Assembly (NCBI GenBank): GCA_947499155.1 | Contig: CANMND010000001.1 | Location: 372,001 to 436,000 of the forward strand | Direction: 5' to 3' | Length of the DNA stretch: 64,000 nt | Source: an uncultured Sphingomonadales bacterium | GTDB taxonomy: Bacteria; Pseudomonadota; Alphaproteobacteria; Sphingomonadales; Rhodothalassiaceae | Shown here: piece after piece, positions 1 to 64,000 of the stretch | Layout: the number at the start of each line of letters is the position of its first letter | How positions within the stretch are numbered: the stretch's first letter is position 1 | Position numbers and translations under genes: made by a program | The notes under the pieces: generated by a model | What the model saw: the letters and a program-made list of their open reading frames with translations, nothing else | What the model was told of the DNA's origin: nothing | The model's database searches: none

Positions 1-24
1 CAGGTCAGCGTATCAACCAAGTAA

Positions 25-56
25 ACAAGGCCCAGACGAACACGTCTGAGCCTTGC
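25..56 (-). terminator. Hairpin downstream of cytochrome c gene
   Basis: A 13-bp inverted repeat (arms at 26-38 and 43-55, one mismatch) lies just after the cytochrome c stop on the minus strand. The T-tract is weak (three T), so it may end transcription or only protect the 3' end. Confidence 0.5.
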
Positions 57-91
57 TTATTCATTCCATAATCACTTAAGTATATTTGAAC

Positions 92-487
92 TCAGTCGCT
101 TGATGCGCGCTTGAGGAAAGCAATCACGTCATCACGGTCTTCTTCCTTGCGCAAACCTGGAAAAGCCATGCTGTTTCCTGGTATATACTCGCGCGGGTTT
201 TCCAGATAACCGTGCAGGGTTTCGTCATTCCAGACGATACCGGAGTCCTTCATGGCGGTGCTGAAACGTGCAAAGCCTTCTAATGTTCCAGCCTCACGGC
301 CCATAATATTGTGAAGGCTGGGGCCAACCCGGTTCTTGCCCTCTTCAACTGTATGACAGGCCTGGCAGCGTCGAAATATTTTCGCGCCATTATCCGCGTC
401 ACCTTCTGCCTGCGCCGGCACCGTGAACATCAGTCCAGCAGATAACACCATTGAGGCCGCAAGAGCCGCGTTCTTCAAGGTCAACAC
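92..487 (-). CDS. Periplasmic class I c-type cytochrome
   Basis: This 131-aa protein has a signal peptide (hydrophobic segment about residues 8-24, likely cut after AQA near 27). The mature domain is about 104 residues. It carries one heme-attachment motif CQACH at 41-45 and a likely methionine heme ligand in NSMAF (Met107), as in cytochrome c2/c550 electron carriers. It probably shuttles electrons between the bc1 complex and an oxidase, or to another periplasmic enzyme. It is divergent from the TDO-like gene, with about 230 bp between them. The class is secure; the specific partner is not visible. Confidence 0.9.
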   Translation of the reverse strand: MLTLKNAALAASMVLSAGLMFTVPAQAEGDADNGAKIFRRCQACHTVEEGKNRVGPSLHNIMGREAGTLEGFARFSTAMKDSGIVWNDETLHGYLENPREYIPGNSMAFPGLRKEEDRDDVIAFLKRASSD

Positions 488-716
488 AAGTTTCTCCTTT
501 TATTCTTGCTATGAGATGCCATCGGAGCAGCCAAAATTCTTTCAAAGCAATATAGCCACAACATGGCAACTCATGCCTTATTCCGATTTATTATGCAGAG
601 CACCTTGTCTTTCATACAGGAAAACGACAAGGCTTAATGCAGGAAAATGCCATAACCAGCGGTGGCGCATCGTCGCGCTACCTCTTTATATTGTCTCCAA
701 ACAGGAGTTTCACAAG

Positions 717-1454
717 ATGGACAAGGATGCGATCTATAAAAGTATGGAGGGAGCAGGGACTAGCGATTACGAAAAATATCTTGATACCAAAACACTGTTC
801 TCGGCACAAAAACCCTTCTCAGAATTTTGCAATCGAGATGAGCTTCAATTCCAGATCGTGCACCAGGTCGAAGAATTATGGATGAAGCTTATGGCTTACA
901 CCCTGCTTGATATCGACGACTATATAAAGGCGCGCAACACCAACCGCGTCATAACCCTTTTCCAGCGCGTTCATATGCTGATGCGTCTCCTGACCGAACA
1001 ACTGACCGTGCTTGAGACCATGTCACCCAAGGAGTATCAGGAAATCCGTCTGCAACTGGGCAATGGATCAGGCCAGGAATCTCCCGGCTTCCGGACTCTT
1101 CTAAAAATGCCAAACCCGATCTGGAAAAGCTTTGAAAACGCCTATCTCAAGCAGGACAATCTGACAGTCGAGAATATCTATAACAGCGAATACACACATA
1201 GTGACGCCTATATGGTGGCGGAGTGTCTGACTGAATTTGACGAACTGTTCCAAAAATTCCGCTACCATCATATCCAGCTCGTCCATCGCAGCATCGGCAT
1301 GGATGCCAAGTCTCTCAAGGGGCGTTCCGTCGAACTGCTGAAAGATGGGCTGAGCACGCGCTTCTTCCCTGAACTGTGGCGTATCCGTAATGAAATGACT
1401 GACAGTTGGGGCGGCACTTACGGCACCGTCCGGGACAGTATTACAGGACACTGA
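717..1454 (+). CDS. Tryptophan 2,3-dioxygenase family heme protein (divergent)
   Basis: This 245-aa all-helical heme protein belongs to the tryptophan dioxygenase family. Canonical members open the indole ring of Trp to give N-formylkynurenine. The ATG at 717 was chosen because AGGAG sits just upstream and family homology begins there; the open frame runs back to 423 without family sequence. Family features include IVHQVEELW (47-55), the FR..H block whose His185 aligns with the axial heme ligand, and RFFPELW (215-221). The glycine/serine-rich GTGGSSG substrate loop that normally follows the axial-His helix is absent; residues 197-205 read AKSLKGRSV instead. No kynurenine pathway gene adjoins it. 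It may be a TDO-like enzyme with another substrate. Confidence 0.75.
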   Translation: MDKDAIYKSMEGAGTSDYEKYLDTKTLFSAQKPFSEFCNRDELQFQIVHQVEELWMKLMAYTLLDIDDYIKARNTNRVITLFQRVHMLMRLLTEQLTVLETMSPKEYQEIRLQLGNGSGQESPGFRTLLKMPNPIWKSFENAYLKQDNLTVENIYNSEYTHSDAYMVAECLTEFDELFQKFRYHHIQLVHRSIGMDAKSLKGRSVELLKDGLSTRFFPELWRIRNEMTDSWGGTYGTVRDSITGH

Positions 1455-1463
1455 AAAACCATG

Positions 1464-1491
1464 AAAAAAGGGGACGCAATCGCATCCCCTG
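1464..1491 (-). terminator. Rho-independent terminator of the DUF2059-like gene
   Basis: A 9-bp stem with one mismatch (1470-1478 and 1482-1490) and a 3-nt loop is followed on the minus strand by six T. It fits the gene ending at 1519. It may also act on the convergent TDO-like transcript, though the plus-strand T-run is poor. Confidence 0.7.
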
Positions 1492-1518
1492 TTTCTGCTG
1501 TCTCTATCAAGAGGGACT

Positions 1519-2061
1519 TCAACCGCCCAACTGCTGCCTCATGCGTGGAGCCAGCTTGCGCATCAAGGTCAGGTCCGCCCCCGACACAGTTTTTGTCATG
1601 GCCAGCATTACCATAGCTCCTTCAATACGGGCGCGCACATTGGCAGGCATTGAATCCAGCATTTCAGGAGTCATATTCTCAGCCGTTTTGCGGCTGGCTT
1701 CTGGCATTTTCTCAACCTCAATCGCCATAAAGGCTGCCATCACGCGGTCACCAATACGTGCCCAGGATTCCACACTGTCAAAGCCGTGTTTCTCAGCAAT
1801 CTTTCCCATGGTCCGATAAAGTTCAGGCGTCTCCATTTTCATGAAGGCCGCGCCTCGTGTATATGGCGCGTAGGGCTTGTCTTTTGACGGGCTCATGACC
1901 TGCGAAAACTGCTCTGCCTTATCCGATTCCTGGAGTTGCTGGCCTAAAGTTGTGGCTTCCGGCAGGCTGTCAATAAACCGCTCGGCCTCATCCTGCGTCA
2001 GGCCCTGTGCCATTGCAGCCGTGCCCCATACCAAAAGGCAGCACAGCATCAAATATCGCAT
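1519..2061 (-). CDS. Exported DUF2059-like protein
   Basis: This 180-aa protein has a clear signal peptide (hydrophobic residues 3-16, cleavage near AMA-QG at 18-19). The mature part is helical and rich in Met and charged residues. Repeated phrases such as MSPS, MTPEMLDSMP and the closing ring of hydrophobic helices recall DUF2059 periplasmic proteins. No enzyme motif is visible. It follows the YeiH-like gene by 82 bp on the same strand and could be cotranscribed with it. The DUF2059 assignment is from memory of family style, so the function is unknown. Confidence 0.6.
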   Translation of the reverse strand: MRYLMLCCLLVWGTAAMAQGLTQDEAERFIDSLPEATTLGQQLQESDKAEQFSQVMSPSKDKPYAPYTRGAAFMKMETPELYRTMGKIAEKHGFDSVESWARIGDRVMAAFMAIEVEKMPEASRKTAENMTPEMLDSMPANVRARIEGAMVMLAMTKTVSGADLTLMRKLAPRMRQQLGG

Positions 2062-2143
2062 TACACTCTCCTCGCTCTCAAACTTGTCTTAATACATGCA
2101 CTGACGTGCAGCGTAACACAGAATTTCGCGCGACCACACCCTG

Positions 2144-3178
2144 TCAAACCAAAAACAAAACAACAGCAAGGGCTGCCAACATCAAAAAGACTGTCTCGCC
2201 CACGACAAGAGCCATGTGACGCGGGCCTAGTGCTCCCATGGCTTTCAATGAAGTCTTGATACCCAGTGCCGCAATCGCTGCCACCAGCATCCAGCTTGAG
2301 CTCTTTTCCATCAGGTCAACGACGAGTCGGGGAATAACACCAAGACTATTCACCACCAGAATAATTGCAAAGGCCACGGCAAAGCCTGGAACCGGAAGGC
2401 GTGTCTTCCCGGCGCTGTTATCCCGATTTCGAAAGGCAAAAGCTATGACAAGTACAACCACTGGCAATGTCGCAACACGCAGCATTTTGACGAAAGTCGC
2501 AACGTCCCCTGCTTCTTGTGAAACTGCGTAGCCTGCCCCCACCACCTGGGCCACATCATGGATTGTTGCCCCCAATAGTAGTCCGATAGTGGCATCTGAA
2601 AACCCGAACAGCGAAAACGCAATCGGATAGAGCACCATGGCAACTGTTGAAAGTGCGGTCACCGCAATGACGGTAAAAAGAGTATCCCGTTCATCTGCAT
2701 CGGCCGGTAGCACGGCTGCAATGGCAAGGGCTGCCGATGCACCGCAAACTGCGACAGCGCCACCCGTCAAAACGCCCAAGAGTAAACTTCTACCCAAAAG
2801 GCGCGCCATGAAAACGCCAACAACTATGGTCGCTGCCACAAGGACCGGCACCATAATCAAGGGTGTGATCCCCAGACTCAAAATCTCATCCGCTGTCACA
2901 CGGGCACCCAAAAGGGCAACACCGAACCGCAAAACTCGCTTGGCGGTGAAATCAATACCGGACGTAAAACGGGGATTTGCCGTCAGTCGGTGACAACCCA
3001 TCCCGATAACAAGGGCAAGCACCATCACAGGTATACCACTGACAGCACCCAGACTTATTGCCGCTGCTGCCACAAGGACACACAGCAAAAGTCCAGGGGC
3101 AAGTTGCCGGGCAGTGCCCAGGGATTGTATCATCGACACTGTCTTTACTGACCTTTCCCGATCCGGGTTTACTGACAT
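2144..3178 (-). CDS. YeiH-family putative sulfate exporter
   Basis: This 344-aa inner-membrane protein has about ten hydrophobic segments and the family signatures of the YeiH/UPF0324 group. These are the conserved FGVALLGARVT block near residue 85 and the GATIHDVAQVVGAGYAVS block near residue 205. Members are annotated as putative sulfate exporters, but transport has rarely been shown directly. The first ATG (3178) gives a charged 25-residue N-terminus before the first membrane segment; Met16 (3133) is an alternative and neither has a strong ribosome site. The divergent neighbour is glpD, about 106 bp away. Confidence 0.85.
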   Translation of the reverse strand: MSVNPDRERSVKTVSMIQSLGTARQLAPGLLLCVLVAAAAISLGAVSGIPVMVLALVIGMGCHRLTANPRFTSGIDFTAKRVLRFGVALLGARVTADEILSLGITPLIMVPVLVAATIVVGVFMARLLGRSLLLGVLTGGAVAVCGASAALAIAAVLPADADERDTLFTVIAVTALSTVAMVLYPIAFSLFGFSDATIGLLLGATIHDVAQVVGAGYAVSQEAGDVATFVKMLRVATLPVVVLVIAFAFRNRDNSAGKTRLPVPGFAVAFAIILVVNSLGVIPRLVVDLMEKSSSWMLVAAIAALGIKTSLKAMGALGPRHMALVVGETVFLMLAALAVVLFLV

Positions 3179-3284
3179 TTCCCATTACAAATGAGGTGAT
3201 AAACAAGATCACATCATTCGTCAGCCTTCTTTTTGTATTTAAGACACCATGTTAATAATGCAGGCCTAACAAAGGGAGCAAAAC

Positions 3285-4796
3285 ATGACAGACCCGATTG
3301 ATCTACTCATCATCGGCGGCGGCATAAACGGCACGGCCATTGCCCGCGATGCAGCAGGTCAGGGATTGTCTGTAATATTGTGCGAAAAAGACGATTTGGC
3401 ATCGGCCACATCATCGGCCAGCACCAAGCTTATTCACGGCGGTCTGCGTTATCTGGAATATTATGAGTTCCGGCTCGTGCGTGAATCCCTGATAGAACGG
3501 GAACGGCTTTTGCGGGCAGCTCCCCATATTATCCGCCCCATACGCTTTGTCCTCCCCCACCATCAGGGCCTGCGCCCGGCCTGGCTGTTGCGTCTTGGGC
3601 TTTTTCTTTATGACCATCTGGGTGGACGCAAAGTGTTGCCGCCAACCAGAACTCTTGACCTGCGCCGGGATCCGGCAGGCACACCCCTCAAGGAGGAGTA
3701 TAAACGCGGCTTTGCCTATTCCGACTGCTGGGTAGAAGATGCACGCCTTGTCGTCCTCAATGCCATGGACGCGGCCAGCCACGGCGCAGACATTCAAACC
3801 AGAACAGAGGTGACCAGCGCCCGGCGTGATGGCGCGCTATGGGCTATCAGACTGACCAATCATAAAGGCGAGCACCAGACTGTCAAAGCCCGCGCACTTG
3901 TCAATGCCGCCGGGCCATGGGCGGCCAAGGTCCGCGACATGCTTGAAGGGACAGGGCCAAGGCAGGCCGATATGCGCCTCGTCAAAGGCAGCCACATTGT
4001 CGTCCCGCGCTTTTATGAAGGTGAGCACGCCTATATCTTTCAAAATTCTGACGGGCGGATTGTATTTGCCATTCCCTATGAAGAGAGATTTACCCTGATC
4101 GGTACCACGGATATCCCTGTCAGCAGCGATCCGGACGCCCATGCCGGTTGCGCTATTCTGGACGAGGAAGTGCAATATCTGTGTGCTGCCGTTGGTGATT
4201 ACTTCTCACATCAGGTGACACCCAAGGACGTGGTCTGGAGCTTTTGCGGGGTGCGCCCTCTTTATGATGACAAGGCACAAGACGCATCAGCCGTCACCCG
4301 CGACTATGTTCTCACTCTTGATGGTGACAGTAACAATGCTCCGGTCTTGTCCGTTTTTGGCGGCAAGATCACCACCTCTCGCAAACTGGCCGAACACAGC
4401 ATGGCTTTGCTGTTGAAAACCATGGGCCGAAAGGCAAGAAAATGGACAGCCACGGCGCCCTTGCCCGGCGGTGACATAGCAGATGCTGCATTCGTGGCCT
4501 TCATCGCCTATATTCAGAAAGATTATCCAGGCATACCGTCCACCCTTATCAACCGGCTGGGATATGCCTATGGGACACGATCAAGGCAGATATTGGGAAA
4601 GGCCCGGACACCTGTTGATCTCGGCATGCATTTTGGTGCAGATGTGTATGAAGCGGAATTACGCTATCTTATCAAGGAAGAATGGGCCCGTACCGGTGAC
4701 GATGTTCTTTGGCGCCGTTCAAAACTCGGGCTGCATCTTGACGCCGACGTCAGAAAGGCCATCAGCCTTTGGATGGCAAATGCTGTGGCTGATTGA
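3285..4796 (+). CDS. glpD: Aerobic glycerol-3-phosphate dehydrogenase
   Basis: This 503-aa FAD enzyme oxidises sn-glycerol-3-phosphate to dihydroxyacetone phosphate at the inner membrane and feeds electrons to quinone. The N-terminus has the Rossmann FAD motif GGGINGTA (residues 11-18). GlpD-typical blocks follow: ATSSASTKLIHGGLRYLE (about 41-58), NAAGPWA (about 206-212) and GTTDIP (about 274-279). The length matches the family. AAAGGGAG sits 6-13 nt before the ATG. No glpF, glpK or glpR adjoins it, so its regulation is not visible here. Confidence 0.96.
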   Translation: MTDPIDLLIIGGGINGTAIARDAAGQGLSVILCEKDDLASATSSASTKLIHGGLRYLEYYEFRLVRESLIERERLLRAAPHIIRPIRFVLPHHQGLRPAWLLRLGLFLYDHLGGRKVLPPTRTLDLRRDPAGTPLKEEYKRGFAYSDCWVEDARLVVLNAMDAASHGADIQTRTEVTSARRDGALWAIRLTNHKGEHQTVKARALVNAAGPWAAKVRDMLEGTGPRQADMRLVKGSHIVVPRFYEGEHAYIFQNSDGRIVFAIPYEERFTLIGTTDIPVSSDPDAHAGCAILDEEVQYLCAAVGDYFSHQVTPKDVVWSFCGVRPLYDDKAQDASAVTRDYVLTLDGDSNNAPVLSVFGGKITTSRKLAEHSMALLLKTMGRKARKWTATAPLPGGDIADAAFVAFIAYIQKDYPGIPSTLINRLGYAYGTRSRQILGKARTPVDLGMHFGADVYEAELRYLIKEEWARTGDDVLWRRSKLGLHLDADVRKAISLWMANAVAD

Positions 4797-4903
4797 CGCA
4801 AAAATATGCAAAACTTCTGACATTCTCCGAAATAATCCCTATATAGGGTGAATGTGTGGCCTGCTGGCGCAATAAATACAGAAGGTGCCAGTACAGGCGT
4901 TAA

Positions 4904-6196
4904 ATGAGTTACCAGTACATGACGACTAATGTTTCAAAGGGTGCAAGCCCGGTTAGGGCGGATATCGACTGGGCCAGCACAATTCCCTTTGCGCTCGCCC
5001 ATCTTGTGTGTTTTGCTGCGATCTGGACCGGCGTGTATATGACCGATGTCATTATCGCCCTCTCCCTTTATGCTGTGCGTGTTTTCGGCATAACCGGCGG
5101 ATATCACAGGTACTTTTCACATCGTTCTTATAAAACTGGACGCGTTTTTCAGTTCATCCTGGCGTTTATCGCCCAAAGCTCCGCGCAGCGCGGCGCATTG
5201 TGGTGGGCCAGCACCCATCGTCATCATCACAGGTTTTCCGATACGGATGAAGATGTTCACTCGCCGGTAAAACGCAGCTTCCTTTATTCCCATATGGGCT
5301 GGATCTTTGACCGCAAGCACTCCAAAACCGATCTGGGCGCCATTCCGGACTTTGCCAAATACCCTGAACTGGTGTGGCTGGACCGCAACCATTATGTGGC
5401 ACCCATTACCCTGGGCTTGCTGGTCTTCCTTTTTGCCGGCTGGTCGGGGCTGATCGTCGGCTTTTTCTGGAGCACAGTCGCTACATGGCACTCCACATTC
5501 TGCATTAACTCCCTTGCTCACGTGCATGGCACCCGCCGCTATCTGACCGCTGACCAGTCAAGAAACAACTGGTGGCTGGCAATCCTCACCTTTGGGGAAG
5601 GCTGGCACAATAACCACCATCACTATCAAAGTGCTGCTTGCCAGGGATTTCGCTGGTACGAAATTGACATCACCTATTACATCTTGAAGGCACTCTCTGT
5701 AGTTGGACTCGTGCGTGACTTGAAGCGCCCGCCACAGGCAGTGGTGCGCAATGAGCAGCGCCTTGGCCGGGCTGTGGTGGAAAAAGCTGCGGGCGAACTG
5801 GCTGCAAGCTTTCAGATTGACCGCATAGCTGCCGAAATGAAGCGGGCCATTATGCTAAAGCGCGCAAGCCTTGATGCCTCCATGGATGATCTCTCGCAAA
5901 AGATGGACGGCTGGCAGCATGAAATGGCGGACCTGCTGGACCGTTGGCAACATCAAATGGATGATCATGTAGATCATGCACGGCAGGAATTTGATGATCT
6001 GGTACAAAAGATCCACCTGCCGAACATGCCAAGCCTCACGGACATGAAATCACGTGCCGCTACCATGTTCGTTCGTACGCCGTCCATGAACGAAATTGTC
6101 GAGCGCGCCCGCCAGATTATGGTTGATGATCTGCGTGATGCACTTCTCACCGCAAGCGGGGTCCCTTTGCCAAAACCCGTTCGGGTCAAGGCCTGA
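4904..6196 (+). CDS. Acyl-CoA delta-9 desaturase with C-terminal helical extension
   Basis: This 430-aa membrane di-iron desaturase introduces a cis double bond into fatty acyl chains. All three histidine boxes are present: HRYFSH (68-73), HRHHH (105-109) and HNNHH (235-239), with NSLAHVHG near 202-209 and hydrophobic segments around 27-62 and 165-195. The catalytic core ends near residue 275. The remaining ~150 residues are charged, heptad-like helix with a repeated WQHEMADLLDR / WQHQMDDHVDH phrase (about 327-350), which the core enzyme does not need. The start has only a weak ribosome site; Met6 (4919) is possible. A strong terminator follows. Confidence 0.93.
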   Translation: MSYQYMTTNVSKGASPVRADIDWASTIPFALAHLVCFAAIWTGVYMTDVIIALSLYAVRVFGITGGYHRYFSHRSYKTGRVFQFILAFIAQSSAQRGALWWASTHRHHHRFSDTDEDVHSPVKRSFLYSHMGWIFDRKHSKTDLGAIPDFAKYPELVWLDRNHYVAPITLGLLVFLFAGWSGLIVGFFWSTVATWHSTFCINSLAHVHGTRRYLTADQSRNNWWLAILTFGEGWHNNHHHYQSAACQGFRWYEIDITYYILKALSVVGLVRDLKRPPQAVVRNEQRLGRAVVEKAAGELAASFQIDRIAAEMKRAIMLKRASLDASMDDLSQKMDGWQHEMADLLDRWQHQMDDHVDHARQEFDDLVQKIHLPNMPSLTDMKSRAATMFVRTPSMNEIVERARQIMVDDLRDALLTASGVPLPKPVRVKA

Positions 6197-6237
6197 CTGG
6201 CTGGGCCAGGGAATAAAGCTTATAATATCTCTATTAT

Positions 6238-6279
6238 CACCCGGGAATATGGTGTCTCACCATCATTCCCGGGGTTTTT
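6238..6279 (+). terminator. Rho-independent terminator after the desaturase
   Basis: The stem arms CCCGGGAAT (6240-6248) and ATTCCCGGG (6265-6273) enclose a second short TGGTG/CACCA stem. They are followed by TTTTT. It terminates the desaturase transcript and may also serve the convergent DUF2189 gene. Confidence 0.9.
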
Positions 6280-6332
6280 CTGGTGCACTGCCAGACACAC
6301 GCAAACTCAAGGGACTGTTTCCATTTTAGCGC

Positions 6333-7124
6333 TCAGGCAACCAGTGCCCTATAAAGATGCCAGGTGCTGTGACCCAATATGGGCAGGACAATCGCAAGGC
6401 CGATCGCAAAGGGGATAAATCCAGCGATCAGTCCAAGAGCGATGCATCCAGCCCAGTATGTCATGGGCCAGGGATTGGTCAAAACCGCTCGCAAGGACGT
6501 GGCCATGGCCGTTGACACCTCAACATGGCGGTCGAGCATCAATGGAAACGACACGGCTGAGATTGTAAAAACAAGGGTGGCAAAAATCAGGCCGATCCCA
6601 TTTCCCGCAATAATCATGATCCAGCCCTCATTGGTGGTGAAGAGCCCGTCAAAATGTATGCCTGCAGGATTTATCTGCCCCAATGTCTGTCCGTAAAGCA
6701 CATAAGCCGCCAAAAGCCACACAGCGAACAAAACCAACAGCAAAAAGCCAAGCATCAAAATCGGCCGCAAGGCTGTCGAACGGAATACACCGAACGCCTG
6801 GCGCCAATGAATGGGTTCACCTAATTCTGCCCTCCTGCTCATTTCGTAAAGTCCAAGAGCTGCCAATGGGCCAAGCAGGCTAAACCCTGCAATTAATGGA
6901 TAAACCAAAGGATGCAATTCATATCCTGCGGCCGTTACAATCAGAACTATACATAAAATCGGATAGAGCATCGCCAGAAAGACGGCATGGGATGGCCGCT
7001 GTTTGAAATCTTCATAACCCGCGCGAATTGCGGCCCGTACATCGCCAATTGAAATTTTGCGTATATCAGGCACATCCTTAAATGATGCCAAGTGAGACTC
7101 GTGCGTCATATGCATCTGGGCCAT
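6333..7124 (-). CDS. DUF2189 membrane protein
   Basis: This 263-aa integral membrane protein has a soluble N-terminal region of about 50 residues and six hydrophobic segments. The N-terminal phrase RKISIGDVRAAIRAGYEDF (25-43) and the following PSHAVFLAMLYP match the DUF2189 family (cytochrome-oxidase-subunit-I-like annotation in some databases, without shown enzymatic function). No heme or copper ligand pattern is visible, so it is not a real oxidase subunit. It stands alone, convergent with the desaturase. Confidence 0.8.
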   Translation of the reverse strand: MAQMHMTHESHLASFKDVPDIRKISIGDVRAAIRAGYEDFKQRPSHAVFLAMLYPILCIVLIVTAAGYELHPLVYPLIAGFSLLGPLAALGLYEMSRRAELGEPIHWRQAFGVFRSTALRPILMLGFLLLVLFAVWLLAAYVLYGQTLGQINPAGIHFDGLFTTNEGWIMIIAGNGIGLIFATLVFTISAVSFPLMLDRHVEVSTAMATSLRAVLTNPWPMTYWAGCIALGLIAGFIPFAIGLAIVLPILGHSTWHLYRALVA

Positions 7125-7365
7125 ATTTAATCTCCCGTTTTCATATGCCGCTTTCCAAAATACACCTTGTTACATTGTAGTGCAATTCACCTTGCAGGCA
7201 CCGTCTTATATTCGTTCATGACTTAAAATGAGCCATGAAATCAGAATACTTGTGCACTTTATCAACCATAAGGGCAGGTCGTAAAAATTTACACTCTAAG
7301 ATAGGATTGTGTTAAGAACTTTACCATTATAATTCTTCAGGGACGTTGAAATTGAGGCCGGATGT

Positions 7366-7677
7366 ATGGCGACCGAATATCGGGAAATAGTTTTTTCTTT
7401 GCAGGAACTGGGGCAAGCAATCCAATCCTACAGAAGTGTACAGAACCCTGAACTGCCTGTCAGGCGTCCAATGGGAATCCGAATTGAAAGTGATCCTGAA
7501 ATCACTTTTCATGCACGTTTCGAATATGACGAAGATGAAGAATCGTTTACTGCCTTGCAGATTACGGCAGCTCTTATTCGCCATGCCAAGGCGACCGGAG
7601 TCCCTGTTGCCAGGAATTCCCGCAAAGCGCTTTCCATTCGTAAAAACTCAGTCATGTTACAGCTTTGGATCGACTAG
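7366..7677 (+). CDS. Small conserved-looking hypothetical protein
   Basis: This 103-aa soluble protein has no signal peptide. It starts with a short basic/acidic segment and has an acidic run DEDEE near residues 55-59. It ends in a basic RNSRKALSIRKNS segment and a hydrophobic LQLWID tail. The coding frame is open with no strong competing ORF and ordinary codon use. I do not recognise the family. It lies between DUF2189 (divergent, 240 bp) and modC (convergent, 18 bp). The ATG has only a GAGG-like site upstream. Confidence 0.6.
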   Translation: MATEYREIVFSLQELGQAIQSYRSVQNPELPVRRPMGIRIESDPEITFHARFEYDEDEESFTALQITAALIRHAKATGVPVARNSRKALSIRKNSVMLQLWID

Positions 7678-7695
7678 AAGTCGCTTCTCATCCGG

Positions 7696-8763
7696 TTAAT
7701 GAACGAGCTTTATGGTTTTGATGATGGCATAAAGATGCATGCCTTCGACAAGAGATAACCTGTGGCGAGACCGATCCGTTATTCGCGCCAAAAGTATCTG
7801 CCCCTCACATTCAAGCGATATCAAAATATGCGCACCATCAGGCTTTATGGCGCTGATCTGTACTGCAAGGATACTGTTGGCGCTGATATCGTCCGGGCGC
7901 GACAGGGAGAGAGTTACATCATCAGCACCAATCCGCATGCGCACAGTCTCACCCTGCTTGCGGTTAGGGATAGCGGCAAATAACCGGTCCTTTCCGATTG
8001 CCAATTCCACCAACCCGTCTTTTTCATCGCAGGATTGAACCGTGGCTTCCAGAACTGCTTCGGCAACACCCGTTACCGGCATCAGGTCAAGGCGCGGCAG
8101 TACATCAGCTGCTGATCCTGCAATCTCAATCCGCCCCTTATTCATCACCACCACATGATCAGCAAGTCGCGCCACGTCTTCTACTCTGTGACTGACATAA
8201 ATGAAGGGCGGCCCCCCTTCATCGCGAACCCTTTCCAGCCAGGGCAATATCTCCTGTCTTCGTGCATCATCAAGTCCGGTCAGCGGCTCATCAAGCAGTA
8301 ACAGCCGGACGTCAGCCAGAAGGGCACGGCCCAGGGCGACTCTTTGCTGCTCCCCACCTGAGAGATCATGGGTCCGCCTCGTCATAAAGTCTTCGAGTCC
8401 CAAAAGCGCGATCAGACGGGCAATCTCATGCCGGTCCGCTCTTTTGCCTGTCCGTTTCCAGCCATAAAGCAGATTGTCCTTTACCGTCATATGTGGAAAA
8501 AGTCGCCCGTCCTGGAACAGGACCCCGATGCGGCGCTTGTGAGGTGGCAGGCACAATCCTTTCGACCTGTCCAGCACGGTTTCATCCGATAATCTGACAT
8601 GACCGTCCCTTGGATGGATCAGACCAGCTATGCAGGCAATGACACTGGACTTTCCCGCACCCGATGGCCCGAATAGGGCTGTCACACCAATCGCTGGGGC
8701 TTTAAAGGCCACATCAAGTTCAAACGTGCCCAATAGATGGTGGATCCTGATATCCAAAGTCAC
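7696..8763 (-). CDS. modC: Molybdate ABC transporter ATP-binding protein
   Basis: This 355-aa ATPase energises molybdate import. It has Walker A GPSGAGKSS (32-40), the signature LSGGEQQR (about 134-141), Walker B LLLLDEP and the switch His in YVSHR. A C-terminal MOP-like oxyanion-binding domain (about 285-355) is typical of ModC. The start is a GTG that overlaps the modB stop by 4 bases, indicating translational coupling. It is the last gene of modABC. Confidence 0.95.
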   Translation of the reverse strand: MTLDIRIHHLLGTFELDVAFKAPAIGVTALFGPSGAGKSSVIACIAGLIHPRDGHVRLSDETVLDRSKGLCLPPHKRRIGVLFQDGRLFPHMTVKDNLLYGWKRTGKRADRHEIARLIALLGLEDFMTRRTHDLSGGEQQRVALGRALLADVRLLLLDEPLTGLDDARRQEILPWLERVRDEGGPPFIYVSHRVEDVARLADHVVVMNKGRIEIAGSAADVLPRLDLMPVTGVAEAVLEATVQSCDEKDGLVELAIGKDRLFAAIPNRKQGETVRMRIGADDVTLSLSRPDDISANSILAVQISAIKPDGAHILISLECEGQILLARITDRSRHRLSLVEGMHLYAIIKTIKLVH

Positions 8764-9446
8764 GATCTGCGCCCATGGCTGATACGGCGTGTGGCGATTT
8801 CTGCAAGAATCAATGCAACGAAGGCAAGTCCGATCGAAAGGCCAGCAAGACGTGCCGCCATGGCCTCACCCCCCGGTGACTGAATTGCGGTATAAATCGC
8901 CAGCGGCAAGGTGCGGGTCTCTCCCGGTATATTGGAAACAAACGTGATGATGGCGCCAAACTCGCCAAGGCTTACGGCAAAGGCCATCATGACACCTGCG
9001 ATAATCCCCGGCGCAGCCAGCGGCAAGGTAATGGTCAAGAAGCGGTCCAATGGTCCCGCGCCCAGTGTGGCTGCGGCCTGCTCCAGCCCCCGGCCTGACA
9101 CCTCGAGCGCCAGCCTGATCGCACGCACCTGAAAGGGAAAACTCACTATGGCAGCCGCAAGAGCCGCCCCGCTCCAGTGGAAAACAAGTCGCAGTCCCAG
9201 CGTATCATAAAGCCAGGCACCCAATGGTGCCCGCGTCCCAAGGCTTATCAGCAAAAGGTACCCCAAAACCACCGGCGGCAACACCAGCGGCATATGCACC
9301 AATCCATCCAATAGAATTTTCCCCGCAAAGCGCCCGCGTGCAAGGATGAACGCAACGACTATGGCCAGCGGCAAGGCCAATATAACCGCAACCGATGCAA
9401 TTTTGAGGCTGAGGAACAAAGCGTCTATTTCAGCGGCGTTCAGCAT
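8760..9446 (-). CDS. modB: Molybdate ABC transporter permease
   Basis: This 228-aa inner-membrane permease has five to six hydrophobic segments and the conserved EAA-loop region EQAAATLGAGPLDRFLTITLP (about 142-162), which contacts ModC. It has the typical ModB length. It overlaps modA by 7 bases and modC by 4, so the three are one operon. Confidence 0.95.
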   Translation of the reverse strand: MLNAAEIDALFLSLKIASVAVILALPLAIVVAFILARGRFAGKILLDGLVHMPLVLPPVVLGYLLLISLGTRAPLGAWLYDTLGLRLVFHWSGAALAAAIVSFPFQVRAIRLALEVSGRGLEQAAATLGAGPLDRFLTITLPLAAPGIIAGVMMAFAVSLGEFGAIITFVSNIPGETRTLPLAIYTAIQSPGGEAMAARLAGLSIGLAFVALILAEIATRRISHGRRS

Positions 9447-10228
9447 GGCGAGCCTGTCCCCATGACTGACCGGAAGCCATAAGCCCTGAACAGGCTTTTC
9501 CCCTCGACTGATCCCATGAATGCCAGAAAGTCCATCGCATCATCTCTTGAAGTGCCATCCACAATGGCCGCGTCATAGCGGATCGGACTATGCAGGTCTT
9601 GTGAAATGCGCGAAAGGATACGCACAGAGTCCACAGCTCGCGCATCTGTTTCATAGACTATACCCAGTGGCGTTTCTCCTCGCGCCACCAGCGCCAAAGC
9701 TGCGCGCACATGATCTGCTGGTGCCAGGCGGTGTTCAAGCTTTTGCCACTGCCCTGACTCTATCAATGCTTCTCTTGCATAAATACCTGCCGGTACGTGC
9801 TGTGGATCACCAATGGACAAGCGGCCGGACTTGCCCAGAAGAGGAACCAGGTCTGGAAGAACGTCGCTGTCATCCAGCCAGATTGGGCTGTGAGTTGGCG
9901 CAATCAAAACCAGACGGTTGCCCAACAATGCACAACGTGTCCCGGGCTTTATCAGCTTTTTATTGTCCAGATAATCCACCCACAAAGAACTGGCAGAAAT
10001 AAAAATATCAGCAGGTGCGCCAGCCTCAATCTGCCGTGCAAGGGTTGAAGACGCTGCCAGTGACAAACGGATATGGCTACCAGTACGGGCCTGCCACGCT
10101 TGTTGAATATCTGTCAGGGCATCAGACAGGCTGGCCGCCGCCAAAACCGTCAAAGGCTCGTTGTCCTTCGCCAGAGCGGACGAAAGACATAACAACAGCA
10201 AACAAAGAGCCGCCAGAACAGGACGCAT
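9440..10228 (-). CDS. modA: Periplasmic molybdate-binding protein
   Basis: This 262-aa substrate-binding protein has a signal peptide (residues 1-20, ending SSALA). The mature domain carries VLAAASLSDAL (about 29-39), SLAASSTLARQIEAGAPADIFISAS (about 55-79) and GDPQHVPAG, the oxyanion-binding loops of ModA. It delivers molybdate to ModBC for molybdenum-cofactor enzymes. It is the first gene of the operon; no ModE gene or obvious ModE site is visible. Confidence 0.95.
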   Translation of the reverse strand: MRPVLAALCLLLLCLSSALAKDNEPLTVLAAASLSDALTDIQQAWQARTGSHIRLSLAASSTLARQIEAGAPADIFISASSLWVDYLDNKKLIKPGTRCALLGNRLVLIAPTHSPIWLDDSDVLPDLVPLLGKSGRLSIGDPQHVPAGIYAREALIESGQWQKLEHRLAPADHVRAALALVARGETPLGIVYETDARAVDSVRILSRISQDLHSPIRYDAAIVDGTSRDDAMDFLAFMGSVEGKSLFRAYGFRSVMGTGSPC

Positions 10229-10314
10229 AAATCATCCTCGATGAGCCTGATGGCCACATTTTATGCATGGCAGACAGGTCGGTCAAAAGGCCTTCTGTCT
10301 CAATAGAGTCGTCA

Positions 10315-12303
10315 TCAGCCTAATACGGGTCCAAGGGCCTGCTTTAAAGGATCAAGCCATGGTTCAAAATTGCGCCATTGCTCCAGCCCGCTTTTGTTGA
10401 TGGGCTGGCGGACCTGTTCAGAACTTGCAGTCCTGACTGAGCGTTCTGTCTTATGAAAATTGATGCAGGAGTCTTCAAAAGGCAGACCGCAAAAATCAAG
10501 AATACGCCTGACTTCTGTCTCAAGATCATGGACCACATCTTCATACATCACCCGCAAGACCTTGCCCGGAAGAACCCGGTCCCAGTGATCCATTAGGTCC
10601 ACATAGCCGCGATAATAGCGACCAATCTCGTCAAGGCCGTAGGTAAATTCCTGGCCTTCTGCAAAAAGCTGCTTGTAACCGGAAAAGCAGCACGCCAGCG
10701 GATTGCGCCGGGCATCAATGATTTTCGCATTGGGCAAGATCATGTGAATCAGCCCGATATGGCGAAAATTATTGGGCATTTTGTCCGTAAAAAATGGTGC
10801 GCCCTTGCGATAAATCTGTGTGTCTTCGATATAGGCGGCCCCATAAGCTGCCAGTTCTTCATCACCAAGGTTATGAAGAACAGCCGGATAGCGCGCTTCT
10901 TCCGATACCATGCGCCGACCATTAAGCCGGTGCGCAAGTGCCAGAATATTAGGCAGCTCCAATGTCCCATCCACCATGGAATGAGACGCAAGTATCTGTT
11001 CCAGCAATGTGGACCCCGCCCGTGGCAATCCGACAATAAAGATGGGATCAGCCGACTGATGGCCACTCCCTGAGCGGCGCTGAAACAGGTCTTTTGTGCA
11101 TTGCTCCATTTGCAGGGACAGCTCTTTGTCCATGCGCCCGGCATCATATCGAATCTGGTTTTTCTTCAGGCTGTTGCCCTGTTCATAATATGAAAAAGAC
11201 CGCTCAAAATTGCCGCGGTCTTCATGGCCCTTGCCAAGGGCAAAGCATAAATGGATACGGTCCGACAGCGCGGTTTCGGCTTTCGCGACCTCTTGCTCCA
11301 TGCCCTTCATTTCTTCATCGGTAAAGCGATAGGTTTTGAGATTGGCCAGACTCCAGAACGCATCACCCAAATCAGGCCGTACGCCATAAGCGGCCCGATA
11401 AGAGGTAATGGCGTCATCCTGCCGACCAACAGTCTTCAGTGCATGACCACGCGCCATCAAAACCCCGGTCGCATCCGGTGTTCTTTTCAGGACATCATCA
11501 TAAACAGCAAGGGCATCATCAAAGCGCCCAACAGCCAGACACTGATTGGCGTAAACGGTTTCAAACACCGGATTTCCAGGATCACTGTGGCGCAATTTGG
11601 TAGCTTCTGTCAGCGCCTTTTCATATTTCTGCCGTTTGCTTAAAAGCCCAACATAATCAAAGCGGGCATGCCGGTTATTCGGCTCTAGAACGACACAGCT
11701 TTCAAGCAGGAATTCCGCATCATCAAGCACATATAATCTCGACCCGATGTCCGCCAGAAGCCGCATGGCCTCAATGTGATGTGGATTTTCCTGAAGAAAG
11801 TGACGACATAATTGTTCCGCCTTTAAAAGCTTTCCTTCATGTACCAGACTTTGAACGGCCAAAAGCTCAGGTGGCTGTGACTTGAGGAAAGCTGCCTGTG
11901 CACGCGCGGCTTCAGCCTTTTGCCCTTCACCACGTCCACGCCATAATTCTGCAATGGCGTCCCAACTTGCATGAAGTGCGGGATTCGCCTCAACTGCCTT
12001 GAGATAGGCGGTCAGAGCCGCATCGGCATCATTCACTGCACGATGACAGTGCCCTTCTTCCTGAAAGGCCCGCCCATAATCAGGAGATGATGCATGAAGC
12101 TTACCAAGTGTCTGAAGCGCCGCTTTTACATTCCCGAGATACCGGTAACAGACGGCTTCAAGATAGAGTGCGTCCGTGTTGTCTGGCTCATCCTTCAAGA
12201 CAGGAGCAAGAACCGCCAGCGCATCTTTAAGGCGCCCTGCCCCCATCAGGGTTTTCGCCCGCTTTAACTCAGCCTCATGCGATTCATTTTCCATGGCAGT
12301 CAT
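10315..12303 (-). CDS. TPR-repeat sulfotransferase
   Basis: This 662-aa two-part protein begins at ATG 12303, which has GGAAGG just upstream; the frame is open to 12336 with less support. Residues 1 to about 385 are tetratricopeptide repeats. The C-terminal ~270 residues are a sulfotransferase domain with the PAPS 5'-phosphosulfate loop PRAGSTLLEQ and the 3'-phosphate segment DARRNPLACCFSGYKQLF. The fused architecture is known in sphingomonad- and caulobacter-like genomes. It probably sulfates a protein or polysaccharide recognised by the TPRs; the substrate is unknown. A TonB receptor lies upstream but is separated by a terminator. Confidence 0.88.
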   Translation of the reverse strand: MTAMENESHEAELKRAKTLMGAGRLKDALAVLAPVLKDEPDNTDALYLEAVCYRYLGNVKAALQTLGKLHASSPDYGRAFQEEGHCHRAVNDADAALTAYLKAVEANPALHASWDAIAELWRGRGEGQKAEAARAQAAFLKSQPPELLAVQSLVHEGKLLKAEQLCRHFLQENPHHIEAMRLLADIGSRLYVLDDAEFLLESCVVLEPNNRHARFDYVGLLSKRQKYEKALTEATKLRHSDPGNPVFETVYANQCLAVGRFDDALAVYDDVLKRTPDATGVLMARGHALKTVGRQDDAITSYRAAYGVRPDLGDAFWSLANLKTYRFTDEEMKGMEQEVAKAETALSDRIHLCFALGKGHEDRGNFERSFSYYEQGNSLKKNQIRYDAGRMDKELSLQMEQCTKDLFQRRSGSGHQSADPIFIVGLPRAGSTLLEQILASHSMVDGTLELPNILALAHRLNGRRMVSEEARYPAVLHNLGDEELAAYGAAYIEDTQIYRKGAPFFTDKMPNNFRHIGLIHMILPNAKIIDARRNPLACCFSGYKQLFAEGQEFTYGLDEIGRYYRGYVDLMDHWDRVLPGKVLRVMYEDVVHDLETEVRRILDFCGLPFEDSCINFHKTERSVRTASSEQVRQPINKSGLEQWRNFEPWLDPLKQALGPVLG

Positions 12304-12345
12304 ATGTCCTTCCAACACCCTTCCTGGAATACACATCTAATACGG

Positions 12346-12374
12346 AAAAAGGGCGACCCGATTTGGATCGCCCC
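12346..12374 (-). terminator. Rho-independent terminator of the TonB receptor
   Basis: The minus-strand stem GGGCGATCC / GGGTCGCCC (12351-12359 with 12365-12373) is followed by five T. It lies between the receptor stop and the sulfotransferase start, so the two genes are separate transcripts. Confidence 0.88.
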
Positions 12375-12399
12375 ATGGTTTCAGTCTCGGCAATCAGGG

Positions 12400-14766
12400 T
12401 CAATAGTCGAAGGAAACCCTCAGACCCATGGTACGAGGACGATTGGTCGTCGTCCGCCTGGTGTCATCCTGGGTATTGATAAACAACTGCGCCCGGGTAT
12501 CGGTCAGGTTTTCGACAAACAATTCAGCACCCCAACGTCCATGAGTGACACCTGCGGCCAAATCCACCGTCGCCCAGTCGTTCTGGCGGAAGCGGTCATC
12601 AGCAATCACGGAGCTAAAGCTGCGTGCTGTGTAGATGAATGCGGCCTGCGCATGGATTTTGTAATCATCAAGGAACCAATTATACCGCGCCCGCACATTA
12701 CCCTGGAAAGGCGGTGCCATGGCAAGTTCGCTACCAACAGGTGCAAGGAAGTCCTGAATGGCCGCACTGTCCGGTATATCTGTCAGCTTTGTATCATTGA
12801 ACGAAAAGCTGCCCTGGAACAACCAATTGGCATTCGGTGCCCAGGTCACGTCCCCTTCAATACCATAGATCTCTGAGTCCGCACCATTGTCGATGAAGGT
12901 CAGATTGGTACCAAAATTGACCGGGTCAAAAAGCGAGACCTGCATTCCGGTCCATTCCACAAAATAGGCCGCACCGTTAAATCGCAGCGTCCTGTTCAGG
13001 AATTCCGTTTTCCAGCCGATTTCGTAATTGCGCACATTGTCCGTGCGGAAGGCTTTCGGGACCGTATTTGAAGGCAGGGCCCCACGGTTAAAGCCACCCG
13101 GACGGAAGCCTTCTGAATATGTGGCATAGAACAAAAGATTGTCAGTGGGTGTCCAGGTTAGGTTGCCCTTGAAAATCACATCTTCTTCCGTCAACGGACT
13201 GACATCCGCAAGCGTTTCATCAAGATTGGCACCAAACTCGTTACGATCGATGCCGTCGCGATTGCTGAATGACGAGTTGGCTGAGCCCACAACGCCCACA
13301 TCAAGATTGAAATAGCGCATACCGAATGTGGCTGTCAGTTCGTGCGGTATAAGCTCGTAAGACAACTCTCCAAACACCGCATACTGCTCTTCCGTGCGCG
13401 TAATATCGTTGAAAAACACAACGCCCGGATCGCGTGGATTTGGGTTGATGGACGTGGCGCCCGGGAAGGGGGCATTTTGTGCAAAGCCCTGAGCAATCGA
13501 CCCGAAATAGATGAAATCACCCATCTCCTCCAGCTTGGACCGGTCATAAAAGACGCCAGCCGTCAGTTTCCAACGATACTGTTCAGGCGTGTTCACCCTG
13601 ATCTCATGGGTATGACGACGATTTGTCGACAGGACGTGGGATGCAAGATTAGGGGCTTCACAGGTCGCGTAGCTGGGATATTCACAAATGTAATAAGGAA
13701 TATAAGGCCCGACATCCGCATAGCCGGTGTAATCAATCACCTGATCCACATCGCGATCAAGGAAGGCACCAGTATAAAGCACATCAAGTGCCGCCAATCG
13801 GCCCTCAAGAGTCCAGGATGTCTGGTTCCACTTTTCTTTAAGCCGGTCGGGAGAAAAACGCTGGACCTTCAGATCACCGATTTCAGGATCAAAATCAAAC
13901 ACACCATCGGCGGTCAGATTCTGGCGCATATGAGTAACAAGCAGGTCCCAATCCGTATTGAAGTTATACTTTGCGCCGATCCTGAACCCGTCATAAGTGG
14001 CATCGTTGAAGTCGTCTTCCACCAGGTCCGTATTGACTGCAGGCTTTGCATCCGCACCAACCGGAAAGGCCGGGTTGACTTCGGAGAGACGTTTTTCACC
14101 GAATACGTTATCGATATAGCCGCCTTCCTTGGCACTGAAGAATGCGCCTCGCACTGCCAGTTTGTCATCAATCACAGGAATATTGATATAGGCTTCCGTA
14201 CTATTGCTCATTGAGCCTTTGCGGGTCGTGGCTACACTGGCATCAAATCCTGCCCGGAATTCATTTAACACCGGCTTGTTGGTGATCAGCCGCACAGTAC
14301 CCGCTTGTGAACTTGCACCAAACAATGTGCCCTGTGGTCCAGGCAGTACCTCAACACGCTCAACATCCGTGATGTAAACATCAAGATTACGTCCGACGAC
14401 AGTAACAGGCTGCTCGTCAAGATAAAGCGCCACATTAGGTGCCGATCCGTTTGATCCTGCCAGATGAACGGCAATTGTGTCAGTTGCCATGCCACGAACA
14501 TAAATTGAATTCTGCCCCGGCCCACGTCCGCCGGCTGTCACATTTGGCAAGAAGCGCAAATAATCGTCAAAGCTGCTGACGTTCAGATCTTCCAGCATGG
14601 CTCCATCCAGCGCCTGTACTGCAACTGGAACAGATTGAGCACTTTGAACGCGCTTAGTAGAAGTAACAACAATCTCCTGAACTTGAGAATATGCGTGTGT
14701 ACTTCCAAATGTCGTAGTAATAGTTGCTAAAAGTGCTAAATTCAATTTGCTCTTCCGAAGAAGCAT
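12400..14766 (-). CDS. TonB-dependent outer-membrane receptor
   Basis: This 788-aa receptor has a signal peptide (about 1-27) and a TonB-box-like QEIVVTSTK just after it (30-38). A plug domain (about 40-165, with GGRGPGQNSIYVRG and GTLFGASSQAGTVRLIT) and a 22-strand-type barrel follow, ending in the aromatic LRVSFDY needed for BAM assembly. It imports a scarce ligand with TonB energy. The plug phrase and TBDR style resemble the sphingomonad receptors for organic substrates, but the ligand cannot be read from sequence. Confidence 0.93.
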   Translation of the reverse strand: MLLRKSKLNLALLATITTTFGSTHAYSQVQEIVVTSTKRVQSAQSVPVAVQALDGAMLEDLNVSSFDDYLRFLPNVTAGGRGPGQNSIYVRGMATDTIAVHLAGSNGSAPNVALYLDEQPVTVVGRNLDVYITDVERVEVLPGPQGTLFGASSQAGTVRLITNKPVLNEFRAGFDASVATTRKGSMSNSTEAYINIPVIDDKLAVRGAFFSAKEGGYIDNVFGEKRLSEVNPAFPVGADAKPAVNTDLVEDDFNDATYDGFRIGAKYNFNTDWDLLVTHMRQNLTADGVFDFDPEIGDLKVQRFSPDRLKEKWNQTSWTLEGRLAALDVLYTGAFLDRDVDQVIDYTGYADVGPYIPYYICEYPSYATCEAPNLASHVLSTNRRHTHEIRVNTPEQYRWKLTAGVFYDRSKLEEMGDFIYFGSIAQGFAQNAPFPGATSINPNPRDPGVVFFNDITRTEEQYAVFGELSYELIPHELTATFGMRYFNLDVGVVGSANSSFSNRDGIDRNEFGANLDETLADVSPLTEEDVIFKGNLTWTPTDNLLFYATYSEGFRPGGFNRGALPSNTVPKAFRTDNVRNYEIGWKTEFLNRTLRFNGAAYFVEWTGMQVSLFDPVNFGTNLTFIDNGADSEIYGIEGDVTWAPNANWLFQGSFSFNDTKLTDIPDSAAIQDFLAPVGSELAMAPPFQGNVRARYNWFLDDYKIHAQAAFIYTARSFSSVIADDRFRQNDWATVDLAAGVTHGRWGAELFVENLTDTRAQLFINTQDDTRRTTTNRPRTMGLRVSFDY

Positions 14767-15283
14767 TTACAGATCCCTTTCTTATTGTTTGCAGGGCGGA
14801 CCTATAACAACATGGGCAAGGAATTGCAAAAATAATTTTTTGATTACATGAAGAGCGAATAATTACTGTGACAAAACCAAAAATCCCATCACATCCCAAA
14901 ATCATTACTAATTGCCTCATATTCATGCCCTTTTACGGATATAAGAAATTGGTCTGCTACACCGGTGCGGCGATGAAAGTCGCTTTATAAAAAGAATAAA
15001 AAAAAGGGCCGCGACAAATGCCACGGCCCAGGTTCAGGGAGGAAACGCCCATGAAGGGCGGTGAAAAGGGGGGGAGCCCTTTCACACCACAAGACTTATG
15101 TATGAACAAAGTATTTTCAACGTGCTTTTCGACATTCTTTTCATATTTCTTGTTATTTCTGCTTTTTCCACAAAATTTGAATACAAATAATTTATCCAAG
15201 TACGAAAATGTTCGCCTTGCACCCGCTCGACCGGGATCAATTCTTTGGCCGAATCAAACCGCCAAAGCGTGCTTTTCGTTTAT
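14767..15283. other. AT-rich intergenic region containing a small-RNA candidate
   Basis: There are 517 bp without a protein gene. The part at 14767-14990 is AT-rich and should hold the TonB receptor promoter. The part at 14993-15098 holds the structured minus-strand RNA described separately. The part at 15100-15283 is again AT-rich with no ORF of coding character. Short ORFs here overlap RNA stems and are not believed. Confidence 0.6.
14993..15098 (-). ncRNA. Putative small RNA A with anti-Shine-Dalgarno loops
   Basis: On the minus strand an 11-bp hairpin (about 15061-15090) exposes a C-rich CTCCCCC loop. It is followed by a CGCCC/GGGCG hairpin (15046-15060), an unpaired TTTCCTCCCTG, and an 8-bp terminator stem (about 15006-15029) with eight T. 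The TCCTCCC segment complements ribosome-binding sites. The last 50 nt are almost identical to candidate B at about 34.9 kb. The layout recalls alphaproteobacterial small RNAs with CCUCC loops (alpha-r14/cuckoo type); this is resemblance only. The 5' end and promoter are not defined. Alternatively it is a long 3' UTR of the MFS gene. Confidence 0.6.
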
Positions 15284-16504
15284 TTAAGGCTGGACTGGAC
15301 GGTCAGGAGCTGTCGCATAGACGGCAAGGGAAAGAGCAAGGGACAGCCCGAGGAACAAAAATATTGCCCTGTAGGCTTCAACTGGCAAGGCTCCTGCAAT
15401 ATCCACATCATAGAAACCTGCAACAAGCCCGCTCAATGGTTGCAGCACGCCCACACCGGCCATAACCAGCATATTGCTGACCGTCATGCCCCGGCCCACA
15501 GCATGATCAGGATAAAGCGCCCGCGCATGAGCAACAGACACACTGAAATAGCCGGTACCGACCGCAATCAGGAAGAACCATACAGGCACCATCCAGAAGG
15601 GCGGCTTTACGAAGATTGAAAACAAAACGAACACGGCAATCACCACAAGACAGCCAGGAATAACCACCCATTTCCGGGTATTAAAGCGGCGGTCAAGCGG
15701 CCCGAACAGCAATGGGCCGATCACTGCTCCCACTGCCATCAAAAGCAACACATTCCCTTGCCCGACACGGCTTAAGCCATAAACATCGGCAAGATAAGGT
15801 CCACCCCACAAGGCAGTGATTGCAGCAACGCTGCCATAGCCACAAAACAGCAAGGGCATCAAGGGCCACAAACGTTTGTCTTTCATGACAGCCAAAAGAC
15901 CCACGATCCCTGCCCCCAATCCTTCAATCCTGCCGGACGACATGGGTCTGCCATTGATCTTGTCGCCAAGGCCGAACCACAGCATCGGCACAAAAAGGGC
16001 GGTCACAATCGCCACTGCCCAAAAGCTCATGCGCCAACCCATGGCATCCAGAAGGATCGCGAAAGGCGTGGTGGCTAACAGAATACCGGTATTTCCGATC
16101 GCCAAATGCCAGGATGTATAGGTGGCAAAATGCTCTTGCGGAAATGCGCGGGCAAAGATCACCATCGGCCCCATTAATAATGGCGAACAACCAATCCCCA
16201 TCAACGCCCGCCCTATGAACAGGCCCTGCGCTGTCTCGGCCATGGCAAAAACGGCACACCCCACAGCGATGGGTATTGTCAGAATTGCCATAACCCGCCT
16301 TGGACCGAAGCGATCAAGCGCCAGGCCCATGGGAAGCTGCGTCAGTGCAAATGCCAGAAAAAACGCACCTGTGAGTGCGCCCAGTTCTTCGGAACCGATT
16401 GCGATATCCCTGCCCAGTGCGGACGCCAAAACAGCAACTGTATTGCGCAGGAACTGCGACAAAATATAAGTGGATCCCAATATCACGAAAAGACGCAACA
16501 ACAT
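15284..16504 (-). CDS. MFS transporter
   Basis: This 406-aa protein has twelve hydrophobic segments and the MFS loop 2-3 motif GLALDRFGPRR (about 60-70), characteristic of major facilitator permeases. The N-terminal FLRNTVAVLASALGRDI is like the NarK/oxalate-type subgroup of uniporters and exporters, but no substrate residue is diagnostic. A small-RNA-like structure lies about 200 bp downstream of its stop. Confidence 0.85.
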   Translation of the reverse strand: MLLRLFVILGSTYILSQFLRNTVAVLASALGRDIAIGSEELGALTGAFFLAFALTQLPMGLALDRFGPRRVMAILTIPIAVGCAVFAMAETAQGLFIGRALMGIGCSPLLMGPMVIFARAFPQEHFATYTSWHLAIGNTGILLATTPFAILLDAMGWRMSFWAVAIVTALFVPMLWFGLGDKINGRPMSSGRIEGLGAGIVGLLAVMKDKRLWPLMPLLFCGYGSVAAITALWGGPYLADVYGLSRVGQGNVLLLMAVGAVIGPLLFGPLDRRFNTRKWVVIPGCLVVIAVFVLFSIFVKPPFWMVPVWFFLIAVGTGYFSVSVAHARALYPDHAVGRGMTVSNMLVMAGVGVLQPLSGLVAGFYDVDIAGALPVEAYRAIFLFLGLSLALSLAVYATAPDRPVQP

Positions 16505-16645
16505 GAGACGACCCAGCGTTTGTTTGACAAAGATAAAACAACGAAGAAATCAGAGCGCAAATCATGCAACATTTGCCAAGCTGCGCCAACTGCCATAGAT
16601 GATCAGCAATCTGCCCGACTTTACAATCATTAAGAAAAAGCTGCC

Positions 16646-17464
16646 GTGATCTCTTTTCTTTTTACAATGACAGCGCTCGACGCCCTTTATCTGCCGCTGG
16701 CAGTCTCAGCAGCGTTCATCGCCTTTGCGCCGACGCGGGACCGACCGGCCCCTGCAGGAATTGCGGTCGCGTGCGGCTGCCTCATGGGTCTGTTGCTAGT
16801 GCGCACCATGCCGATCTGGCCGCCGATTGGGGGCATAGGCTATTTACCATATATGCTGCTGGCAGGCCTTGTATCCGGCCTGTTTGCGGACCGGCCCCGT
16901 TACCGGTTCGGCGCCACACTGTTTTTTTGTCTGGCCATGCCGATTATTGTCACTTTATTAGTGGCAACAGAAACCTATAGAGGCGGCCCCTGGGGGTCAC
17001 ATAATGTCATTATTCCCCTGCTTGCCCTGTCGGGAATTTATCTCTTTAGCCGCCTGGTCCGGGCTGGCCCCAGATTTTCAGCCGGTCGCGCGTTGTTTTT
17101 TGCCAATGCCGGGCTGACGGCAATCGCTTTTTTATATGGATCACGCCTGGGACTGCATGCGCTAAGCACGACTGCGGCAATCATGGGAACCATTCTGGCG
17201 CTGTCCACCCTTGGCCCACGCTGGTCATTATCCGCAAGCTTTGTCGCTGGAGCTGCCTGGTTCACCCTTGCCACCACCATGATCCTCACCCGCGACCTGC
17301 TGGCCTTTCCCACAGCACTCACCGGGCTCGCCCTGCTTGTGCCTCACACCGCCGCCAGTCTCAGTGGAGATAATCGGCAAGTGCGCTTTGGCCTTGAACT
17401 GGTCATGGGCTCTCTCATAGCCATTTCCGCCCCCGCAGCCTTGCTTATGGGGACAATAAACTAA
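16646..17464 (+). CDS. Multispanning membrane protein of unknown function
   Basis: This 272-aa protein consists almost entirely of hydrophobic segments (eight to nine) with short polar loops. Conserved-looking proline/glycine phrases include MPIWPPIGGIGYLPYM (about 55-70) and TYRGGPWGSHNVIIPLL. The listed start is GTG; ATG at 16667 (residue 8) is also plausible, and neither has a good ribosome site. I do not recognise a transporter or enzyme family. It is divergent from the MFS gene. Confidence 0.7.
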   Translation: MISFLFTMTALDALYLPLAVSAAFIAFAPTRDRPAPAGIAVACGCLMGLLLVRTMPIWPPIGGIGYLPYMLLAGLVSGLFADRPRYRFGATLFFCLAMPIIVTLLVATETYRGGPWGSHNVIIPLLALSGIYLFSRLVRAGPRFSAGRALFFANAGLTAIAFLYGSRLGLHALSTTAAIMGTILALSTLGPRWSLSASFVAGAAWFTLATTMILTRDLLAFPTALTGLALLVPHTAASLSGDNRQVRFGLELVMGSLIAISAPAALLMGTIN

Positions 17465-17620
17465 GAGAAAATGTCAGACGATATCAAAGTGCTATTCACT
17501 CAAAAAATCAGTTGCAGAAATATATTGTAATAATAGAATTTTTTATTGCAGATCTCTTTTCTATAGAATAATCTCAGTTCTCTTGAATTAATTCTTTTTA
17601 ATAAAATTGGAGAATTGGAC

Positions 17621-18145
17621 GTGATAAGAATACTTATCTCGGGTGCGGTAGCATTATCTCTTGGTGGATGCGCCAGTATCCTTAGTGGGACATCTCAGGA
17701 AGTAACATTTAATACGTCACCCAGTGAAGCAGACTGTGTCTTGATCCGTGATGGCAAACAAATTGGTCAGTTATCTACGCCTGGGACACTCGTCATAAAG
17801 AAAACAAAGCACGATATAGAAGTCGTCTGCAATAAAGAGGGTTATCAGGAAACCCGCCATTTCGTAAAATCTGAAATACAAGACGCCACCTGGGGCAATA
17901 TTATCTTGGGCGGTGGTGTAGGCTGGGCAATTGACTCAGCATCCGGTGCGGATAATAAATATGCTGAATATGTCAATATCACTCTAACCAGCGACACGGG
18001 CATTTCAGTTCAGGATCAAGGCACTCCCGCACCTCTGTCTGAAGAAACCATTGTAGAAGAAGAGACCATAGTGAATGAAGATGCGTCTCCTGTTGATGCC
18101 CAAGACGCTGAGGCTGAAAATATGAAGCCCGAGTCCAATAGCTGA
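17621..18145 (+). CDS. PEGA-like lipoprotein
   Basis: This 174-aa lipoprotein starts at GTG 17621, with GGAG at 17609-17612; TTG 17615 is too close to that site. The signal peptide ends in the lipobox LGGC (residues 14-17). The mature N-terminal domain has FNTSPSEADC...DGKQIG...TPG, the PEGA-like beta fold found in surface lipoproteins. A glycine-rich segment GNIILGGGVGWAIDSASG (about 94-111) follows, then an acidic low-complexity tail of about 45 residues. Base composition is lower in GC than its neighbours. The function is unknown. Confidence 0.75.
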   Translation: MIRILISGAVALSLGGCASILSGTSQEVTFNTSPSEADCVLIRDGKQIGQLSTPGTLVIKKTKHDIEVVCNKEGYQETRHFVKSEIQDATWGNIILGGGVGWAIDSASGADNKYAEYVNITLTSDTGISVQDQGTPAPLSEETIVEEETIVNEDASPVDAQDAEAENMKPESNS

Positions 18146-18252
18146 AATGCATTTGAATCGCTGGCATAGTATTTGCCGCATAATCCATAGAAAAATAACT
18201 CTTCTTTTATAGGGAGTGGTGCTGCGTCTCCCTCTTATCGTCCTTGAGTCAC

Positions 18253-18291
18253 AAGCCCGGTACGCACCTCAATACGTCCCGGGTTTTTTTC
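18253..18291 (+). terminator. Terminator after the PEGA-like lipoprotein
   Basis: The arms CCCGG-ACG and CGT-CCGGG, with a 10-nt loop, are followed by seven T at about 18284-18290. The gene ends about 110 bp upstream. Confidence 0.75.
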
Positions 18292-18299
18292 GCAACAAC

Positions 18300-18785
18300 T
18301 TACTGTGATACCAGCATATTTTTACGAGTGTAAATGGCCTCATCTATTCTTTGGAACGCCAGCTTGTAAAGGTCAGGGTCGTAGAGGATAGTGCCCTCTT
18401 CCAATAGCGAACCCAAAGCCGCATTTCTTGATGAAACGAGCGCAAAACTCAGGCGAATGCGAACCAGTTCACCACTGAAAGTTTCGATAAAAGCCGTTGC
18501 CCTGGTATTTTCCCGGCTGGAAACGCCCAGTAGGATCGCCCCAATTCCCGTTGTATTTTTTGTCGGGCTTTCTGCAATCACCAGTCCAGATTCAATGTCA
18601 CCACTTTCAATAAAAAAGCCAAGATCCTGCATGACGGATATTACAGAGGCGTATGCTATCTTTTTACTCGCATCAAAATTCCTTGTCTGGATCGATTGTA
18701 TTTCCAATGGCGTGAGAACGGGCTGCATGTCTTTGGAACAAGACGACACGATAACGCTGAGCATGACGCATAAAATAAGCCTCAT
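18300..18785 (-). CDS. Lipoprotein of unknown function
   Basis: The ATG at 18785 was chosen (161 aa) because it places a signal peptide and lipobox VSSC at residues 13-16; the frame is open back to 18854. The mature part has a conserved-looking block SVMQDLGFFIESGDIESGLVIAES and a middle segment RIRLSFALVSS. No enzyme motif is seen. It is convergent with the PEGA-like lipoprotein and has similar lower GC. The start is uncertain. Confidence 0.65.
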   Translation of the reverse strand: MRLILCVMLSVIVSSCSKDMQPVLTPLEIQSIQTRNFDASKKIAYASVISVMQDLGFFIESGDIESGLVIAESPTKNTTGIGAILLGVSSRENTRATAFIETFSGELVRIRLSFALVSSRNAALGSLLEEGTILYDPDLYKLAFQRIDEAIYTRKNMLVSQ

Positions 18786-19038
18786 CCCAACCGCCAGATT
18801 ATAGATATTAACTGCATAGGCTGTATTTCGCTCTAAACCGTCTCGCTTTGACACAAATATGTACTGTCACTGCCCTGACCTGCACGCCACTGTCTACGTA
18901 TATCACGCGCATAATCTTACTGCTCCAGTACACCATTATCGTGCACAGAAAAGCAACCTACAAGGGTTATTAATATAAAATTAAAGCCAAAGCGAGACTT
19001 ATTGTCACATATGAGACAGGGACAAAAAAAGTCCCTTC

Positions 19039-20394
19039 TCAATAATCATGTTCGACAAAAATACGGTTGATATCGCCTTGCCATGAGCCATGCCACGAGG
19101 TCAGCATTTCGTCGGCCAGGGTGCGGTTATCTTCAACAATCTGTTGCAAGGTGTCCAGAAACAACGCTTCGGATTCGCCGTGGTTATTGAGGCGTTTGCG
19201 AGCGTTCAGGCCCCGTGCGGCAATAGCCAGAATATCACGGGCAAGGTCACGGGCCGTACGTCCGTCAGGGGTCATCGCTGCTAGACCCAATTTCGGGACG
19301 TCATCACGGAATCGACCCATGGCCTCAATTGACCAGTCTTTGACCACCTGCCAGGCCGCATCCTGTGCGGTTTCATCATAAAATAAACCAGCCCATAGTG
19401 CGGGGAGTGCACATAGCCTGTCCCACGGCCCGCCATCGGCTCCACGCATCTCAAGAAATGTCTTAAGCCGCACTTCGGGAAAGACAGTTGTCAGATGATC
19501 TTCCCAGTCCTTTAAAGTGGGACGCATACCGGGCAGATCTCGCAGCTTTCCATCCAGAAAATCACGAAATGACTGTCCGGCCACATTATGCATCACCCCA
19601 TCACGGATAACGAAATACATGGGGACATCAAGGGCATAGTCGGCATAGCGCTCAAAACCAAAACCGTCTTCAAATACAAAGGGCAACATACCGGTGCGGT
19701 CGGGGTCTGTATCTGTCCAGATATGGCTGCGATAGGACTGAAAGCCGTTGGGCTTGCCTTCGGTAAAAGGAGAATTGGCAAACAACGCGGTTGCAAGGGG
19801 CTGCAAGGCGAGGCCGATGCGGAATTTCTGCACCATATCCGCTTCAGATCCGAAATCCAGATTCACTTGCACCGTGCAGGTACGCAACATCATATCAAGA
19901 CCCAGTGACCCGCGTGTCGGCATATAGGCGCGCATGATATCGTAGCGCGCCTTTGGCATCACCGGGATATCGCTGCGCTTTGCAGTCGGATGAAATCCCA
20001 TGCCAAGAAAGCCGACATCCAGGTCCTCACCCACGGCCTTGGCCTGTGCCAGATGGCTATTCACCTCGCGACAGGTCTGATGCAGATTGTCCAATGGTGC
20101 GCCCGACAGCTCAAACTGCCCGCCCGGTTCCAGAGTGACTGACGCGCCATCTTTAGTAAGAGCAATCAGATGCTCGCCTTCATAAACGCCCGTCCAGCCG
20201 AACCGGGTAAACCCGGCAAGAATTGCACCAATGCCGTTTTCACCATCAAAGGCGACAGGTGCATTTGTTTCCCGATGAAACACGAATTTCTCGTGCTCGG
20301 ACCCGATGCGCCACTGTTCTCTCGGTTTTGATCCCCTGGCCAATGCCGCGACCAGATCGGCCTTGCCCAGAAGATGATGCCCATGATCGGCCAT
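19039..20394 (-). CDS. gshA: Glutamate-cysteine ligase, plant/alphaproteobacterial type
   Basis: This 451-aa enzyme makes gamma-glutamylcysteine, the first step of glutathione synthesis. ATG 20394 was chosen because GGGAG lies about nine nt upstream; an in-frame GTG lies 18 nt earlier. Family blocks include IGSEHEKFVF (about 31-40), TLEPGGQFELSG (about 89-100), the TCTVQVNLDF substrate-site segment and FLEMRGADGG. A hairpin with a seven-base A/T loop spans the stop codon (19013-19040) but lacks a T-tail. rsmE lies 58 bp upstream on the same strand. Confidence 0.94.
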   Translation of the reverse strand: MADHGHHLLGKADLVAALARGSKPREQWRIGSEHEKFVFHRETNAPVAFDGENGIGAILAGFTRFGWTGVYEGEHLIALTKDGASVTLEPGGQFELSGAPLDNLHQTCREVNSHLAQAKAVGEDLDVGFLGMGFHPTAKRSDIPVMPKARYDIMRAYMPTRGSLGLDMMLRTCTVQVNLDFGSEADMVQKFRIGLALQPLATALFANSPFTEGKPNGFQSYRSHIWTDTDPDRTGMLPFVFEDGFGFERYADYALDVPMYFVIRDGVMHNVAGQSFRDFLDGKLRDLPGMRPTLKDWEDHLTTVFPEVRLKTFLEMRGADGGPWDRLCALPALWAGLFYDETAQDAAWQVVKDWSIEAMGRFRDDVPKLGLAAMTPDGRTARDLARDILAIAARGLNARKRLNNHGESEALFLDTLQQIVEDNRTLADEMLTSWHGSWQGDINRIFVEHDY

Positions 20395-20451
20395 AAAGCC
20401 TAACTCCCTCACACAGCTATACTGCCCCGAGTTAGGTCGAAACGCGCCGGT

Positions 20452-21225
20452 TTACAAGTCCGCATCTTTTTCATCATGGACGGAACGCAAGACTGACAGC
20501 GCCATCAGGGCTGCTGTCTCTGCCCTGAGAATGAGACTGCCAAGGCTAACAGGAACCACAGCATTATGAGCCCGGATCAAGGCACGTTCGTCCTCATCAA
20601 AGCCCCCTTCCGGTCCGATTAGAATACCCGGACTCACGCCAGAGTCACACGCTTGTGATAAACCATGACGCATCCGGGACAGGATTGGGGGCGCATCGCC
20701 CGCCTCATCACAAAAATACAAGGGTTGCGAGTCCGGCCAGTTCCGCAAAAAATCCTGAAGGCTGAGCGGATCCTTGATATCGGGCAGGCTGAGGCGAGAG
20801 CATTGCTCTGCCGCCTCACGGGCCGTACTCAGCATACGGTCCTGCCTGACGCGCTCTGTGTTCGTTCGTGCGGTCACCACCGGCTGCATGCATCCCGCGC
20901 CAAGCTCAGTAGCCTTTTCCACGACCATATCCATGGGCCCGCGTTTCAAAGGGGCGAATGCCAGAACTGGCCCATAGGATGCATGATCTGAGTCTTGCGA
21001 TCGGGTGCATGAGCCAACCTCAACCGTGCCAACCTTTTTGCGGGCATCCCGGATATGCGCGATCCATTCCCCGTCACGGCCATTAAAAAGGGCCAGACTG
21101 TCACCAACGCCAAGACGCATCACCGACAACAGATAATGTGATGCGGCCTGGTCCAGAGTTAGAAACTGGCCCGCCGACAAATTTTCTTCGACATAAAGTC
21201 GAATGCTTGTATTCCTCTTGCGCAT
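20452..21225 (-). CDS. rsmE: 16S rRNA m3U1498 methyltransferase
   Basis: This 257-aa SPOUT-class methyltransferase methylates U1498 of 16S rRNA. It has an N-terminal PUA-like domain (about 1-70, with FLTLDQAASHYLLSVMRLGVGD) and a C-terminal knot with VVEKATELG and the SAM site LIGPEGGFDEDE followed by SLGSLILRAETAA. It is in the usual alphaproteobacterial position upstream of gshA. Confidence 0.95.
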   Translation of the reverse strand: MRKRNTSIRLYVEENLSAGQFLTLDQAASHYLLSVMRLGVGDSLALFNGRDGEWIAHIRDARKKVGTVEVGSCTRSQDSDHASYGPVLAFAPLKRGPMDMVVEKATELGAGCMQPVVTARTNTERVRQDRMLSTAREAAEQCSRLSLPDIKDPLSLQDFLRNWPDSQPLYFCDEAGDAPPILSRMRHGLSQACDSGVSPGILIGPEGGFDEDERALIRAHNAVVPVSLGSLILRAETAALMALSVLRSVHDEKDADL

Positions 21226-21333
21226 GGCTTCCTGCGTGCCCTTTTTTTATGTGGACGGTCAAGATGCTATATCTGTACAACAGCGTCAGCCATCGCTAGC
21301 ATTCGCACCTGTTCATAAAAGGGGAGGCGTTTC

Positions 21334-22626
21334 ATGCGGCTTGCTGCACTCATATCTTCACTCCTGCTGCTGACCGGTCTCACGGTCAGTGCCAGTGCCT
21401 ACACCATTATCCATGCAGGAACCCTCATCACTGATGCGCGCGAAGCGCCGCTTCATGAAAAATCCATCGTCATCAACAAGGATGGCGTGATCGAGCGGAT
21501 CGTAGACGGCTATATTCCAGCTAACGACAGTGACGGCACAGTCATTGACCTGAAAAACGCTACCGTCCTGCCCGGCCTTATCGATGCGCACACCCATCTT
21601 TTGTCTGAACTTAATCCAAAAGCTGCATTATTGCGCCTTCAAATGAGCAAGGTCGATGCTGCCATGCAAGGCGCGCTTTATGCGCGCCGCACGGTTGAGG
21701 CTGGCTTTACCACGGTTCGTGATCTGGGCGGCGCGGCTGAGGCCATTTACGGCCTGCGCGACGCAATTGCAAAGGGCTATGTCCCCGGTCCACGTGTGAT
21801 TGCGGCTGGAAACAGCATCTCAGGCACTGGCGGCCATGCAGATGTGGACGGCTATAACGCCGACATTCTCCACATGATGACGTCTGAGATCATATGTGAT
21901 GGACCCTATGACTGTCGCAGGGCAGTCCGTACGGCGATCAAATATGGTGCCGATGTGATCAAGATCACCGCAACTGGCGGGGTTTTATCCGATTCCGCAA
22001 CAGGTCTTTTGCAGCAGATGAAAGACGACGAAATTGCCGAAATTATCTCCACTGCCCACAGCATGGGACGCAAGGTAGCCGCCCACGCCCATGGCGCAGA
22101 CGGCATTAATGCCGCCTTAAGGGCCGGGATCGATTCCATTGATCATGGCTCCTTGCTGGATGCCCAGTCCATCAAGCTGTTCAAGCAAAACGGTGCCTAT
22201 CTTGTGCCAACCCTGATTGCCAGCAAGACTGTGGTGGACAAGGTGCAGGAAGGTGACTTTCTTCCGCCATCCGTCCGTGAAAAGGCCCTTGGCCTGCCAG
22301 CGCTCGTGATGGATAATGTCGGCAAGGCTTATAAGGCTGGTGTGAAAATCGCCTTTGGTACAGACAGTGGCGTTTCAGCCCACGGCACCAATGCCGAAGA
22401 ATTCCTTCTGATGCGCGATATTGGCATGAGCAACAAGGACATGCTGATTGCCGCAACAGTTAATGCCGCCGATCTTTTGGGGCTGGCTGACAAAACCGGC
22501 ACGCTGGCAGAAGGCAAGGCCGCTGACATCATTGCCGTCAAGGGCAACCCTCTGGACGATATCGAAAGCCTGCTTGATGTGAACTTCGTCATGGCGTCAG
22601 GACGGGTAGCGAAAAACACTTTCTGA
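21334..22626 (+). CDS. Exported metal-dependent amidohydrolase
   Basis: This 430-aa member of the amidohydrolase superfamily has a signal peptide (residues 1-22, ending SASA). Metal-ligand motifs are DAHTH (His86, His88), the lysine of VIKITATGG, AAHAHG, DHGS and GTDSG, as in imidazolonepropionase-like and Sgx9260-type prolidases. It probably cleaves N-acyl or X-Pro-type amides in the periplasm. GGGGAGG lies just upstream of the start. The lyase gene follows by 27 bp on the same strand, so they may be cotranscribed. Confidence 0.88.
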   Translation: MRLAALISSLLLLTGLTVSASAYTIIHAGTLITDAREAPLHEKSIVINKDGVIERIVDGYIPANDSDGTVIDLKNATVLPGLIDAHTHLLSELNPKAALLRLQMSKVDAAMQGALYARRTVEAGFTTVRDLGGAAEAIYGLRDAIAKGYVPGPRVIAAGNSISGTGGHADVDGYNADILHMMTSEIICDGPYDCRRAVRTAIKYGADVIKITATGGVLSDSATGLLQQMKDDEIAEIISTAHSMGRKVAAHAHGADGINAALRAGIDSIDHGSLLDAQSIKLFKQNGAYLVPTLIASKTVVDKVQEGDFLPPSVREKALGLPALVMDNVGKAYKAGVKIAFGTDSGVSAHGTNAEEFLLMRDIGMSNKDMLIAATVNAADLLGLADKTGTLAEGKAADIIAVKGNPLDDIESLLDVNFVMASGRVAKNTF

Positions 22627-22653
22627 TTTCCACGCGACAAAAGGAACCTCGGC

Positions 22654-23535
22654 ATGTCTCTAACACGCGGCCCCTTGCGGTCTGTCTTGTACATGCCGGG
22701 GTCAAATGATCGGGCGCTTACCAAGGCCCCGACCCTTCCTTGTGATGCTGTTATACTTGATCTGGAAGACGCGGTCGCACCCGATGCAAAAGACAGTGCC
22801 CGCGCCCTTGTCCGCACTACTCTCGACACGGTCGGATTTAAAGGCCAGGCAGTCGTCGTCCGCATCAACAGTCTGGACGGGCCATGGGGTCAGGATGATC
22901 TCGCCGCCTTTACGGCCTCTCCCATTGATGCACTTTTGTTACCCAAGGTCGAGTCACCGGAACAGCTTCTGAAATTGGCGCTCGCCATGACAAAACGCGG
23001 CTATGATGACCGGACCGCCATCTGGGCGATGATGGAAACACCGCGCGGCATTCTCGATGTTGCAACCATTGCAAGAGGCACGCCCCGCCTGCAATGCCTG
23101 GTCATGGGAACAAACGATCTCGCTAAGGACTTGCGGATTGCACCGACAGCGGACCGCGAAGCGTTCCAGACCAGCTTCGGACTCACCATCCTCGCCGCTC
23201 GTGCCAATGATCTGACTGTACTGGACGGAGTCTTTACCGACCTCAATGATGAAGCGGGCCTGATGGCTGAATGCCAGCAGGGAAAGTTATTGGGCTTTGA
23301 CGGCAAGACCCTCATCCATCCCAAACAAATAGACGTCGCCAACGCAACCTTTCGCCCCGGCAAGAACGAAATCCAACAGGCCAAGCGCATGCTGGAGACC
23401 TGGAAAGAGGCCCTGTCCAAAGGTCAGGCCGTCGCAACCCTCGACGGTAAAATGATCGAACAGCTCCATGTGAATGAGGCCAAAAGGCTGATCGCACTGC
23501 ATGAAATTATCGAGGCGCGGGGGCGGGCTGGATGA
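22654..23535 (+). CDS. CitE/HpcH-family CoA-ester lyase
   Basis: This 293-aa TIM-barrel enzyme splits or forms malyl/citramalyl/beta-hydroxyacyl-CoA esters. Motifs are the N-terminal LYMPGSNDRAL, the metal and CoA site LDLEDAVAPDAKD, the catalytic-side segments VVRINS and MMETPRGIL, and GFDGKTLIHPKQI. No citrate lyase genes adjoin, so citE itself is unlikely. The last ~110 coding bases are duplicated perfectly about 1.5 kb downstream. The stop is followed by alphaproteobacterial palindromic repeats. Confidence 0.9.
   Translation: MSLTRGPLRSVLYMPGSNDRALTKAPTLPCDAVILDLEDAVAPDAKDSARALVRTTLDTVGFKGQAVVVRINSLDGPWGQDDLAAFTASPIDALLLPKVESPEQLLKLALAMTKRGYDDRTAIWAMMETPRGILDVATIARGTPRLQCLVMGTNDLAKDLRIAPTADREAFQTSFGLTILAARANDLTVLDGVFTDLNDEAGLMAECQQGKLLGFDGKTLIHPKQIDVANATFRPGKNEIQQAKRMLETWKEALSKGQAVATLDGKMIEQLHVNEAKRLIALHEIIEARGRAG
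23386..23498 (+). repeat. 113-bp perfect direct repeat, copy 1 (inside lyase gene)
   Basis: These 113 bases match 24908-25020 without a difference. The identity breaks at both sides into diverged sequence, and to the left weaker homology extends to about 23350. It encodes the C-terminal segment of the lyase. Confidence 0.95.
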
Positions 23536-23541
23536 GCATGG

Positions 23542-23564
23542 ATTCCCCGGTCAAGCCGGGGAAT
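23542..23564. repeat. Alphaproteobacterial palindromic repeat
   Basis: This is a perfect 9-bp inverted repeat (ATTCCCCGG / CCGGGGAAT) around TCAAG. It is the widespread dispersed type whose spurious translation reads VIPRLDRGI. It lies just past the lyase stop. Confidence 0.85.
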
Positions 23565-23605
23565 GACAAAAGAAGGAGACGCGGAATGACAAAAGAAGGA
23601 GACGC
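23560..23605. repeat. Two tandem 23-bp repeats
   Basis: The unit GGAATGACAAAAGAAGGAG + ACGC occurs at 23560-23582 and 23583-23605. A degenerate third copy starts at 23606. They extend one arm of the neighbouring palindromic repeat. Confidence 0.9.
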
Positions 23606-23628
23606 GGAATAACAAAAGCAGGAATAGA

Positions 23629-23662
23629 GGGACTGACAAGGATAAAGGCAAAAGTCAGTCCC
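23629..23662. other. Hairpin without T-tract
   Basis: A 9-bp perfect inverted repeat (GGGACTGAC, 23629-23637; GTCAGTCCC, 23654-23662) has a 16-nt loop. It could end the lyase transcript by folding, but lacks the T-run of a rho-independent terminator. Confidence 0.5.
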
Positions 23663-23749
23663 AGCGGATTCTCCTGTATAAAAAGAACAGCGTCCTTGAT
23701 CCTCTCAAACATGCGTGTTCCAGATAAGACTTGGTACTTGGCCTAATGT

Positions 23750-24454
23750 CTAAGATCCAATGTCATTCTCTCCAAGAGAGAGCTCTTCACCAGTGTCAGT
23801 CAGAATCTCTTCTTCCGAATTTTTTCTGGAAAAGCTGTACAGGTATTCCAATTCTCTGGCCTTGAGCATTTCATAGAAGTTTAGCCTGTAATCCTCAAGG
23901 CAGCTTTCTTCGTCAGATTCAGCCGTGCAAGCATCAATATAGTCCTGCATCATCTGCTGCCACTTGCTTTCAAATGCCAAAGCTATAGTCGCAACGCCCT
24001 CTTCATCTTCCAACAGGTCTGTATGACCGACATTAATGATCGGCGAATAGAAATAGAAATTTTCTGGCGGTGACACGAATGCCGCACCAATGAACCCAAA
24101 AATGCCGCCGCCAACAAGCGCGCCTACCATGTTCATGTTTCTTTGTTTTTCCCATGCGACTTCTGCAAGGGTCCGCTCGATGGTGCGTGTCACTATGCCA
24201 TCTTCAAATTCGCAGTTAATCGTAATGCTGTCACGATCCATCGGTGCGTAATAAAGGAATTCATCACCTTTAATGGTACCGTCAGCACTTGTAGCATCGG
24301 CGATGCTGCAAGACGTAGCAGGTGGATAGCTGTCAATATCCACTGCTTCCACATAATCGTTATCTACTTCTCCCTGCTGACCCACTACCGCTGGTGGTGG
24401 TATTTGTGCGCATCCGACCAGAAATATCGGAATTACCAAAAGAAATTTTGGCAT
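23750..24454 (-). CDS. Lipoprotein of unknown function
   Basis: This 234-aa lipoprotein has a signal peptide and lipobox LVGC (residues 12-15). A glycine-rich hydrophobic stretch (VGALVGGGIFGFIGAAF, about 108-124) could be a membrane or glycine-zipper segment. The C-terminal ~60 residues are strongly acidic. Its four later cysteines could form disulfides. I do not recognise the family. It has lower GC than its neighbours and lies between the two copies of the 113-bp repeat, so it may be a recent acquisition. Confidence 0.7.
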   Translation of the reverse strand: MPKFLLVIPIFLVGCAQIPPPAVVGQQGEVDNDYVEAVDIDSYPPATSCSIADATSADGTIKGDEFLYYAPMDRDSITINCEFEDGIVTRTIERTLAEVAWEKQRNMNMVGALVGGGIFGFIGAAFVSPPENFYFYSPIINVGHTDLLEDEEGVATIALAFESKWQQMMQDYIDACTAESDEESCLEDYRLNFYEMLKARELEYLYSFSRKNSEEEILTDTGEELSLGENDIGS

Positions 24455-24857
24455 ATTTCCTCCTCATTTTTATTTAAATAAACTATTGACGAAAAAGCCT
24501 TATCAGCCCCAATTCACACTGATTGAGCAGTAAGAATTTTACCCTTAAGGCGCTGATTTTTTACAAATACGCTAAGATCGTACGATCTTATAAAACAGAT
24601 CAGATGCTATCAAGTATAGAATACTAAGTACCCTCTTTTTTCACACATTATAGAACAAGCATGCGACATAACTTGGATATTAAAATATTTAATACAGGAA
24701 ATATATTACAATATATTTCTGATTATTACAAACATAGACCACTAGACGATATGACGACAAGCAAGCATTCAAGCAGGTAAGACTCTTCAGAAATTCCGCT
24801 GACAAGACACGGATAAAAATTATGAATGTCCACAAATCTATAATAATGAGTACAGCT
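24455..24857. other. AT-rich region with perfect 18-bp palindrome
   Basis: About 400 bp have no gene and are markedly AT-rich. A perfect palindrome TAAGATCGTACGATCTTA lies at 24573-24590 and imperfect AT inverted repeats lie near 24700. It probably contains the promoter of the lipoprotein gene; the palindrome could be an operator for an unknown regulator. Confidence 0.55.
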
Positions 24858-24865
24858 TGACCGAA

Positions 24866-25057
24866 AGACTCTTCCGCCCCGGCAAGGCCGAAATTCAACG
24901 CGCCAAACGCATGCTGGAGACCTGGAAAGAGGCCCTGTCCAAAGGTCAGGCCGTCGCAACCCTCGACGGTAAAATGATCGAACAGCTCCATGTGAATGAG
25001 GCCAAAAGGCTGATCGCACTTGATGAAGCAATCAGGGACAGGATGGTAATATCCTGA
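24866..25057 (+). pseudogene. Truncated copy of CoA-ester lyase 3' end
   Basis: About 190 bp encode only the last ~57 residues of a CitE-like lyase, from FRPGKAEIQ through LIALDEAIRDR. There is no active-site region. Bases 24908-25020 are identical to the intact lyase, whereas upstream the match drops to roughly 84% and downstream it diverges, so this is a C-terminal remnant. An ATG-like start exists at 24857 but no folded product is expected. Confidence 0.85.
24908..25020 (+). repeat. 113-bp perfect direct repeat, copy 2
   Basis: This is identical to 23386-23498 and lies 1522 bp downstream of it in the same orientation. See the lyase remnant. Confidence 0.95.
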
Positions 25058-25142
25058 TAGAGCCAATGCACTTGGCAGCACTCTGCTTCAGAGTATTTTT
25101 CATATGAAGCCAGTGCCCATTGCCACAATGGATACCAAACAG

Positions 25143-25171
25143 AAAAACGGACTGGCCTTCCAGCCAGTCCG
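25143..25171 (-). terminator. Terminator of the Oar-like receptor
   Basis: A perfect 9-bp stem CGGACTGGC / GCCAGTCCG with a 6-nt loop is followed on the minus strand by five T. It lies about 55 bp past the receptor stop. Confidence 0.9.
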
Positions 25172-25225
25172 CCATTTTTCACTTGGATGCACGAACATTT
25201 CTGTTCTGCACCCAAATCCCGGACT

Positions 25226-28200
25226 TTAGAACTGAATCCGGGCGCTCAGGCGAACCGTACGTGCCTGAATGAACCCGGTGGGCTCACCAAAAGTATTGCG
25301 AATCTGACCAGAGGCGAATTCACCAAACTCCTGCAGGTCGGTAACGTCGTTCGTATTGAAGATATTGAACACGTCAATACGAAACTCCGGTGCAACACCA
25401 TCGGGAAGGAAGCTCACATCGGGCCTGAACACTGCAGACAAGTCGAGTTGCTTGGTCCATCCACTTTCGAGAATGGAACCACGCGGGGTGAGACGCGACT
25501 CCGCATTTTCATTGGGACGATTATTCTCGTCCAGCTTACAGAAAAAGGATGAAGCGCCAAATTGAGCAGCAATGCCATCTGTGGGATGAACACCCTGGCA
25601 CCCAAAGCCACGTCCCGACTGAATGGTCAGGTTCGCACCAAGTGTCAGCTGTTCGGTAAGGGCATAACTGCCAAAAGCCTTGATCGTGTGGCGGCGGTCA
25701 TTCGGCAGGCGCCCTTTTGCCCCTTCCGTCAGGCCTTTGGTGTCAAAGTCCTGCGTCAGGCCGGTATCGCTCTGGCCGTTGTCAGACTTAACACCGCCTT
25801 CTGTATTACCGCTTGACCTGGAAAGCACATAAGATCCCTGGAAAGACCAGCCGTCAACAAAGGCGCGCTCCCATACCAACTCGATTGCTTTGTACTTACG
25901 GCTAATTTTAGGAACCCCGATCTGTTCAGCCGTCAATGTGGCTTCGACCAGACCATCGCCATCGGCATCCCCTCCAAGGAAGGCAACCATATCTGCAGGG
26001 GCAAGATCAGTCCGAACGTCAACTGTGACATCGCTTCCCGGGTTATAAAGCACAAATGTCTGGAAACCCGTGAATGCAGCCTCTGCAGCCGCGACATCTA
26101 GCCCATTATCCGCAGCGAACTGACGGAAACCGGCATCAAGAGCACCGTCTTCCAGACCCTGGCCCAGATCGCGATAAACACCGCGGATACCAAAGCTCCA
26201 GTTACTACCGACCGAGAAATCATAACCAAGGGAGTATTCAATCTGGCGCTGGTTCTCCAAGCTTTTATTAACCAGCGTCGATGCTGGCTGAACACCCGGA
26301 GGCGACACGATATCCAGGCCGATAAACTCTCCGATTGAGGCGTCCACATTCGCCGGATCGATGGTATCGGTTACGAGCCTGAAAAACTCTTCATTGAATA
26401 TTTCCTCACCGGCCAGACGGATATTCGTATTATTGGCTATGGCAAAATGGGTTTTGCCGACAAAGCCATATATACGGCTTCGCCCTTCATCCAACTCATA
26501 CGTAAAGCCGGTACGGAAATCGAACCCGCCATCAAACTTGGCGAAAGCCTCCCCATTCACATTCTTGGATGTCTGGTCCTCGAGACGGAAACCGACATTA
26601 AGTGTCAGATTTTCAATCGGTGTCTGCCAGCGATCCTGAATGTAATAGCCTTTCAGAACGGACTCAAATGAACCGCCTGTGGTCCTGAAATCCCGCCGGA
26701 TCACCGGCGCACCCAGATCCACTCCGGTATTACTGATCCCATCTCCATTGGAATCAAAGCGGTTAAGTCCACTTCCGTCTGCAAAGACTACATACCGAAA
26801 GCCACCTGAAAATGACGTTTGTTCAGCAGACCGGCGCACTTCCCTGTCGAACCCAACGCGGAACTGGTGATCGCCAAAGAAGTTATTGACCGTAATATCC
26901 GCATCACCTCGCCACATACGGCGCTTGTCATTATTGATAGCGTCAACAATCGACCCGCCAGTATTTCCTGTAACGATATTTGAACCGGAGCGAAGGTCAT
27001 TGATTTGTGGAATATCGGAGACATTAGACAGGTCGCGTCCACGGCTGTCACTTTGTCCAAACAAGCCGGAAATGCTAAACCAATCGCGGATCACACCCGT
27101 ATATTTTAAAATATTGGTAGTACCGCCGCGCTCAAATGTCTGTGTAACGGGGTCCGCTTCACGATTGATCGTTCCGGTTGCGCGATCAAACGGCAGGATG
27201 CTGTCTACAATATCGCGTTTGTCGTCGATATGCGTATAGGTAAAACTGTGATACCCAAACATATCATCATCCAAAATCACACCATCAATATTGAGTCCCC
27301 AGACGGGGTCGTCATCTGTCCGGTCCGTGAAGGTGCTGTTGGAAAAATCCTGAAGTTCGTTGTCACGGAAGCTGACAAGGCCATAAAACCAGAGTCTGTC
27401 TTTAACAAGAGCGCCGCTAATCCACGTATTGATCTCGGTGTCTGTCACCCTGTCATTTGAACGGAACCCATCCGTGGTGTCCCTTTTCTTGGAATTACTT
27501 CTAAGACCTTCCGGCGTATAAAAGGCGCTTGCACCCACATGAAAGTCATTGGTGCCCTTACGCGTAACAAGATTGACGACACTCCCTGTGGTCCGTCCGA
27601 ATTCGGCCTGGAAGCCTGTAGTTTTCACATCAATTTGCTGAAAAAATTCGAACGGAATAGTGTTCATAAGACCAATAAAGTCGCGGGTATCGGTCGCGTT
27701 ATAACCATTCACATAAAACAGGTTCTCCGCCACCGAAGACCCAGCAAGAGACGGCTGGCTTCCAAACGCAGAGTCGCCTGAACTTGCTCCGGGAGCCAGC
27801 AGGGTAATATCCGTAACGCTGCGTTGTAACGGGACACGGGCGACAAGATCATCGGTATTGACGACAATGCCCCCTTCCTGTCCGAGAAAGTCCTTTCGGG
27901 TTGATATTGCCCGCGTTCCAAGAACCACAATCTCTTCAAGTCCCGTTGCTTCAGCCGCAGAGGTGGCAACGGTAAAACTCAACCGCTGGACCGAACCTGC
28001 AGGAACCTGAATCTCATCGGATGGGTCTTCACCGAATGGTGCATTGACCAGCACCTTGTATGTTGCGATCGGCAGACGGGCAAAATTAAACCGGCCATCT
28101 GCGCCAGTCGTACTGGTCGCACTATACCCGGTCTGATCATTTGATATGGTTACAGCAATACCTGAAATCGGGCTTCCCGACGTATCAGAAACTGTACCGA

Positions 28201-28429
28201 CAAGCTGACCCGTCGTAAAATCCTGTGCGACCGCTACAGGCGTCATGACAGTTGACGCAAGTAGCGCTGTCAATGTTGTCGCCGGTGCAAAAGAGCCAAG
28301 AGCGGCCAGACTCGTCAGCCCTGCAGCAGACAAAACGCGCGTATGCTGACGAAAAGCCGACACCCGACGTGATCGCATAATACTCCGTCCGGGCGACTTT
28401 GACGTGCTGGGCAAATTCCCATTCCTCAT
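25226..28429 (-). CDS. Oar-like TonB-dependent receptor with carboxypeptidase-regulatory domain
   Basis: This 1067-aa outer-membrane protein has a long N-terminus and a signal region ending near AVAQ (about residue 69). An Ig-like carboxypeptidase-regulatory domain follows (about 73-150, GTVSDTSGSPISGIAVTI...GRFNFARLP). Next come a TonB box EEIVVLG (about 166-172), a plug (with YNATDTRDFIGLMN and GFQAEFGRTTGSVVNLVTRKGTN) and a large barrel ending LSARIQF. AGGGG lies six nt before the chosen ATG. This Oar/SusC-like class often imports peptides or oligosaccharides; the ligand is unknown. The first ~17 residues before Met18 may not be part of the signal. Confidence 0.92.
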   Translation of the reverse strand: MRNGNLPSTSKSPGRSIMRSRRVSAFRQHTRVLSAAGLTSLAALGSFAPATTLTALLASTVMTPVAVAQDFTTGQLVGTVSDTSGSPISGIAVTISNDQTGYSATSTTGADGRFNFARLPIATYKVLVNAPFGEDPSDEIQVPAGSVQRLSFTVATSAAEATGLEEIVVLGTRAISTRKDFLGQEGGIVVNTDDLVARVPLQRSVTDITLLAPGASSGDSAFGSQPSLAGSSVAENLFYVNGYNATDTRDFIGLMNTIPFEFFQQIDVKTTGFQAEFGRTTGSVVNLVTRKGTNDFHVGASAFYTPEGLRSNSKKRDTTDGFRSNDRVTDTEINTWISGALVKDRLWFYGLVSFRDNELQDFSNSTFTDRTDDDPVWGLNIDGVILDDDMFGYHSFTYTHIDDKRDIVDSILPFDRATGTINREADPVTQTFERGGTTNILKYTGVIRDWFSISGLFGQSDSRGRDLSNVSDIPQINDLRSGSNIVTGNTGGSIVDAINNDKRRMWRGDADITVNNFFGDHQFRVGFDREVRRSAEQTSFSGGFRYVVFADGSGLNRFDSNGDGISNTGVDLGAPVIRRDFRTTGGSFESVLKGYYIQDRWQTPIENLTLNVGFRLEDQTSKNVNGEAFAKFDGGFDFRTGFTYELDEGRSRIYGFVGKTHFAIANNTNIRLAGEEIFNEEFFRLVTDTIDPANVDASIGEFIGLDIVSPPGVQPASTLVNKSLENQRQIEYSLGYDFSVGSNWSFGIRGVYRDLGQGLEDGALDAGFRQFAADNGLDVAAAEAAFTGFQTFVLYNPGSDVTVDVRTDLAPADMVAFLGGDADGDGLVEATLTAEQIGVPKISRKYKAIELVWERAFVDGWSFQGSYVLSRSSGNTEGGVKSDNGQSDTGLTQDFDTKGLTEGAKGRLPNDRRHTIKAFGSYALTEQLTLGANLTIQSGRGFGCQGVHPTDGIAAQFGASSFFCKLDENNRPNENAESRLTPRGSILESGWTKQLDLSAVFRPDVSFLPDGVAPEFRIDVFNIFNTNDVTDLQEFGEFASGQIRNTFGEPTGFIQARTVRLSARIQF

Positions 28430-29045
28430 CTTATTCCCCTCATTTCAAAGGCATAGAGATAAAAAGATATTAAGCCTCAATCTATTAACCACCTTTTTGC
28501 GTAATAAAATACATACACTTAACGGGTTAATATGCGGCCACAATTCTCATTGTGCGGCCCATTAGTTTAATTATTGCCCACACCCTTTAGGAGCAAGGAT
28601 TAATTTAAAACTCTCTCTACTAAACCCCGTAAGTAAATCTTCTGGTTGGAAAAAAATATGCGCCCGCTGTTGGACTTGCGTCTCATGTCGATGGAAAATT
28701 GGGAGAACCAAATTACGAGTCTGTCATGCGGGGAGCCGGATTGAGGCCCACATTCACATCATAAAGAACGCCGACAGCGGACTGGAGGGCACAAATTGTT
28801 ATCTTCCACATATGTCCTGTTAAACCTGTAACGGCAGCTTCCTGTTATCTTCTCAGCCTGTTGCGAGTTGTTTGCAGAAATCTCACCTTGCCTCGCCCTT
28901 GTCTGGCCGTTACACCTGTTAGGGAATTCCAGATGAGCCGGGACAGGCATATGGGGATGATGTGGTTGGGAATCGGTAAAGCGGTGCCTTAACCACGCTC
29001 TTCATGGCTGTCCATTTTGGCTTTTCCGCTAGAAGGAGCTTGCTG
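28430..29045. other. Divergent intergenic region between Oar-like receptor and sdhC
   Basis: About 616 bp carry the promoters of the receptor and the sdh operon. The left half is AT-rich; a 9-bp hairpin with a 2-nt bulge lies at 28536-28559. The short minus-strand ORF at 28759-28950 has no ribosome site or family resemblance. I see no RNA gene or riboswitch. Confidence 0.5.
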
Positions 29046-29441
29046 ATGGCCAGCACACGTCGTCCGCTATCACCGCATTTACAGATCTGGCGCTGGGGAC
29101 TGCATATGGCGCTCTCCATCGCCCATCGCACCACCGGCGTCGGCAGTAGCCTTGGTGCCCTGATCATTGTCTGGGGGCTTGTGGCCATTGCGGCAGGGCC
29201 GGACAGTTTTAGCACGTTCAAGATGGTGACCACCTCGCTTTTGGGGCGCATCGTGCTTTTTGGCATCACCCTTTCCATGATGTTGCATATGTGTACCGGT
29301 GTTCGTCACCTGGTGATGGATACGGGACGTGCCCTTGATATCAAAACCAACCGGCAGACGGGCATTCTTGCCATTGTCGCTGCCATTGTGCTGACGCTGG
29401 GCCTGTGGGTTGCCGCCTACTGGTTCGCCGGCCTGATTTAA
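29046..29441 (+). CDS. sdhC: Succinate dehydrogenase cytochrome b556 subunit
   Basis: This 131-aa membrane anchor of complex II has three transmembrane helices. It carries SIAHRTTGVGSSLG (about 26-39) and the heme b ligand region LHMCTGVRHLVMD (about 81-93). ATG 29046 was chosen because AGAAGGAG precedes it; the frame is open to 29004. It is the first gene of sdhCDAB. Confidence 0.95.
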   Translation: MASTRRPLSPHLQIWRWGLHMALSIAHRTTGVGSSLGALIIVWGLVAIAAGPDSFSTFKMVTTSLLGRIVLFGITLSMMLHMCTGVRHLVMDTGRALDIKTNRQTGILAIVAAIVLTLGLWVAAYWFAGLI

Positions 29442-29455
29442 GGGAGAGCACAGCA

Positions 29456-29839
29456 ATGTCAAAATTCCGTACACCAATCGCCACAGCACGAGGATTGGGC
29501 TCAGCCCGTTCCGGTGCCCGCCACTGGATGCACCAGCGCGTAACCGCTGTTATCAATCTGTTGCTGCTGTTGTGGTTTGCCGGATCGGTTGTCTCCCTTG
29601 CAGGTGCTGGCTATGCCGACATCATCTGGTGGGTCCGTGATCCTATCGTCACAGTCCTGCTGGTCTTGCTGATTGCCAACCTGTTTTATCACATTCGCCT
29701 TGGCCTGCAGGTGGTGATTGAAGATTATGTGAAAAGTGACGGGACCAAGGCCTTAAGCCTTATCCTCCTCACCATGGTCACTCTCGTCCTTGCCCTGCTT
29801 GGCATTGTTTCAGTCCTCAAAGTGTCTTTCGGGGGATAA
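29456..29839 (+). CDS. sdhD: Succinate dehydrogenase hydrophobic membrane anchor
   Basis: This 127-aa anchor subunit has three membrane helices, with [12 protein letters not shown] near 24-35 and the heme/quinone-side [13 protein letters not shown] near 79-91. AAGGGAG precedes ATG 29456. It lies 14 bp after sdhC and 5 bp before sdhA. Confidence 0.94.
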
Positions 29840-29844
29840 AGTTC

Positions 29845-31635
29845 ATGTCCGCTGCCTATCCAATTATCGATCATCAATTTGACGCCGTGGTCGTTGGTGC
29901 CGGTGGGTCCGGTCTCCGCGCGACGCTGGGCATCTCGCAAGCCGGTCTCAAGACTGCCTGCATCACCAAGGTTTTCCCCACCCGGTCACATACAGTGGCC
30001 GCGCAGGGCGGTATCGCCGCCGCCCTAGGCAATATGGGAGAAGACAATTGGAAATGGCACGCTTATGACACGGTGAAGGGGTCTGACTGGCTGGGCGACC
30101 AGGACGCCATCGAATATCTGTGCCGCGAAGCCCCCAAAGCTGTGTACGAGCTTGAGCATTTCGGCATGCCATTTTCCCGCACCGAAGAAGGCAAGATATA
30201 TCAGCGCGCTTTTGGTGGCATGACGACCAAGTTTGGCGAAGGTCCGGCGGCGCAGCGCACCTGTGCTGCTGCTGACCGTACAGGTCACGCCATGCTGCAC
30301 GCGCTTTATCAGCAAAGCCTCAAGAACAACACCACCTTCTTTGTCGAGTACTTCGCCATTGACCTCATCATGGACGATGAAGGCCAGTGCCGGGGCGTGA
30401 TTGCCATTTGTCTTGAGGATGGCTCCATCCACCGCTTCCAGTCCCATGCAACGGTGCTGGCAACTGGTGGTTATGGCCGGGCTTATTTCTCTGCCACATC
30501 CGCTCATACCTGTACCGGAGACGGCGGCGGCATGGTGTTGCGCGCCGGCCTGCCCTTGCAGGATATGGAATTTGTTCAGTTTCACCCCACAGGTGTCTAT
30601 GGTGCCGGTGTTCTGATCACTGAAGGCGCGCGCGGTGAAGGCGGTTATCTCACCAACTCTGAGGGTGAGCGCTTCATGGAACGCTATGCTCCCAGCGCCA
30701 AGGACCTGGCCAGCCGTGACGTGGTTTCACGCTCGATGGCGCAGGAAATCCGTGAAGGCCGGGGCGTGGGCGAGCATAAAGATCATATGCATCTCCATCT
30801 CGACCATCTCGATCCTGAGATTTTGGCTGAGCGCTTGCCCGGTATTTCTGAGTCGGCGCGGATTTTTGCCGGTGTCGATGTCCGCAAGGAGCCGATCCCT
30901 GTGGTCCCCACGGCCCACTATAATATGGGCGGTATCCCCACCAACTATCATGGGGAAGCCATTAATCCCACAGCCGATGACCCTGACCGTATCGTACCGG
31001 GCCTTTTTGCTGTTGGCGAAGCTGGCTGTGTGTCCGTTCATGGCGCCAACAGGCTTGGATCCAACTCGCTGATTGACCTGGTGGTCTTTGGCCGTGCAAC
31101 GGCGTTCCGTGTCGCTGAAACCGTAAAACCACAGACCAATCACAAGCCCCTGCCCAAGGGGAATGAGGAAATGGCGCTTGGTCGGCTTGATCGTTTCCGT
31201 CACGCCAATGGCAGCTCTCCAACGCCGGAAGTGCGCCTGCACATGCAAAGAACCATGCAGGCCAATTGCGGCGTGTTCCGTACTGAAGAAGTCTTGCAGG
31301 AAGGCAAGGCCAAAATGGATGAGGTCTATGCCCGCATGGATGATATCCATGTGACGGATCGATCCCTGGTATGGAACTCTGACCTGATTGAGACGATGGA
31401 ACTGGATAATCTCATCGGCCAGGCCATGGTGACCATGCATTGCGCTGAACATCGCCATGAATCCCGTGGAGCCCATATGCATGAGGACTATCCCAAGCGC
31501 GACGATGAAAACTGGATGAAGCACAGCACAAGCTGGTTCGACAAGGGCAAAGTGCGGATCGGATCCCGTCCGGTTCACAGCTACACCATGTCAGACGAAT
31601 TGGAATATGTGGAGCCGAAAGAGCGGGTTTACTAA
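29845..31635 (+). CDS. sdhA: Succinate dehydrogenase flavoprotein subunit
   Basis: This 596-aa catalytic subunit oxidises succinate to fumarate in the TCA cycle. It shows the FAD motif [11 protein letters not shown] (about 12-22), the covalent-FAD histidine in [11 protein letters not shown] (about 47-57), the substrate site HPTGVYGAG...TEGARGEGG, and the closing [10 protein letters not shown]-like phrase [18 protein letters not shown]. Its length is typical. Confidence 0.98.
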
Positions 31636-31671
31636 TCACTGCACTTTCAAATGGCTGAGTGAGGACAAAAA

Positions 31672-32454
31672 ATGGCGAAGTTCGCATTGCCGAAAAATTC
31701 GAAGGTCAAAAAGGGCAAATATGTTGCCGCGCCCGAAGGGACAAAGACCATTCGCAAGGTCCATATCTATCGCTGGAACCCCGATGACGGGGAAAATCCC
31801 AGAATGGATACCTATGAACTGGATGTTGAAAAGTGCGGCCCCATGGTTTTGGACGCCCTGATCAAGATCAAGAATGAAATGGACACGACCGTCACTTTCC
31901 GGCGGTCCTGCCGTGAAGGCGTGTGCGGATCATGCGCCATGAACATCAACGGCAGCAACACACTGGCCTGCACCATGGCGCTTGATGAAGCAAAGGGCGA
32001 TGTGGTGATCCACCCGCTGCCGCATATGCCGGTGGTGAAGGATCTTGTGCCGGATATGTCCAATTTCTACGCACAATATGAGTCAATCGAGCCATGGCTT
32101 CAGACCAAGTCCCCTGATCCAGCGGGACAGGAACGGCTGCAATCCCATGAGGATCGCGTGAAGATCGACGGACTTTATGAGTGCATCTTGTGTGCGTGCT
32201 GCTCCACTGCCTGCCCCAGCTACTGGTGGAATTCTGATCGCTATCTGGGTCCTGCGGTATTGTTGCAGGCCTATCGCTGGCTGGCCGACAGCCGCGACGA
32301 GATGAAGGGCGAACGGCTTGATAATCTGGAAGACCCCTTCCGACTTTATCGCTGTCACACCATCATGAACTGCACCAATGTCTGCCCCAAGGGCCTCAAT
32401 CCTGCAAAAGCGATTGCTGAAATCAAGAAAATGATGGTTGAGCGTCAAATCTAA
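31672..32454 (+). CDS. sdhB: Succinate dehydrogenase iron-sulfur subunit
   Basis: This 260-aa subunit carries the three iron-sulfur clusters of complex II. The 2Fe-2S ligands are CREGVCGSC and the later NTLAC; the 4Fe-4S and 3Fe-4S sites are [12 protein letters not shown] and [14 protein letters not shown]. It follows sdhA by 36 bp and ends the operon before a clear terminator. Confidence 0.98.
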
Positions 32455-32475
32455 GACACCATCGCACAAGACAAT

Positions 32476-32515
32476 TAAATAACCGCCGCACTTCCTGTGT
32501 CGGCGGTTATTTTTC
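32476..32515 (+). terminator. Terminator of the sdhCDAB operon
   Basis: The arms AATAACCGCCG and CGGCGGTTATT, with a short inner stem, are followed by a T-rich tail about 25 bp past sdhB. Confidence 0.88.
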
Positions 32516-32649
32516 ATGATCTGGCCTGATAATAGGGCAATTTCCAGGCTCGCCCTCTCCTTGCCCTTGCCAGGCCGGGCCATCTGTACTAGCGCTTTCC
32601 CTGACTTGCCCCATATGATGGGCACCATATTTTGGGAGCTGATATTAAG

Positions 32650-33261
32650 ATGACAGATAGTCCTGCAACAGGCACTGACACCACTGCGTCCCGCCCAAAA
32701 GCGAGCGCCCGGCAACGGTTTCTGACCGAACTTGGCCCCTTGCTGGTGTTTTTTATCGTGAACTGGCAAGCAGATATCTTTGCGGCGACCGGCGCATTTA
32801 TGGTGGCGATGATCATTGCCATGATCTGGTCATGGCTGAAAACCCGGCATATTGCCCCGATGATGTGGGTATCAACAGCGCTTGTGGTTGTCTTTGGCGG
32901 GCTGACCATCTGGCTTCATGATGAAATGTTCATCAAACTGAAGCCGACAATCATTTATCTGTTTTTTGCCATCGTGCTGCTGACAGGGCTTTTTTCAGGA
33001 CGCATGTTCCTGCGCACTGTCATGGGACCGGCCTTTCCGCCCCTTGCTGACCGGGGGTGGGTCCTTCTGACCCGCAACTGGATACTGTTTTTTGTCGCCA
33101 TGGCGGTTCTCAATGAGATTGTCTGGCGTTCGGTTTCAACTGATATGTGGGTAGCGTTCAAAACATTTGGCGCGATCCCGATCACCTTCGTGTTCGCCAT
33201 TGCCCAAACGCCGGTGATCATGAAACACCAGACTGAGCCGGTTGAAGAAAGCGAGAGCTGA
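32650..33261 (+). CDS. YciB/IspZ inner-membrane protein
   Basis: This 203-aa protein of the septation-protein-A family has a charged N-terminal 20 residues and five to six membrane helices. Family phrases are LGPLLVFFIVNW (about 29-40), MWVSTALVVVFGGLTIWLHDE (about 72-92), and RNWILFFVAMAVLNEIVWR. It takes part in envelope maintenance and division in other bacteria; the mechanism is unclear. ATG 32650 is preferred over the TTG at 32632, which overlaps the GGGAG site. Confidence 0.92.
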   Translation: MTDSPATGTDTTASRPKASARQRFLTELGPLLVFFIVNWQADIFAATGAFMVAMIIAMIWSWLKTRHIAPMMWVSTALVVVFGGLTIWLHDEMFIKLKPTIIYLFFAIVLLTGLFSGRMFLRTVMGPAFPPLADRGWVLLTRNWILFFVAMAVLNEIVWRSVSTDMWVAFKTFGAIPITFVFAIAQTPVIMKHQTEPVEESES

Positions 33262-33279
33262 ATACTGGGACCCAGGCCC

Positions 33280-33570
33280 TCAGCCCGCCCATTCGTCCAT
33301 GGCGCGGGCCATTTTTATGTCGCGCTCACTCACCCCGTCGGCATCATGGGTGGAAAGTGTCACTTCAACCCGGTTATAGACATTGAACCATTCCGGATGG
33401 TGATCCATCTTTTCCGCCAGCAAGGCCACTCGTGTCATAAAGCCAAAGGCGGCATTGAAATCCTTGAAACTGAATTTTTTCTGGATGGCATTGCGGCCAC
33501 TCACCTCTTGCCAGCCGTCAAGGGATTGAACTGCGGTCTCCCGCTCCTTACCTGTCAGAGCCCTGATCAC
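33280..33570 (-). CDS. phhB: Pterin-4a-carbinolamine dehydratase
   Basis: This 96-aa enzyme recycles 4a-hydroxytetrahydrobiopterin. The hallmark [21 protein letters not shown] (about 61-80) is complete. It normally serves phenylalanine hydroxylase, though no phhA is in the window. It is divergent from the zincin gene (66 bp). Confidence 0.94.
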
Positions 33571-33636
33571 AAGTTTCTCCTTTATTCACTGTCCAATAAT
33601 AAGACTGTCCCACCATGGCGCCAAATTGGGTGAGAT

Positions 33637-34065
33637 ATGACAAAGGATCAAGTAACAAATACCCAATGGGATGGACAAAGTGCCCCCAGTGCTGATGACC
33701 TGGCAAGAATAGCAGAAAATGCCATGGCCTTTGTCCCGACCGAATTTCGTGCCTATCTTGGCGATATCGTTTTTCGTATCGAGGATTTTGCCGACAAGGG
33801 CACCCTTGATGCGCTCAGGATTGAGAATCCGTACGGCCTGCTTGGCCTCTATCATGGCATAAGTCTTGATCAAAAAAGCATCTTGCATGCCGTACCGCAG
33901 CCCGACATGATCTTTCTTTATCGTCGCCCTATTCTGGCATATTGGGCGGCGAGCAATGAGACCCTGGAAGACATCGTGCGTCATGTCCTCATTCACGAAA
34001 TTGGTCACCATTTCGGCCTGTCAGATGAAGACATGCACGCCATTGACGAAAGCGGCGACGACTGA
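33637..34065 (+). CDS. Zincin_1 metallopeptidase-family protein
   Basis: This 142-aa single-domain protein has a zinc-binding helix HEIGHHFGLSDEDM near residues 120-133. The third ligand is probably the Asp or Glu of the following DMHAIDE. The family (PF06262-type) is short, cytosolic and of unproven peptidase activity. It has the usual size and C-terminal placement of the motif. Confidence 0.88.
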   Translation: MTKDQVTNTQWDGQSAPSADDLARIAENAMAFVPTEFRAYLGDIVFRIEDFADKGTLDALRIENPYGLLGLYHGISLDQKSILHAVPQPDMIFLYRRPILAYWAASNETLEDIVRHVLIHEIGHHFGLSDEDMHAIDESGDD

Positions 34066-34095
34066 CCTCTGGTTTGCTTTTCCCTATCGGACCGC

Positions 34096-34836
34096 TCAAC
34101 GCCCCAAAAGCGCATTTACAAAATTCGGCACCATTTCTCCCGCCGGGCCATAATGCCCCTCATGGAAAAAATGCTGGCCGTCCGACGGCTCCATATTGAT
34201 CTCAACAGTGTGGATGTCCAGTGCTCGTGCTGCTGCAACCAGGCCCGCTGCCGGATAAACAGACCCTGATGTGCCAATGGATATAAAGAGGTCCGCCTCG
34301 TTGAGCGCCTCATCAATCTCATTGAGATAAAGCGGTATCTCGCCAAACCAGACAATATGGGGGCGGAGACAGTCATGCAAACCGCAGTCTGTACAACGGT
34401 CATGAGGATTAATGGACTCTCGCCACGACAGAACAGACCCGCAGGAAAGGCACCGGGCCTTTGCCAGTTCTCCATGCATGTGCAGCAGGTTCTTGCTGCC
34501 CGCGCGTTCATGAAGATCGTCAACATTCTGGGTGACCACCATTACCTTGCCGTCCAGTTCCGCCTCTAGCTCTGCCAGCGCATAATGGGCTTTATTGGGC
34601 GCGACCTTCCCCAACTCCTCGCGACGCATGTTGTAAAAGTCCTGAACCAATGAAGGATCGCGGGTGAAAGCCTCTGGTGTCGCCACGTCCTCAATCCGGT
34701 ATTTGGCCCACAATCCTCCTGAATCCCGAAATGTAGCAAGGCCAGATTCCGCCGAAATTCCCGATCCGGTTAACACCACTATATTGCGAAATCCGGTCAC
34801 TCTGTCACAGTTGTTCATCTTATCTTCATCTGCCAT
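34096..34836 (-). CDS. cobB: NAD-dependent protein deacylase (sirtuin)
   Basis: This 246-aa class III-type sirtuin removes acyl groups from lysines, consuming NAD. It has GSGISAESGLATFR (about 24-37), the YNMRR site whose Tyr and Arg read succinyl/malonyl lysines, the catalytic His in HMHG, and a four-cysteine zinc finger (CLSC...CTDC). ATG 34836 was chosen; ATG 34818 is possible. The 5' end is next to the divergent small-RNA candidate B. Confidence 0.93.
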   Translation of the reverse strand: MADEDKMNNCDRVTGFRNIVVLTGSGISAESGLATFRDSGGLWAKYRIEDVATPEAFTRDPSLVQDFYNMRREELGKVAPNKAHYALAELEAELDGKVMVVTQNVDDLHERAGSKNLLHMHGELAKARCLSCGSVLSWRESINPHDRCTDCGLHDCLRPHIVWFGEIPLYLNEIDEALNEADLFISIGTSGSVYPAAGLVAAARALDIHTVEINMEPSDGQHFFHEGHYGPAGEMVPNFVNALLGR

Positions 34837-34889
34837 ATTCATGATTAGTGTCATGTGATGTGCACGTGCTTTATTTTGCAATGCGTATC

Positions 34890-34979
34890 ATTGAACGCCG
34901 TTCTGCCCACTCCCCCTCGGCAGATCGGGTTTTCCTCCCTGAACCTGGGCCGTGGAATTTCCACGGTCCTTTTTTTTGG
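34890..34979 (+). ncRNA. Putative small RNA B with anti-Shine-Dalgarno loops
   Basis: Three compact stem-loops are visible. The first is TCTGCC / GGCAGA (about 34901-34924) with an exposed CACTCCCCCTC loop. The second is a short GGTT / AACC hairpin exposing TTCCTCCCTG. The third is a 9-bp terminator stem (about 34947-34970) followed by eight T. A -10-like TATCAT lies at 34886-34891. The loops complement Shine-Dalgarno sequence, as in alphaproteobacterial CCUCC-loop small RNAs. The last 50 nt nearly repeat candidate A. No coding capacity is credible here. Confidence 0.65.
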
Positions 34980-35058
34980 GAATTGCCTGCCTCTTGCAGA
35001 CCGTCTGGTCCATGCTCATGATAGCAAGAACCCACCTCAAAGTCCTGATGGAGATTAT

Positions 35059-35568
35059 ATGATACGTGTCCTGTTTGTCTGTATGGGGAATATTTGCCGC
35101 TCCCCCATGGCGGAAGGGATCTTCCGTGCACAAGCGTCCAGGACCGGGTTGCTGGATGTCAAGGATGGTATTGGCACTGATTCTGCAGGAACCACCGGCT
35201 ACCACAGAGGCCTTCCACCGGACCCACGTGCGATCTCGTTATTGCAAAGGAGCGGAATTGATATCAGCGGTCAAGCAGCACGCCCAGTGACAGTCGATGA
35301 CTTTAACCGGTTCACTTACATCGTTGCCATGGACCGCGACAATCTTCACTTTCTGGAGAAACTTGCCAGCGACAAGAGCATAACTGATCCCGCCAATGCT
35401 CTTTCGCGACTTTCTCTGATGCTGTCCCACAGCGCCCTGCCCGGACCGGATGAAGTTCCTGACCCCTATTATGGCAATGACACCGGATTTGTGCGCTGCC
35501 AAAGTCTCATTGAAACTGCGACACAAGGATTATTGGACAAAATCCTTGCTACCCACTTTCAAAGGTAA
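35059..35568 (+). CDS. Low-molecular-weight protein tyrosine phosphatase
   Basis: This 169-aa cytosolic phosphatase has the active-site loop VCMGNICRSPMAEG (residues 7-20; nucleophile Cys8 in a CX5R pattern) and the general-acid Asp in the DPYYG motif near 135. ATG 35059 was chosen because GGAG precedes it; the frame is open to 34855, through the RNA candidate, without support. It acts on phosphotyrosine, for example with bacterial tyrosine kinases, but no kinase or exopolysaccharide gene adjoins it. Confidence 0.93.
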   Translation: MIRVLFVCMGNICRSPMAEGIFRAQASRTGLLDVKDGIGTDSAGTTGYHRGLPPDPRAISLLQRSGIDISGQAARPVTVDDFNRFTYIVAMDRDNLHFLEKLASDKSITDPANALSRLSLMLSHSALPGPDEVPDPYYGNDTGFVRCQSLIETATQGLLDKILATHFQR

Positions 35569-35582
35569 AACAGTTTTCACGA

Positions 35583-36224
35583 TCAGCGGACTGGCTCTAC
35601 CCATTCGCCATAAGCATCCAGGTCGTCAGTATCATACCCGTACATGTCCTCTGCATGTTCGAGCTCCAGCTGTCTGACCAGACCGTCATTGCCGATAGCC
35701 GGATAACGGGCCAGCACCTCATAGTGCGCACCTTCATTGCCCAGATGGCTTTGATAAAGGCTCATATGGGTTACGGGAAACGCTGAGGTGGCAAAGTCAT
35801 TATGAGCGGCCACATAGCGCGCAGCCCGTACAGAGCGCCCCCGCATACGCGCCAGAGTGACATGGGGGCTGTATTTACGCTCATCCGGGGGAATGCCGCA
35901 CCCTTCAAGGCATTGGTCAATTTTATCATGCAGATGATGCAATGACGCGTCATCTTCCACACCCGCCCATAACGACCGGGGCCTGGAAGCCTTGCCAAAC
36001 ATGCCAAGACGCGACAAGCGCAGGTCAAATGGGGCAAAACGAATCGTCTCAAGACTGTGTCTTATATCTTCGGCACATGGTGTCTCCACCTCACCGATAA
36101 AGCGCAGGGTAAGATGGAACTGGTCATCTGTCTGCCAGCGTGCGCCATCTACTCCGCAACACAATCTGGCAAGGGATGCTTTGACAGACTTCGGCAACTC
36201 CAGTCCCACAAACAACCGGATCAT
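35583..36224 (-). CDS. thpR: RNA 2',3'-cyclic phosphodiesterase
   Basis: This 213-aa 2H-family enzyme opens 2',3'-cyclic phosphate at RNA ends. Both HxT motifs are present: FHLTLRFIG (about 40-48) and SPHVTLARM (about 119-127). ATG 36224 was chosen because AAGGAGG lies six bp upstream; the alternative TTG has no separate site. Residues after ~175 add an acidic tail. Confidence 0.92.
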   Translation of the reverse strand: MIRLFVGLELPKSVKASLARLCCGVDGARWQTDDQFHLTLRFIGEVETPCAEDIRHSLETIRFAPFDLRLSRLGMFGKASRPRSLWAGVEDDASLHHLHDKIDQCLEGCGIPPDERKYSPHVTLARMRGRSVRAARYVAAHNDFATSAFPVTHMSLYQSHLGNEGAHYEVLARYPAIGNDGLVRQLELEHAEDMYGYDTDDLDAYGEWVEPVR

Positions 36225-36259
36225 GAGCAACCTCCTTCATCTGGCGAATGTCACATCCC

Positions 36260-36958
36260 TCATGGTGACGGCGCCGCAAGGGCACGCATCACATAAGGAG
36301 CGATATTCTCAACGATAACAGCAACACCCTCACCTGTGGGGTGAATTCCATCCGCCTGATTGAGGCGAGAATCAAGGGCCACGCCCTCAAGAAAAAAGGG
36401 ATAAAACCCCACCTTATGCTTATGGGAAAGGTCTTTATAAACAGAGTTGAACTCAGCGCCATATGCCCCACCCATATTGGGAGGCGCTAACATGCCTGCA
36501 AGGAGAACCGGAATTCCGCGTGCCTTTAATTCCTCAAGAATCCTGTCCAAATTCTTCCGGGTCAAGTCTGGGGGTATGCCGCGCAAGGCATCATTTGCAC
36601 CCAATTCCAATATTACCAGATCGGGCGTCACTCCATTCAGCCCGGTCAAGGCCCAGTCGAGCCGGGAAAGGCCACCAGAACTGGTGTCGCCGGACACGCC
36701 TGCATTGACAACACGGACATTCAAACCTTCTTTTGTCTTAAGATAAAGCTCAAGCTGTACAGGAAATGACTCATCGGATGTTAAGCCATATCCTGCCATT
36801 AAGCTGTCACCGAAGCCTAGAATGACCGTTTCAGCCGCCCGCACTGTTGTCGTATGCGTGAACGCCAAAAAAACCAATACGACCCAGAACCAGGATCGTT
36901 TATAGCCACGGGTAGCTTTTGGACGGCATGATGTGGTCGGATTATGAAAAATGCTCAT
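36260..36958 (-). CDS. tesA: GDSL arylesterase / acyl-CoA thioesterase I
   Basis: This 232-aa SGNH hydrolase has a signal segment (hydrophobic 20-35, ending VRA). All blocks are present: GDSL in FGDSLMAGYGL, Gly in GVSGDTSSGG, Asn in LGANDALRG, and the Asp/His pair in DGIHPTGEG near the C-terminus. It hydrolyses acyl esters and thioesters in the periplasm. It is divergent from the ybbA-like gene; with ATG 36958 the two start codons are only 7 bp apart. An in-frame TTG at 36994 would make them overlap. Confidence 0.93.
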   Translation of the reverse strand: MSIFHNPTTSCRPKATRGYKRSWFWVVLVFLAFTHTTTVRAAETVILGFGDSLMAGYGLTSDESFPVQLELYLKTKEGLNVRVVNAGVSGDTSSGGLSRLDWALTGLNGVTPDLVILELGANDALRGIPPDLTRKNLDRILEELKARGIPVLLAGMLAPPNMGGAYGAEFNSVYKDLSHKHKVGFYPFFLEGVALDSRLNQADGIHPTGEGVAVIVENIAPYVMRALAAPSP

Positions 36959-36965
36959 GGAGTAG

Positions 36966-37694
36966 ATGATGGGGGCACGCGAACCAATAATCAATCTGGC
37001 AAATGTGGAGTTGACGCTTTCGAGTGCCGCCGGGCCTGTTCATATCCTGCGCGGTATTGATCTTGTCATCAACGCAGGCGAAGCGGTTGGCATCGTTGGA
37101 CCGTCCGGTTCAGGAAAATCCACATTGATGGCTGTCATGAGTGGCCTTGAGCAGGCGTCATCAGGGACTGTCATGGTCGATGGCCATAATCTTTCCGGCA
37201 TGAGCGAAACAGATCTTGCGCTTTTAAGGCGCGCACGGATCGGTATTGTCATGCAGTCCTTTCATCTTATCCCCACCATGACCGCCATTGAAAATGTAGC
37301 GGTGCCCCTGGAACTGGCAGGAAATCGTGACGCGTTCCAAAAAGCTGCGGCCCAGTTATCGCTGGTAGATCTTGCCCACAGGCACGAACACTATCCCGCA
37401 CAGTTGTCAGGCGGTGAACAGCAACGGGTGGCGCTTGCCCGCGCTCTTGCCCCTCACCCGGCGCTTCTATTTGCAGACGAACCAACAGGCAATCTGGATA
37501 CGAAAACCGGCGAGGCTGTCATCGATCTTATGTTCCAGTTGCATGATGCGCACGAGACAAGCCTTGTCCTCATTACCCATGATGCCTCTCTGGCTGCACG
37601 GTGTGGCCGTGTCATCCATATGGCGGACGGACGCATCACCCACGAAGAACAAGTCAGCCGCAGCACAATCCATAAAGAAATCACAGCATCATGA
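36966..37694 (+). CDS. YbbA-like ABC transporter ATP-binding protein
   Basis: This 242-aa ATPase has Walker A GPSGSGKST (about 44-52), the signature LSGGEQQR (about 146-153), Walker B LLFADEP and the switch His in LITHD. It belongs to the LolD/MacB/YbbA group that works with FtsX-fold permeases. The permease gene overlaps its stop by 4 bases. The tesA-ybbA-ybbP arrangement is conserved widely. Confidence 0.93.
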   Translation: MMGAREPIINLANVELTLSSAAGPVHILRGIDLVINAGEAVGIVGPSGSGKSTLMAVMSGLEQASSGTVMVDGHNLSGMSETDLALLRRARIGIVMQSFHLIPTMTAIENVAVPLELAGNRDAFQKAAAQLSLVDLAHRHEHYPAQLSGGEQQRVALARALAPHPALLFADEPTGNLDTKTGEAVIDLMFQLHDAHETSLVLITHDASLAARCGRVIHMADGRITHEEQVSRSTIHKEITAS

Positions 37695-40225
37695 TCAGTC
37701 GTTTCATGATCCTGCCGCCAGCTCTCCGCTTTGCCCTGCGCGACCTCAGAGAAGGCTTGCGTGGCTTCCGCATATTTTTTGCCTGCCTGGTGCTGGGCAT
37801 TTCCGCCATGGCTGGTGTCGGATCATTGAGTGCTGCTCTTCTTGCCGGTATGGCAGATGAAAGCCGCACCCTTCTGGCAGGAGATGTGGACGTTCAGCTT
37901 TTAAGACGGCCCGCCACCCTGGACGAACGCCAGTGGCTGGAACAAGCGGGTACAGTTTCACAATCGGTCAGCTTGCGCAGCAATGCCTTTTCCCCGCAAA
38001 ATGGCGAGCGGGCACTGGTGGAAGTGCGGGCGGCCGATCATCATTACCCACTTTATGGCGAGCTTCTGACCAGTCCTGCCCTGCCACAGGCTGAGATGCT
38101 GGCGAAAAGCGGTGCCTTGTGGGGTGCTGTCATTGATGAGACCCTAGCCGACCGGTTGGGCCTTAAAATCGGCGACCGGATTCAGCTTGGCAATACAAGT
38201 TTTCACGTTCGTGCATTCATTACCCACGAGCCAGACCGGGCAAACAGCGGATTTCTTCTCGGTCCCCGCGTCATGATCGCCTATGACGCCTTGCAGGAAA
38301 CCGGCCTGATCCAGCCGGGCAGCCTGCACAGCTACAGTTACAAACTGCGTCTTTCTCCCGACTTTGACCTCGAGGCCTGGCTAAAGACCACACAGGATCA
38401 CTATGGCGGACAAGGTTGGCGCATCCGCACCCATGACAAGTCTGCCCCGGCGTTGCGGCGCGTTGTGGAGCAGATGGGAGTCTTCTTGACTCTTGTCGGG
38501 CTGACCGCATTGATCGTGGGCGGCGTCGGTGTCGGCAATGCAGTTCGGGCATGGCTTGACCGCAAGCGTAACAGCATCGCCACATTTAAGATTCTTGGTG
38601 CAACCAGGACGATGATCTTTACCATCTCCCTGCTTGAAGTCATGCTCCTTGCCTCCCTTGCCATTCTTGTAGGATCAGGCCTGGGTGCGGGACTTCCCTT
38701 GGTATTTGGTGACTATCTAAGTGATCATTTGCCAGTCCCACCCAGATTTGGCCTTTATCCTCAACCGCTTTTAAGTGCGGCACTTTATGGCTTTCTGATC
38801 ACTCTTGCTTTCAGTATCTGGCCATTGGGACGGGCGTGCGACATGCCTGCTGCACAATTGTTCCGTGATCAGGTGACACAGGAAGTACCGTGGCCGGCCC
38901 GGCCCTATGTCTTTCTTGTCACGGCTACGGTTACGCTGCTTGCTTTTGTCACCTGGTGGCTATCAGCACTGCCTGAACTGGCGCTAGGGTTTTTATTGGG
39001 TGCTGGGCTGATTCTTGGCCTGCTATGGGGCGTCGGCTGGCTCATTGCACGACTTGCAGCCCTCATGCCCCGCGTGCAATCTCCGGCCCTGCGCCTTGCT
39101 GTCGCCAACCTCCATCGGCCTGGGGCTGCAACCGGACCTGTCGTCATGTCACTGGGACTTGGATTGACGCTGTTTACAGTGATGACTCTGGTAGAAGGCA
39201 CGTTCAGTCGCGAGCTGTCGTCGCAGATCCCCGACCGTGCACCGGCTTTCTTTTTCATCGATATCCAGTCGGACCAGCATGATGCCTTTCTTGCTGTAGC
39301 CCAAGCCATAGAGGGTGTGGGGCGTTTACAGTCGGTTCCATCCCTTCGGGGCACCATCAGCAAGATCAACAATATTCCAGCCCAGGACTGGGAGCATAAG
39401 GGTGGTGCGGGCTGGGTTCTGCGGGGCGATCGCGGTCTGAGCTATGCGACAGACGTTCCAGATGGAAATGAAATTGTCGCCGGATCATGGTGGACCGCTG
39501 ACTATCAAGGTCCACCGCTGGTTTCTTTTTCCGCCAAGGAAGCCTATGAGCTTGGCATTACTGTGGGCGACACCATAACGGTTATGGTCCTTGGCCGGGA
39601 GATTACGGCCACAATCACCTCTTTGCGTGCCCTTGACTGGGACAGCTTTCAATTTAACTTTGTGATTTTGTTTGATCCCCACACACTCGCAAGTGCTCCC
39701 CATGGCTATATGACAGCATTGGAAGCTAGCGGGGACGCAGAAGGACGCGCCTACCGACAACTGACAGACAGCTTTCCCAATGTAACAGCTATCCGAATCA
39801 AGGACGTGCTGACGACCGTCACGTCGATTATCGGCAATGTTGCCCTGGGCGTACGTGCCACTGCGGCCATCACCATTCTGGCAGGTATTCTGGTTTTGGC
39901 AGGGGCGTTGGCTGCGGGGCAAAGAGCACGCTTTTATGACGCTGCCATATTCAGAATGCTGGGGGCCACAAGACGTAATATCCTTACGTCGATTCTTCTG
40001 GAATATGCGCTTTTGGGCTGTCTGACCGGTGTTACCGCCTTGCTATTGGGCGGGATTGCAGGCTATGTCATCGTCGAAAACGTGCTGGAGTTATCGTTTA
40101 CACTGATGCCACAGGCAATGCTTGTAACAGTGGGCACCAGCATTCTGGCTACACTTGTCTTTGGTCTTGCAGGAACCTGGCAAAGCCTGCGCGTCCGACC
40201 GGCCCGTTTGTTGCGATCCACTTGA
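37691..40225 (+). CDS. YbbP-like FtsX-fold permease
   Basis: This 844-aa membrane protein has a large N-terminal periplasmic domain after the first membrane helix (about 25-45). A four-helix core lies near 265-400 and a second core near 435-480 and 710-840, the duplicated FtsX/MacB layout of YbbP. It forms an ABC complex with the upstream ATPase, perhaps for lipids or hydrophobic compounds; the substrate is not known. The overlapping ATGA start shows translational coupling. Confidence 0.9.
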   Translation: MISRFMILPPALRFALRDLREGLRGFRIFFACLVLGISAMAGVGSLSAALLAGMADESRTLLAGDVDVQLLRRPATLDERQWLEQAGTVSQSVSLRSNAFSPQNGERALVEVRAADHHYPLYGELLTSPALPQAEMLAKSGALWGAVIDETLADRLGLKIGDRIQLGNTSFHVRAFITHEPDRANSGFLLGPRVMIAYDALQETGLIQPGSLHSYSYKLRLSPDFDLEAWLKTTQDHYGGQGWRIRTHDKSAPALRRVVEQMGVFLTLVGLTALIVGGVGVGNAVRAWLDRKRNSIATFKILGATRTMIFTISLLEVMLLASLAILVGSGLGAGLPLVFGDYLSDHLPVPPRFGLYPQPLLSAALYGFLITLAFSIWPLGRACDMPAAQLFRDQVTQEVPWPARPYVFLVTATVTLLAFVTWWLSALPELALGFLLGAGLILGLLWGVGWLIARLAALMPRVQSPALRLAVANLHRPGAATGPVVMSLGLGLTLFTVMTLVEGTFSRELSSQIPDRAPAFFFIDIQSDQHDAFLAVAQAIEGVGRLQSVPSLRGTISKINNIPAQDWEHKGGAGWVLRGDRGLSYATDVPDGNEIVAGSWWTADYQGPPLVSFSAKEAYELGITVGDTITVMVLGREITATITSLRALDWDSFQFNFVILFDPHTLASAPHGYMTALEASGDAEGRAYRQLTDSFPNVTAIRIKDVLTTVTSIIGNVALGVRATAAITILAGILVLAGALAAGQRARFYDAAIFRMLGATRRNILTSILLEYALLGCLTGVTALLLGGIAGYVIVENVLELSFTLMPQAMLVTVGTSILATLVFGLAGTWQSLRVRPARLLRST

Positions 40226-40324
40226 AAAATGTGAATTGTCAGCCGGTAATCCTTGAAGACAGAGACAGTTGAGCCGATATTATAGTCAATCAACTCGCAG
40301 CACCAAGGAAGATGAGGCGATAAC

Positions 40325-41092
40325 ATGGTCGAAAGATTTGAACGGCAGCATGCAACGATGCATGCGCCAGCGCGAACAACAGCGGAAATTGACGCAGGTC
40401 TGCGCTCTTTCATGCTGCGCATCTATAACTACATGACGGGCGGCGTCCTGCTCACCGGTATCATGGCAATGCTCACTTACCGCGTGTCTGCCCTGCAAGA
40501 CCTACTTTATAATATTGTTATGACACCAAATGGTCCGGCAATCGCAGGCATGACCGGACTTGGGTGGATAGTCACCTTCGCACCTCTTGGTTTCGTGCTG
40601 GTGATGTCTTTTGGTATCAACAAGCTGTCTGCTCGCGCTGCACAGGGCCTGTTCTGGGCCTTTTCCGCGCTTATGGGCCTCTCGCTGTCGTCGATCTTTT
40701 TCACCTATACAGGCGTCTCCATCGCCCGGACTTTCTTTGTGACCGCCGCCACCTTTGGCGCACTCAGCCTTTATGGCTACACCACAAAGCGGGATCTGAC
40801 TGCCATGGGCAAATTCCTGTTCATGGGATTGATCGGCCTGCTTATCGCCATGGTGGTCAATATCTTCATGGGTTCATCCATGATGGATTTTGTCATTTCA
40901 GCAGCAGGCGTCCTGATTTTTGCAGGCCTTACAGCCTATGACACCCAGCGCCTCAAGAATCTCTATTTCCAGATTGGCGGACAGGGCGAACTGGCATCCA
41001 AAATGGCAATTATGGGTGCCTTGAACCTCTATCTGGACTTCATCAACCTGTTCATGTTCCTGCTCCGTTTCATGGGCGCAGCACGCGACTGA
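40325..41092 (+). CDS. Bax inhibitor-1/YccA family membrane protein
   Basis: This 255-aa protein has a soluble N-terminal 30 residues and seven membrane helices. It shows BI-1 phrases LRSFMLRIYNYMTGGVLLTG (about 29-48) and the conserved TAYDTQRLKNLY (about 206-217), whose acidic and basic residues make the BI-1 pH/calcium switch. Function in bacteria is not settled. It is monocistronic with its own terminator. Confidence 0.93.
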   Translation: MVERFERQHATMHAPARTTAEIDAGLRSFMLRIYNYMTGGVLLTGIMAMLTYRVSALQDLLYNIVMTPNGPAIAGMTGLGWIVTFAPLGFVLVMSFGINKLSARAAQGLFWAFSALMGLSLSSIFFTYTGVSIARTFFVTAATFGALSLYGYTTKRDLTAMGKFLFMGLIGLLIAMVVNIFMGSSMMDFVISAAGVLIFAGLTAYDTQRLKNLYFQIGGQGELASKMAIMGALNLYLDFINLFMFLLRFMGAARD

Positions 41093-41120
41093 ACCACTGA
41101 CGATTACAAGAAAAATATAT

Positions 41121-41153
41121 GAATATCCGGCCTCTGTGGGGCCGGATATTTTT
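41121..41153 (+). terminator. Terminator after the BI-1 gene
   Basis: A perfect 10-bp stem ATATCCGGCC (41123-41132) / GGCCGGATAT (41140-41149) is followed by a T-rich tail. Confidence 0.9.
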
Positions 41154-41180
41154 ATGGGATACAGCTTGTGTACAGAAACC

Positions 41181-41198
41181 TTGTACCATATGGTACAA
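41181..41198. promoter_or_regulatory. 18-bp palindrome, likely operator
   Basis: The perfect palindrome TTGTACCATATGGTACAA lies 30 bp before the DJ-1-like gene. Further GTACA/GTACC half-sites flank it at 41169-41174 and 41212-41217. It is a good candidate binding site for the TetR-family protein encoded two genes downstream; the link is an inference. Confidence 0.6.
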
Positions 41199-41228
41199 AG
41201 ACGAATATAACTGTACCGGAGTTTCCCA

Positions 41229-41894
41229 ATGCCCCCTTCAAATAAAGCTGGTTTCCGTCTTGGTATTTATATCTTCAAGGACGCAGAAATCATTGACTAT
41301 GCCGCACCTTATGGCGTTTTTTCCGTGGCCCGCCGCCTTGATCCGTCCCTTGACGCCTTTCTGGTCGCCCAATCCATGCGCCCTGTCCAGACTCAGGCGG
41401 GCCTCACTGTTCTTCCCAATATGAGCTTCACTGATGAGCCTGATATGGACGCGTTTCTTATCCCTGGTGGCGCTGGAACCCGGCAGGAAATGTATAATGG
41501 CCGACTTCACGACTATATTCGCGCTCTCCCTGAGAAAACATTGTTAACAAGTGTTTGTACAGGAAGCTGGATTTATGGCCAAATGGGCCTTCTGGATGGT
41601 CTTAAGGCCACGAACCGGAAAGAGCCTGACCGGCAGGAAGCCTCAGGCGCAGGTCAGGTACCCATTGACAGACTTGCTGAAATTGCTCCCAAAGCCATTA
41701 TCTCCAGAGCAAGGGTTGTTGACTCAGGGCGTATAATTACGGCAGGTGGTATTGCCAGCGGCATGGAGATGGGCTTCACCCTTCTGGAAAAGGCGGGCTA
41801 CGATCAGACCTTCATAAAAGACGTGGCTCGAATTATGGAATATGCTGCTGCTTACGATCATTATGCTTCAGATCGTGACATCATGACGACATAA
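41229..41894 (+). CDS. DJ-1/PfpI-superfamily protein with incomplete active site
   Basis: This 221-aa protein has a class I glutamine-amidotransferase-like fold. The nucleophile elbow TSVCTGS is present (Cys110). The expected upstream Glu in the GPxE position reads Gly (DYAAPYGVF), and the usual T-T-H after LLDG is replaced by ATNRKE. It may bind rather than hydrolyse, or use Cys with another residue, as some isonitrile-hydratase or ThiJ relatives do. GGAG precedes the ATG. TetR follows by 14 bp. Confidence 0.85.
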   Translation: MPPSNKAGFRLGIYIFKDAEIIDYAAPYGVFSVARRLDPSLDAFLVAQSMRPVQTQAGLTVLPNMSFTDEPDMDAFLIPGGAGTRQEMYNGRLHDYIRALPEKTLLTSVCTGSWIYGQMGLLDGLKATNRKEPDRQEASGAGQVPIDRLAEIAPKAIISRARVVDSGRIITAGGIASGMEMGFTLLEKAGYDQTFIKDVARIMEYAAAYDHYASDRDIMTT

Positions 41895-41908
41895 ACAGGA
41901 AAGGTGCC

Positions 41909-42493
41909 ATGTCCACGCAGGGATTTGATCGCGCAGTCGTTATCGGGCAGATCGGTGATCTGTTTCGCTCTCATGGTTATGAAGGAACCAGCCTTGCGCG
42001 AATCACCGCGACGACAGGTCTTGGGAAAGGCAGCCTTTACAATGCCTTCCCCAAGGGAAAGGCCGGAATGGCGGAAGAAGTCCTCAACTCTATCGATACA
42101 TGGTCCACAAACAGTTTCTTCCTGCCACTTGAAACTGCGGATGACCCGATCGAGGCAGTGATTGGGATGTTTGACGCCGTCCGCACCTATCTGGAATGTG
42201 GCGACCGGATCTGTCTGGTTGGTGCGTTTGCAATTGATGATACCCGCGATAATTTTGCCGAGTTGATTCGCAGATATTTCCTGCGCTGGCGCGACTCACT
42301 AACCAATTGTCTGACACGAGCCGGACTAAAGCCTGCACATGCGACCACTTTGGCAGAAGAAACGATTGCGTCTGTTCAGGGGAATTTGATTCTTGCCAGG
42401 GCCATGGCTGACACAGAAACATTTATGCATGGCCTTGCCCGTCAGGAAGCGCGCCTCACTACATTGATGCGTGCCCGTCAGCGTGCAGGGTAA
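41909..42493 (+). CDS. TetR/AcrR-family regulator
   Basis: This 194-aa repressor-type regulator has a helix-turn-helix near residues 24-47 (TSLARITATTGLGKGSLYNAF). The C-terminal ligand domain is AcrR-C-like. It is cotranscribed with the DJ-1-like gene, and the upstream palindrome is its plausible operator, suggesting autoregulation. Its 3' end overlaps the convergent COQ9 gene by 16 bp. Confidence 0.88.
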   Translation: MSTQGFDRAVVIGQIGDLFRSHGYEGTSLARITATTGLGKGSLYNAFPKGKAGMAEEVLNSIDTWSTNSFFLPLETADDPIEAVIGMFDAVRTYLECGDRICLVGAFAIDDTRDNFAELIRRYFLRWRDSLTNCLTRAGLKPAHATTLAEETIASVQGNLILARAMADTETFMHGLARQEARLTTLMRARQRAG

Positions 42494-43137
42494 CGCAATC
42501 GCCCTAAAAAGCGTGTAAGTGACGGAAGATTTTCCGTGCTTTTCTGGACACCGGCCTTCAGTTTTTCAAACTGCATCACATTGTCGATCCTGCGATCAAG
42601 GAATGCCGCTGTCTCGGTAAAATTATCCGAATCATCCCCAAGCCAACATAGCAACGTGCTGGAATAAACCGCTGATAGCGTCGCGCGCTTTGTATAATGA
42701 TTATAGTCGGACGCGGTGTCGCCTGCCGCATGCCAGATGCAGTCCGCTGTTTTCCACAAGCTGCGTGCTGCCAGTGGTGCGTGTGACGGCAGAGCCAGCA
42801 CAACCAAGGCACTGCGAACGGCTTCACGGTAGGAAGCAGCCTGTTCCAGACGGATCCATATTGCCTGGGAAATTCGGTCACGAATGCGCATATCACGTAC
42901 GCCGCGCCGTTCAAGTTCCTCCAACATCATGCGATCTGCCCTGCGCATCATGTGGTCAATGACATCAATACGTCCACGCGGGAATACCAGGCGCTCATAG
43001 CCGTCTGGCAGGCCCAAATCCTGTGCGCCGCGCTTTAGCGCACTATCGGACCAGCCATCGAATGCCACATGCATCATGGTAGCGACGCACAGATCGTCGC
43101 GCCATTCTTCGGGAGTGCGTTCGATATGAGAATTCAT
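42478..43137 (-). CDS. COQ9-family protein
   Basis: This 219-aa protein starts at ATG 43137 because GGAG lies six nt upstream; the frame is open to 43248. It has the COQ9 phrases ATMMHVAFDGWSDSAL near residue 20 and a helical lipid-binding C-terminal half. COQ9 binds ubiquinone intermediates and helps COQ7 hydroxylation. It is divergent from rpsU, an arrangement common in Alphaproteobacteria. Confidence 0.9.
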   Translation of the reverse strand: MNSHIERTPEEWRDDLCVATMMHVAFDGWSDSALKRGAQDLGLPDGYERLVFPRGRIDVIDHMMRRADRMMLEELERRGVRDMRIRDRISQAIWIRLEQAASYREAVRSALVVLALPSHAPLAARSLWKTADCIWHAAGDTASDYNHYTKRATLSAVYSSTLLCWLGDDSDNFTETAAFLDRRIDNVMQFEKLKAGVQKSTENLPSLTRFLGRLRYPAR

Positions 43138-43440
43138 GGGCATCTCCATCAATAAGCTTGTCACGACATATGCTATATACCCCGAAAGGGCAGCCCGAAG
43201 CCCTTCTATTTCAATATCAGCTGTGCTATAAATAGCAAGGATTGCCATAGATGATCTTTGTTTTGCGCCCTTTCATCAAAGGTGTGCGGCGAATCATTTT
43301 TTCATATCGGGCATTATGTGACTTGTCCAATGGGCCATGCTCTGCTATCCGGGCTGCCGTCCGTGGGCATGTTGAAACATCAATGCCTTTGGAAACCGGT
43401 CCATGCTGGCCGAAAGCAGCGATGAGGAGAGAACGACCAC
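43138..43440. other. Divergent intergenic region COQ9-rpsU
   Basis: These 303 bp hold promoters for both genes. I see no strong hairpin, RNA gene or coding ORF; small ORFs here overlap the rpsU start region. Confidence 0.5.
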
Positions 43441-43647
43441 ATGCAAGTCACCGTACGCGACAACAATGTCGATCAGGCGCTTCGTGCCCTGAAAAAGAAA
43501 CTTCAGCGCGAAGGTGTTTATCGCGAAATGAAGCTGCGTCGCTTTTATGAAAAGCCGTCCGAGCGCCGTGCTCGCGAGCAGGCAGCGGCTGTTCGCCGCG
43601 CCCGCAAGCTGGAGCGCAAGCGTGTCGAGCGCGACGGTGGTCGGTAA
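43441..43647 (+). CDS. rpsU: 30S ribosomal protein S21
   Basis: This 68-aa basic protein has the S21 signature [40 protein letters not shown] lies nine nt upstream. S21 supports initiation by helping 16S rRNA 3'-end/Shine-Dalgarno interaction. Confidence 0.97.
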
Positions 43648-43688
43648 ACCATAGCCCCGTCCTTTTCCAAGGCACAAAAGATAGTTGA

Positions 43689-43722
43689 AGGCCGCCAATC
43701 CATGTGATTGCGCGGCTTTTCA
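43689..43722 (+). terminator. Terminator after rpsU
   Basis: The stem GCCGC-CAATC / GATTG-GCGGC with a five-nt loop is followed by TTTT. It is about 45 bp after the stop; T-tail quality is moderate. Confidence 0.7.
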
Positions 43723-43842
43723 GCTTGAACCCGATCCGTAGAATGCAACATCAGATCAGGGGTTGTCCGACACTTTGGACGGAATCGAAAAGATTATAAT
43801 TTATTGCGTAAAATCAATATATTACATGAAAAGCAGTCTTCC

Positions 43843-43871
43843 TTGACAGTCTGTGATAGCGTTATTATAGT
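43843..43871 (+). promoter_or_regulatory. Sigma-70-type promoter of the atp F0 operon
   Basis: TTGACA (43843-43848) and TATAGT (43866-43871) are separated by exactly 17 bp, 67 bp before atpI. This is a near-consensus housekeeping promoter. Confidence 0.8.
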
Positions 43872-43937
43872 GCGCGCGCGTCAACTGGGGGTGCGTCGCA
43901 CTCACACTGAGCGCAGTATCGGAAATGGCGGGCGATT

Positions 43938-44300
43938 GTGACTCCCGAAAAGCACACAGATGACAAGGACGGCTTCGATGAGAGGTTGGCCAAGGCACGT
44001 GCTGAAACCGGGATGGATGAAAGCAAGACGGACGGCGCAACACGGGATCACAGCCTGTCTCATGGCTACCGAATGGGCCTGGAGTTTGTTTCAGCGGTTG
44101 CAGTTGGAGCCTTCATCGGCTACTGGCTAGATCGCTGGTTTGATACGGCGCCGTTGTTTCTGATCGTGTTGCTGTTGACCGGGACTGTAGCGGGCATTCG
44201 CAATCTTATGCGTTTGCTTAAACCTATTGACGAAACGTCGCCGGTCAAGGATATGGACAGCGACCAGAACGACGACCAAGACGACGATACGAGCCCTTAA
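43938..44300 (+). CDS. atpI: ATP synthase assembly protein I (AtpI/AtpZ type)
   Basis: This 120-aa protein starts at GTG. It has an acidic N-terminus, two membrane helices around 44-62 and 70-88, and an acidic tail. YRMGLEFVSAVAVGAFIGYWLD is characteristic. It aids c-ring assembly and Mg uptake in some species. It is the first gene of atpI-B-E-F'-F. Confidence 0.93.
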   Translation: MTPEKHTDDKDGFDERLAKARAETGMDESKTDGATRDHSLSHGYRMGLEFVSAVAVGAFIGYWLDRWFDTAPLFLIVLLLTGTVAGIRNLMRLLKPIDETSPVKDMDSDQNDDQDDDTSP

Positions 44301-44332
44301 AACAAAGTTTCACTTTTTCGGAGCTTCAAAGC

Positions 44333-45079
44333 GTGGCCAACCCGCTCGAGCAGTTTGATATCCACCCGGCAGCACCGCTTAACATTGCGGGCATAGATGC
44401 CTCTCTCACCAATGCTGGCATATTTATGCTGATTACCAGCGCGGCTGTTGCCTTCTTTGTTCTTGCAGGAACGCGCCGCAGCAGCCTTGTGCCTGGGCGC
44501 TGGCAGTTGATGGTGGAACTGAGTTATGAATTTATTGCTGGAATGGTGAAAGAGAATATTGGGCAGAAAGGACGCGCCTATGTGCCGTTTATTTTCACCC
44601 TGTTCATGTTCGTCCTTGCTGGCAATCTGATTGGAATGCTGCCCTACGCCTTTACAGTGACCAGCCATCTGGCCGTCACCTTTGCCTTTGCGGGGCTGGT
44701 TTTTCTCGGAACAATCGTGATCGGATTCATCAATCATGGTGCCCGGTTTTTGACCCTGTTTGTCCCCAAGGACACACCACCGCTTTTGCTGATCCTGATC
44801 CTGCCAATTGAACTGATCTCGTTTGTTTCCCGACCCATCACCCACTCAGTTCGTCTCTTTGCCAACATGACAGCGGGCCATATTCTGCTGAAAGTGTTCG
44901 CCGGTTTCGTTGTTAGCCTGTTGCTGGCAGGAGGGTTTCTCTCCAGCATTTCAGTGCTCCCGGCGGTGATGATTATTATGTTGAATGCGCTTGAGCTTCT
45001 GGTTGCCGTTGTGCAGGCCTATGTGTTCGCGCTTCTTGCCTGTGTTTATCTGAACGACGCCGTCAATCTTGAGCATTGA
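44333..45079 (+). CDS. atpB: F0 ATP synthase subunit a
   Basis: This 248-aa membrane subunit forms proton half-channels. It has the essential Arg in RPITHSVRLFANMTAGH (about 170-186) and the last-helix NALELLVAVVQAYVFALL. It begins with GTG preceded by CGGAG. Confidence 0.97.
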   Translation: MANPLEQFDIHPAAPLNIAGIDASLTNAGIFMLITSAAVAFFVLAGTRRSSLVPGRWQLMVELSYEFIAGMVKENIGQKGRAYVPFIFTLFMFVLAGNLIGMLPYAFTVTSHLAVTFAFAGLVFLGTIVIGFINHGARFLTLFVPKDTPPLLLILILPIELISFVSRPITHSVRLFANMTAGHILLKVFAGFVVSLLLAGGFLSSISVLPAVMIIMLNALELLVAVVQAYVFALLACVYLNDAVNLEH

Positions 45080-45134
45080 TGGTCACACTCACTCTCAACA
45101 GTTTGAATTCCAGACTAGACGAAAGGACTGACCA

Positions 45135-45362
45135 ATGGACGCAGAAGCCGCAAAGCTGATCGGTGCGGGTATCGCCACGCTTGGCATGGGTGGGGCAGGC
45201 ATCGGCCTTGGCCTTATCTTCGGAAACTACCTAAGCGCCGCGTTGCGCAATCCCGCTGCCGCTGACAAGCTGCGCCCGATGTTGATTTTCGGCTTCGCCG
45301 TGACAGAAGCTCTGGGCATCTTCTCATTCCTTGTTGCCCTGATCTTGCTTTTCGTCGCCTGA
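45135..45362 (+). CDS. atpE: F0 ATP synthase subunit c
   Basis: This 75-aa hairpin proteolipid has a glycine-rich first helix ([14 protein letters not shown]), the polar loop RNPAAADKL, and the proton-carrying Glu in [10 protein letters not shown] (about residue 59). AAAGGACTGACC lies just upstream. Confidence 0.97.
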
Positions 45363-45383
45363 TTTCGCAAAATCTTATCGTGT

Positions 45384-45415
45384 CGGCACTGTCTTGTCTG
45401 ACGACTGACAGTGCC
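45384..45415 (+). other. Intercistronic hairpin between atpE and atpF'
   Basis: A perfect 10-bp stem CGGCACTGTC / GACAGTGCCG with a 12-nt loop lies 21 bp past atpE. It lacks a T-tract. It probably blocks 3' exonuclease so that atpE mRNA is more abundant than the b genes, matching c-ring stoichiometry. Confidence 0.65.
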
Positions 45416-45455
45416 GTGCAGCGAACTGGCATGCGCATTCAAGAGAGGACGCACA

Positions 45456-45947
45456 ATGCCTCAATTTGATCTGGCACTTTTTTCGCCACAGATTATCTGG
45501 CTGGCCATAGCGTTTGGAATCCTGTGGATTCTTATGGCTCGTATCGGGTTACCACGTGTTGAACGCACGATGGTGGAGCGGTCACAGCAGATCGAAAACG
45601 ACCTTGATTCTGCCCGAGACATGAAAAAAGAGGCTGATGAGCTTACGGCCCGCTATGAAGCGAGTCTTGCAGAAGCACGGGCCAAGTCCGCAGCCATTTC
45701 GGAACGAACCAAGGTCGAAATCCGCGCCCACAGCGACAAAATACTGGGTGAGGTAGAGGCACGCCTTGATACAAAAATAGCTGAAAGTCAGGCCGCAATT
45801 GACAAAGACATCGCCGATGCCTTGAAAGACGTTGATGCCATAGCAGCTGATATTGCTGCAACGGTCATTACCAGGCTTACCGATGATGAAGTATCAGAGA
45901 AGACGATCAAGGATACCATCGCCCATATTCGATCGGAGGCCGCATAA
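45456..45947 (+). CDS. atpF': F0 ATP synthase subunit b'
   Basis: This 163-aa subunit has one N-terminal membrane helix (about 9-30) and a long charged coiled coil, the peripheral stalk. ATG 45456 was chosen because AGAGGAC precedes it. Two b-type genes in tandem mark b' and b of Alphaproteobacteria. Its stop overlaps atpF (TAATG). Confidence 0.95.
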   Translation: MPQFDLALFSPQIIWLAIAFGILWILMARIGLPRVERTMVERSQQIENDLDSARDMKKEADELTARYEASLAEARAKSAAISERTKVEIRAHSDKILGEVEARLDTKIAESQAAIDKDIADALKDVDAIAADIAATVITRLTDDEVSEKTIKDTIAHIRSEAA

Positions 45948-46495
45948 TGGATCAGACAAACCTGCAAAACGCACAGCAGGAAATGGTCGGTATGGCCGAT
46001 CACCCGGTTGAAGAAGGTCTGTTCCAAAGCGCCGACTTTTACGTTTCAGCCGGATTCGTCATCTTTGTCGCTATTATTTTGTGGTTTGGCGTCCACAAAA
46101 TGATCGGCAAGGCCCTTGATGACCGTTCTGAAAAGATTGCCTTGCAGCTTGAAGAAGCCCGCAGCTTGCGCGAAGAGGCCCAGACCGATCTTGCCCAGCG
46201 CCTGCGTCGCCAAAAAGAGGCTGCCAGTGAGTCGGAGGCAATCATTGCCCAGGCAGAAGAGGATTCCCGGTTGCTAATGGATGACGCCAACCGCGAGATC
46301 GAGCGACTGAGTGCCAGACGTGAAGAGCTTGCTGTCATTAAGATCGCGCAGGCCGAAGCTGCGGCCATCAAGGCCGTCAGGGCTGAAGCCGCAGCTATTG
46401 CCATTAAGGCTGCCCGGCGTGTTCTGTCGGACTCTCTTGCCGGCAAAAAAGGCGACGCCATGACCACCTCCGTTATCAAGGCCATTGGCGATTGA
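45947..46495 (+). CDS. atpF: F0 ATP synthase subunit b
   Basis: This 182-aa stalk subunit has a 25-residue soluble N-terminus, one membrane helix (about 28-47) and a coiled coil rich in Ala and Glu. It pairs with b' to hold F1. A strong terminator follows, so the F1 genes lie elsewhere, as usual for this class. Confidence 0.95.
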   Translation: MDQTNLQNAQQEMVGMADHPVEEGLFQSADFYVSAGFVIFVAIILWFGVHKMIGKALDDRSEKIALQLEEARSLREEAQTDLAQRLRRQKEAASESEAIIAQAEEDSRLLMDDANREIERLSARREELAVIKIAQAEAAAIKAVRAEAAAIAIKAARRVLSDSLAGKKGDAMTTSVIKAIGD

Positions 46496-46542
46496 GCATT
46501 GATGGAGCGGGTATGCCCCAGCATCGCATTGTATGATGTTGC

Positions 46543-46579
46543 AAAAAAGCGGACTCTCCTTTGGAGGTCCGCTTTTTTT
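46543..46579. terminator. Bidirectional terminator after atpF
   Basis: The stem AGCGGAC-CTCC / GGAGGTCCGCT (one bulged base) with a TTT loop has six A on the left and seven T on the right, so it works for atpF and the convergent AHSA1-type gene. Confidence 0.93.
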
Positions 46580-46596
46580 CCGGATATGACTGGCAC

Positions 46597-47085
46597 TTAG
46601 GACGCTGAGGCACCCTTGGCTTGTAAAGACTTTGCATACTCTTCCAGTTGAGTGGCCGCCGTGCCCCAACCATTGTAGAATCCCATTTCCTCATGCCGCT
46701 TTCGGGCGTCTTCTGAGCTGTGCCGCACTGTCACAGTATAGATCGTGCCACCATCTGGATGGTCTTCAAACTCAACAATCGCAGTCATGAAAGGGTCAGC
46801 GGCAGGCCTCCACCCTTCGGTATAGACATTGGTGAAGACCAGGCGGTGACCTTCAACGATCTCCAGGCAGACGCCTTCGTTGCGCATCTCCTTCCCTTCA
46901 ATTTTGAAAGTGGTGTTGAACCTCCCGCCAGTGCGCAGTTCGATTTGGCAATCCACAACATGGTGTGGCTTTGGCACAAAGAAGTTCTTCACATGCTCAG
47001 GTGTTGTCCAGCATTCCCACAACAAGGTGCGCGGCGCGGCGATCTTGCGGGTGAAAGTCAGGTCGATTGAGGAGTCGAATTTCAT
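46597..47085 (-). CDS. SRPBCC/AHSA1-like protein
   Basis: This 162-aa START-like fold has the AHSA1 phrases FTRKIAAPRTLLWECWTTPEHVKNFF (about 11-36) and GTIYTVTVRHSSEDARKRHEEMGFYNGW near the C-terminus. It binds a hydrophobic ligand or acts as a chaperone-like protein; the ligand is unknown. It is convergent with atpF. Confidence 0.85.
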   Translation of the reverse strand: MKFDSSIDLTFTRKIAAPRTLLWECWTTPEHVKNFFVPKPHHVVDCQIELRTGGRFNTTFKIEGKEMRNEGVCLEIVEGHRLVFTNVYTEGWRPAADPFMTAIVEFEDHPDGGTIYTVTVRHSSEDARKRHEEMGFYNGWGTAATQLEEYAKSLQAKGASAS

Positions 47086-47154
47086 TGGTGCCGCTCCTGC
47101 ATAAGGATGGTCATATAATCATCCACACGCTCCCGCCCCTCAATGGAACAGAAA

Positions 47155-47186
47155 AAACGCCCCGCAACTGAAGCTGCGGGGCGTTC
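47155..47186 (-). terminator. Terminator of the small exported protein
   Basis: An 11-bp perfect stem AACGCCCCGCA (47157-47167) / TGCGGGGCGTT (47175-47185) is followed on the minus strand by six T. Confidence 0.9.
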
Positions 47187-47211
47187 TACAATTTAGGATG
47201 GGCTGGTGCGG

Positions 47212-47586
47212 TCACAAACCACATTGCTGGCTGCTTTTGACAACCGCCCCCTGCCATTCGACCATCATGGGAAGGAAGTCGGTGTCGGCCAGACCGTAAC
47301 GGGTCATATATGCCATGCCTGCCTCATCATCGCCGGCCATGGCATAGGCTGCCAGAATCATCATCCTCTCATAGGATTGTTGCGGCAGGGTATTCTGCAA
47401 GGCGTCGACGTAACATGTGCAAGACCTTTCATCTCCCCCCGCTTTGATACAGCCATCAAGAATCGCCGTACGCGCCTCCCCGACGGTTAAGGTAGCGCCT
47501 TCACTGTCATCAGCTCCAGCGATCACGGATGTGCCAGCAAGTGTGGCCATCACGATGAACAGAAAAAGTACCTGACCTGTGCGCAT
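47212..47586 (-). CDS. Small exported cysteine-containing protein
   Basis: This 124-aa protein starts at ATG 47586, with GGAGG six bp upstream; the frame is open to 47613. A signal peptide covers residues 1-24. The mature part has CIKAGGDERSCTCY (about 46-59) and a C-terminal Cys, suggesting disulfides. No family is recognised. Confidence 0.7.
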   Translation of the reverse strand: MRTGQVLFLFIVMATLAGTSVIAGADDSEGATLTVGEARTAILDGCIKAGGDERSCTCYVDALQNTLPQQSYERMMILAAYAMAGDDEAGMAYMTRYGLADTDFLPMMVEWQGAVVKSSQQCGL

Positions 47587-47683
47587 GACACCCTCCACGG
47601 TAACGCTATGCACGCTCCCCCAAAAGGGTGCGGCATCAATTATACATTATAGCTTAGGAGTGGTGATTAATTTCGAGCCTGCT

Positions 47684-48148
47684 TTATCCATCACTGCGAG
47701 CAGCGAAGAATCCATTACTCCGGAACGTCATCACCAGTTCGCCCTTGTCATTATGGACGCTATAGTCATTGCGCACATTACCAACACGCGGGCGGGAATT
47801 CAGGCGGCGGGTTTCCACTACCTTCATCGTTACAGTCAGGGTGTCTCCTGGAAATACTGGCTTTACCCAGCGAATGGAATCAACACCGGGTGAGCCCAGA
47901 CTCATGGTTCCCGTCTCTTTCATCTGATCGACCATCATACGCATGGTCATGGCACAGGTATGCCAACCTGATGCGCAAAGGCCGCCAAAGATTGACGACT
48001 TTGCAGCGTCCTCATCTATATGAAAAGGCTGAGGATCATATTTAGAAGCAAACTCTATCACTTCTTCTTTCGTGACTTTATAGGCGCCAAACGAGGTTTC
48101 CATGCCTGGCTCAAAATCTTCGAAATACGTTCTATCTGGTTTACTCAT
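47684..48148 (-). CDS. MaoC-family hydratase
   Basis: This 154-aa hot-dog-fold enzyme has the MaoC hydratase motif with the Asp and His of YDPQPFHIDEDAAKSSIFGG (about 34-53) and SGWHT. It hydrates enoyl-CoA-type substrates. It sits 43 bp from ychF in an order seen in other Alphaproteobacteria. Confidence 0.88.
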   Translation of the reverse strand: MSKPDRTYFEDFEPGMETSFGAYKVTKEEVIEFASKYDPQPFHIDEDAAKSSIFGGLCASGWHTCAMTMRMMVDQMKETGTMSLGSPGVDSIRWVKPVFPGDTLTVTMKVVETRRLNSRPRVGNVRNDYSVHNDKGELVMTFRSNGFFAARSDG

Positions 48149-48191
48149 CCGGCACTCCTGAAAAAGATCGGGCGCCTAAAGGCCGGGCGGC

Positions 48192-49295
48192 CTAATTGGC
48201 GAAACGGAACAACACGATGTCCCCATCTTTCACCAAATATTCTTTTCCTTCCAGACGCATTTTCCCCGCCTCTTTCGCGCCAGACTCACCATTGCAGGCG
48301 ACATAGTCCTCATAGGCTATGGTTTCTGCGCGAATGAAGCCCTTTTCAAAGTCGGTATGAATGACGCCAGCCGCCTGGGGCGCGCGCGTACCTTTGGTTA
48401 TCGTCCATGCACGGGCTTCTGTCGGCCCAACTGTAAAATAGGTGACAAGCCCCAACAGGTCGTACCCCGCGCGGATGATTCGTGACAAGCCGGTTTCAGC
48501 CAACCCCATGGCCTCCAGAAACTCACGTTTTTCCTCATCGGTTTCCATAGCCGATATCTCAGCCTCGATCGCTGCAGAAATAATAACGGCGGCTGCACCT
48601 TCAGATTCCGCCTTTTCCATGACCCGTTTGGAAAAGTCATTTCCTTCCGATGCTGAGTCCTCATCCACATTGCAAACGTACAAAACAGGCTTGCCAGTCA
48701 AAAGCTGAAGACCATGAAACAAATGCTCTTCAACTGCGTCCGAGCGCTCAATAACCCGGGCAGGCTGGCCGTCTTCAAGTACGCTAATGACCTTGTGGAC
48801 CAGTGCAAGGATTGCCTTGGCCTCCTTGTCCTGGCCGCGAATCCGCCGCTCAAGATTTGGAATGCGCTTATTAAGCGACTCAAGGTCCGCCAGCATCAAC
48901 TCAGTCTCAACGGTTTCCGCATCGGATACAGGATCAACGCGCCCGTCAACATGGGTTATATCGTCATTTTCAAAACAACGTAAAACATGAACGATCGCAT
49001 CGACCTCACGTATATTGCCAAGGAACTGGTTACCCAACCCCTCGCCTTTTGAGGCGCCTCGAACGAGGCCCGCAATATCAACAAAGTCTAGGCGTGTGGG
49101 CACGACCCGTCGCGACTTGGCAAGAGCTGCGATCGTATCGAGTCGCGGATCAGGCACCGACACCTCGCCGATATTGGGGTCGATCGTACAGAAGGGGTAA
49201 TTGGCCGCTTCCGCTGCGGCGGTACTGGTAAGCGCATTAAACAAGGTGGACTTGCCAACATTAGGCAAACCCACGATCCCGCATTTAAAACCCAT
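48192..49295 (-). CDS. ychF: Redox-regulated ATPase YchF
   Basis: This 367-aa Obg-family protein prefers ATP. It has G1 GLPNVGKST (about 8-16), the G3-type [10 protein letters not shown] and the C-terminal TGS domain with [25 protein letters not shown]. It associates with the ribosome. It follows pth by 42 bp. Confidence 0.97.
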
Positions 49296-49337
49296 AAATC
49301 ACCTCAACTCGTGCCCCATTTCCCGGGAACAGTCCTT

Positions 49338-49913
49338 TTACCCTGCAGACGCAAGACGCCTTGCCACCTCGGACATAAACCGCGGCCAATCTCTTTGCGC
49401 CAGCCAGCGTGCGTCGTCCGCCATGGCCTCACAAACCGCATCGACCCAAGGCCAGTCTGCCTTGGCAAAGTCCGACAAGACATAGGGACTCACCCGGTCC
49501 TTGTGACCAGGATGGCCTATACCCATACGCACACGTATAAAATCCGCACCGACATGGCTGATGATGGAACGCAGGCCATTATGACCAGCGTGACCACCGC
49601 CCTGCTTAACTTTTATCTTGCCCGGCGCCAAATCCAGTTCATCGTGAAAGACGACCACATCGCCAGGGGCAAGCTTATAGAAACGCATCGCCTCGCCTAC
49701 GGCCCTGCCGCTTTCATTCATAAAGGTCAGGGGCTTTAAGGCCAGTATCTTTTCCCCGTCCAGCACCCCTTCACTGACAACACCAGAAAAGCGTGTACGA
49801 TATGGTGAAAAGGAATGGCGGTGGACCATCTCATCCACCGCCATAAAACCAATATTATGCCGATTGTCGGCGTAACGGTCTCCGGGATTTCCAAGGCCGA
49901 CAAAAAGCAACAT
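49338..49913 (-). CDS. pth: Peptidyl-tRNA hydrolase
   Basis: This 191-aa enzyme frees tRNA from stalled peptides. It has [20 protein letters not shown] (about 4-23, with catalytic His20) and the later NESGRA and HDELDL segments with [12 protein letters not shown]. It lies 11 bp from rplY on the same strand. Confidence 0.97.
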
Positions 49914-49924
49914 CAGTCTCGCTT

Positions 49925-50575
49925 TCAGTCTTCAGATGCTTCCTCATCGCCCTCAGCTTCTGGAGCCGCTTCGCCTTCTTCACCAGCTTCAGCCTCTTCA
50001 GCAAGCATTGAGGACGGTGCCGAAATGGCGGCAATCGTAAAATCACGATCCGCAATCGTTGGCACGCAGCCTTCAGGAAGCTCGATATCGGAAATTTTAA
50101 CCGCATCCCCGACTTCAAGTCCTTCAAGGTCCACATTAAGCGCACCTGGAATTTCTGTAGCCGGAACACTCAACTCCACCTCATGGCGGACGACGTTCAA
50201 GACGCCACCGCGCTTAAGGCCCGGCGATTTTTCTTCATTAAAGAAATGTACCGGCACTTCTACGGTCACCTGCGTACCCTTGGACAAGCGCAGAAAGTCC
50301 ACATGAAGCGGCTGATCCGATACCGGATGAAGTTGCATGTCACGCGGCAGAACCCGTTCTTTCTTCCCATCCACAACCAGTTCAAACTGGTTTGACAGAA
50401 AGCCGCCACGGTTCAAAATGGCGATCAATTCATTCTGTTTAATAGTAACCATCACCGGCGCTTTTTTGGCGCCATAAATAACGGCAGGTATAAGGCCATC
50501 CCGGCGGGCTGCACGGGCGGATCCCTTTCCGGCCTTGTCGCGCAACTCCACATTCAGGGTATAAACCTGAGCCAT
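49925..50575 (-). CDS. rplY: 50S ribosomal protein L25/Ctc
   Basis: This 216-aa protein has the 5S-binding L25 domain (about 1-95) and the TL5/Ctc C-terminal domain, then an acidic tail of about 30 residues. ATG 50575 was chosen because GGAG lies eight nt upstream; the frame runs open to 50695. First gene of rplY-pth-ychF. Confidence 0.96.
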
Positions 50576-50720
50576 GATATAATCTCCGTATAATTCAACA
50601 AACAAAACATGCCGGGCCTCCAGGGATGCCCGGTCACCATGTTTCGAGGTCGCGGAATACCGCTTAATCGAAAAAAAAGCAAGGGGTGAGACCACTCACA
50701 GCAGCTTGTCTCACGCTGTA

Positions 50721-51632
50721 TTATCCCTTGTTGACCGTCGTCATCGCCTTCATGGCAAATTTTTCTGTTTGTCGTGCGCCCATTTCAAAAGGCTGTTGAT
50801 TATTTGTATCGACAATGCTGTCCCAGTTCTTTGCCAGCATCTCAGCCGTTACGTCCGGTCCCAGCGACACACCATCTGTTTCAACCATATGAGCTTTGGA
50901 AAAATGTCCTGCCGCGGCACAAATAATCTCGCCATTGGGTGCATCCTCTCCGGCCAGAAGCATGACGGCAGGGCTCACCAGTTCTGGCCGAAACAGGTCA
51001 AGCATCTGTTTTGGAAACAGACTGATCGTCATGCGGGTCGCAGCGATTGGCACAATAGTATTGATGCGGATATTATCTTTGGCGCCTTCCAGCTTCAGGC
51101 TGTTCATGAACCCCACCTGACCCAACTTCGCCGCGCCATAATTGGTCTGGCCGAAATTGCCATAAAGTCCAGTGGACGAAGCCGTCATGACAATGCGCCC
51201 ATATTTTTGCGCCTTCATGATTGGCCAGACGGCATGGGTGACATAAGCAGCACCACGCAAATGCACATCCAAAACCAGATCGAAGTCTTCCAGTGTCATT
51301 TTGCCAAAGGATTTGTCGCGCAATATCCCTGCATTATTAACGAGAATGTCGATCCGCCCATAGGCCGACATAATCTCTTCGATCATGTGCCCTACCGCAT
51401 CCTGATCGGTAACGGAGGCGCCATTGGCCATGGCCTCGCCCCCCATCTCAGTGATCTCGGCCACCACATCTTGCGCAGCCTGTGATGACGTGCCAGTGCC
51501 GCTGAGATCACCGCCAGGGTCATTCACAACCACTTTTGCGCCCCGACGGGCAAATTCCAGCGCATGGGCCCGGCCAAGTCCACCACCCGCACCGGTGATA
51601 AGAACCACCCGGCCATCAAATCTTATTGTCAT
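50721..51632 (-). CDS. SDR-family 3-hydroxyacyl-CoA-type dehydrogenase
   Basis: This 303-aa short-chain dehydrogenase has NAD motif TGAGGGLGRAHA (about 14-25), NNAG, and the catalytic Tyr-Lys in NYGAAKLG (about 164-171). The extra C-terminal ~60 residues and the GGDLSGTGTSSQAA insert resemble the bacterial relatives of the peroxisomal multifunctional enzyme-2 dehydrogenase. It begins 26 bp after astB and could share its transcript; ATG 51632 has AGGAG upstream. Confidence 0.9.
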   Translation of the reverse strand: MTIRFDGRVVLITGAGGGLGRAHALEFARRGAKVVVNDPGGDLSGTGTSSQAAQDVVAEITEMGGEAMANGASVTDQDAVGHMIEEIMSAYGRIDILVNNAGILRDKSFGKMTLEDFDLVLDVHLRGAAYVTHAVWPIMKAQKYGRIVMTASSTGLYGNFGQTNYGAAKLGQVGFMNSLKLEGAKDNIRINTIVPIAATRMTISLFPKQMLDLFRPELVSPAVMLLAGEDAPNGEIICAAAGHFSKAHMVETDGVSLGPDVTAEMLAKNWDSIVDTNNQQPFEMGARQTEKFAMKAMTTVNKG

Positions 51633-51658
51633 TACCGTCTCCTGTAGAAAACCGGTTC

Positions 51659-52993
51659 TCACACCCGCTGAAAATCATAAAGAGCGCCAAGCCCCAAAAG
51701 AGTCGTCAGTTCATCAAGCGCGGTCCTTTGCTCCATCATCAAGGCAGGGTCACCCAGATCATCAGGCCCCAGCCGGTCGCGGTAATGACGCTTAATCCAA
51801 TCTTCAAGGCTGTCTGCCAGGGCTTCATCCAGAATGACACGCGCGCCCATGGCTGCTTCTTGTCTTGCTGTCAGCACCACGCGAAGCCTCAAACAGGCCG
51901 GTCCACCGCCATTGCGCATGCTTTGACGAACATCCAGATAGCGCACGTCTCCGATCGGGCCGTCATAGGCCAGCATTTCATCCACATAAGTCCGGGTAGA
52001 GGGCGTCTCTGAGACCTCCATCGGCAAAATAAGAGTCATTTTCTGCTGGCCCGGCAAGCTCAAAAGCTGAGAATTGAACAGATAGGATTTGACCGCATCC
52101 TCAAGACTCACCTTTTCACGGGGCACGCGAACAAAAGACAAAATCAGATCACCGGCCGCATGTTGCAGGCATTCTTCCAAGGCATCAGGTGCGGCAAAGG
52201 CGTCCTGATGGTAAAAGAACACCTGCCGATTTGAGACCGCCATCACGTCATTGTGAAAGGCACCCGCATCAATCGCCTCGGGGTTTTGCTGAACGAAGAT
52301 TGTTTTCTTCACCCCATGCTGGCGGGCGATGGCGGCTGATGCTTCGTGCGTCTGCCGGGCAGGATAACGCTTTGGTCCCGCACCACCACCAAAGGCGTGC
52401 TTGCCATAAACAAATAGATGTAACCCCCTGTCACCATAATCGGCGCAAAAGCGATTATGGTTTGCCGCCCCTTCATCTCCCATCTGGGGCGCAGAAGGAA
52501 TGGCTGCATGATGCGCAAACACGTCTCCTTCAGGGAAGATTGCCCGCAGCATCCGACCAGTTACTTCATGTTCGATCGAGCGGTGAAACATGGCAGCAAG
52601 ATTGGCCGGTGTGAAATGCACCCGTCCGTCACGGGTATCAGAGGAAGGAGAAACCGTTGCCGCATTTGCCGTCCACATTGCAGACGCAGACGAGACATTC
52701 CGCACCAGTTCCGGCGCGGTTTTCCACGCATTTTCCAAGATCCGTGTGTCCGATCCAGTAAATCCCAGCTTGCGTAAAGTGGGAATATGCGGACGTTCGT
52801 GCGGTGGCAGCAACCCCTGCCCCAGACCAAGAGCCGCAAGACTGCGCATCTTCTGCACCCCCTGCAAGGCGCCTTCACGAGGATTGGATATCTGCATGGC
52901 ATGAGAGGTCGCCGCCACATTGCCATAAGATAAACCGGCATAATTATGAGTGGGGCCAACGAGACCGTCAAAATTGAACTCACGGGCAGTCAT
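51659..52993 (-). CDS. astB: N-succinylarginine dihydrolase
   Basis: This 444-aa enzyme converts N2-succinylarginine to succinylornithine, CO2 and ammonia in the AST pathway. Family blocks are FDGLVGPTHNYAGLSYGN (about 8-25), GDEGAANHNRF, and the catalytic Cys segment NGGGPACLRLRV near residue 365. It lies 3 bp after astD. Confidence 0.97.
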   Translation of the reverse strand: MTAREFNFDGLVGPTHNYAGLSYGNVAATSHAMQISNPREGALQGVQKMRSLAALGLGQGLLPPHERPHIPTLRKLGFTGSDTRILENAWKTAPELVRNVSSASAMWTANAATVSPSSDTRDGRVHFTPANLAAMFHRSIEHEVTGRMLRAIFPEGDVFAHHAAIPSAPQMGDEGAANHNRFCADYGDRGLHLFVYGKHAFGGGAGPKRYPARQTHEASAAIARQHGVKKTIFVQQNPEAIDAGAFHNDVMAVSNRQVFFYHQDAFAAPDALEECLQHAAGDLILSFVRVPREKVSLEDAVKSYLFNSQLLSLPGQQKMTLILPMEVSETPSTRTYVDEMLAYDGPIGDVRYLDVRQSMRNGGGPACLRLRVVLTARQEAAMGARVILDEALADSLEDWIKRHYRDRLGPDDLGDPALMMEQRTALDELTTLLGLGALYDFQRV

Positions 52994-52996
52994 GGG

Positions 52997-54484
52997 CTAT
53001 GCCTTTTCCTCAGAGATACCACGTGGTAGCGGACCTTGTGCCAGACTGTCTGTCTCGTCTTCAAGGCTGGCCACAGGATAGGCCACATAATCGGAGGCAT
53101 AATAGGCGCTGGGACGGTGATTCCCGCTATCCCCGACCCCGCCAAAGGGCGCACCTGAAGACGCCCCGGTCAAGGGCCGGTTCCAATTGACGATGCCAGC
53201 GCGGGTGCGATTGTAGAATTTCTCATACAAAGCCTTGTTGTCAGACAACAACCCGGAAGCCAGACCAAAGCGGGTGTTGTTAGCCTCATGAAGGGCACCA
53301 TCAAAGTCTGCCACGCGTATAAGCTGAAGCACAGGGCCGAATATTTCATCATCGGGCCTGGCTTTGACTTCCGTCACGTCAATAAGACCCGGTGAGATAA
53401 AAGCGTCACCACGTTCAAGGCGGACAGGTGAACGCAGTGCGATCCCACCCCTCTCCAAAAGATCCGCTGTTTGATCCAGAACCCTTTCTGCAGCAAGCTC
53501 ACTGACCAGCGGACCCATGAAAGGCTCCTGATCGTCATCAAAGGCACCAACCCGGATCCTGTCCATCATGCCAAGCAGGTGTTCGACAAAACGGTCGCCT
53601 TCTTCTCCATCTGGCACAATCAGCCGCCGCGCGCAGGTGCAACGCTGTCCCGAGGTAATAAAGGCAGACTGAATTGTCAGGGACGCAGCTGCATCAAGAT
53701 CTGCCACATCCGTCACGATGAGAGGATTATTGCCCCCCATTTCGAGGGCCAGAATTTTTCTCGGCTGTCCTGCCACCTGACGATGCAGTGCCTTGCCTGT
53801 CGGCACGCTGCCTGTGAACAAGATACCATCCACGTGATCATGCGCTGAAAGAGCGACGCCAGTATCCTTGCCCCCCTGAACCAGATTGAGAACACCGGCA
53901 GGAAGACCGGCTTCTTCCCACAGACTAACCATCAACTCTGCCGTGGCGGGCGTGAGTTCGCTCGGTTTAAAAACCACCGTATTACCTGCGATCAGGGCGG
54001 GCACGATATGACCATTTGGCAGATGACCTGGGAAGTTATAAGGCCCAAACACTGCCATCACCCCATGAGGTCGGTGGACCAGCTTTTGTCGGACGCCAGA
54101 ATTATGTGTCAGGGAACTGCCTGTACGCTCGTGATAGGCTTTTTCCGAAATGGCGATTTTGCCTGCCATGGCACCGGCTTCACCCAACGCATCCCATAAG
54201 GGCTTACCGGTTTCAGACGCAATCAGATGTGCGATCTTGTCTTTATTGTCTGCCAAAAGCGCGGCATAGCGGCTGATGATAGCCAACCGGTCATTTACTG
54301 TACGCAATGACCAGGCGCCAAACGCATCACGCGCAGCCCTAACCGCCCCGTCCACATCACCTGCATTCGCCTCATACCCTGCCCATAACAAGGTACCATG
54401 TGCAGGATCATGGCTTTCAAACAGCAAACCAGAACCGCCAAGCCATACCCCATCAATGTAATTGCGGCCTTTTATTGCTGTCAT
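52997..54484 (-). CDS. astD: Succinylglutamate-semialdehyde dehydrogenase
   Basis: This 495-aa NAD-dependent aldehyde dehydrogenase has [15 protein letters not shown], catalytic Glu in [10 protein letters not shown] (about 251-260) and catalytic Cys in [10 protein letters not shown] (about 279-288). It oxidises succinylglutamate semialdehyde. Its start overlaps astA by 4 bases. Confidence 0.96.
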
Positions 54485-55527
54485 GACTGGTCTTCCCTTC
54501 TTTGAAACGGTGCCACGATCAACTCGGCCCCGACTTTAACACCAAGGGCACGTGCAGCATCAGAGTCGATCGTAACCGCCCCCTTATCCATATCGACAAC
54601 ACGGGTTGCCACAATCCTGAAATCAGGCATTCTGGCAGTTGCTACCATGGCAAGACTGGACGTTGCCTTGATTTTGCTCTCAGCAATTTCCCCCAGCTTA
54701 ACCCTGCGGGCCTTTCTGATTGTCCGGATTTCACGGCGCGGGACCTCATAGCACGGGCCAGCATCAAAAATATCTACAGCTCCTGCCTGCCGAAATCCCT
54801 CATTTGTCAACAAGCGCACCGCGCCTCGCGCATCATCATGGGGTTTGCCGATCACCTCTTGTGCCTGTTCGGGCAAGAGATTGGTATAAATCGGGAATTT
54901 CGGCATGAGATCGGCGATAAACTGGCTGTTGCCCATACCATTGATCCGGTCGGCTTCGGCAAAATCCATACCGAAGAAGTGCCGCCCGATTGCCTCCCAA
55001 AAGGGCGAACGCCCGTTTTCATCGGTCCAGCCGCGAATTTCCGCCATAACCTTGTCCGCGAAACGCTCTGGATAAGCTGCCATAAGCAGATAGCGCGCAA
55101 CGGACAGCATCATGCCATTGACCCCCTTGCGCCAGTCAGGATGAAGAAAAAGCGTCCCAAGTTCGGTCGCACCTTCATAGTCATTCACCAACTGCAAAAG
55201 CCGGGTATCCACCTTCATGTCCGGCTGATGACTGACTTGAGTGAGGTGAAGCAGACGATAACTGTAAAAGGGCTTTGAAAACCCAACGTACGCAAAAATT
55301 CCAGATGTCCCAACAACACGCCCGCTTTCCGTATCCTCCAGGGAAAACAGATAATATTCGTCTCCCGGACTGGGAGGCTCTGCCTTGAAGCTTGCCCGCG
55401 AACTTTTGATTTTTGCACTGAGCACTTCACGATTAGGCGGCAAGGTCGTCAGCCCGCCTCCTGTGGACAGGGACAATTCATAAAGCGCATCAAGATCTTG
55501 GGTACGTACAGGACGCATAACCAGCAT
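54481..55527 (-). CDS. astA: Arginine N-succinyltransferase
   Basis: This 348-aa enzyme transfers succinyl from succinyl-CoA to arginine, the first AST step. It shows MLVMRPVRTQDLDAL, LFLHPDWRKGVNG and the acyltransferase core with FWEAIGRHFFGMDFAEAD (about 170-187). It overlaps the stop of the M20 hydrolase by one base. Confidence 0.96.
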   Translation of the reverse strand: MLVMRPVRTQDLDALYELSLSTGGGLTTLPPNREVLSAKIKSSRASFKAEPPSPGDEYYLFSLEDTESGRVVGTSGIFAYVGFSKPFYSYRLLHLTQVSHQPDMKVDTRLLQLVNDYEGATELGTLFLHPDWRKGVNGMMLSVARYLLMAAYPERFADKVMAEIRGWTDENGRSPFWEAIGRHFFGMDFAEADRINGMGNSQFIADLMPKFPIYTNLLPEQAQEVIGKPHDDARGAVRLLTNEGFRQAGAVDIFDAGPCYEVPRREIRTIRKARRVKLGEIAESKIKATSSLAMVATARMPDFRIVATRVVDMDKGAVTIDSDAARALGVKVGAELIVAPFQRREDQS

Positions 55528-56786
55528 CAGTTGCGCCCTCCTGTACCCAGCACCTCGTCGAACAGGCCATCGGCATAACCTAACAAAATAAGCGCCGACA
55601 GTTTTGTCCGTTCAGCAAAGCTGTCAATCAGTGCAAATTCTTCATTGCTGTGAATTTTGCCACCCCTTACCCCTAATGTATCCACATTTGGAAGTCCGGC
55701 GGCGGCCAGATTATTCCCCTCGCAACAGCCCCCCGTTGCACGATACTGCACATCAAGATCAAGGACAGACCCGCACGCTTTCACCACATCAAACAAAACC
55801 TTGTTTTGGTCTGTCAGAGGCTTGGGCGGACGGTTGAAACCGCCATGAAGCTCAACCCCATATCCTTCTCGTGCATTAATGTCAGACTGCATGCGTTTCA
55901 CATGATCAAGAACCCATGCTGCATCTTCATCATTTCCAACCCGGACATTAAAGCGCAAGACAGCCACATCAGGGACGATATTCGGGGCCGTGCCACCTGA
56001 GATCACCGCCGGATTGACAGTCACACCAGGACGTTTGCCATTTAAGGCGTCCAGCCCCATGGCGAGTTCCGACAGCGCTACTACCGCATTCCGCCCTTCA
56101 TGAATGGCCCTACCAGCATGAGCTGCGCGTCCACGCACAACAAATGTGAAATTGCCTGAGCCTTTGCGCGCGCCGGCAAGCGTGCCATCGGCAAGAGCTG
56201 GCTCATAAGTCAGCCCGATATGAGCATGGGGCGCACGTTCGGTCAGGATGGCAGCCGAGCCGACAGAGCCTATCTCCTCGTCGGAACTGATAAGCACTTC
56301 CCAGCCCAAAGCATCTCCCGGACTGGTCTTTTCCAATGCCAAAAGCGCATTGAGCATGACAATCAGCCCCCCCTTCATATCCGCCACGCCCGGCCCGTTT
56401 AGCGTATTGTCATCCAGCATATGGTGAGACTGGAATGGATCGTCTTCTGGAAAAACCGTATCAAGATGGCCCGTCAGCAGAACCCGGCGTTTTGCATCGG
56501 GGCGCTTCCAAAACCGATAGACCGGACCCAGTGGAAGTGGAACCTCATCACCCTTTTCCGTTACCCGTATTGATGGCGGGAGACTGATCACTTCCATCTC
56601 CCCTCCCAGCTCTGCAAACGCCTTTTGTATTTCGTCGCCCATTTTTGAGAGACCATCAAGATTATTGCTGCCGGAATTGATTTCTGACCAGCTTTTTACC
56701 TGTGCAACCATCTGGTCCTGCCGCTTATCAATCCAGAACAAGCTGTCCTTGTAACGGGCTTTGTCGGGAATGGGCACAAGGGACAT
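55527..56786 (-). CDS. M20-family metallohydrolase, probable succinylglutamate desuccinylase substitute
   Basis: This 419-aa M20/CPG2-type di-zinc hydrolase has TGHLDTVFP (first metal His and Asp), DMKGGL, the catalytic-base pair SSDEEIGS and the C-terminal metal His in GKIHSNEEF. It has the usual insertion dimerisation domain. It is first in the AST operon, in the position where amide-bond removal of succinate is needed, and no AstE (M14) gene is visible. It may therefore remove succinyl from succinylglutamate; the substrate is inferred. Confidence 0.88.
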   Translation of the reverse strand: MSLVPIPDKARYKDSLFWIDKRQDQMVAQVKSWSEINSGSNNLDGLSKMGDEIQKAFAELGGEMEVISLPPSIRVTEKGDEVPLPLGPVYRFWKRPDAKRRVLLTGHLDTVFPEDDPFQSHHMLDDNTLNGPGVADMKGGLIVMLNALLALEKTSPGDALGWEVLISSDEEIGSVGSAAILTERAPHAHIGLTYEPALADGTLAGARKGSGNFTFVVRGRAAHAGRAIHEGRNAVVALSELAMGLDALNGKRPGVTVNPAVISGGTAPNIVPDVAVLRFNVRVGNDEDAAWVLDHVKRMQSDINAREGYGVELHGGFNRPPKPLTDQNKVLFDVVKACGSVLDLDVQYRATGGCCEGNNLAAAGLPNVDTLGVRGGKIHSNEEFALIDSFAERTKLSALILLGYADGLFDEVLGTGGRN

Positions 56787-56992
56787 GGTCTTTCATCTCC
56801 TTTTTCATGAGGACTGTGCGACCATAAGAAGCTGCAGGTGAAGGCTCAAGGACAATTCACCCAACGATAACTGCTGGCATACATGTCTGGTTGAAAATTC
56901 TTGATTTTTCTGCCTTTGTGCTATGGTGTGGCCATAAAGCTCAGGACCGCTTTCAAATTGCGGCCGAATGAACGACAGCAAGAGGACCTGTT

Positions 56993-57595
56993 ATGACACA
57001 TGCACTGATTGTGGATGCGTATGCATTGTTTCGCGCATCTCTTCGCACTATCCTGCACACATCCGGCAAGTTTACTGACATTATCGAAGCCACCAGCAGC
57101 GATGAATTCTTGTCCCTCAATGGATCAGGCAAATCAATTTCATTGGTAGTTATTTACCCGCGGTCTATCGGCTTAAGTGAGAGCACCTGCCTTCAACTGG
57201 CATCAAAAGCCCTCAAAAGAGCCCATATAGTCCTGTTTCGCGACACGGATTCACCAGCCACTCATCTGTCAGATGATCCCCGTATTACCGTTTTGTCCCG
57301 TGCTGCAAAAAGCAGTGATGTTGAGTGTGCCATAAGGTCATCCAGTCATATTACGCCCTCACATCACTTGGCGCGAAACAAAGCCAGTTCCCAGCGCCCC
57401 ACCCTGTCTCGCAGACAACAACAGGTCATGGCCATGATAGCTCAGGGTCTTGCAAACAAGGAAATCGCCTGGCGTCTTGGCATAGCGGAAGGAACGGTCA
57501 AGGCTCACATCCACGGGGCCTTCCGCGCCCTGGGCGTCACAAACCGCATCCAGGCCGTCCTCTGTTATCGACCCCATCTGCTGGCCTATGAATAA
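56993..57595 (+). CDS. LuxR-type regulator with degenerate receiver
   Basis: This 200-aa protein has a receiver-like N-terminal domain (1-115) and a LuxR/GerE helix-turn-helix (about 138-194, LSRRQQQVMAMIAQGLANKEIAW..GTVKAH). The receiver beta-3 normally carries phospho-Asp; here it reads SLVVIYPRS, without Asp, and the acidic pocket is only VDAY. It is probably phosphorylation-independent. It lies 92 bp before the DUF389 gene and could control it. Confidence 0.85.
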   Translation: MTHALIVDAYALFRASLRTILHTSGKFTDIIEATSSDEFLSLNGSGKSISLVVIYPRSIGLSESTCLQLASKALKRAHIVLFRDTDSPATHLSDDPRITVLSRAAKSSDVECAIRSSSHITPSHHLARNKASSQRPTLSRRQQQVMAMIAQGLANKEIAWRLGIAEGTVKAHIHGAFRALGVTNRIQAVLCYRPHLLAYE

Positions 57596-57687
57596 TCTGG
57601 AACACCGAAGCAAGTATTCTTGCCCTTCACGTTCCACCGGTCCATGATCCATTGGGACCAAAATAGCAATATTCGTGGGAAGACAAG

Positions 57688-58686
57688 ATGTATGAAGACT
57701 TTCGTCTGATCCATCTGCGTGCTCCGGCTGATTCAGTGGACAAGCTGCTTGATCTTTCCGAATGTCCCGACATTCTGGACTGGACCATGGAGCCCGAAAA
57801 TGATGGTCAGCGGGTCGTGACCATGCTGGTCGGTTCTGCCAGGCGTCAAGACGTTCTTGATCGTATACAAAGGGTCATGCCCAAAGAAGGCAACTGGCGT
57901 ATATTGATCCAGCCGTTGGAAGCAGCCATTCCCAAACCGCAAGGTCCCGAAGACTTTCAAGAAGAACGAGCCCGCGCAAAACGTATCCAAAGCAGGGAAG
58001 AACTCTATAACGACATTACCAGCGGTCTGACCATCGACAGCAACTTTCTCGCTCTTGTCATTTTGTCCAGTATCGTTGCAGCAATCGGCATGTTGAAAGA
58101 CAATGTGGCAGTGGTCATTGGTGCCATGGTCATCGCCCCGCTGCTTGGCTCAAATCTGGCATTTATCTTCGCGGCAAGCCTTGGCGATCGCAAGCTGATC
58201 GTTTCCGCCGCCAAAACTGCGGCCACCGGCGCCGGTCTGTCCATCCTGATAGGGGTCGCCATCGGACTTTTATGGCCGTTCAATCCAGAAAGTGGCGAAT
58301 TGATGAGCCGCACGCATGTCGGGGCCGACAGCGTGGCCCTGGCGCTTGCATCTGGTGCAGCGGCAGCCCTGAGCGTATCGACCGGCATAGCCAGTGCGCT
58401 GGTGGGCGTCATGGTAGCCGTTGCCTTGCTACCGCCAGCCATGGCGACCGGCATCATGCTGGGGGCTGGCGAAATTGAGCTTGCACTTGGTGCCGCGCTT
58501 TTGCTTACGGTTAATCTGGTCGCCGTCAATCTTGCGGGGCAAAGTGTGTTTCTCATTCAAGGGCTGAAACCGCGAACCTGGTATGAACGCAAGTCAGCCG
58601 CTCAATCGGTACGTATCAGCATCATCGTGTGGGTCGTAGCCCTGACATTGCTTTCAATCGCCATCTGGCTGCGAAACACCATCTAG
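57688..58686 (+). CDS. DUF389 / TIGR00341 membrane protein
   Basis: This 332-aa protein has an N-terminal ferredoxin-like domain (1-80) and six or seven membrane helices carrying the conserved VVIGAMVIAPLLGSNLAF (about 145-162) and VGVMVAVALLPPAMATGIMLG. Function is unknown across the family. It is convergent with the amidohydrolase gene. Confidence 0.88.
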   Translation: MYEDFRLIHLRAPADSVDKLLDLSECPDILDWTMEPENDGQRVVTMLVGSARRQDVLDRIQRVMPKEGNWRILIQPLEAAIPKPQGPEDFQEERARAKRIQSREELYNDITSGLTIDSNFLALVILSSIVAAIGMLKDNVAVVIGAMVIAPLLGSNLAFIFAASLGDRKLIVSAAKTAATGAGLSILIGVAIGLLWPFNPESGELMSRTHVGADSVALALASGAAAALSVSTGIASALVGVMVAVALLPPAMATGIMLGAGEIELALGAALLLTVNLVAVNLAGQSVFLIQGLKPRTWYERKSAAQSVRISIIVWVVALTLLSIAIWLRNTI

Positions 58687-58699
58687 CATCAGCCCGCTT

Positions 58700-60448
58700 T
58701 CATCGGATCAGGCGACCAGGGCGGGCATGCGTCAGCGTGTCGTCAAGGACAATCGGCTCGCCTGCCACCAGTGTCGCCAGATAGCCTTTTGCCCCTTGAT
58801 AAAGCCGCTTCCCGCCTGCAGGCAGGTCATGTCGGATATGGGGCTGTTCCAATGCCAGACGTTCATGGTCGATCACATTGATATCGGCCCGCTTGCCCAC
58901 AGACAGAATGCCGCGATCGTCAAAACCCATATGCCGGGCATTGTCTGCCGTCTGCTTGCGCACAAGCCAGGGCAGCGGCAATCCCGGCCCGCGCGTCCGA
59001 TCCCGGCCCCAATGGGTCAACAGAAAAGTGGGAAAGCCCGCGTCACAAACCGTTCCCACATGCGCGCCACCATCGGACAAACCGAACAGGGCATGAGGAT
59101 GGGTCATCATGATCTTGAGATCTTCGAAATCAAAGCGGCTGTAGTTATAGATTGGGAAATAAATGAGTTGCGATCCGTCCGGCTCCAGCATGGTATCGTA
59201 AATCGCCTCCAGAACCGACACCCCGCGCTGCCGTGCCACATAATAAAGCGATTGCTCCATGGGCGGTTCGTAATCCAGTGGGTCGCCAAGGGTGAACATG
59301 CGCAATGAGAAGAAATCAAGACGATCAAGCACCATGTCCGCCAAGGGTGGAACTGAACTGCCACCACCGGACAGGTTACGGCGCGGCTCGGACAGTATCT
59401 TCTTCTTAAGCACAGGGTCCCGCAACAGCCTGACCCTCTCTGGCAGTGGCAAATGCATAATCGCCCGGTAACTTTCATAGCTCATCAAAGGATTTAATGT
59501 GGTTTCAAGCCCGAAAAACACGCCGATGCCCCGGGCCGCCACCTGCACTTTCATATCAAGCCCGCGCTCATTGGCCTTCTCCACCCGGCCAAGGATGGCT
59601 CGCCATTGTTTGGGGGCCATATCCCGCTGGTTGAGGGTCAGTGACAAGGGACGTCCGCTGGCCTTCGCCATGGCATCCACCAGAGCAAACTCCGGCTCAA
59701 AGGCGTCATCACCCTCATCAAGCCTGAAATCGGACACAAGCTGCATGACACCGCGCCCTTCCGCTTTCAATGTGGCCGCCAGACCCAGCAGTTCCGGCAA
59801 GGTGGAATGCCGCGACGGCGTGTCGGTGCCATCGGTCATCTTGTGAACATTGGTGCGCCCGGTGCTGATCCCGACCGCTCCGGCGCGCAGAGCCTCGGCG
59901 GCCAGTGCCTGCATGTGACGGATATCGTCTTCCGTCGCCGCTTCGCCTGCAGCCCCCCGCTCCCCCATCACATAAAGCCGCAATGGATCGTGTGTCACCT
60001 GAGTTGCCAGGTCGATGCTGTGGGGAATGGCGGCAACACTGTCCATATATTCGCCAAAGCTTTCCCAGGTCCATGGAACCCCTTCGCTTAGCGCCACGCC
60101 GGGAATTTCCTCCACGCCTTCCATCAGGGCGATCAGCATGTCCTGCTCACCCGGACGCAAGGGCGCAAAGCCCACACCGCAATTGCCCATCACAGCCGTC
60201 GTCACCCCATGGCACGACGAGGGCGCAACCGCTTCGTCCCAGCAGACCTGGCCGTCATAATGGGTGTGGATATCAATAAAGCCCGGTGTCACCATCGCGC
60301 CATCCGCATCAATCTCGCGGCGGGCTGTGCCGGTCACATGGCCAATATCAGCTATCACGCCGTCTTTAATGGCGATATCAGCCCGATACGGCTTATGGCC
60401 GGTGCCATCATAAAGCAGACCGCCAATAATCTTAAGATCGAAGGTCAT
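58700..60448 (-). CDS. D-aminoacylase-type amidohydrolase
   Basis: This 582-aa cytosolic amidohydrolase has DIHTHYDGQVCWDE (about 58-71), the Cys ligand SSCHGVTT and the carboxy GGSSVPPLADM/GLSDGGAHVG segments of N-acyl-D-amino-acid deacylases. It hydrolyses an N-acyl-D-amino acid or a similar amide. Its start overlaps the upstream transporter gene by 4 bases, so the transporter may bring in its substrate. Confidence 0.9.
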   Translation of the reverse strand: MTFDLKIIGGLLYDGTGHKPYRADIAIKDGVIADIGHVTGTARREIDADGAMVTPGFIDIHTHYDGQVCWDEAVAPSSCHGVTTAVMGNCGVGFAPLRPGEQDMLIALMEGVEEIPGVALSEGVPWTWESFGEYMDSVAAIPHSIDLATQVTHDPLRLYVMGERGAAGEAATEDDIRHMQALAAEALRAGAVGISTGRTNVHKMTDGTDTPSRHSTLPELLGLAATLKAEGRGVMQLVSDFRLDEGDDAFEPEFALVDAMAKASGRPLSLTLNQRDMAPKQWRAILGRVEKANERGLDMKVQVAARGIGVFFGLETTLNPLMSYESYRAIMHLPLPERVRLLRDPVLKKKILSEPRRNLSGGGSSVPPLADMVLDRLDFFSLRMFTLGDPLDYEPPMEQSLYYVARQRGVSVLEAIYDTMLEPDGSQLIYFPIYNYSRFDFEDLKIMMTHPHALFGLSDGGAHVGTVCDAGFPTFLLTHWGRDRTRGPGLPLPWLVRKQTADNARHMGFDDRGILSVGKRADINVIDHERLALEQPHIRHDLPAGGKRLYQGAKGYLATLVAGEPIVLDDTLTHARPGRLIR

Positions 60449-61329
60449 GGTTTTGCCTCCTGCATTATGCGTCGGCGGTCTCTGCGCAGCACCAATCCGA
60501 CAAAAAGAAGAGCTGTGGGAAACATGAACAGGCCATAAGCAGCACCAGGCAACATCATGGTTTCATTCTGCAACAAGGTGGCAGCAACGAACATGGCCAG
60601 CGATCCATTCTGAATGCCGCATTCAAGGGTGAGCGCCACGACCCTGTCCGCCCGCACCCTCGATATGTGCGCCACAAACCATGCAAAGGTCATGGCGGCC
60701 AGATTGAGTAACAAAACAGGCGGCGCGATATCCAATACGTGCAAGCGCACCGTCTCCCACTCCATAATTACGGCTGCAACGATAAACAGGACAAAAATCA
60801 AAGCCGCGCCCCGCCGGGCGACAGGCTCAGCCCTTTGCGCAAAATGTGGCATACGCCATCTGGTCAGCATACCGATTGAGACTGGCAGCAAGGTCATGAA
60901 GCTTAATCCCACTATGGTACCGGTAATAGACAGGTCCGGAGCCTCAGCGCCCATGAAGTGGCCTAGTGCAAACCCGGTGATCAGCGGCAATGTGAGAATG
61001 CTCAGGCCGCTGACGCAAGCTGTTAGTGAAATAGAAAGAGCCGTGTCCCCACGAGCCAAATGGGTGAGCAGATTGGACATTGGCCCGCCGGGACAGGCGG
61101 CCACAATCATCAGACCCACCGCAAGCACCGGCGGCATTCCGGTCAGGCTTGCCACGGCAAATCCCAACAGGGGCAGCACCGCAAGCTGACAAAAAAGTCC
61201 CGCTGCAAACGCCTTCGGCTCACGGGCTAGCGCCGTAAAGTCTCGCGGTGTCAAGGCGAGGCCCATGGCCAGCATAATCAGCGCAACGATAAGGGGCAGC
61301 AGATATGCGGTGAAGATGTTCATACCCAA
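60445..61329 (-). CDS. Bile acid:sodium symporter-family transporter
   Basis: This 294-aa membrane protein has nine or ten helices and BASS-family phrases ACPGGPMSNLLTHLARGDTALSISLTA (about 79-105) and TLECGIQNGSLAMFVAATLL. The sodium-site residues Glu and Gln are in ECGIQN. The imported organic anion is unknown; coupling to the D-aminoacylase-type gene suggests an N-acyl compound. Confidence 0.9.
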   Translation of the reverse strand: MGMNIFTAYLLPLIVALIMLAMGLALTPRDFTALAREPKAFAAGLFCQLAVLPLLGFAVASLTGMPPVLAVGLMIVAACPGGPMSNLLTHLARGDTALSISLTACVSGLSILTLPLITGFALGHFMGAEAPDLSITGTIVGLSFMTLLPVSIGMLTRWRMPHFAQRAEPVARRGAALIFVLFIVAAVIMEWETVRLHVLDIAPPVLLLNLAAMTFAWFVAHISRVRADRVVALTLECGIQNGSLAMFVAATLLQNETMMLPGAAYGLFMFPTALLFVGLVLRRDRRRIMQEAKP

Positions 61330-61365
61330 GTCTTCACCGTGAAATATGGAAATTGCAAGACTGAC

Positions 61366-61392
61366 TGTCCCTGCCTGAACAGGCGGGACATG
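61366..61392 (-). other. Hairpin after CNB-FHA gene 1
   Basis: A near-perfect 10-bp stem TGTCCC-GCCTG / CAGGC-GGGACA with one bulge lies between CNB-FHA gene 1 and the transporter gene. It has no T-tract on either strand, so a terminator role is uncertain. Confidence 0.5.
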
Positions 61393-61409
61393 GTAAAACT
61401 ACCTTTCAG

Positions 61410-62180
61410 TCAGGCAGTTACACTTTCTTCCACCACGACACGAAAGTGATAGGGCGCCCCCTGTGGCCCGGCAATCACGTCATTTGCACCCATGGTTAGC
61501 AATGCTGTCGCCTCATACCCAAAGCGTGACAGATATTCGCCATTGACGATGGTGCCCAGGTGGCTTCCCAGATCGCGAACAATCAAATAGCCATCACGCT
61601 TTTCAAACTCGAAATGCTCAGGAGACAGACCGTGGTCATTAAGGGCATGTAGTGACAAAGTGTTTGCCGTCAGCTTCGGCATATCGCTTCTGATTGCACG
61701 CCGACCAACACGAAACGGCAACTCAGACAGGGAAAATCCGTCTTCTCCGATCTGCCGTTCCAGATGTTCTGTCAGCGGCAATACGCGAATGGCACCCACC
61801 TTGGCGAGAAAGGCCGGTTCACGCTTTATTCTGCCGCCTGAAAACAAGCGTTCGTTGATCTTCTCCATGCGATCACTCATCATTCTGAGCAAAGGCAATC
61901 CTATGGGGTTGTTCTCGCCAAACATGGCATAAAACTGCTGCTTTGTGACCTTCATCAAAGAGCTTGTGATCAGGGCCCGCATGGTGGTGGAGTGTGGCTT
62001 GTCATGAAGAATCCCACTCTCGCCAAAAATTTCGCCCCGCCCGAAAACAGCAAGCCGGACTTCTTTTCCCGACACAACACGAGAGGCCTCAACCGCGCCA
62101 CTTTCAATCAGGTAAATGGCTTCGGCATGGTCGCCTTCCGTATAGATTGTCTCTCCTGCCGGAACATTTATCCGCTGCAT
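61410..62180 (-). CDS. Cyclic-nucleotide-binding + FHA-domain protein (intact copy)
   Basis: This 256-aa cytosolic protein has an N-terminal cNMP-binding domain (about 1-115, with GETIYTEGDHAEAIYLIESGAVEAS and FGESGILHD) and a C-terminal FHA domain (about 155-250, with DLGSHLGTIVNGE). The phosphate-cassette residues RST/R-type in the CNB loop are replaced by KPHSTT, so a cyclic nucleotide may not bind classically. FHA reads phosphothreonine, but the conserved Arg in the usual G-R position is RVGRRAIRSD. ATG 62180 was chosen; the frame is open to 62210. It has a tandem paralog upstream. Confidence 0.85.
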   Translation of the reverse strand: MQRINVPAGETIYTEGDHAEAIYLIESGAVEASRVVSGKEVRLAVFGRGEIFGESGILHDKPHSTTMRALITSSLMKVTKQQFYAMFGENNPIGLPLLRMMSDRMEKINERLFSGGRIKREPAFLAKVGAIRVLPLTEHLERQIGEDGFSLSELPFRVGRRAIRSDMPKLTANTLSLHALNDHGLSPEHFEFEKRDGYLIVRDLGSHLGTIVNGEYLSRFGYEATALLTMGANDVIAGPQGAPYHFRVVVEESVTA

Positions 62181-62408
62181 CAACCCACCTTTCCCAAAGG
62201 CACGCAACATCTACAATCAGCCAGTGACGAGCCTAGCTGTCTATCGCTAAGACTTTATTAGGATTTCACTAAAAACAGTGTATTTTGGCTGGTATCCCGA
62301 TGGTCAGGCCAGTTCCATGGTGGCAAAATCAATGGCAAGACTGTCCACTGACTGCATGAACAAGGTCCAGTAGGATTCCGAATGCCTGATCTCTAAATCA
62401 TCGCCCAG

Positions 62409-63179
62409 TCAGGGCTTGACTCCGCTCTCTACCGTGACGCGAAACCGAAAAGACGGCTCTCCTGGTCCGGCTGTTAAGTCATTGTCACCCATATAAAGTC
62501 CCGCCGTCGCTTCGAAACCAAAACGCAACAGATGCTCGCCATTGACAATGGTACCAAGAGCACTGCCAAGGTCACGCACGATCAGATAACCGTCCCGCTT
62601 TTCCAGCTCCATATGATCTGGCGACAAACATTGGTCATTTGTCGAATGAAGCAGCAGCATATTGTTGGACAAAATGGGCGCATCGCTGCGTACGGGCCTG
62701 CGTCCAATCCGGAACGGCAATTCAGACAGGGCAATGCCATCCTTGCCAATCTGACGGCCAAGATGATCAGTCAAAGGCAGGACACGTATCGCCCCTACCT
62801 TAGGCAAATATGCCCGATCCCGCTTTATTCTGCCACCGGACAAAAGGCGCTCGCCCATTTTGTCCAACCGTTCGGTCAGCATTTTAAGCTAAGGCAGGCC
62901 CATAGGGTTATTGTCGCTGAACAAGGTGAAGAACTGTTCTTTGGACACTTTCATAACCTGACTGTCTATAAGGGCGCGCATGGTAGTCGAGCGTGGCCTG
63001 TCATGAAGCACACCGCTTTCGCCAAAAATTTCCCCTTTGCCGAAAACCGCCAGCCTTACCGCCTTCTTGGCCGCAATACGGGAAACTTCTACCGCCCCTT
63101 TTTCAATCAGATATACAGCATCTGCGTCATCACCCTCTTTGTAGATGATTTCTCCAGCAGGCATATGCAAAAGCAACAT
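62409..63179 (-). pseudogene. CNB-FHA paralog split by an amber codon
   Basis: The frame 63179 to 62409 encodes a 256-aa paralog of gene 61410-62180, the same length. Codon 97 (62889-62891) is TAG; the paralog has TTG there, so a single T-to-A change creates the stop. The frame continues after it with no shift (LKMLTERLDKMGERLL...). The cNMP-binding part (63179-62889) keeps GEIIYKEGDDADAVYLIEKGA and RPRSTTMRALI; the FHA part (62882-62409) keeps DLGSALGTIVNGE and could restart at ATG 62882. AAGGAGG precedes ATG 63179. It may be a pseudogene, two separate polypeptides, or a readthrough gene. Confidence 0.85.
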
Positions 63180-63302
63180 CACGCAGCCTCCTTAGGCCCC
63201 CTAGGCGACCAGTCAGCTAAGTACGTGATGACACACTCAATGGATACAATATCCCTATACAGTACACGTAATAAGGTTATTTTATTTCTATTTGCATCCG
63301 AT

Positions 63303-64000
63303 TCAGTCGAATTCCATAATAACAGCATCGACGGCGAGGCTGTCACCCACCTTTGCGCGGACAGCCGACACAACCCCGTCCCGTTCGGCGCGCAGAATAT
63401 TTTCCATTTTCATGGCTTCAACCACGGCCAGCGCCTGCCCCGCTTTAACCTCATCCCCCTCCTCAACCGTAATGGTCATAACAAGACCTGGCATCGGGCA
63501 CAAAAGCAGGTTCGAGGTATCAGCGACTTTCTTTTCCGGCATATGGACCATCAGTTGTTCGATGACCGGCGGCAAGACCAGAACATCGCAACTGACTCCG
63601 CTCGTCCCCAGACGATATCCCATAGCCAGAGGCTCCACCTCGATCATGACCGGACGGCTGTCGAGCCGCCCCGACAAAACCGGCATACCCGGCGTCCAGG
63701 CTGTAGCAAAATCAACAGTTTTCCCATCAAGAATGACGGTAGCACCATCCGCTGTAGGCCGAATCAGGCTTTTTACACGCTTGTCCCCAAGACAGAGGAT
63801 CCAGTCCCTTGTCTCCACCGGCTTCACATCAAGGATACGGCCTGAAACTTGCGATTGGCGTGAGCTGTTCACCGCATTCATAAAGCAGGCAGCCACCAGC
63901 ATCGCTTCTTCTGTTTCAGGCGTCATTACGCCGCCTTTGAAACCGTCCGGGTATTCTTCAGCAATAAAATTGGTCGTGATCTGTCCTGAAAGAAAGCGCG
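63303..64000 (-). CDS. pccA: Biotin-dependent acyl-CoA carboxylase alpha chain, 3' end
   Basis: The 3' end of the gene is here and the frame runs past the window edge (in-window 232 codons). It has the terminal biotin-carrier domain with EAMKMEN and a lipoyl-like fold (about the last 75 residues), preceded by SGQITTNFIAEEYPDG, as in propionyl-CoA or related acyl-CoA carboxylase alpha chains. It supplies propionyl-CoA to methylmalonyl-CoA. The ATG-like Met at 63926 is internal, not the start. Confidence 0.88.
   Translation of the reverse strand, partial: RFLSGQITTNFIAEEYPDGFKGGVMTPETEEAMLVAACFMNAVNSSRQSQVSGRILDVKPVETRDWILCLGDKRVKSLIRPTADGATVILDGKTVDFATAWTPGMPVLSGRLDSRPVMIEVEPLAMGYRLGTSGVSCDVLVLPPVIEQLMVHMPEKKVADTSNLLLCPMPGLVMTITVEEGDEVKAGQALAVVEAMKMENILRAERDGVVSAVRAKVGDSLAVDAVIMEFD

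Follow-up and report, generated by a model that had tools for sequence, protein, structure and literature searches.

Two small RNA genes of the MmgR/alpha-r8 type in Iodidimonas, with TonB-dependent receptor mRNAs as likely targets

Two loci in the window (the whole stretch of 64,000 nucleotides that we analysed), which we call A and B, are, judging from their sequences, copies of an already known type of bacterial small RNA (sRNA), MmgR/alpha-r8, with B as a diverged sibling. Probably, A and B are paralogous, trans-acting alpha-r8 sRNAs of Iodidimonas that act with Hfq to block Shine-Dalgarno regions. Each would be transcribed from its own promoter and end at an intrinsic terminator, and its single-stranded core, UUUCCUCCCU, would pair with the Shine-Dalgarno region of mRNAs, probably with the assistance of Hfq, which would block translation. 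The most likely main target group is the set of mRNAs for TonB-dependent receptors (outer-membrane nutrient receptors). That A and B would repress translation is suggested by SisA of Caulobacter and by the statistics of target sites.

Table 1. Features of the two loci (positions in the window)
Feature	Positions	Strand	Basis
sRNA A, alpha-r8 (MmgR, RF00519), ~90 nt	14998..15087	-	RF00519 and R1 scores; 5' end inferred
Promoter-like element of A	15093..15120	-	TTGAAA 15120-15115, 16-base spacer, TAAGTC 15098-15093
5' hairpin of A, C-rich loop	15060..15088	-	-12.4 kcal/mol predicted; 9 of 500 shuffles equally low
10-mer core of A, UUUCCUCCCU, anti-Shine-Dalgarno seed	15036..15045	-	sequence
Intrinsic terminator of A	14998..15029	-	10-pair stem 15029-15006, then T8
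sRNA B, diverged alpha-r8 sibling, ~80 nt	34898..34977	+	RF00519 and R1 scores; 5' end inferred
TGCGTATCAT, possible -10 region of B	34882..34891	+	two of five B-type loci have it at -49 from the core
5' hairpin of B, loop CACUCCCCCUC	34902..34924	+	-8.1 kcal/mol predicted; 4 of 500 shuffles equally low
10-mer core of B, UUUCCUCCCU	34931..34940	+	sequence
Intrinsic terminator of B	34947..34977	+	10-pair stem 34947-34969, then T8

Membership in the alpha-r8 family

The Rfam family RF00519 (named "suhB"; also MmgR or alpha-r8) has a curated covariance-model cut-off of 41 bits. A matched this model at 59.5 bits (15066-14991, minus strand), and B scored 38.7 bits (E = 1.3e-6), which is under the cut-off. 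The preliminary description had presented A and B as a two-member family and as the most original signal in the window; by these scores they belong to Rfam's family rather than to an original one. Its reading stands in kind: the two sRNA genes are related, are of the anti-Shine-Dalgarno sort, end in intrinsic terminators, and are kept in relatives.

We also built a covariance model, R1, from members outside the source genome's taxonomic family (rows from that family were excluded). R1 gave 73.2 bits for A and 56.7 bits for B (E = 6.5e-13), with 12.8 bits for the next best match in the window; this margin is partly by construction, because most rows of R1 were obtained with a 20-mer close to the block that A and B share. 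An RF00519 search of the source genome at E <= 10, a threshold at which 14 of 14 control genomes also had matches, returned a third match (L003, 31.2 bits). This match lacks the 10-mer and we rejected it as a copy.

Alpha-r8 RNAs are described as defined by the internal 10-mer UUUCCUCCCU (PMC12559287). This 10-mer is exact in both A and B, and in both a Rho-independent terminator lies directly 3' of it. As for the weak hairpin expected before the 10-mer, A can pair GCCC with GGGC, and B instead has a different hairpin further upstream. Neither copy adjoins an FGase gene, which is usual but not essential for alpha-r8 and which sisA is described as doing (PMC12559287): the source genome's two FGase matches lie on contigs 7 and 5, and A and B are on contig 1. 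The source genome contains an hfq gene.

Of 147 genomes sampled from the order, 135 had an RF00519 match. A search of genome contigs for the exact 25-mer that A and B share gave no match (records near the source genome were possibly excluded there), and a 20-mer with one degenerate base matched 48 stretches. A looser core pattern gave 62 matches; a stricter pattern with a T-run filter left 56 distinct ones, after L073 was removed by hand. Two weak RF00519 matches without the core (L017 and L003) were excluded from all member sets. Alignment A1 has 55 rows (L092 was excluded) and alignment A3 has 42 (L046 and L065 were also excluded). Across the 55 aligned members, nine of the ten core positions are invariant, the exception being the fifth. 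Over 13 pairs in these members, 89.1% of cells are paired, and covariation is 0.446, versus 0.227 when shuffled and at most 0.181 when slid. Covariation across the family is clear.

Structure and neighbourhood of the two loci

A and B share TTTCCTCCCTGAACCTGGGCCGTGG, 25 bases that are exact at 15045-15021 (minus strand) and 34931-34955 (plus strand). With up to 3 mismatches allowed, this block has two matches in the window and none in 100 dinucleotide shuffles. The preliminary description was accurate about this block, about the eight-T tail after each terminator stem, and about the C-rich hairpin loops: predicted folds place CTCCCC(CCC) of A and CACTCCCCCTC of B within loops. Its claim that the terminator arms are compensated between A and B does not hold, as the changes are mostly one-sided: six of the ten pairs are identical, three are altered on the 3' side only (GC/GU, UG/UA, GU/GC), and just the innermost (CG/AU) is altered on both sides.

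The C-rich 5' loop is an unusual feature of A and B compared to other alpha-r8 members, and it is mostly confined to the source's taxonomic family (57 members counted, after removal of 5 duplicate records). C-rich UCCC motifs are also carried by LhrC of Listeria and by the UCCC-motif sRNAs of staphylococci; these belong to a different phylum, and we claim no sequence relation. Tentatively, the loop might be a second seed that the alpha-r8 RNAs gained here and that may take over in the lineage of B. All three Iodidimonas elements at the B locus (from the source genome, I. muriae and strain Q-1) have the C-rich loop, and in the Q-1 element this loop (AUCCCCUCC) and the terminator are kept, whereas the canonical 10-mer is missing. 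If the second-seed reading is true, then the core-less element of Q-1 would be a sibling with shifted targets.

The missing 10-mer in Q-1, the score of B under the Rfam cut-off, and the absence of the family's four-pair hairpin from B's predicted fold could instead indicate that B is a terminator with a decayed, functionless copy of the sRNA. We consider this unlikely, since the core of B is intact in the source genome, in I. muriae, and in two further loci (L014 and L018), the C-rich loop is present in all three Iodidimonas elements, and the terminator is perfect.

Five of the six A loci have a TTGAA-N17-TANNTY pattern 75-76 bases upstream of the core; among random 110-base windows, 9 of 11,200 have it. 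(A MAFFT alignment of the six A-locus RNAs, A2, mispositioned the 5' hairpin and was kept out of the counts.) A scan for the sigma-70 consensus recognised no promoter at this element. A had earlier been given a range starting at 15098; because that position falls within the probable -10 element, the RNA more likely starts near 15087. For B, no -35 element was recognised and the sigma-70 consensus scan was empty on its strand; the two B-type loci with TGCGTATCAT are those of the source genome and I. muriae.

Both loci lie between unrelated genes, as had been described. A is flanked by genes for an MFS transporter and a TonB-dependent receptor, and the receptor starts about 230 bases beyond A's terminator on the same strand; B is flanked by genes for a Sir2 deacetylase and a low-molecular-weight tyrosine phosphatase, with the latter downstream on B's strand. 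The loci are partly syntenic in relatives: L012 and L011 likewise have the receptor downstream of A, and I. muriae has the phosphatase downstream of B. This arrangement would suit cis-acting 5' leaders (attenuators) of the receptor and the phosphatase. However, the form of the family is kept beside differing genes, with no receptor match in the stretches L009, L010 and L013; in Q-1 an extra ORF separates the B element from the phosphatase; and relatives of the family are described as acting in trans (PMC12559287, PMC8401924). We therefore think it very unlikely that A and B are leaders rather than trans-acting sRNAs.

Core complements at the starts of TonB-dependent receptor genes

For the source genome and I. 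muriae together, GGGAGGA was found at 9 of 57 receptor starts but at only 1 of 331 other ORFs, and the predicted duplex with the 10-mer also distinguished the receptors (p = 2.4e-11 for the same 57 and 331 ORFs; Q-1, or G002, was excluded). The receptor leaders with GGGAGGA include those of L149, L151, L154 and L140. Start codons and background genes were assigned by a simple script. In I. muriae and Q-1, the counts were 13 of 70 receptors versus 1 of 111 others (71 of 73 Plug matches were used, two contig-end fragments were omitted, and L196 was unscored). Q-1 is not a wholly fresh sample, because its perfect sites prompted the receptor test: 2 of its 6 AGGGAGGA-N2-13-ATG sites are upstream of TonB-dependent receptors (L101 and L107). 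The source genome has 6 such sites, versus 2 for a reversed-pattern control. One of the 6 is the strand opposite A itself, and among the other 5, only L110 is upstream of an ORF of over 100 amino acids. The receptor gene adjoining A has no evident core complement upstream of its likely ATG, as judged by eye.

A and B might be genuine alpha-r8 RNAs and yet the receptor signal might reflect strong Shine-Dalgarno sites only, with other genes as the targets, such as those for polyhydroxybutyrate (PHB), as with MmgR. The Shine-Dalgarno sites of receptors are indeed stronger (mean -7.95 versus -6.02 in the set of 57 and 331), and in the source genome alone the receptor effect for a 20-nt seed lost its significance once this strength was allowed for (30 versus 114, t = -0.8; at least one start, that of L153, the receptor adjoining A, was misplaced inside the gene). 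But the 10-mer effect persists after correction for this strength, both in the source genome with I. muriae (t = -5.9) and in I. muriae with Q-1 (t = -5.7), and it is weaker in the source genome alone (t = -2.4). Among sites with GGAGG in the source genome and I. muriae, GGGAGGA is present in 9 of 18 receptors versus 1 of 19 others (p = 0.0028); the corresponding counts are 4 of 9 versus 1 of 8 in the source genome alone (p = 0.18). Against the strictest background of neighbours, the GGAGG-conditional test gave 17 of 32 versus 2 of 10 (p = 0.068). The source genome does have phasin and PhaC_N genes, but at the phasin start the match is limited to GGAG, with no sign of a target by simple complementarity. 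On balance we doubt that Shine-Dalgarno strength explains the signal, and we favour receptor mRNAs as the main targets.

Relation to known sRNAs

A and B have the same core, subsequent terminator, size class and Rfam model as MmgR of Sinorhizobium meliloti, which is described as a single-copy RNA of 77 nt (PMC12559287, PMC8401924). They differ from it in that the source genome has two copies, both of which carry an extra C-rich loop on a 5' hairpin, and in that simple complementarity gives no sign of a phasin target. SisA-D of Caulobacter crescentus, according to PMC12559287, resemble A and B in being dispersed siblings with a common 10-mer and differing promoters, although there are four of them rather than two. 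SisA is described as repressing TonB-dependent receptors via UUUCCUCCCU (PMC12559287); receptor targets of this kind are a feature of SisA-D that is predicted for A and B too. SmelA075 and SmelA099 of Rhizobiales are also reported to carry an anti-Shine-Dalgarno loop motif on variable stems, in three or four hairpins that each have a CCUCCUCCC loop (PMC3927594). A and B are not of this type, as each has one C-rich loop without CCUCCUCCC, plus a single-stranded core.

In summary, two sRNA genes of Iodidimonas can now be placed in a characterised family, and B is an example of a diverged sibling that Rfam's cut-off can overlook. The analysis also provides a testable set of targets for A and B, and it suggests that alpha-r8 RNAs may control TonB-dependent receptors more widely than in Caulobacter, where such control was shown.

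Identity and architecture of candidates A and B

The two sites described from the window as the small-RNA candidates A and B do share 25 identical bases, a match that none of 100 shuffles of the window gives (0/100). At both sites the block runs on into a terminator stem of 10 pairs and then the eight-T tail that the preliminary description had noted, and upstream of it a C-rich stretch lies, as also proposed, in a predicted hairpin loop. The claim that the two terminators compensate each other mostly failed: over nine bases the 5' arms do not differ, so that three of the altered pairs vary in the 3' arm only, and just the innermost pair is changed on both sides.

Coordinates of the candidates and related elements
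Feature	Sequence	Positions	Strand
A, shared 25-base block	window	15045-15021	minus
B, shared 25-base block	window	34931-34955	plus
B-locus element of alpha proteobacterium Q-1	L166	~1305-1385	minus
Tandem pair	L045 (alphaproteobacterial MAG)	2258-2519	
L003	C3 of the window's genome	49830-49912	minus
L004	C3 of the window's genome	28924-29000	minus

The Rfam search suggested in the preliminary description names A as suhB/MmgR (RF00519; 59.5 bits, the cut-off being 41). B, for which 401 bases were searched, scores 38.7 bits (E 1.3e-6), below that cut-off. We also searched the whole window with a covariance model (R1) built from 42 members, all from outside the window genome's taxonomic family. 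A scored 73.2 bits, B 56.7 bits and the next best site 12.8, a margin that is partly by construction because most of the 42 members were retrieved with a 20-mer nearly common to A and B. The Rfam scores are free of this effect.

Within the block, A and B are the same in this genome; relative to Iodidimonas muriae, B differs at 4 positions and A at 1 (loci L016 and L012). This pattern could hint at gene conversion between A and B.

Structure, promoters and surroundings

For 13 named pairs across 55 members, 89.1% of cells are paired. Changes on both sides occur in 86 cells (shuffled mean, 28.6) and in 9 of the 13 pairs, a number that 13 of 500 shuffles reach; covariation is 0.446, as against 0.227 in shuffles and at most 0.181 when the arms are slid. 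The paired share is 97% in the terminator and only 71% in the short hairpin. Because terminators covary for termination alone, this is better evidence for a transcribed, terminated element than for a regulatory fold.

When the 45 bases upstream of the core (the 10-mer anti-Shine-Dalgarno seed) were folded for each member, the predicted loop contained CCC in 7/11 members of the window's own family and 2/46 others (Fisher p 3.9e-5, not a true probability as members are related), and CCCC in 5/11 and 0/46, the 46 being a sample biased towards the search pattern. The loop run at the B locus is similar in three Iodidimonas sequences, few as these are (ACUCCCCCUC in the window, GAUCCCCUCU in I. muriae and GAUCCCCUCC in Q-1), and the stems differ. 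Speaking against the loop, many shuffles equal or beat two of the 5' hairpin folds (133/500 for I. muriae A, 103/500 for Q-1 B). The Q-1 element, which adjoins Sir2, has a terminator and a C-rich loop without the alpha-r8 core UUUCCUCCCU.

A standard promoter consensus scan found none on the small-RNA strand at either site. The pattern TTGAA-N17-TANNTY lies 75-76 bases upstream of the core at 5/6 A loci, and in 9/11200 random windows, though it was picked after inspecting the loci in which it was counted. It is found at 0/5 B-type loci, 2 of which, B included, have TGCGTATCAT at -49 from the core. Siblings of alpha-r8 in Caulobacter likewise have mutually unrelated promoters, according to PMC12559287.

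The MFS neighbour of A is present in L012 and L009 and its TonB-dependent receptor neighbour in L012 and L011; L010 and L013 have neither within the stretch examined. In the window, B sits in the block IspA, Sir2, B, phosphatase. Q-1 keeps all three genes, with one additional ORF separating the phosphatase from the B element; I. muriae (L016) keeps IspA and the phosphatase, and Sir2 has no match anywhere in its genome. Sir2 is also at L014 and L018, from two genomes of another genus, and in Rhodothalassium (G006) the second copy is on a different contig from Sir2.

Distribution of the family

The window's genome belongs to the same genus as I. muriae and Q-1, and we therefore infer that the organism is an Iodidimonas. 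At E <= 0.001, RF00519 matches 7/7 genomes of the taxonomic family, this one counted (6 above cut-off), and 135/147 sampled genomes of the order (120 above cut-off). Single weak matches mean little, because 2/14 control genomes also match (1 above cut-off). In many of the genomes listed there is more than one match. L045 carries a tandem pair of near-identical alpha-r8 copies, ~200 bases apart.

Two further elements of the window's genome were seen. L004 has CCTCCCTATGTTGAACTTTGG, then a strong terminator and T8, and scores 21.3 bits against RF00519, below the cut-off; it is possibly another anti-Shine-Dalgarno small RNA. L003, a weak RF00519 match (31.2 bits) with a terminator, has CCCCTCCTTCTTCTG where the 10-mer is expected, and may be a different small RNA.

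TonB-dependent receptors as candidate targets

In Caulobacter, the alpha-r8 RNA SisA represses the mRNA of a TonB-dependent receptor, CCNA_03574, by pairing its 10-mer to a site ahead of the start codon, as shown by compensatory point mutations; a sponge RNA, CrfA, counteracts SisA (PMC12559287). Hfq is encoded in the window's genome. There, 30 receptor genes compared with 114 ORFs give p 5e-4 for the 10-mer, and a 20-nt seed has no effect past Shine-Dalgarno strength (t -0.8); this and the following statistics rest on script-called genes and starts and include orthologues from different species, which are not independent of each other. In I. muriae and Q-1 together (70 receptors, 111 ORFs), the 10-mer gives p 1.3e-12 and a corrected t of -5.7, and GGGAGGA, the complement of the core, precedes 13/70 receptors and 1/111 ORFs. 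With a larger background of ORFs of at least 300 aa from the window's genome and I. muriae (57 receptors, 331 ORFs), p is 2.4e-11 and t -5.9, with GGGAGGA at 9/57 receptors and 1/331 ORFs; for the window's genome alone the counts are 4/30 and 1/155 (t -2.4). Among sites with GGAGG, GGGAGGA accounts for 9/18 receptors and 1/19 others in these two genomes (p 0.0028), and for 17/32 and 2/20 in all three (p 0.0015), or 17/32 and 2/10 with the strictest background (p 0.068). For the receptor adjoining A, no complement is evident ahead of the likely start.

The alpha-r8 family, its 10-mer, its multiple siblings and the Caulobacter receptor targets are already published (PMC12559287). We found no report of an Iodidimonas small RNA in the literature searched, which covers few subscription journals. 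As far as our searches go, the members A and B (B being sub-threshold) are new, as are the C-rich loop and the receptor signal in Iodidimonas. Judging from these sequence comparisons, A and B likely target TonB-dependent receptors.
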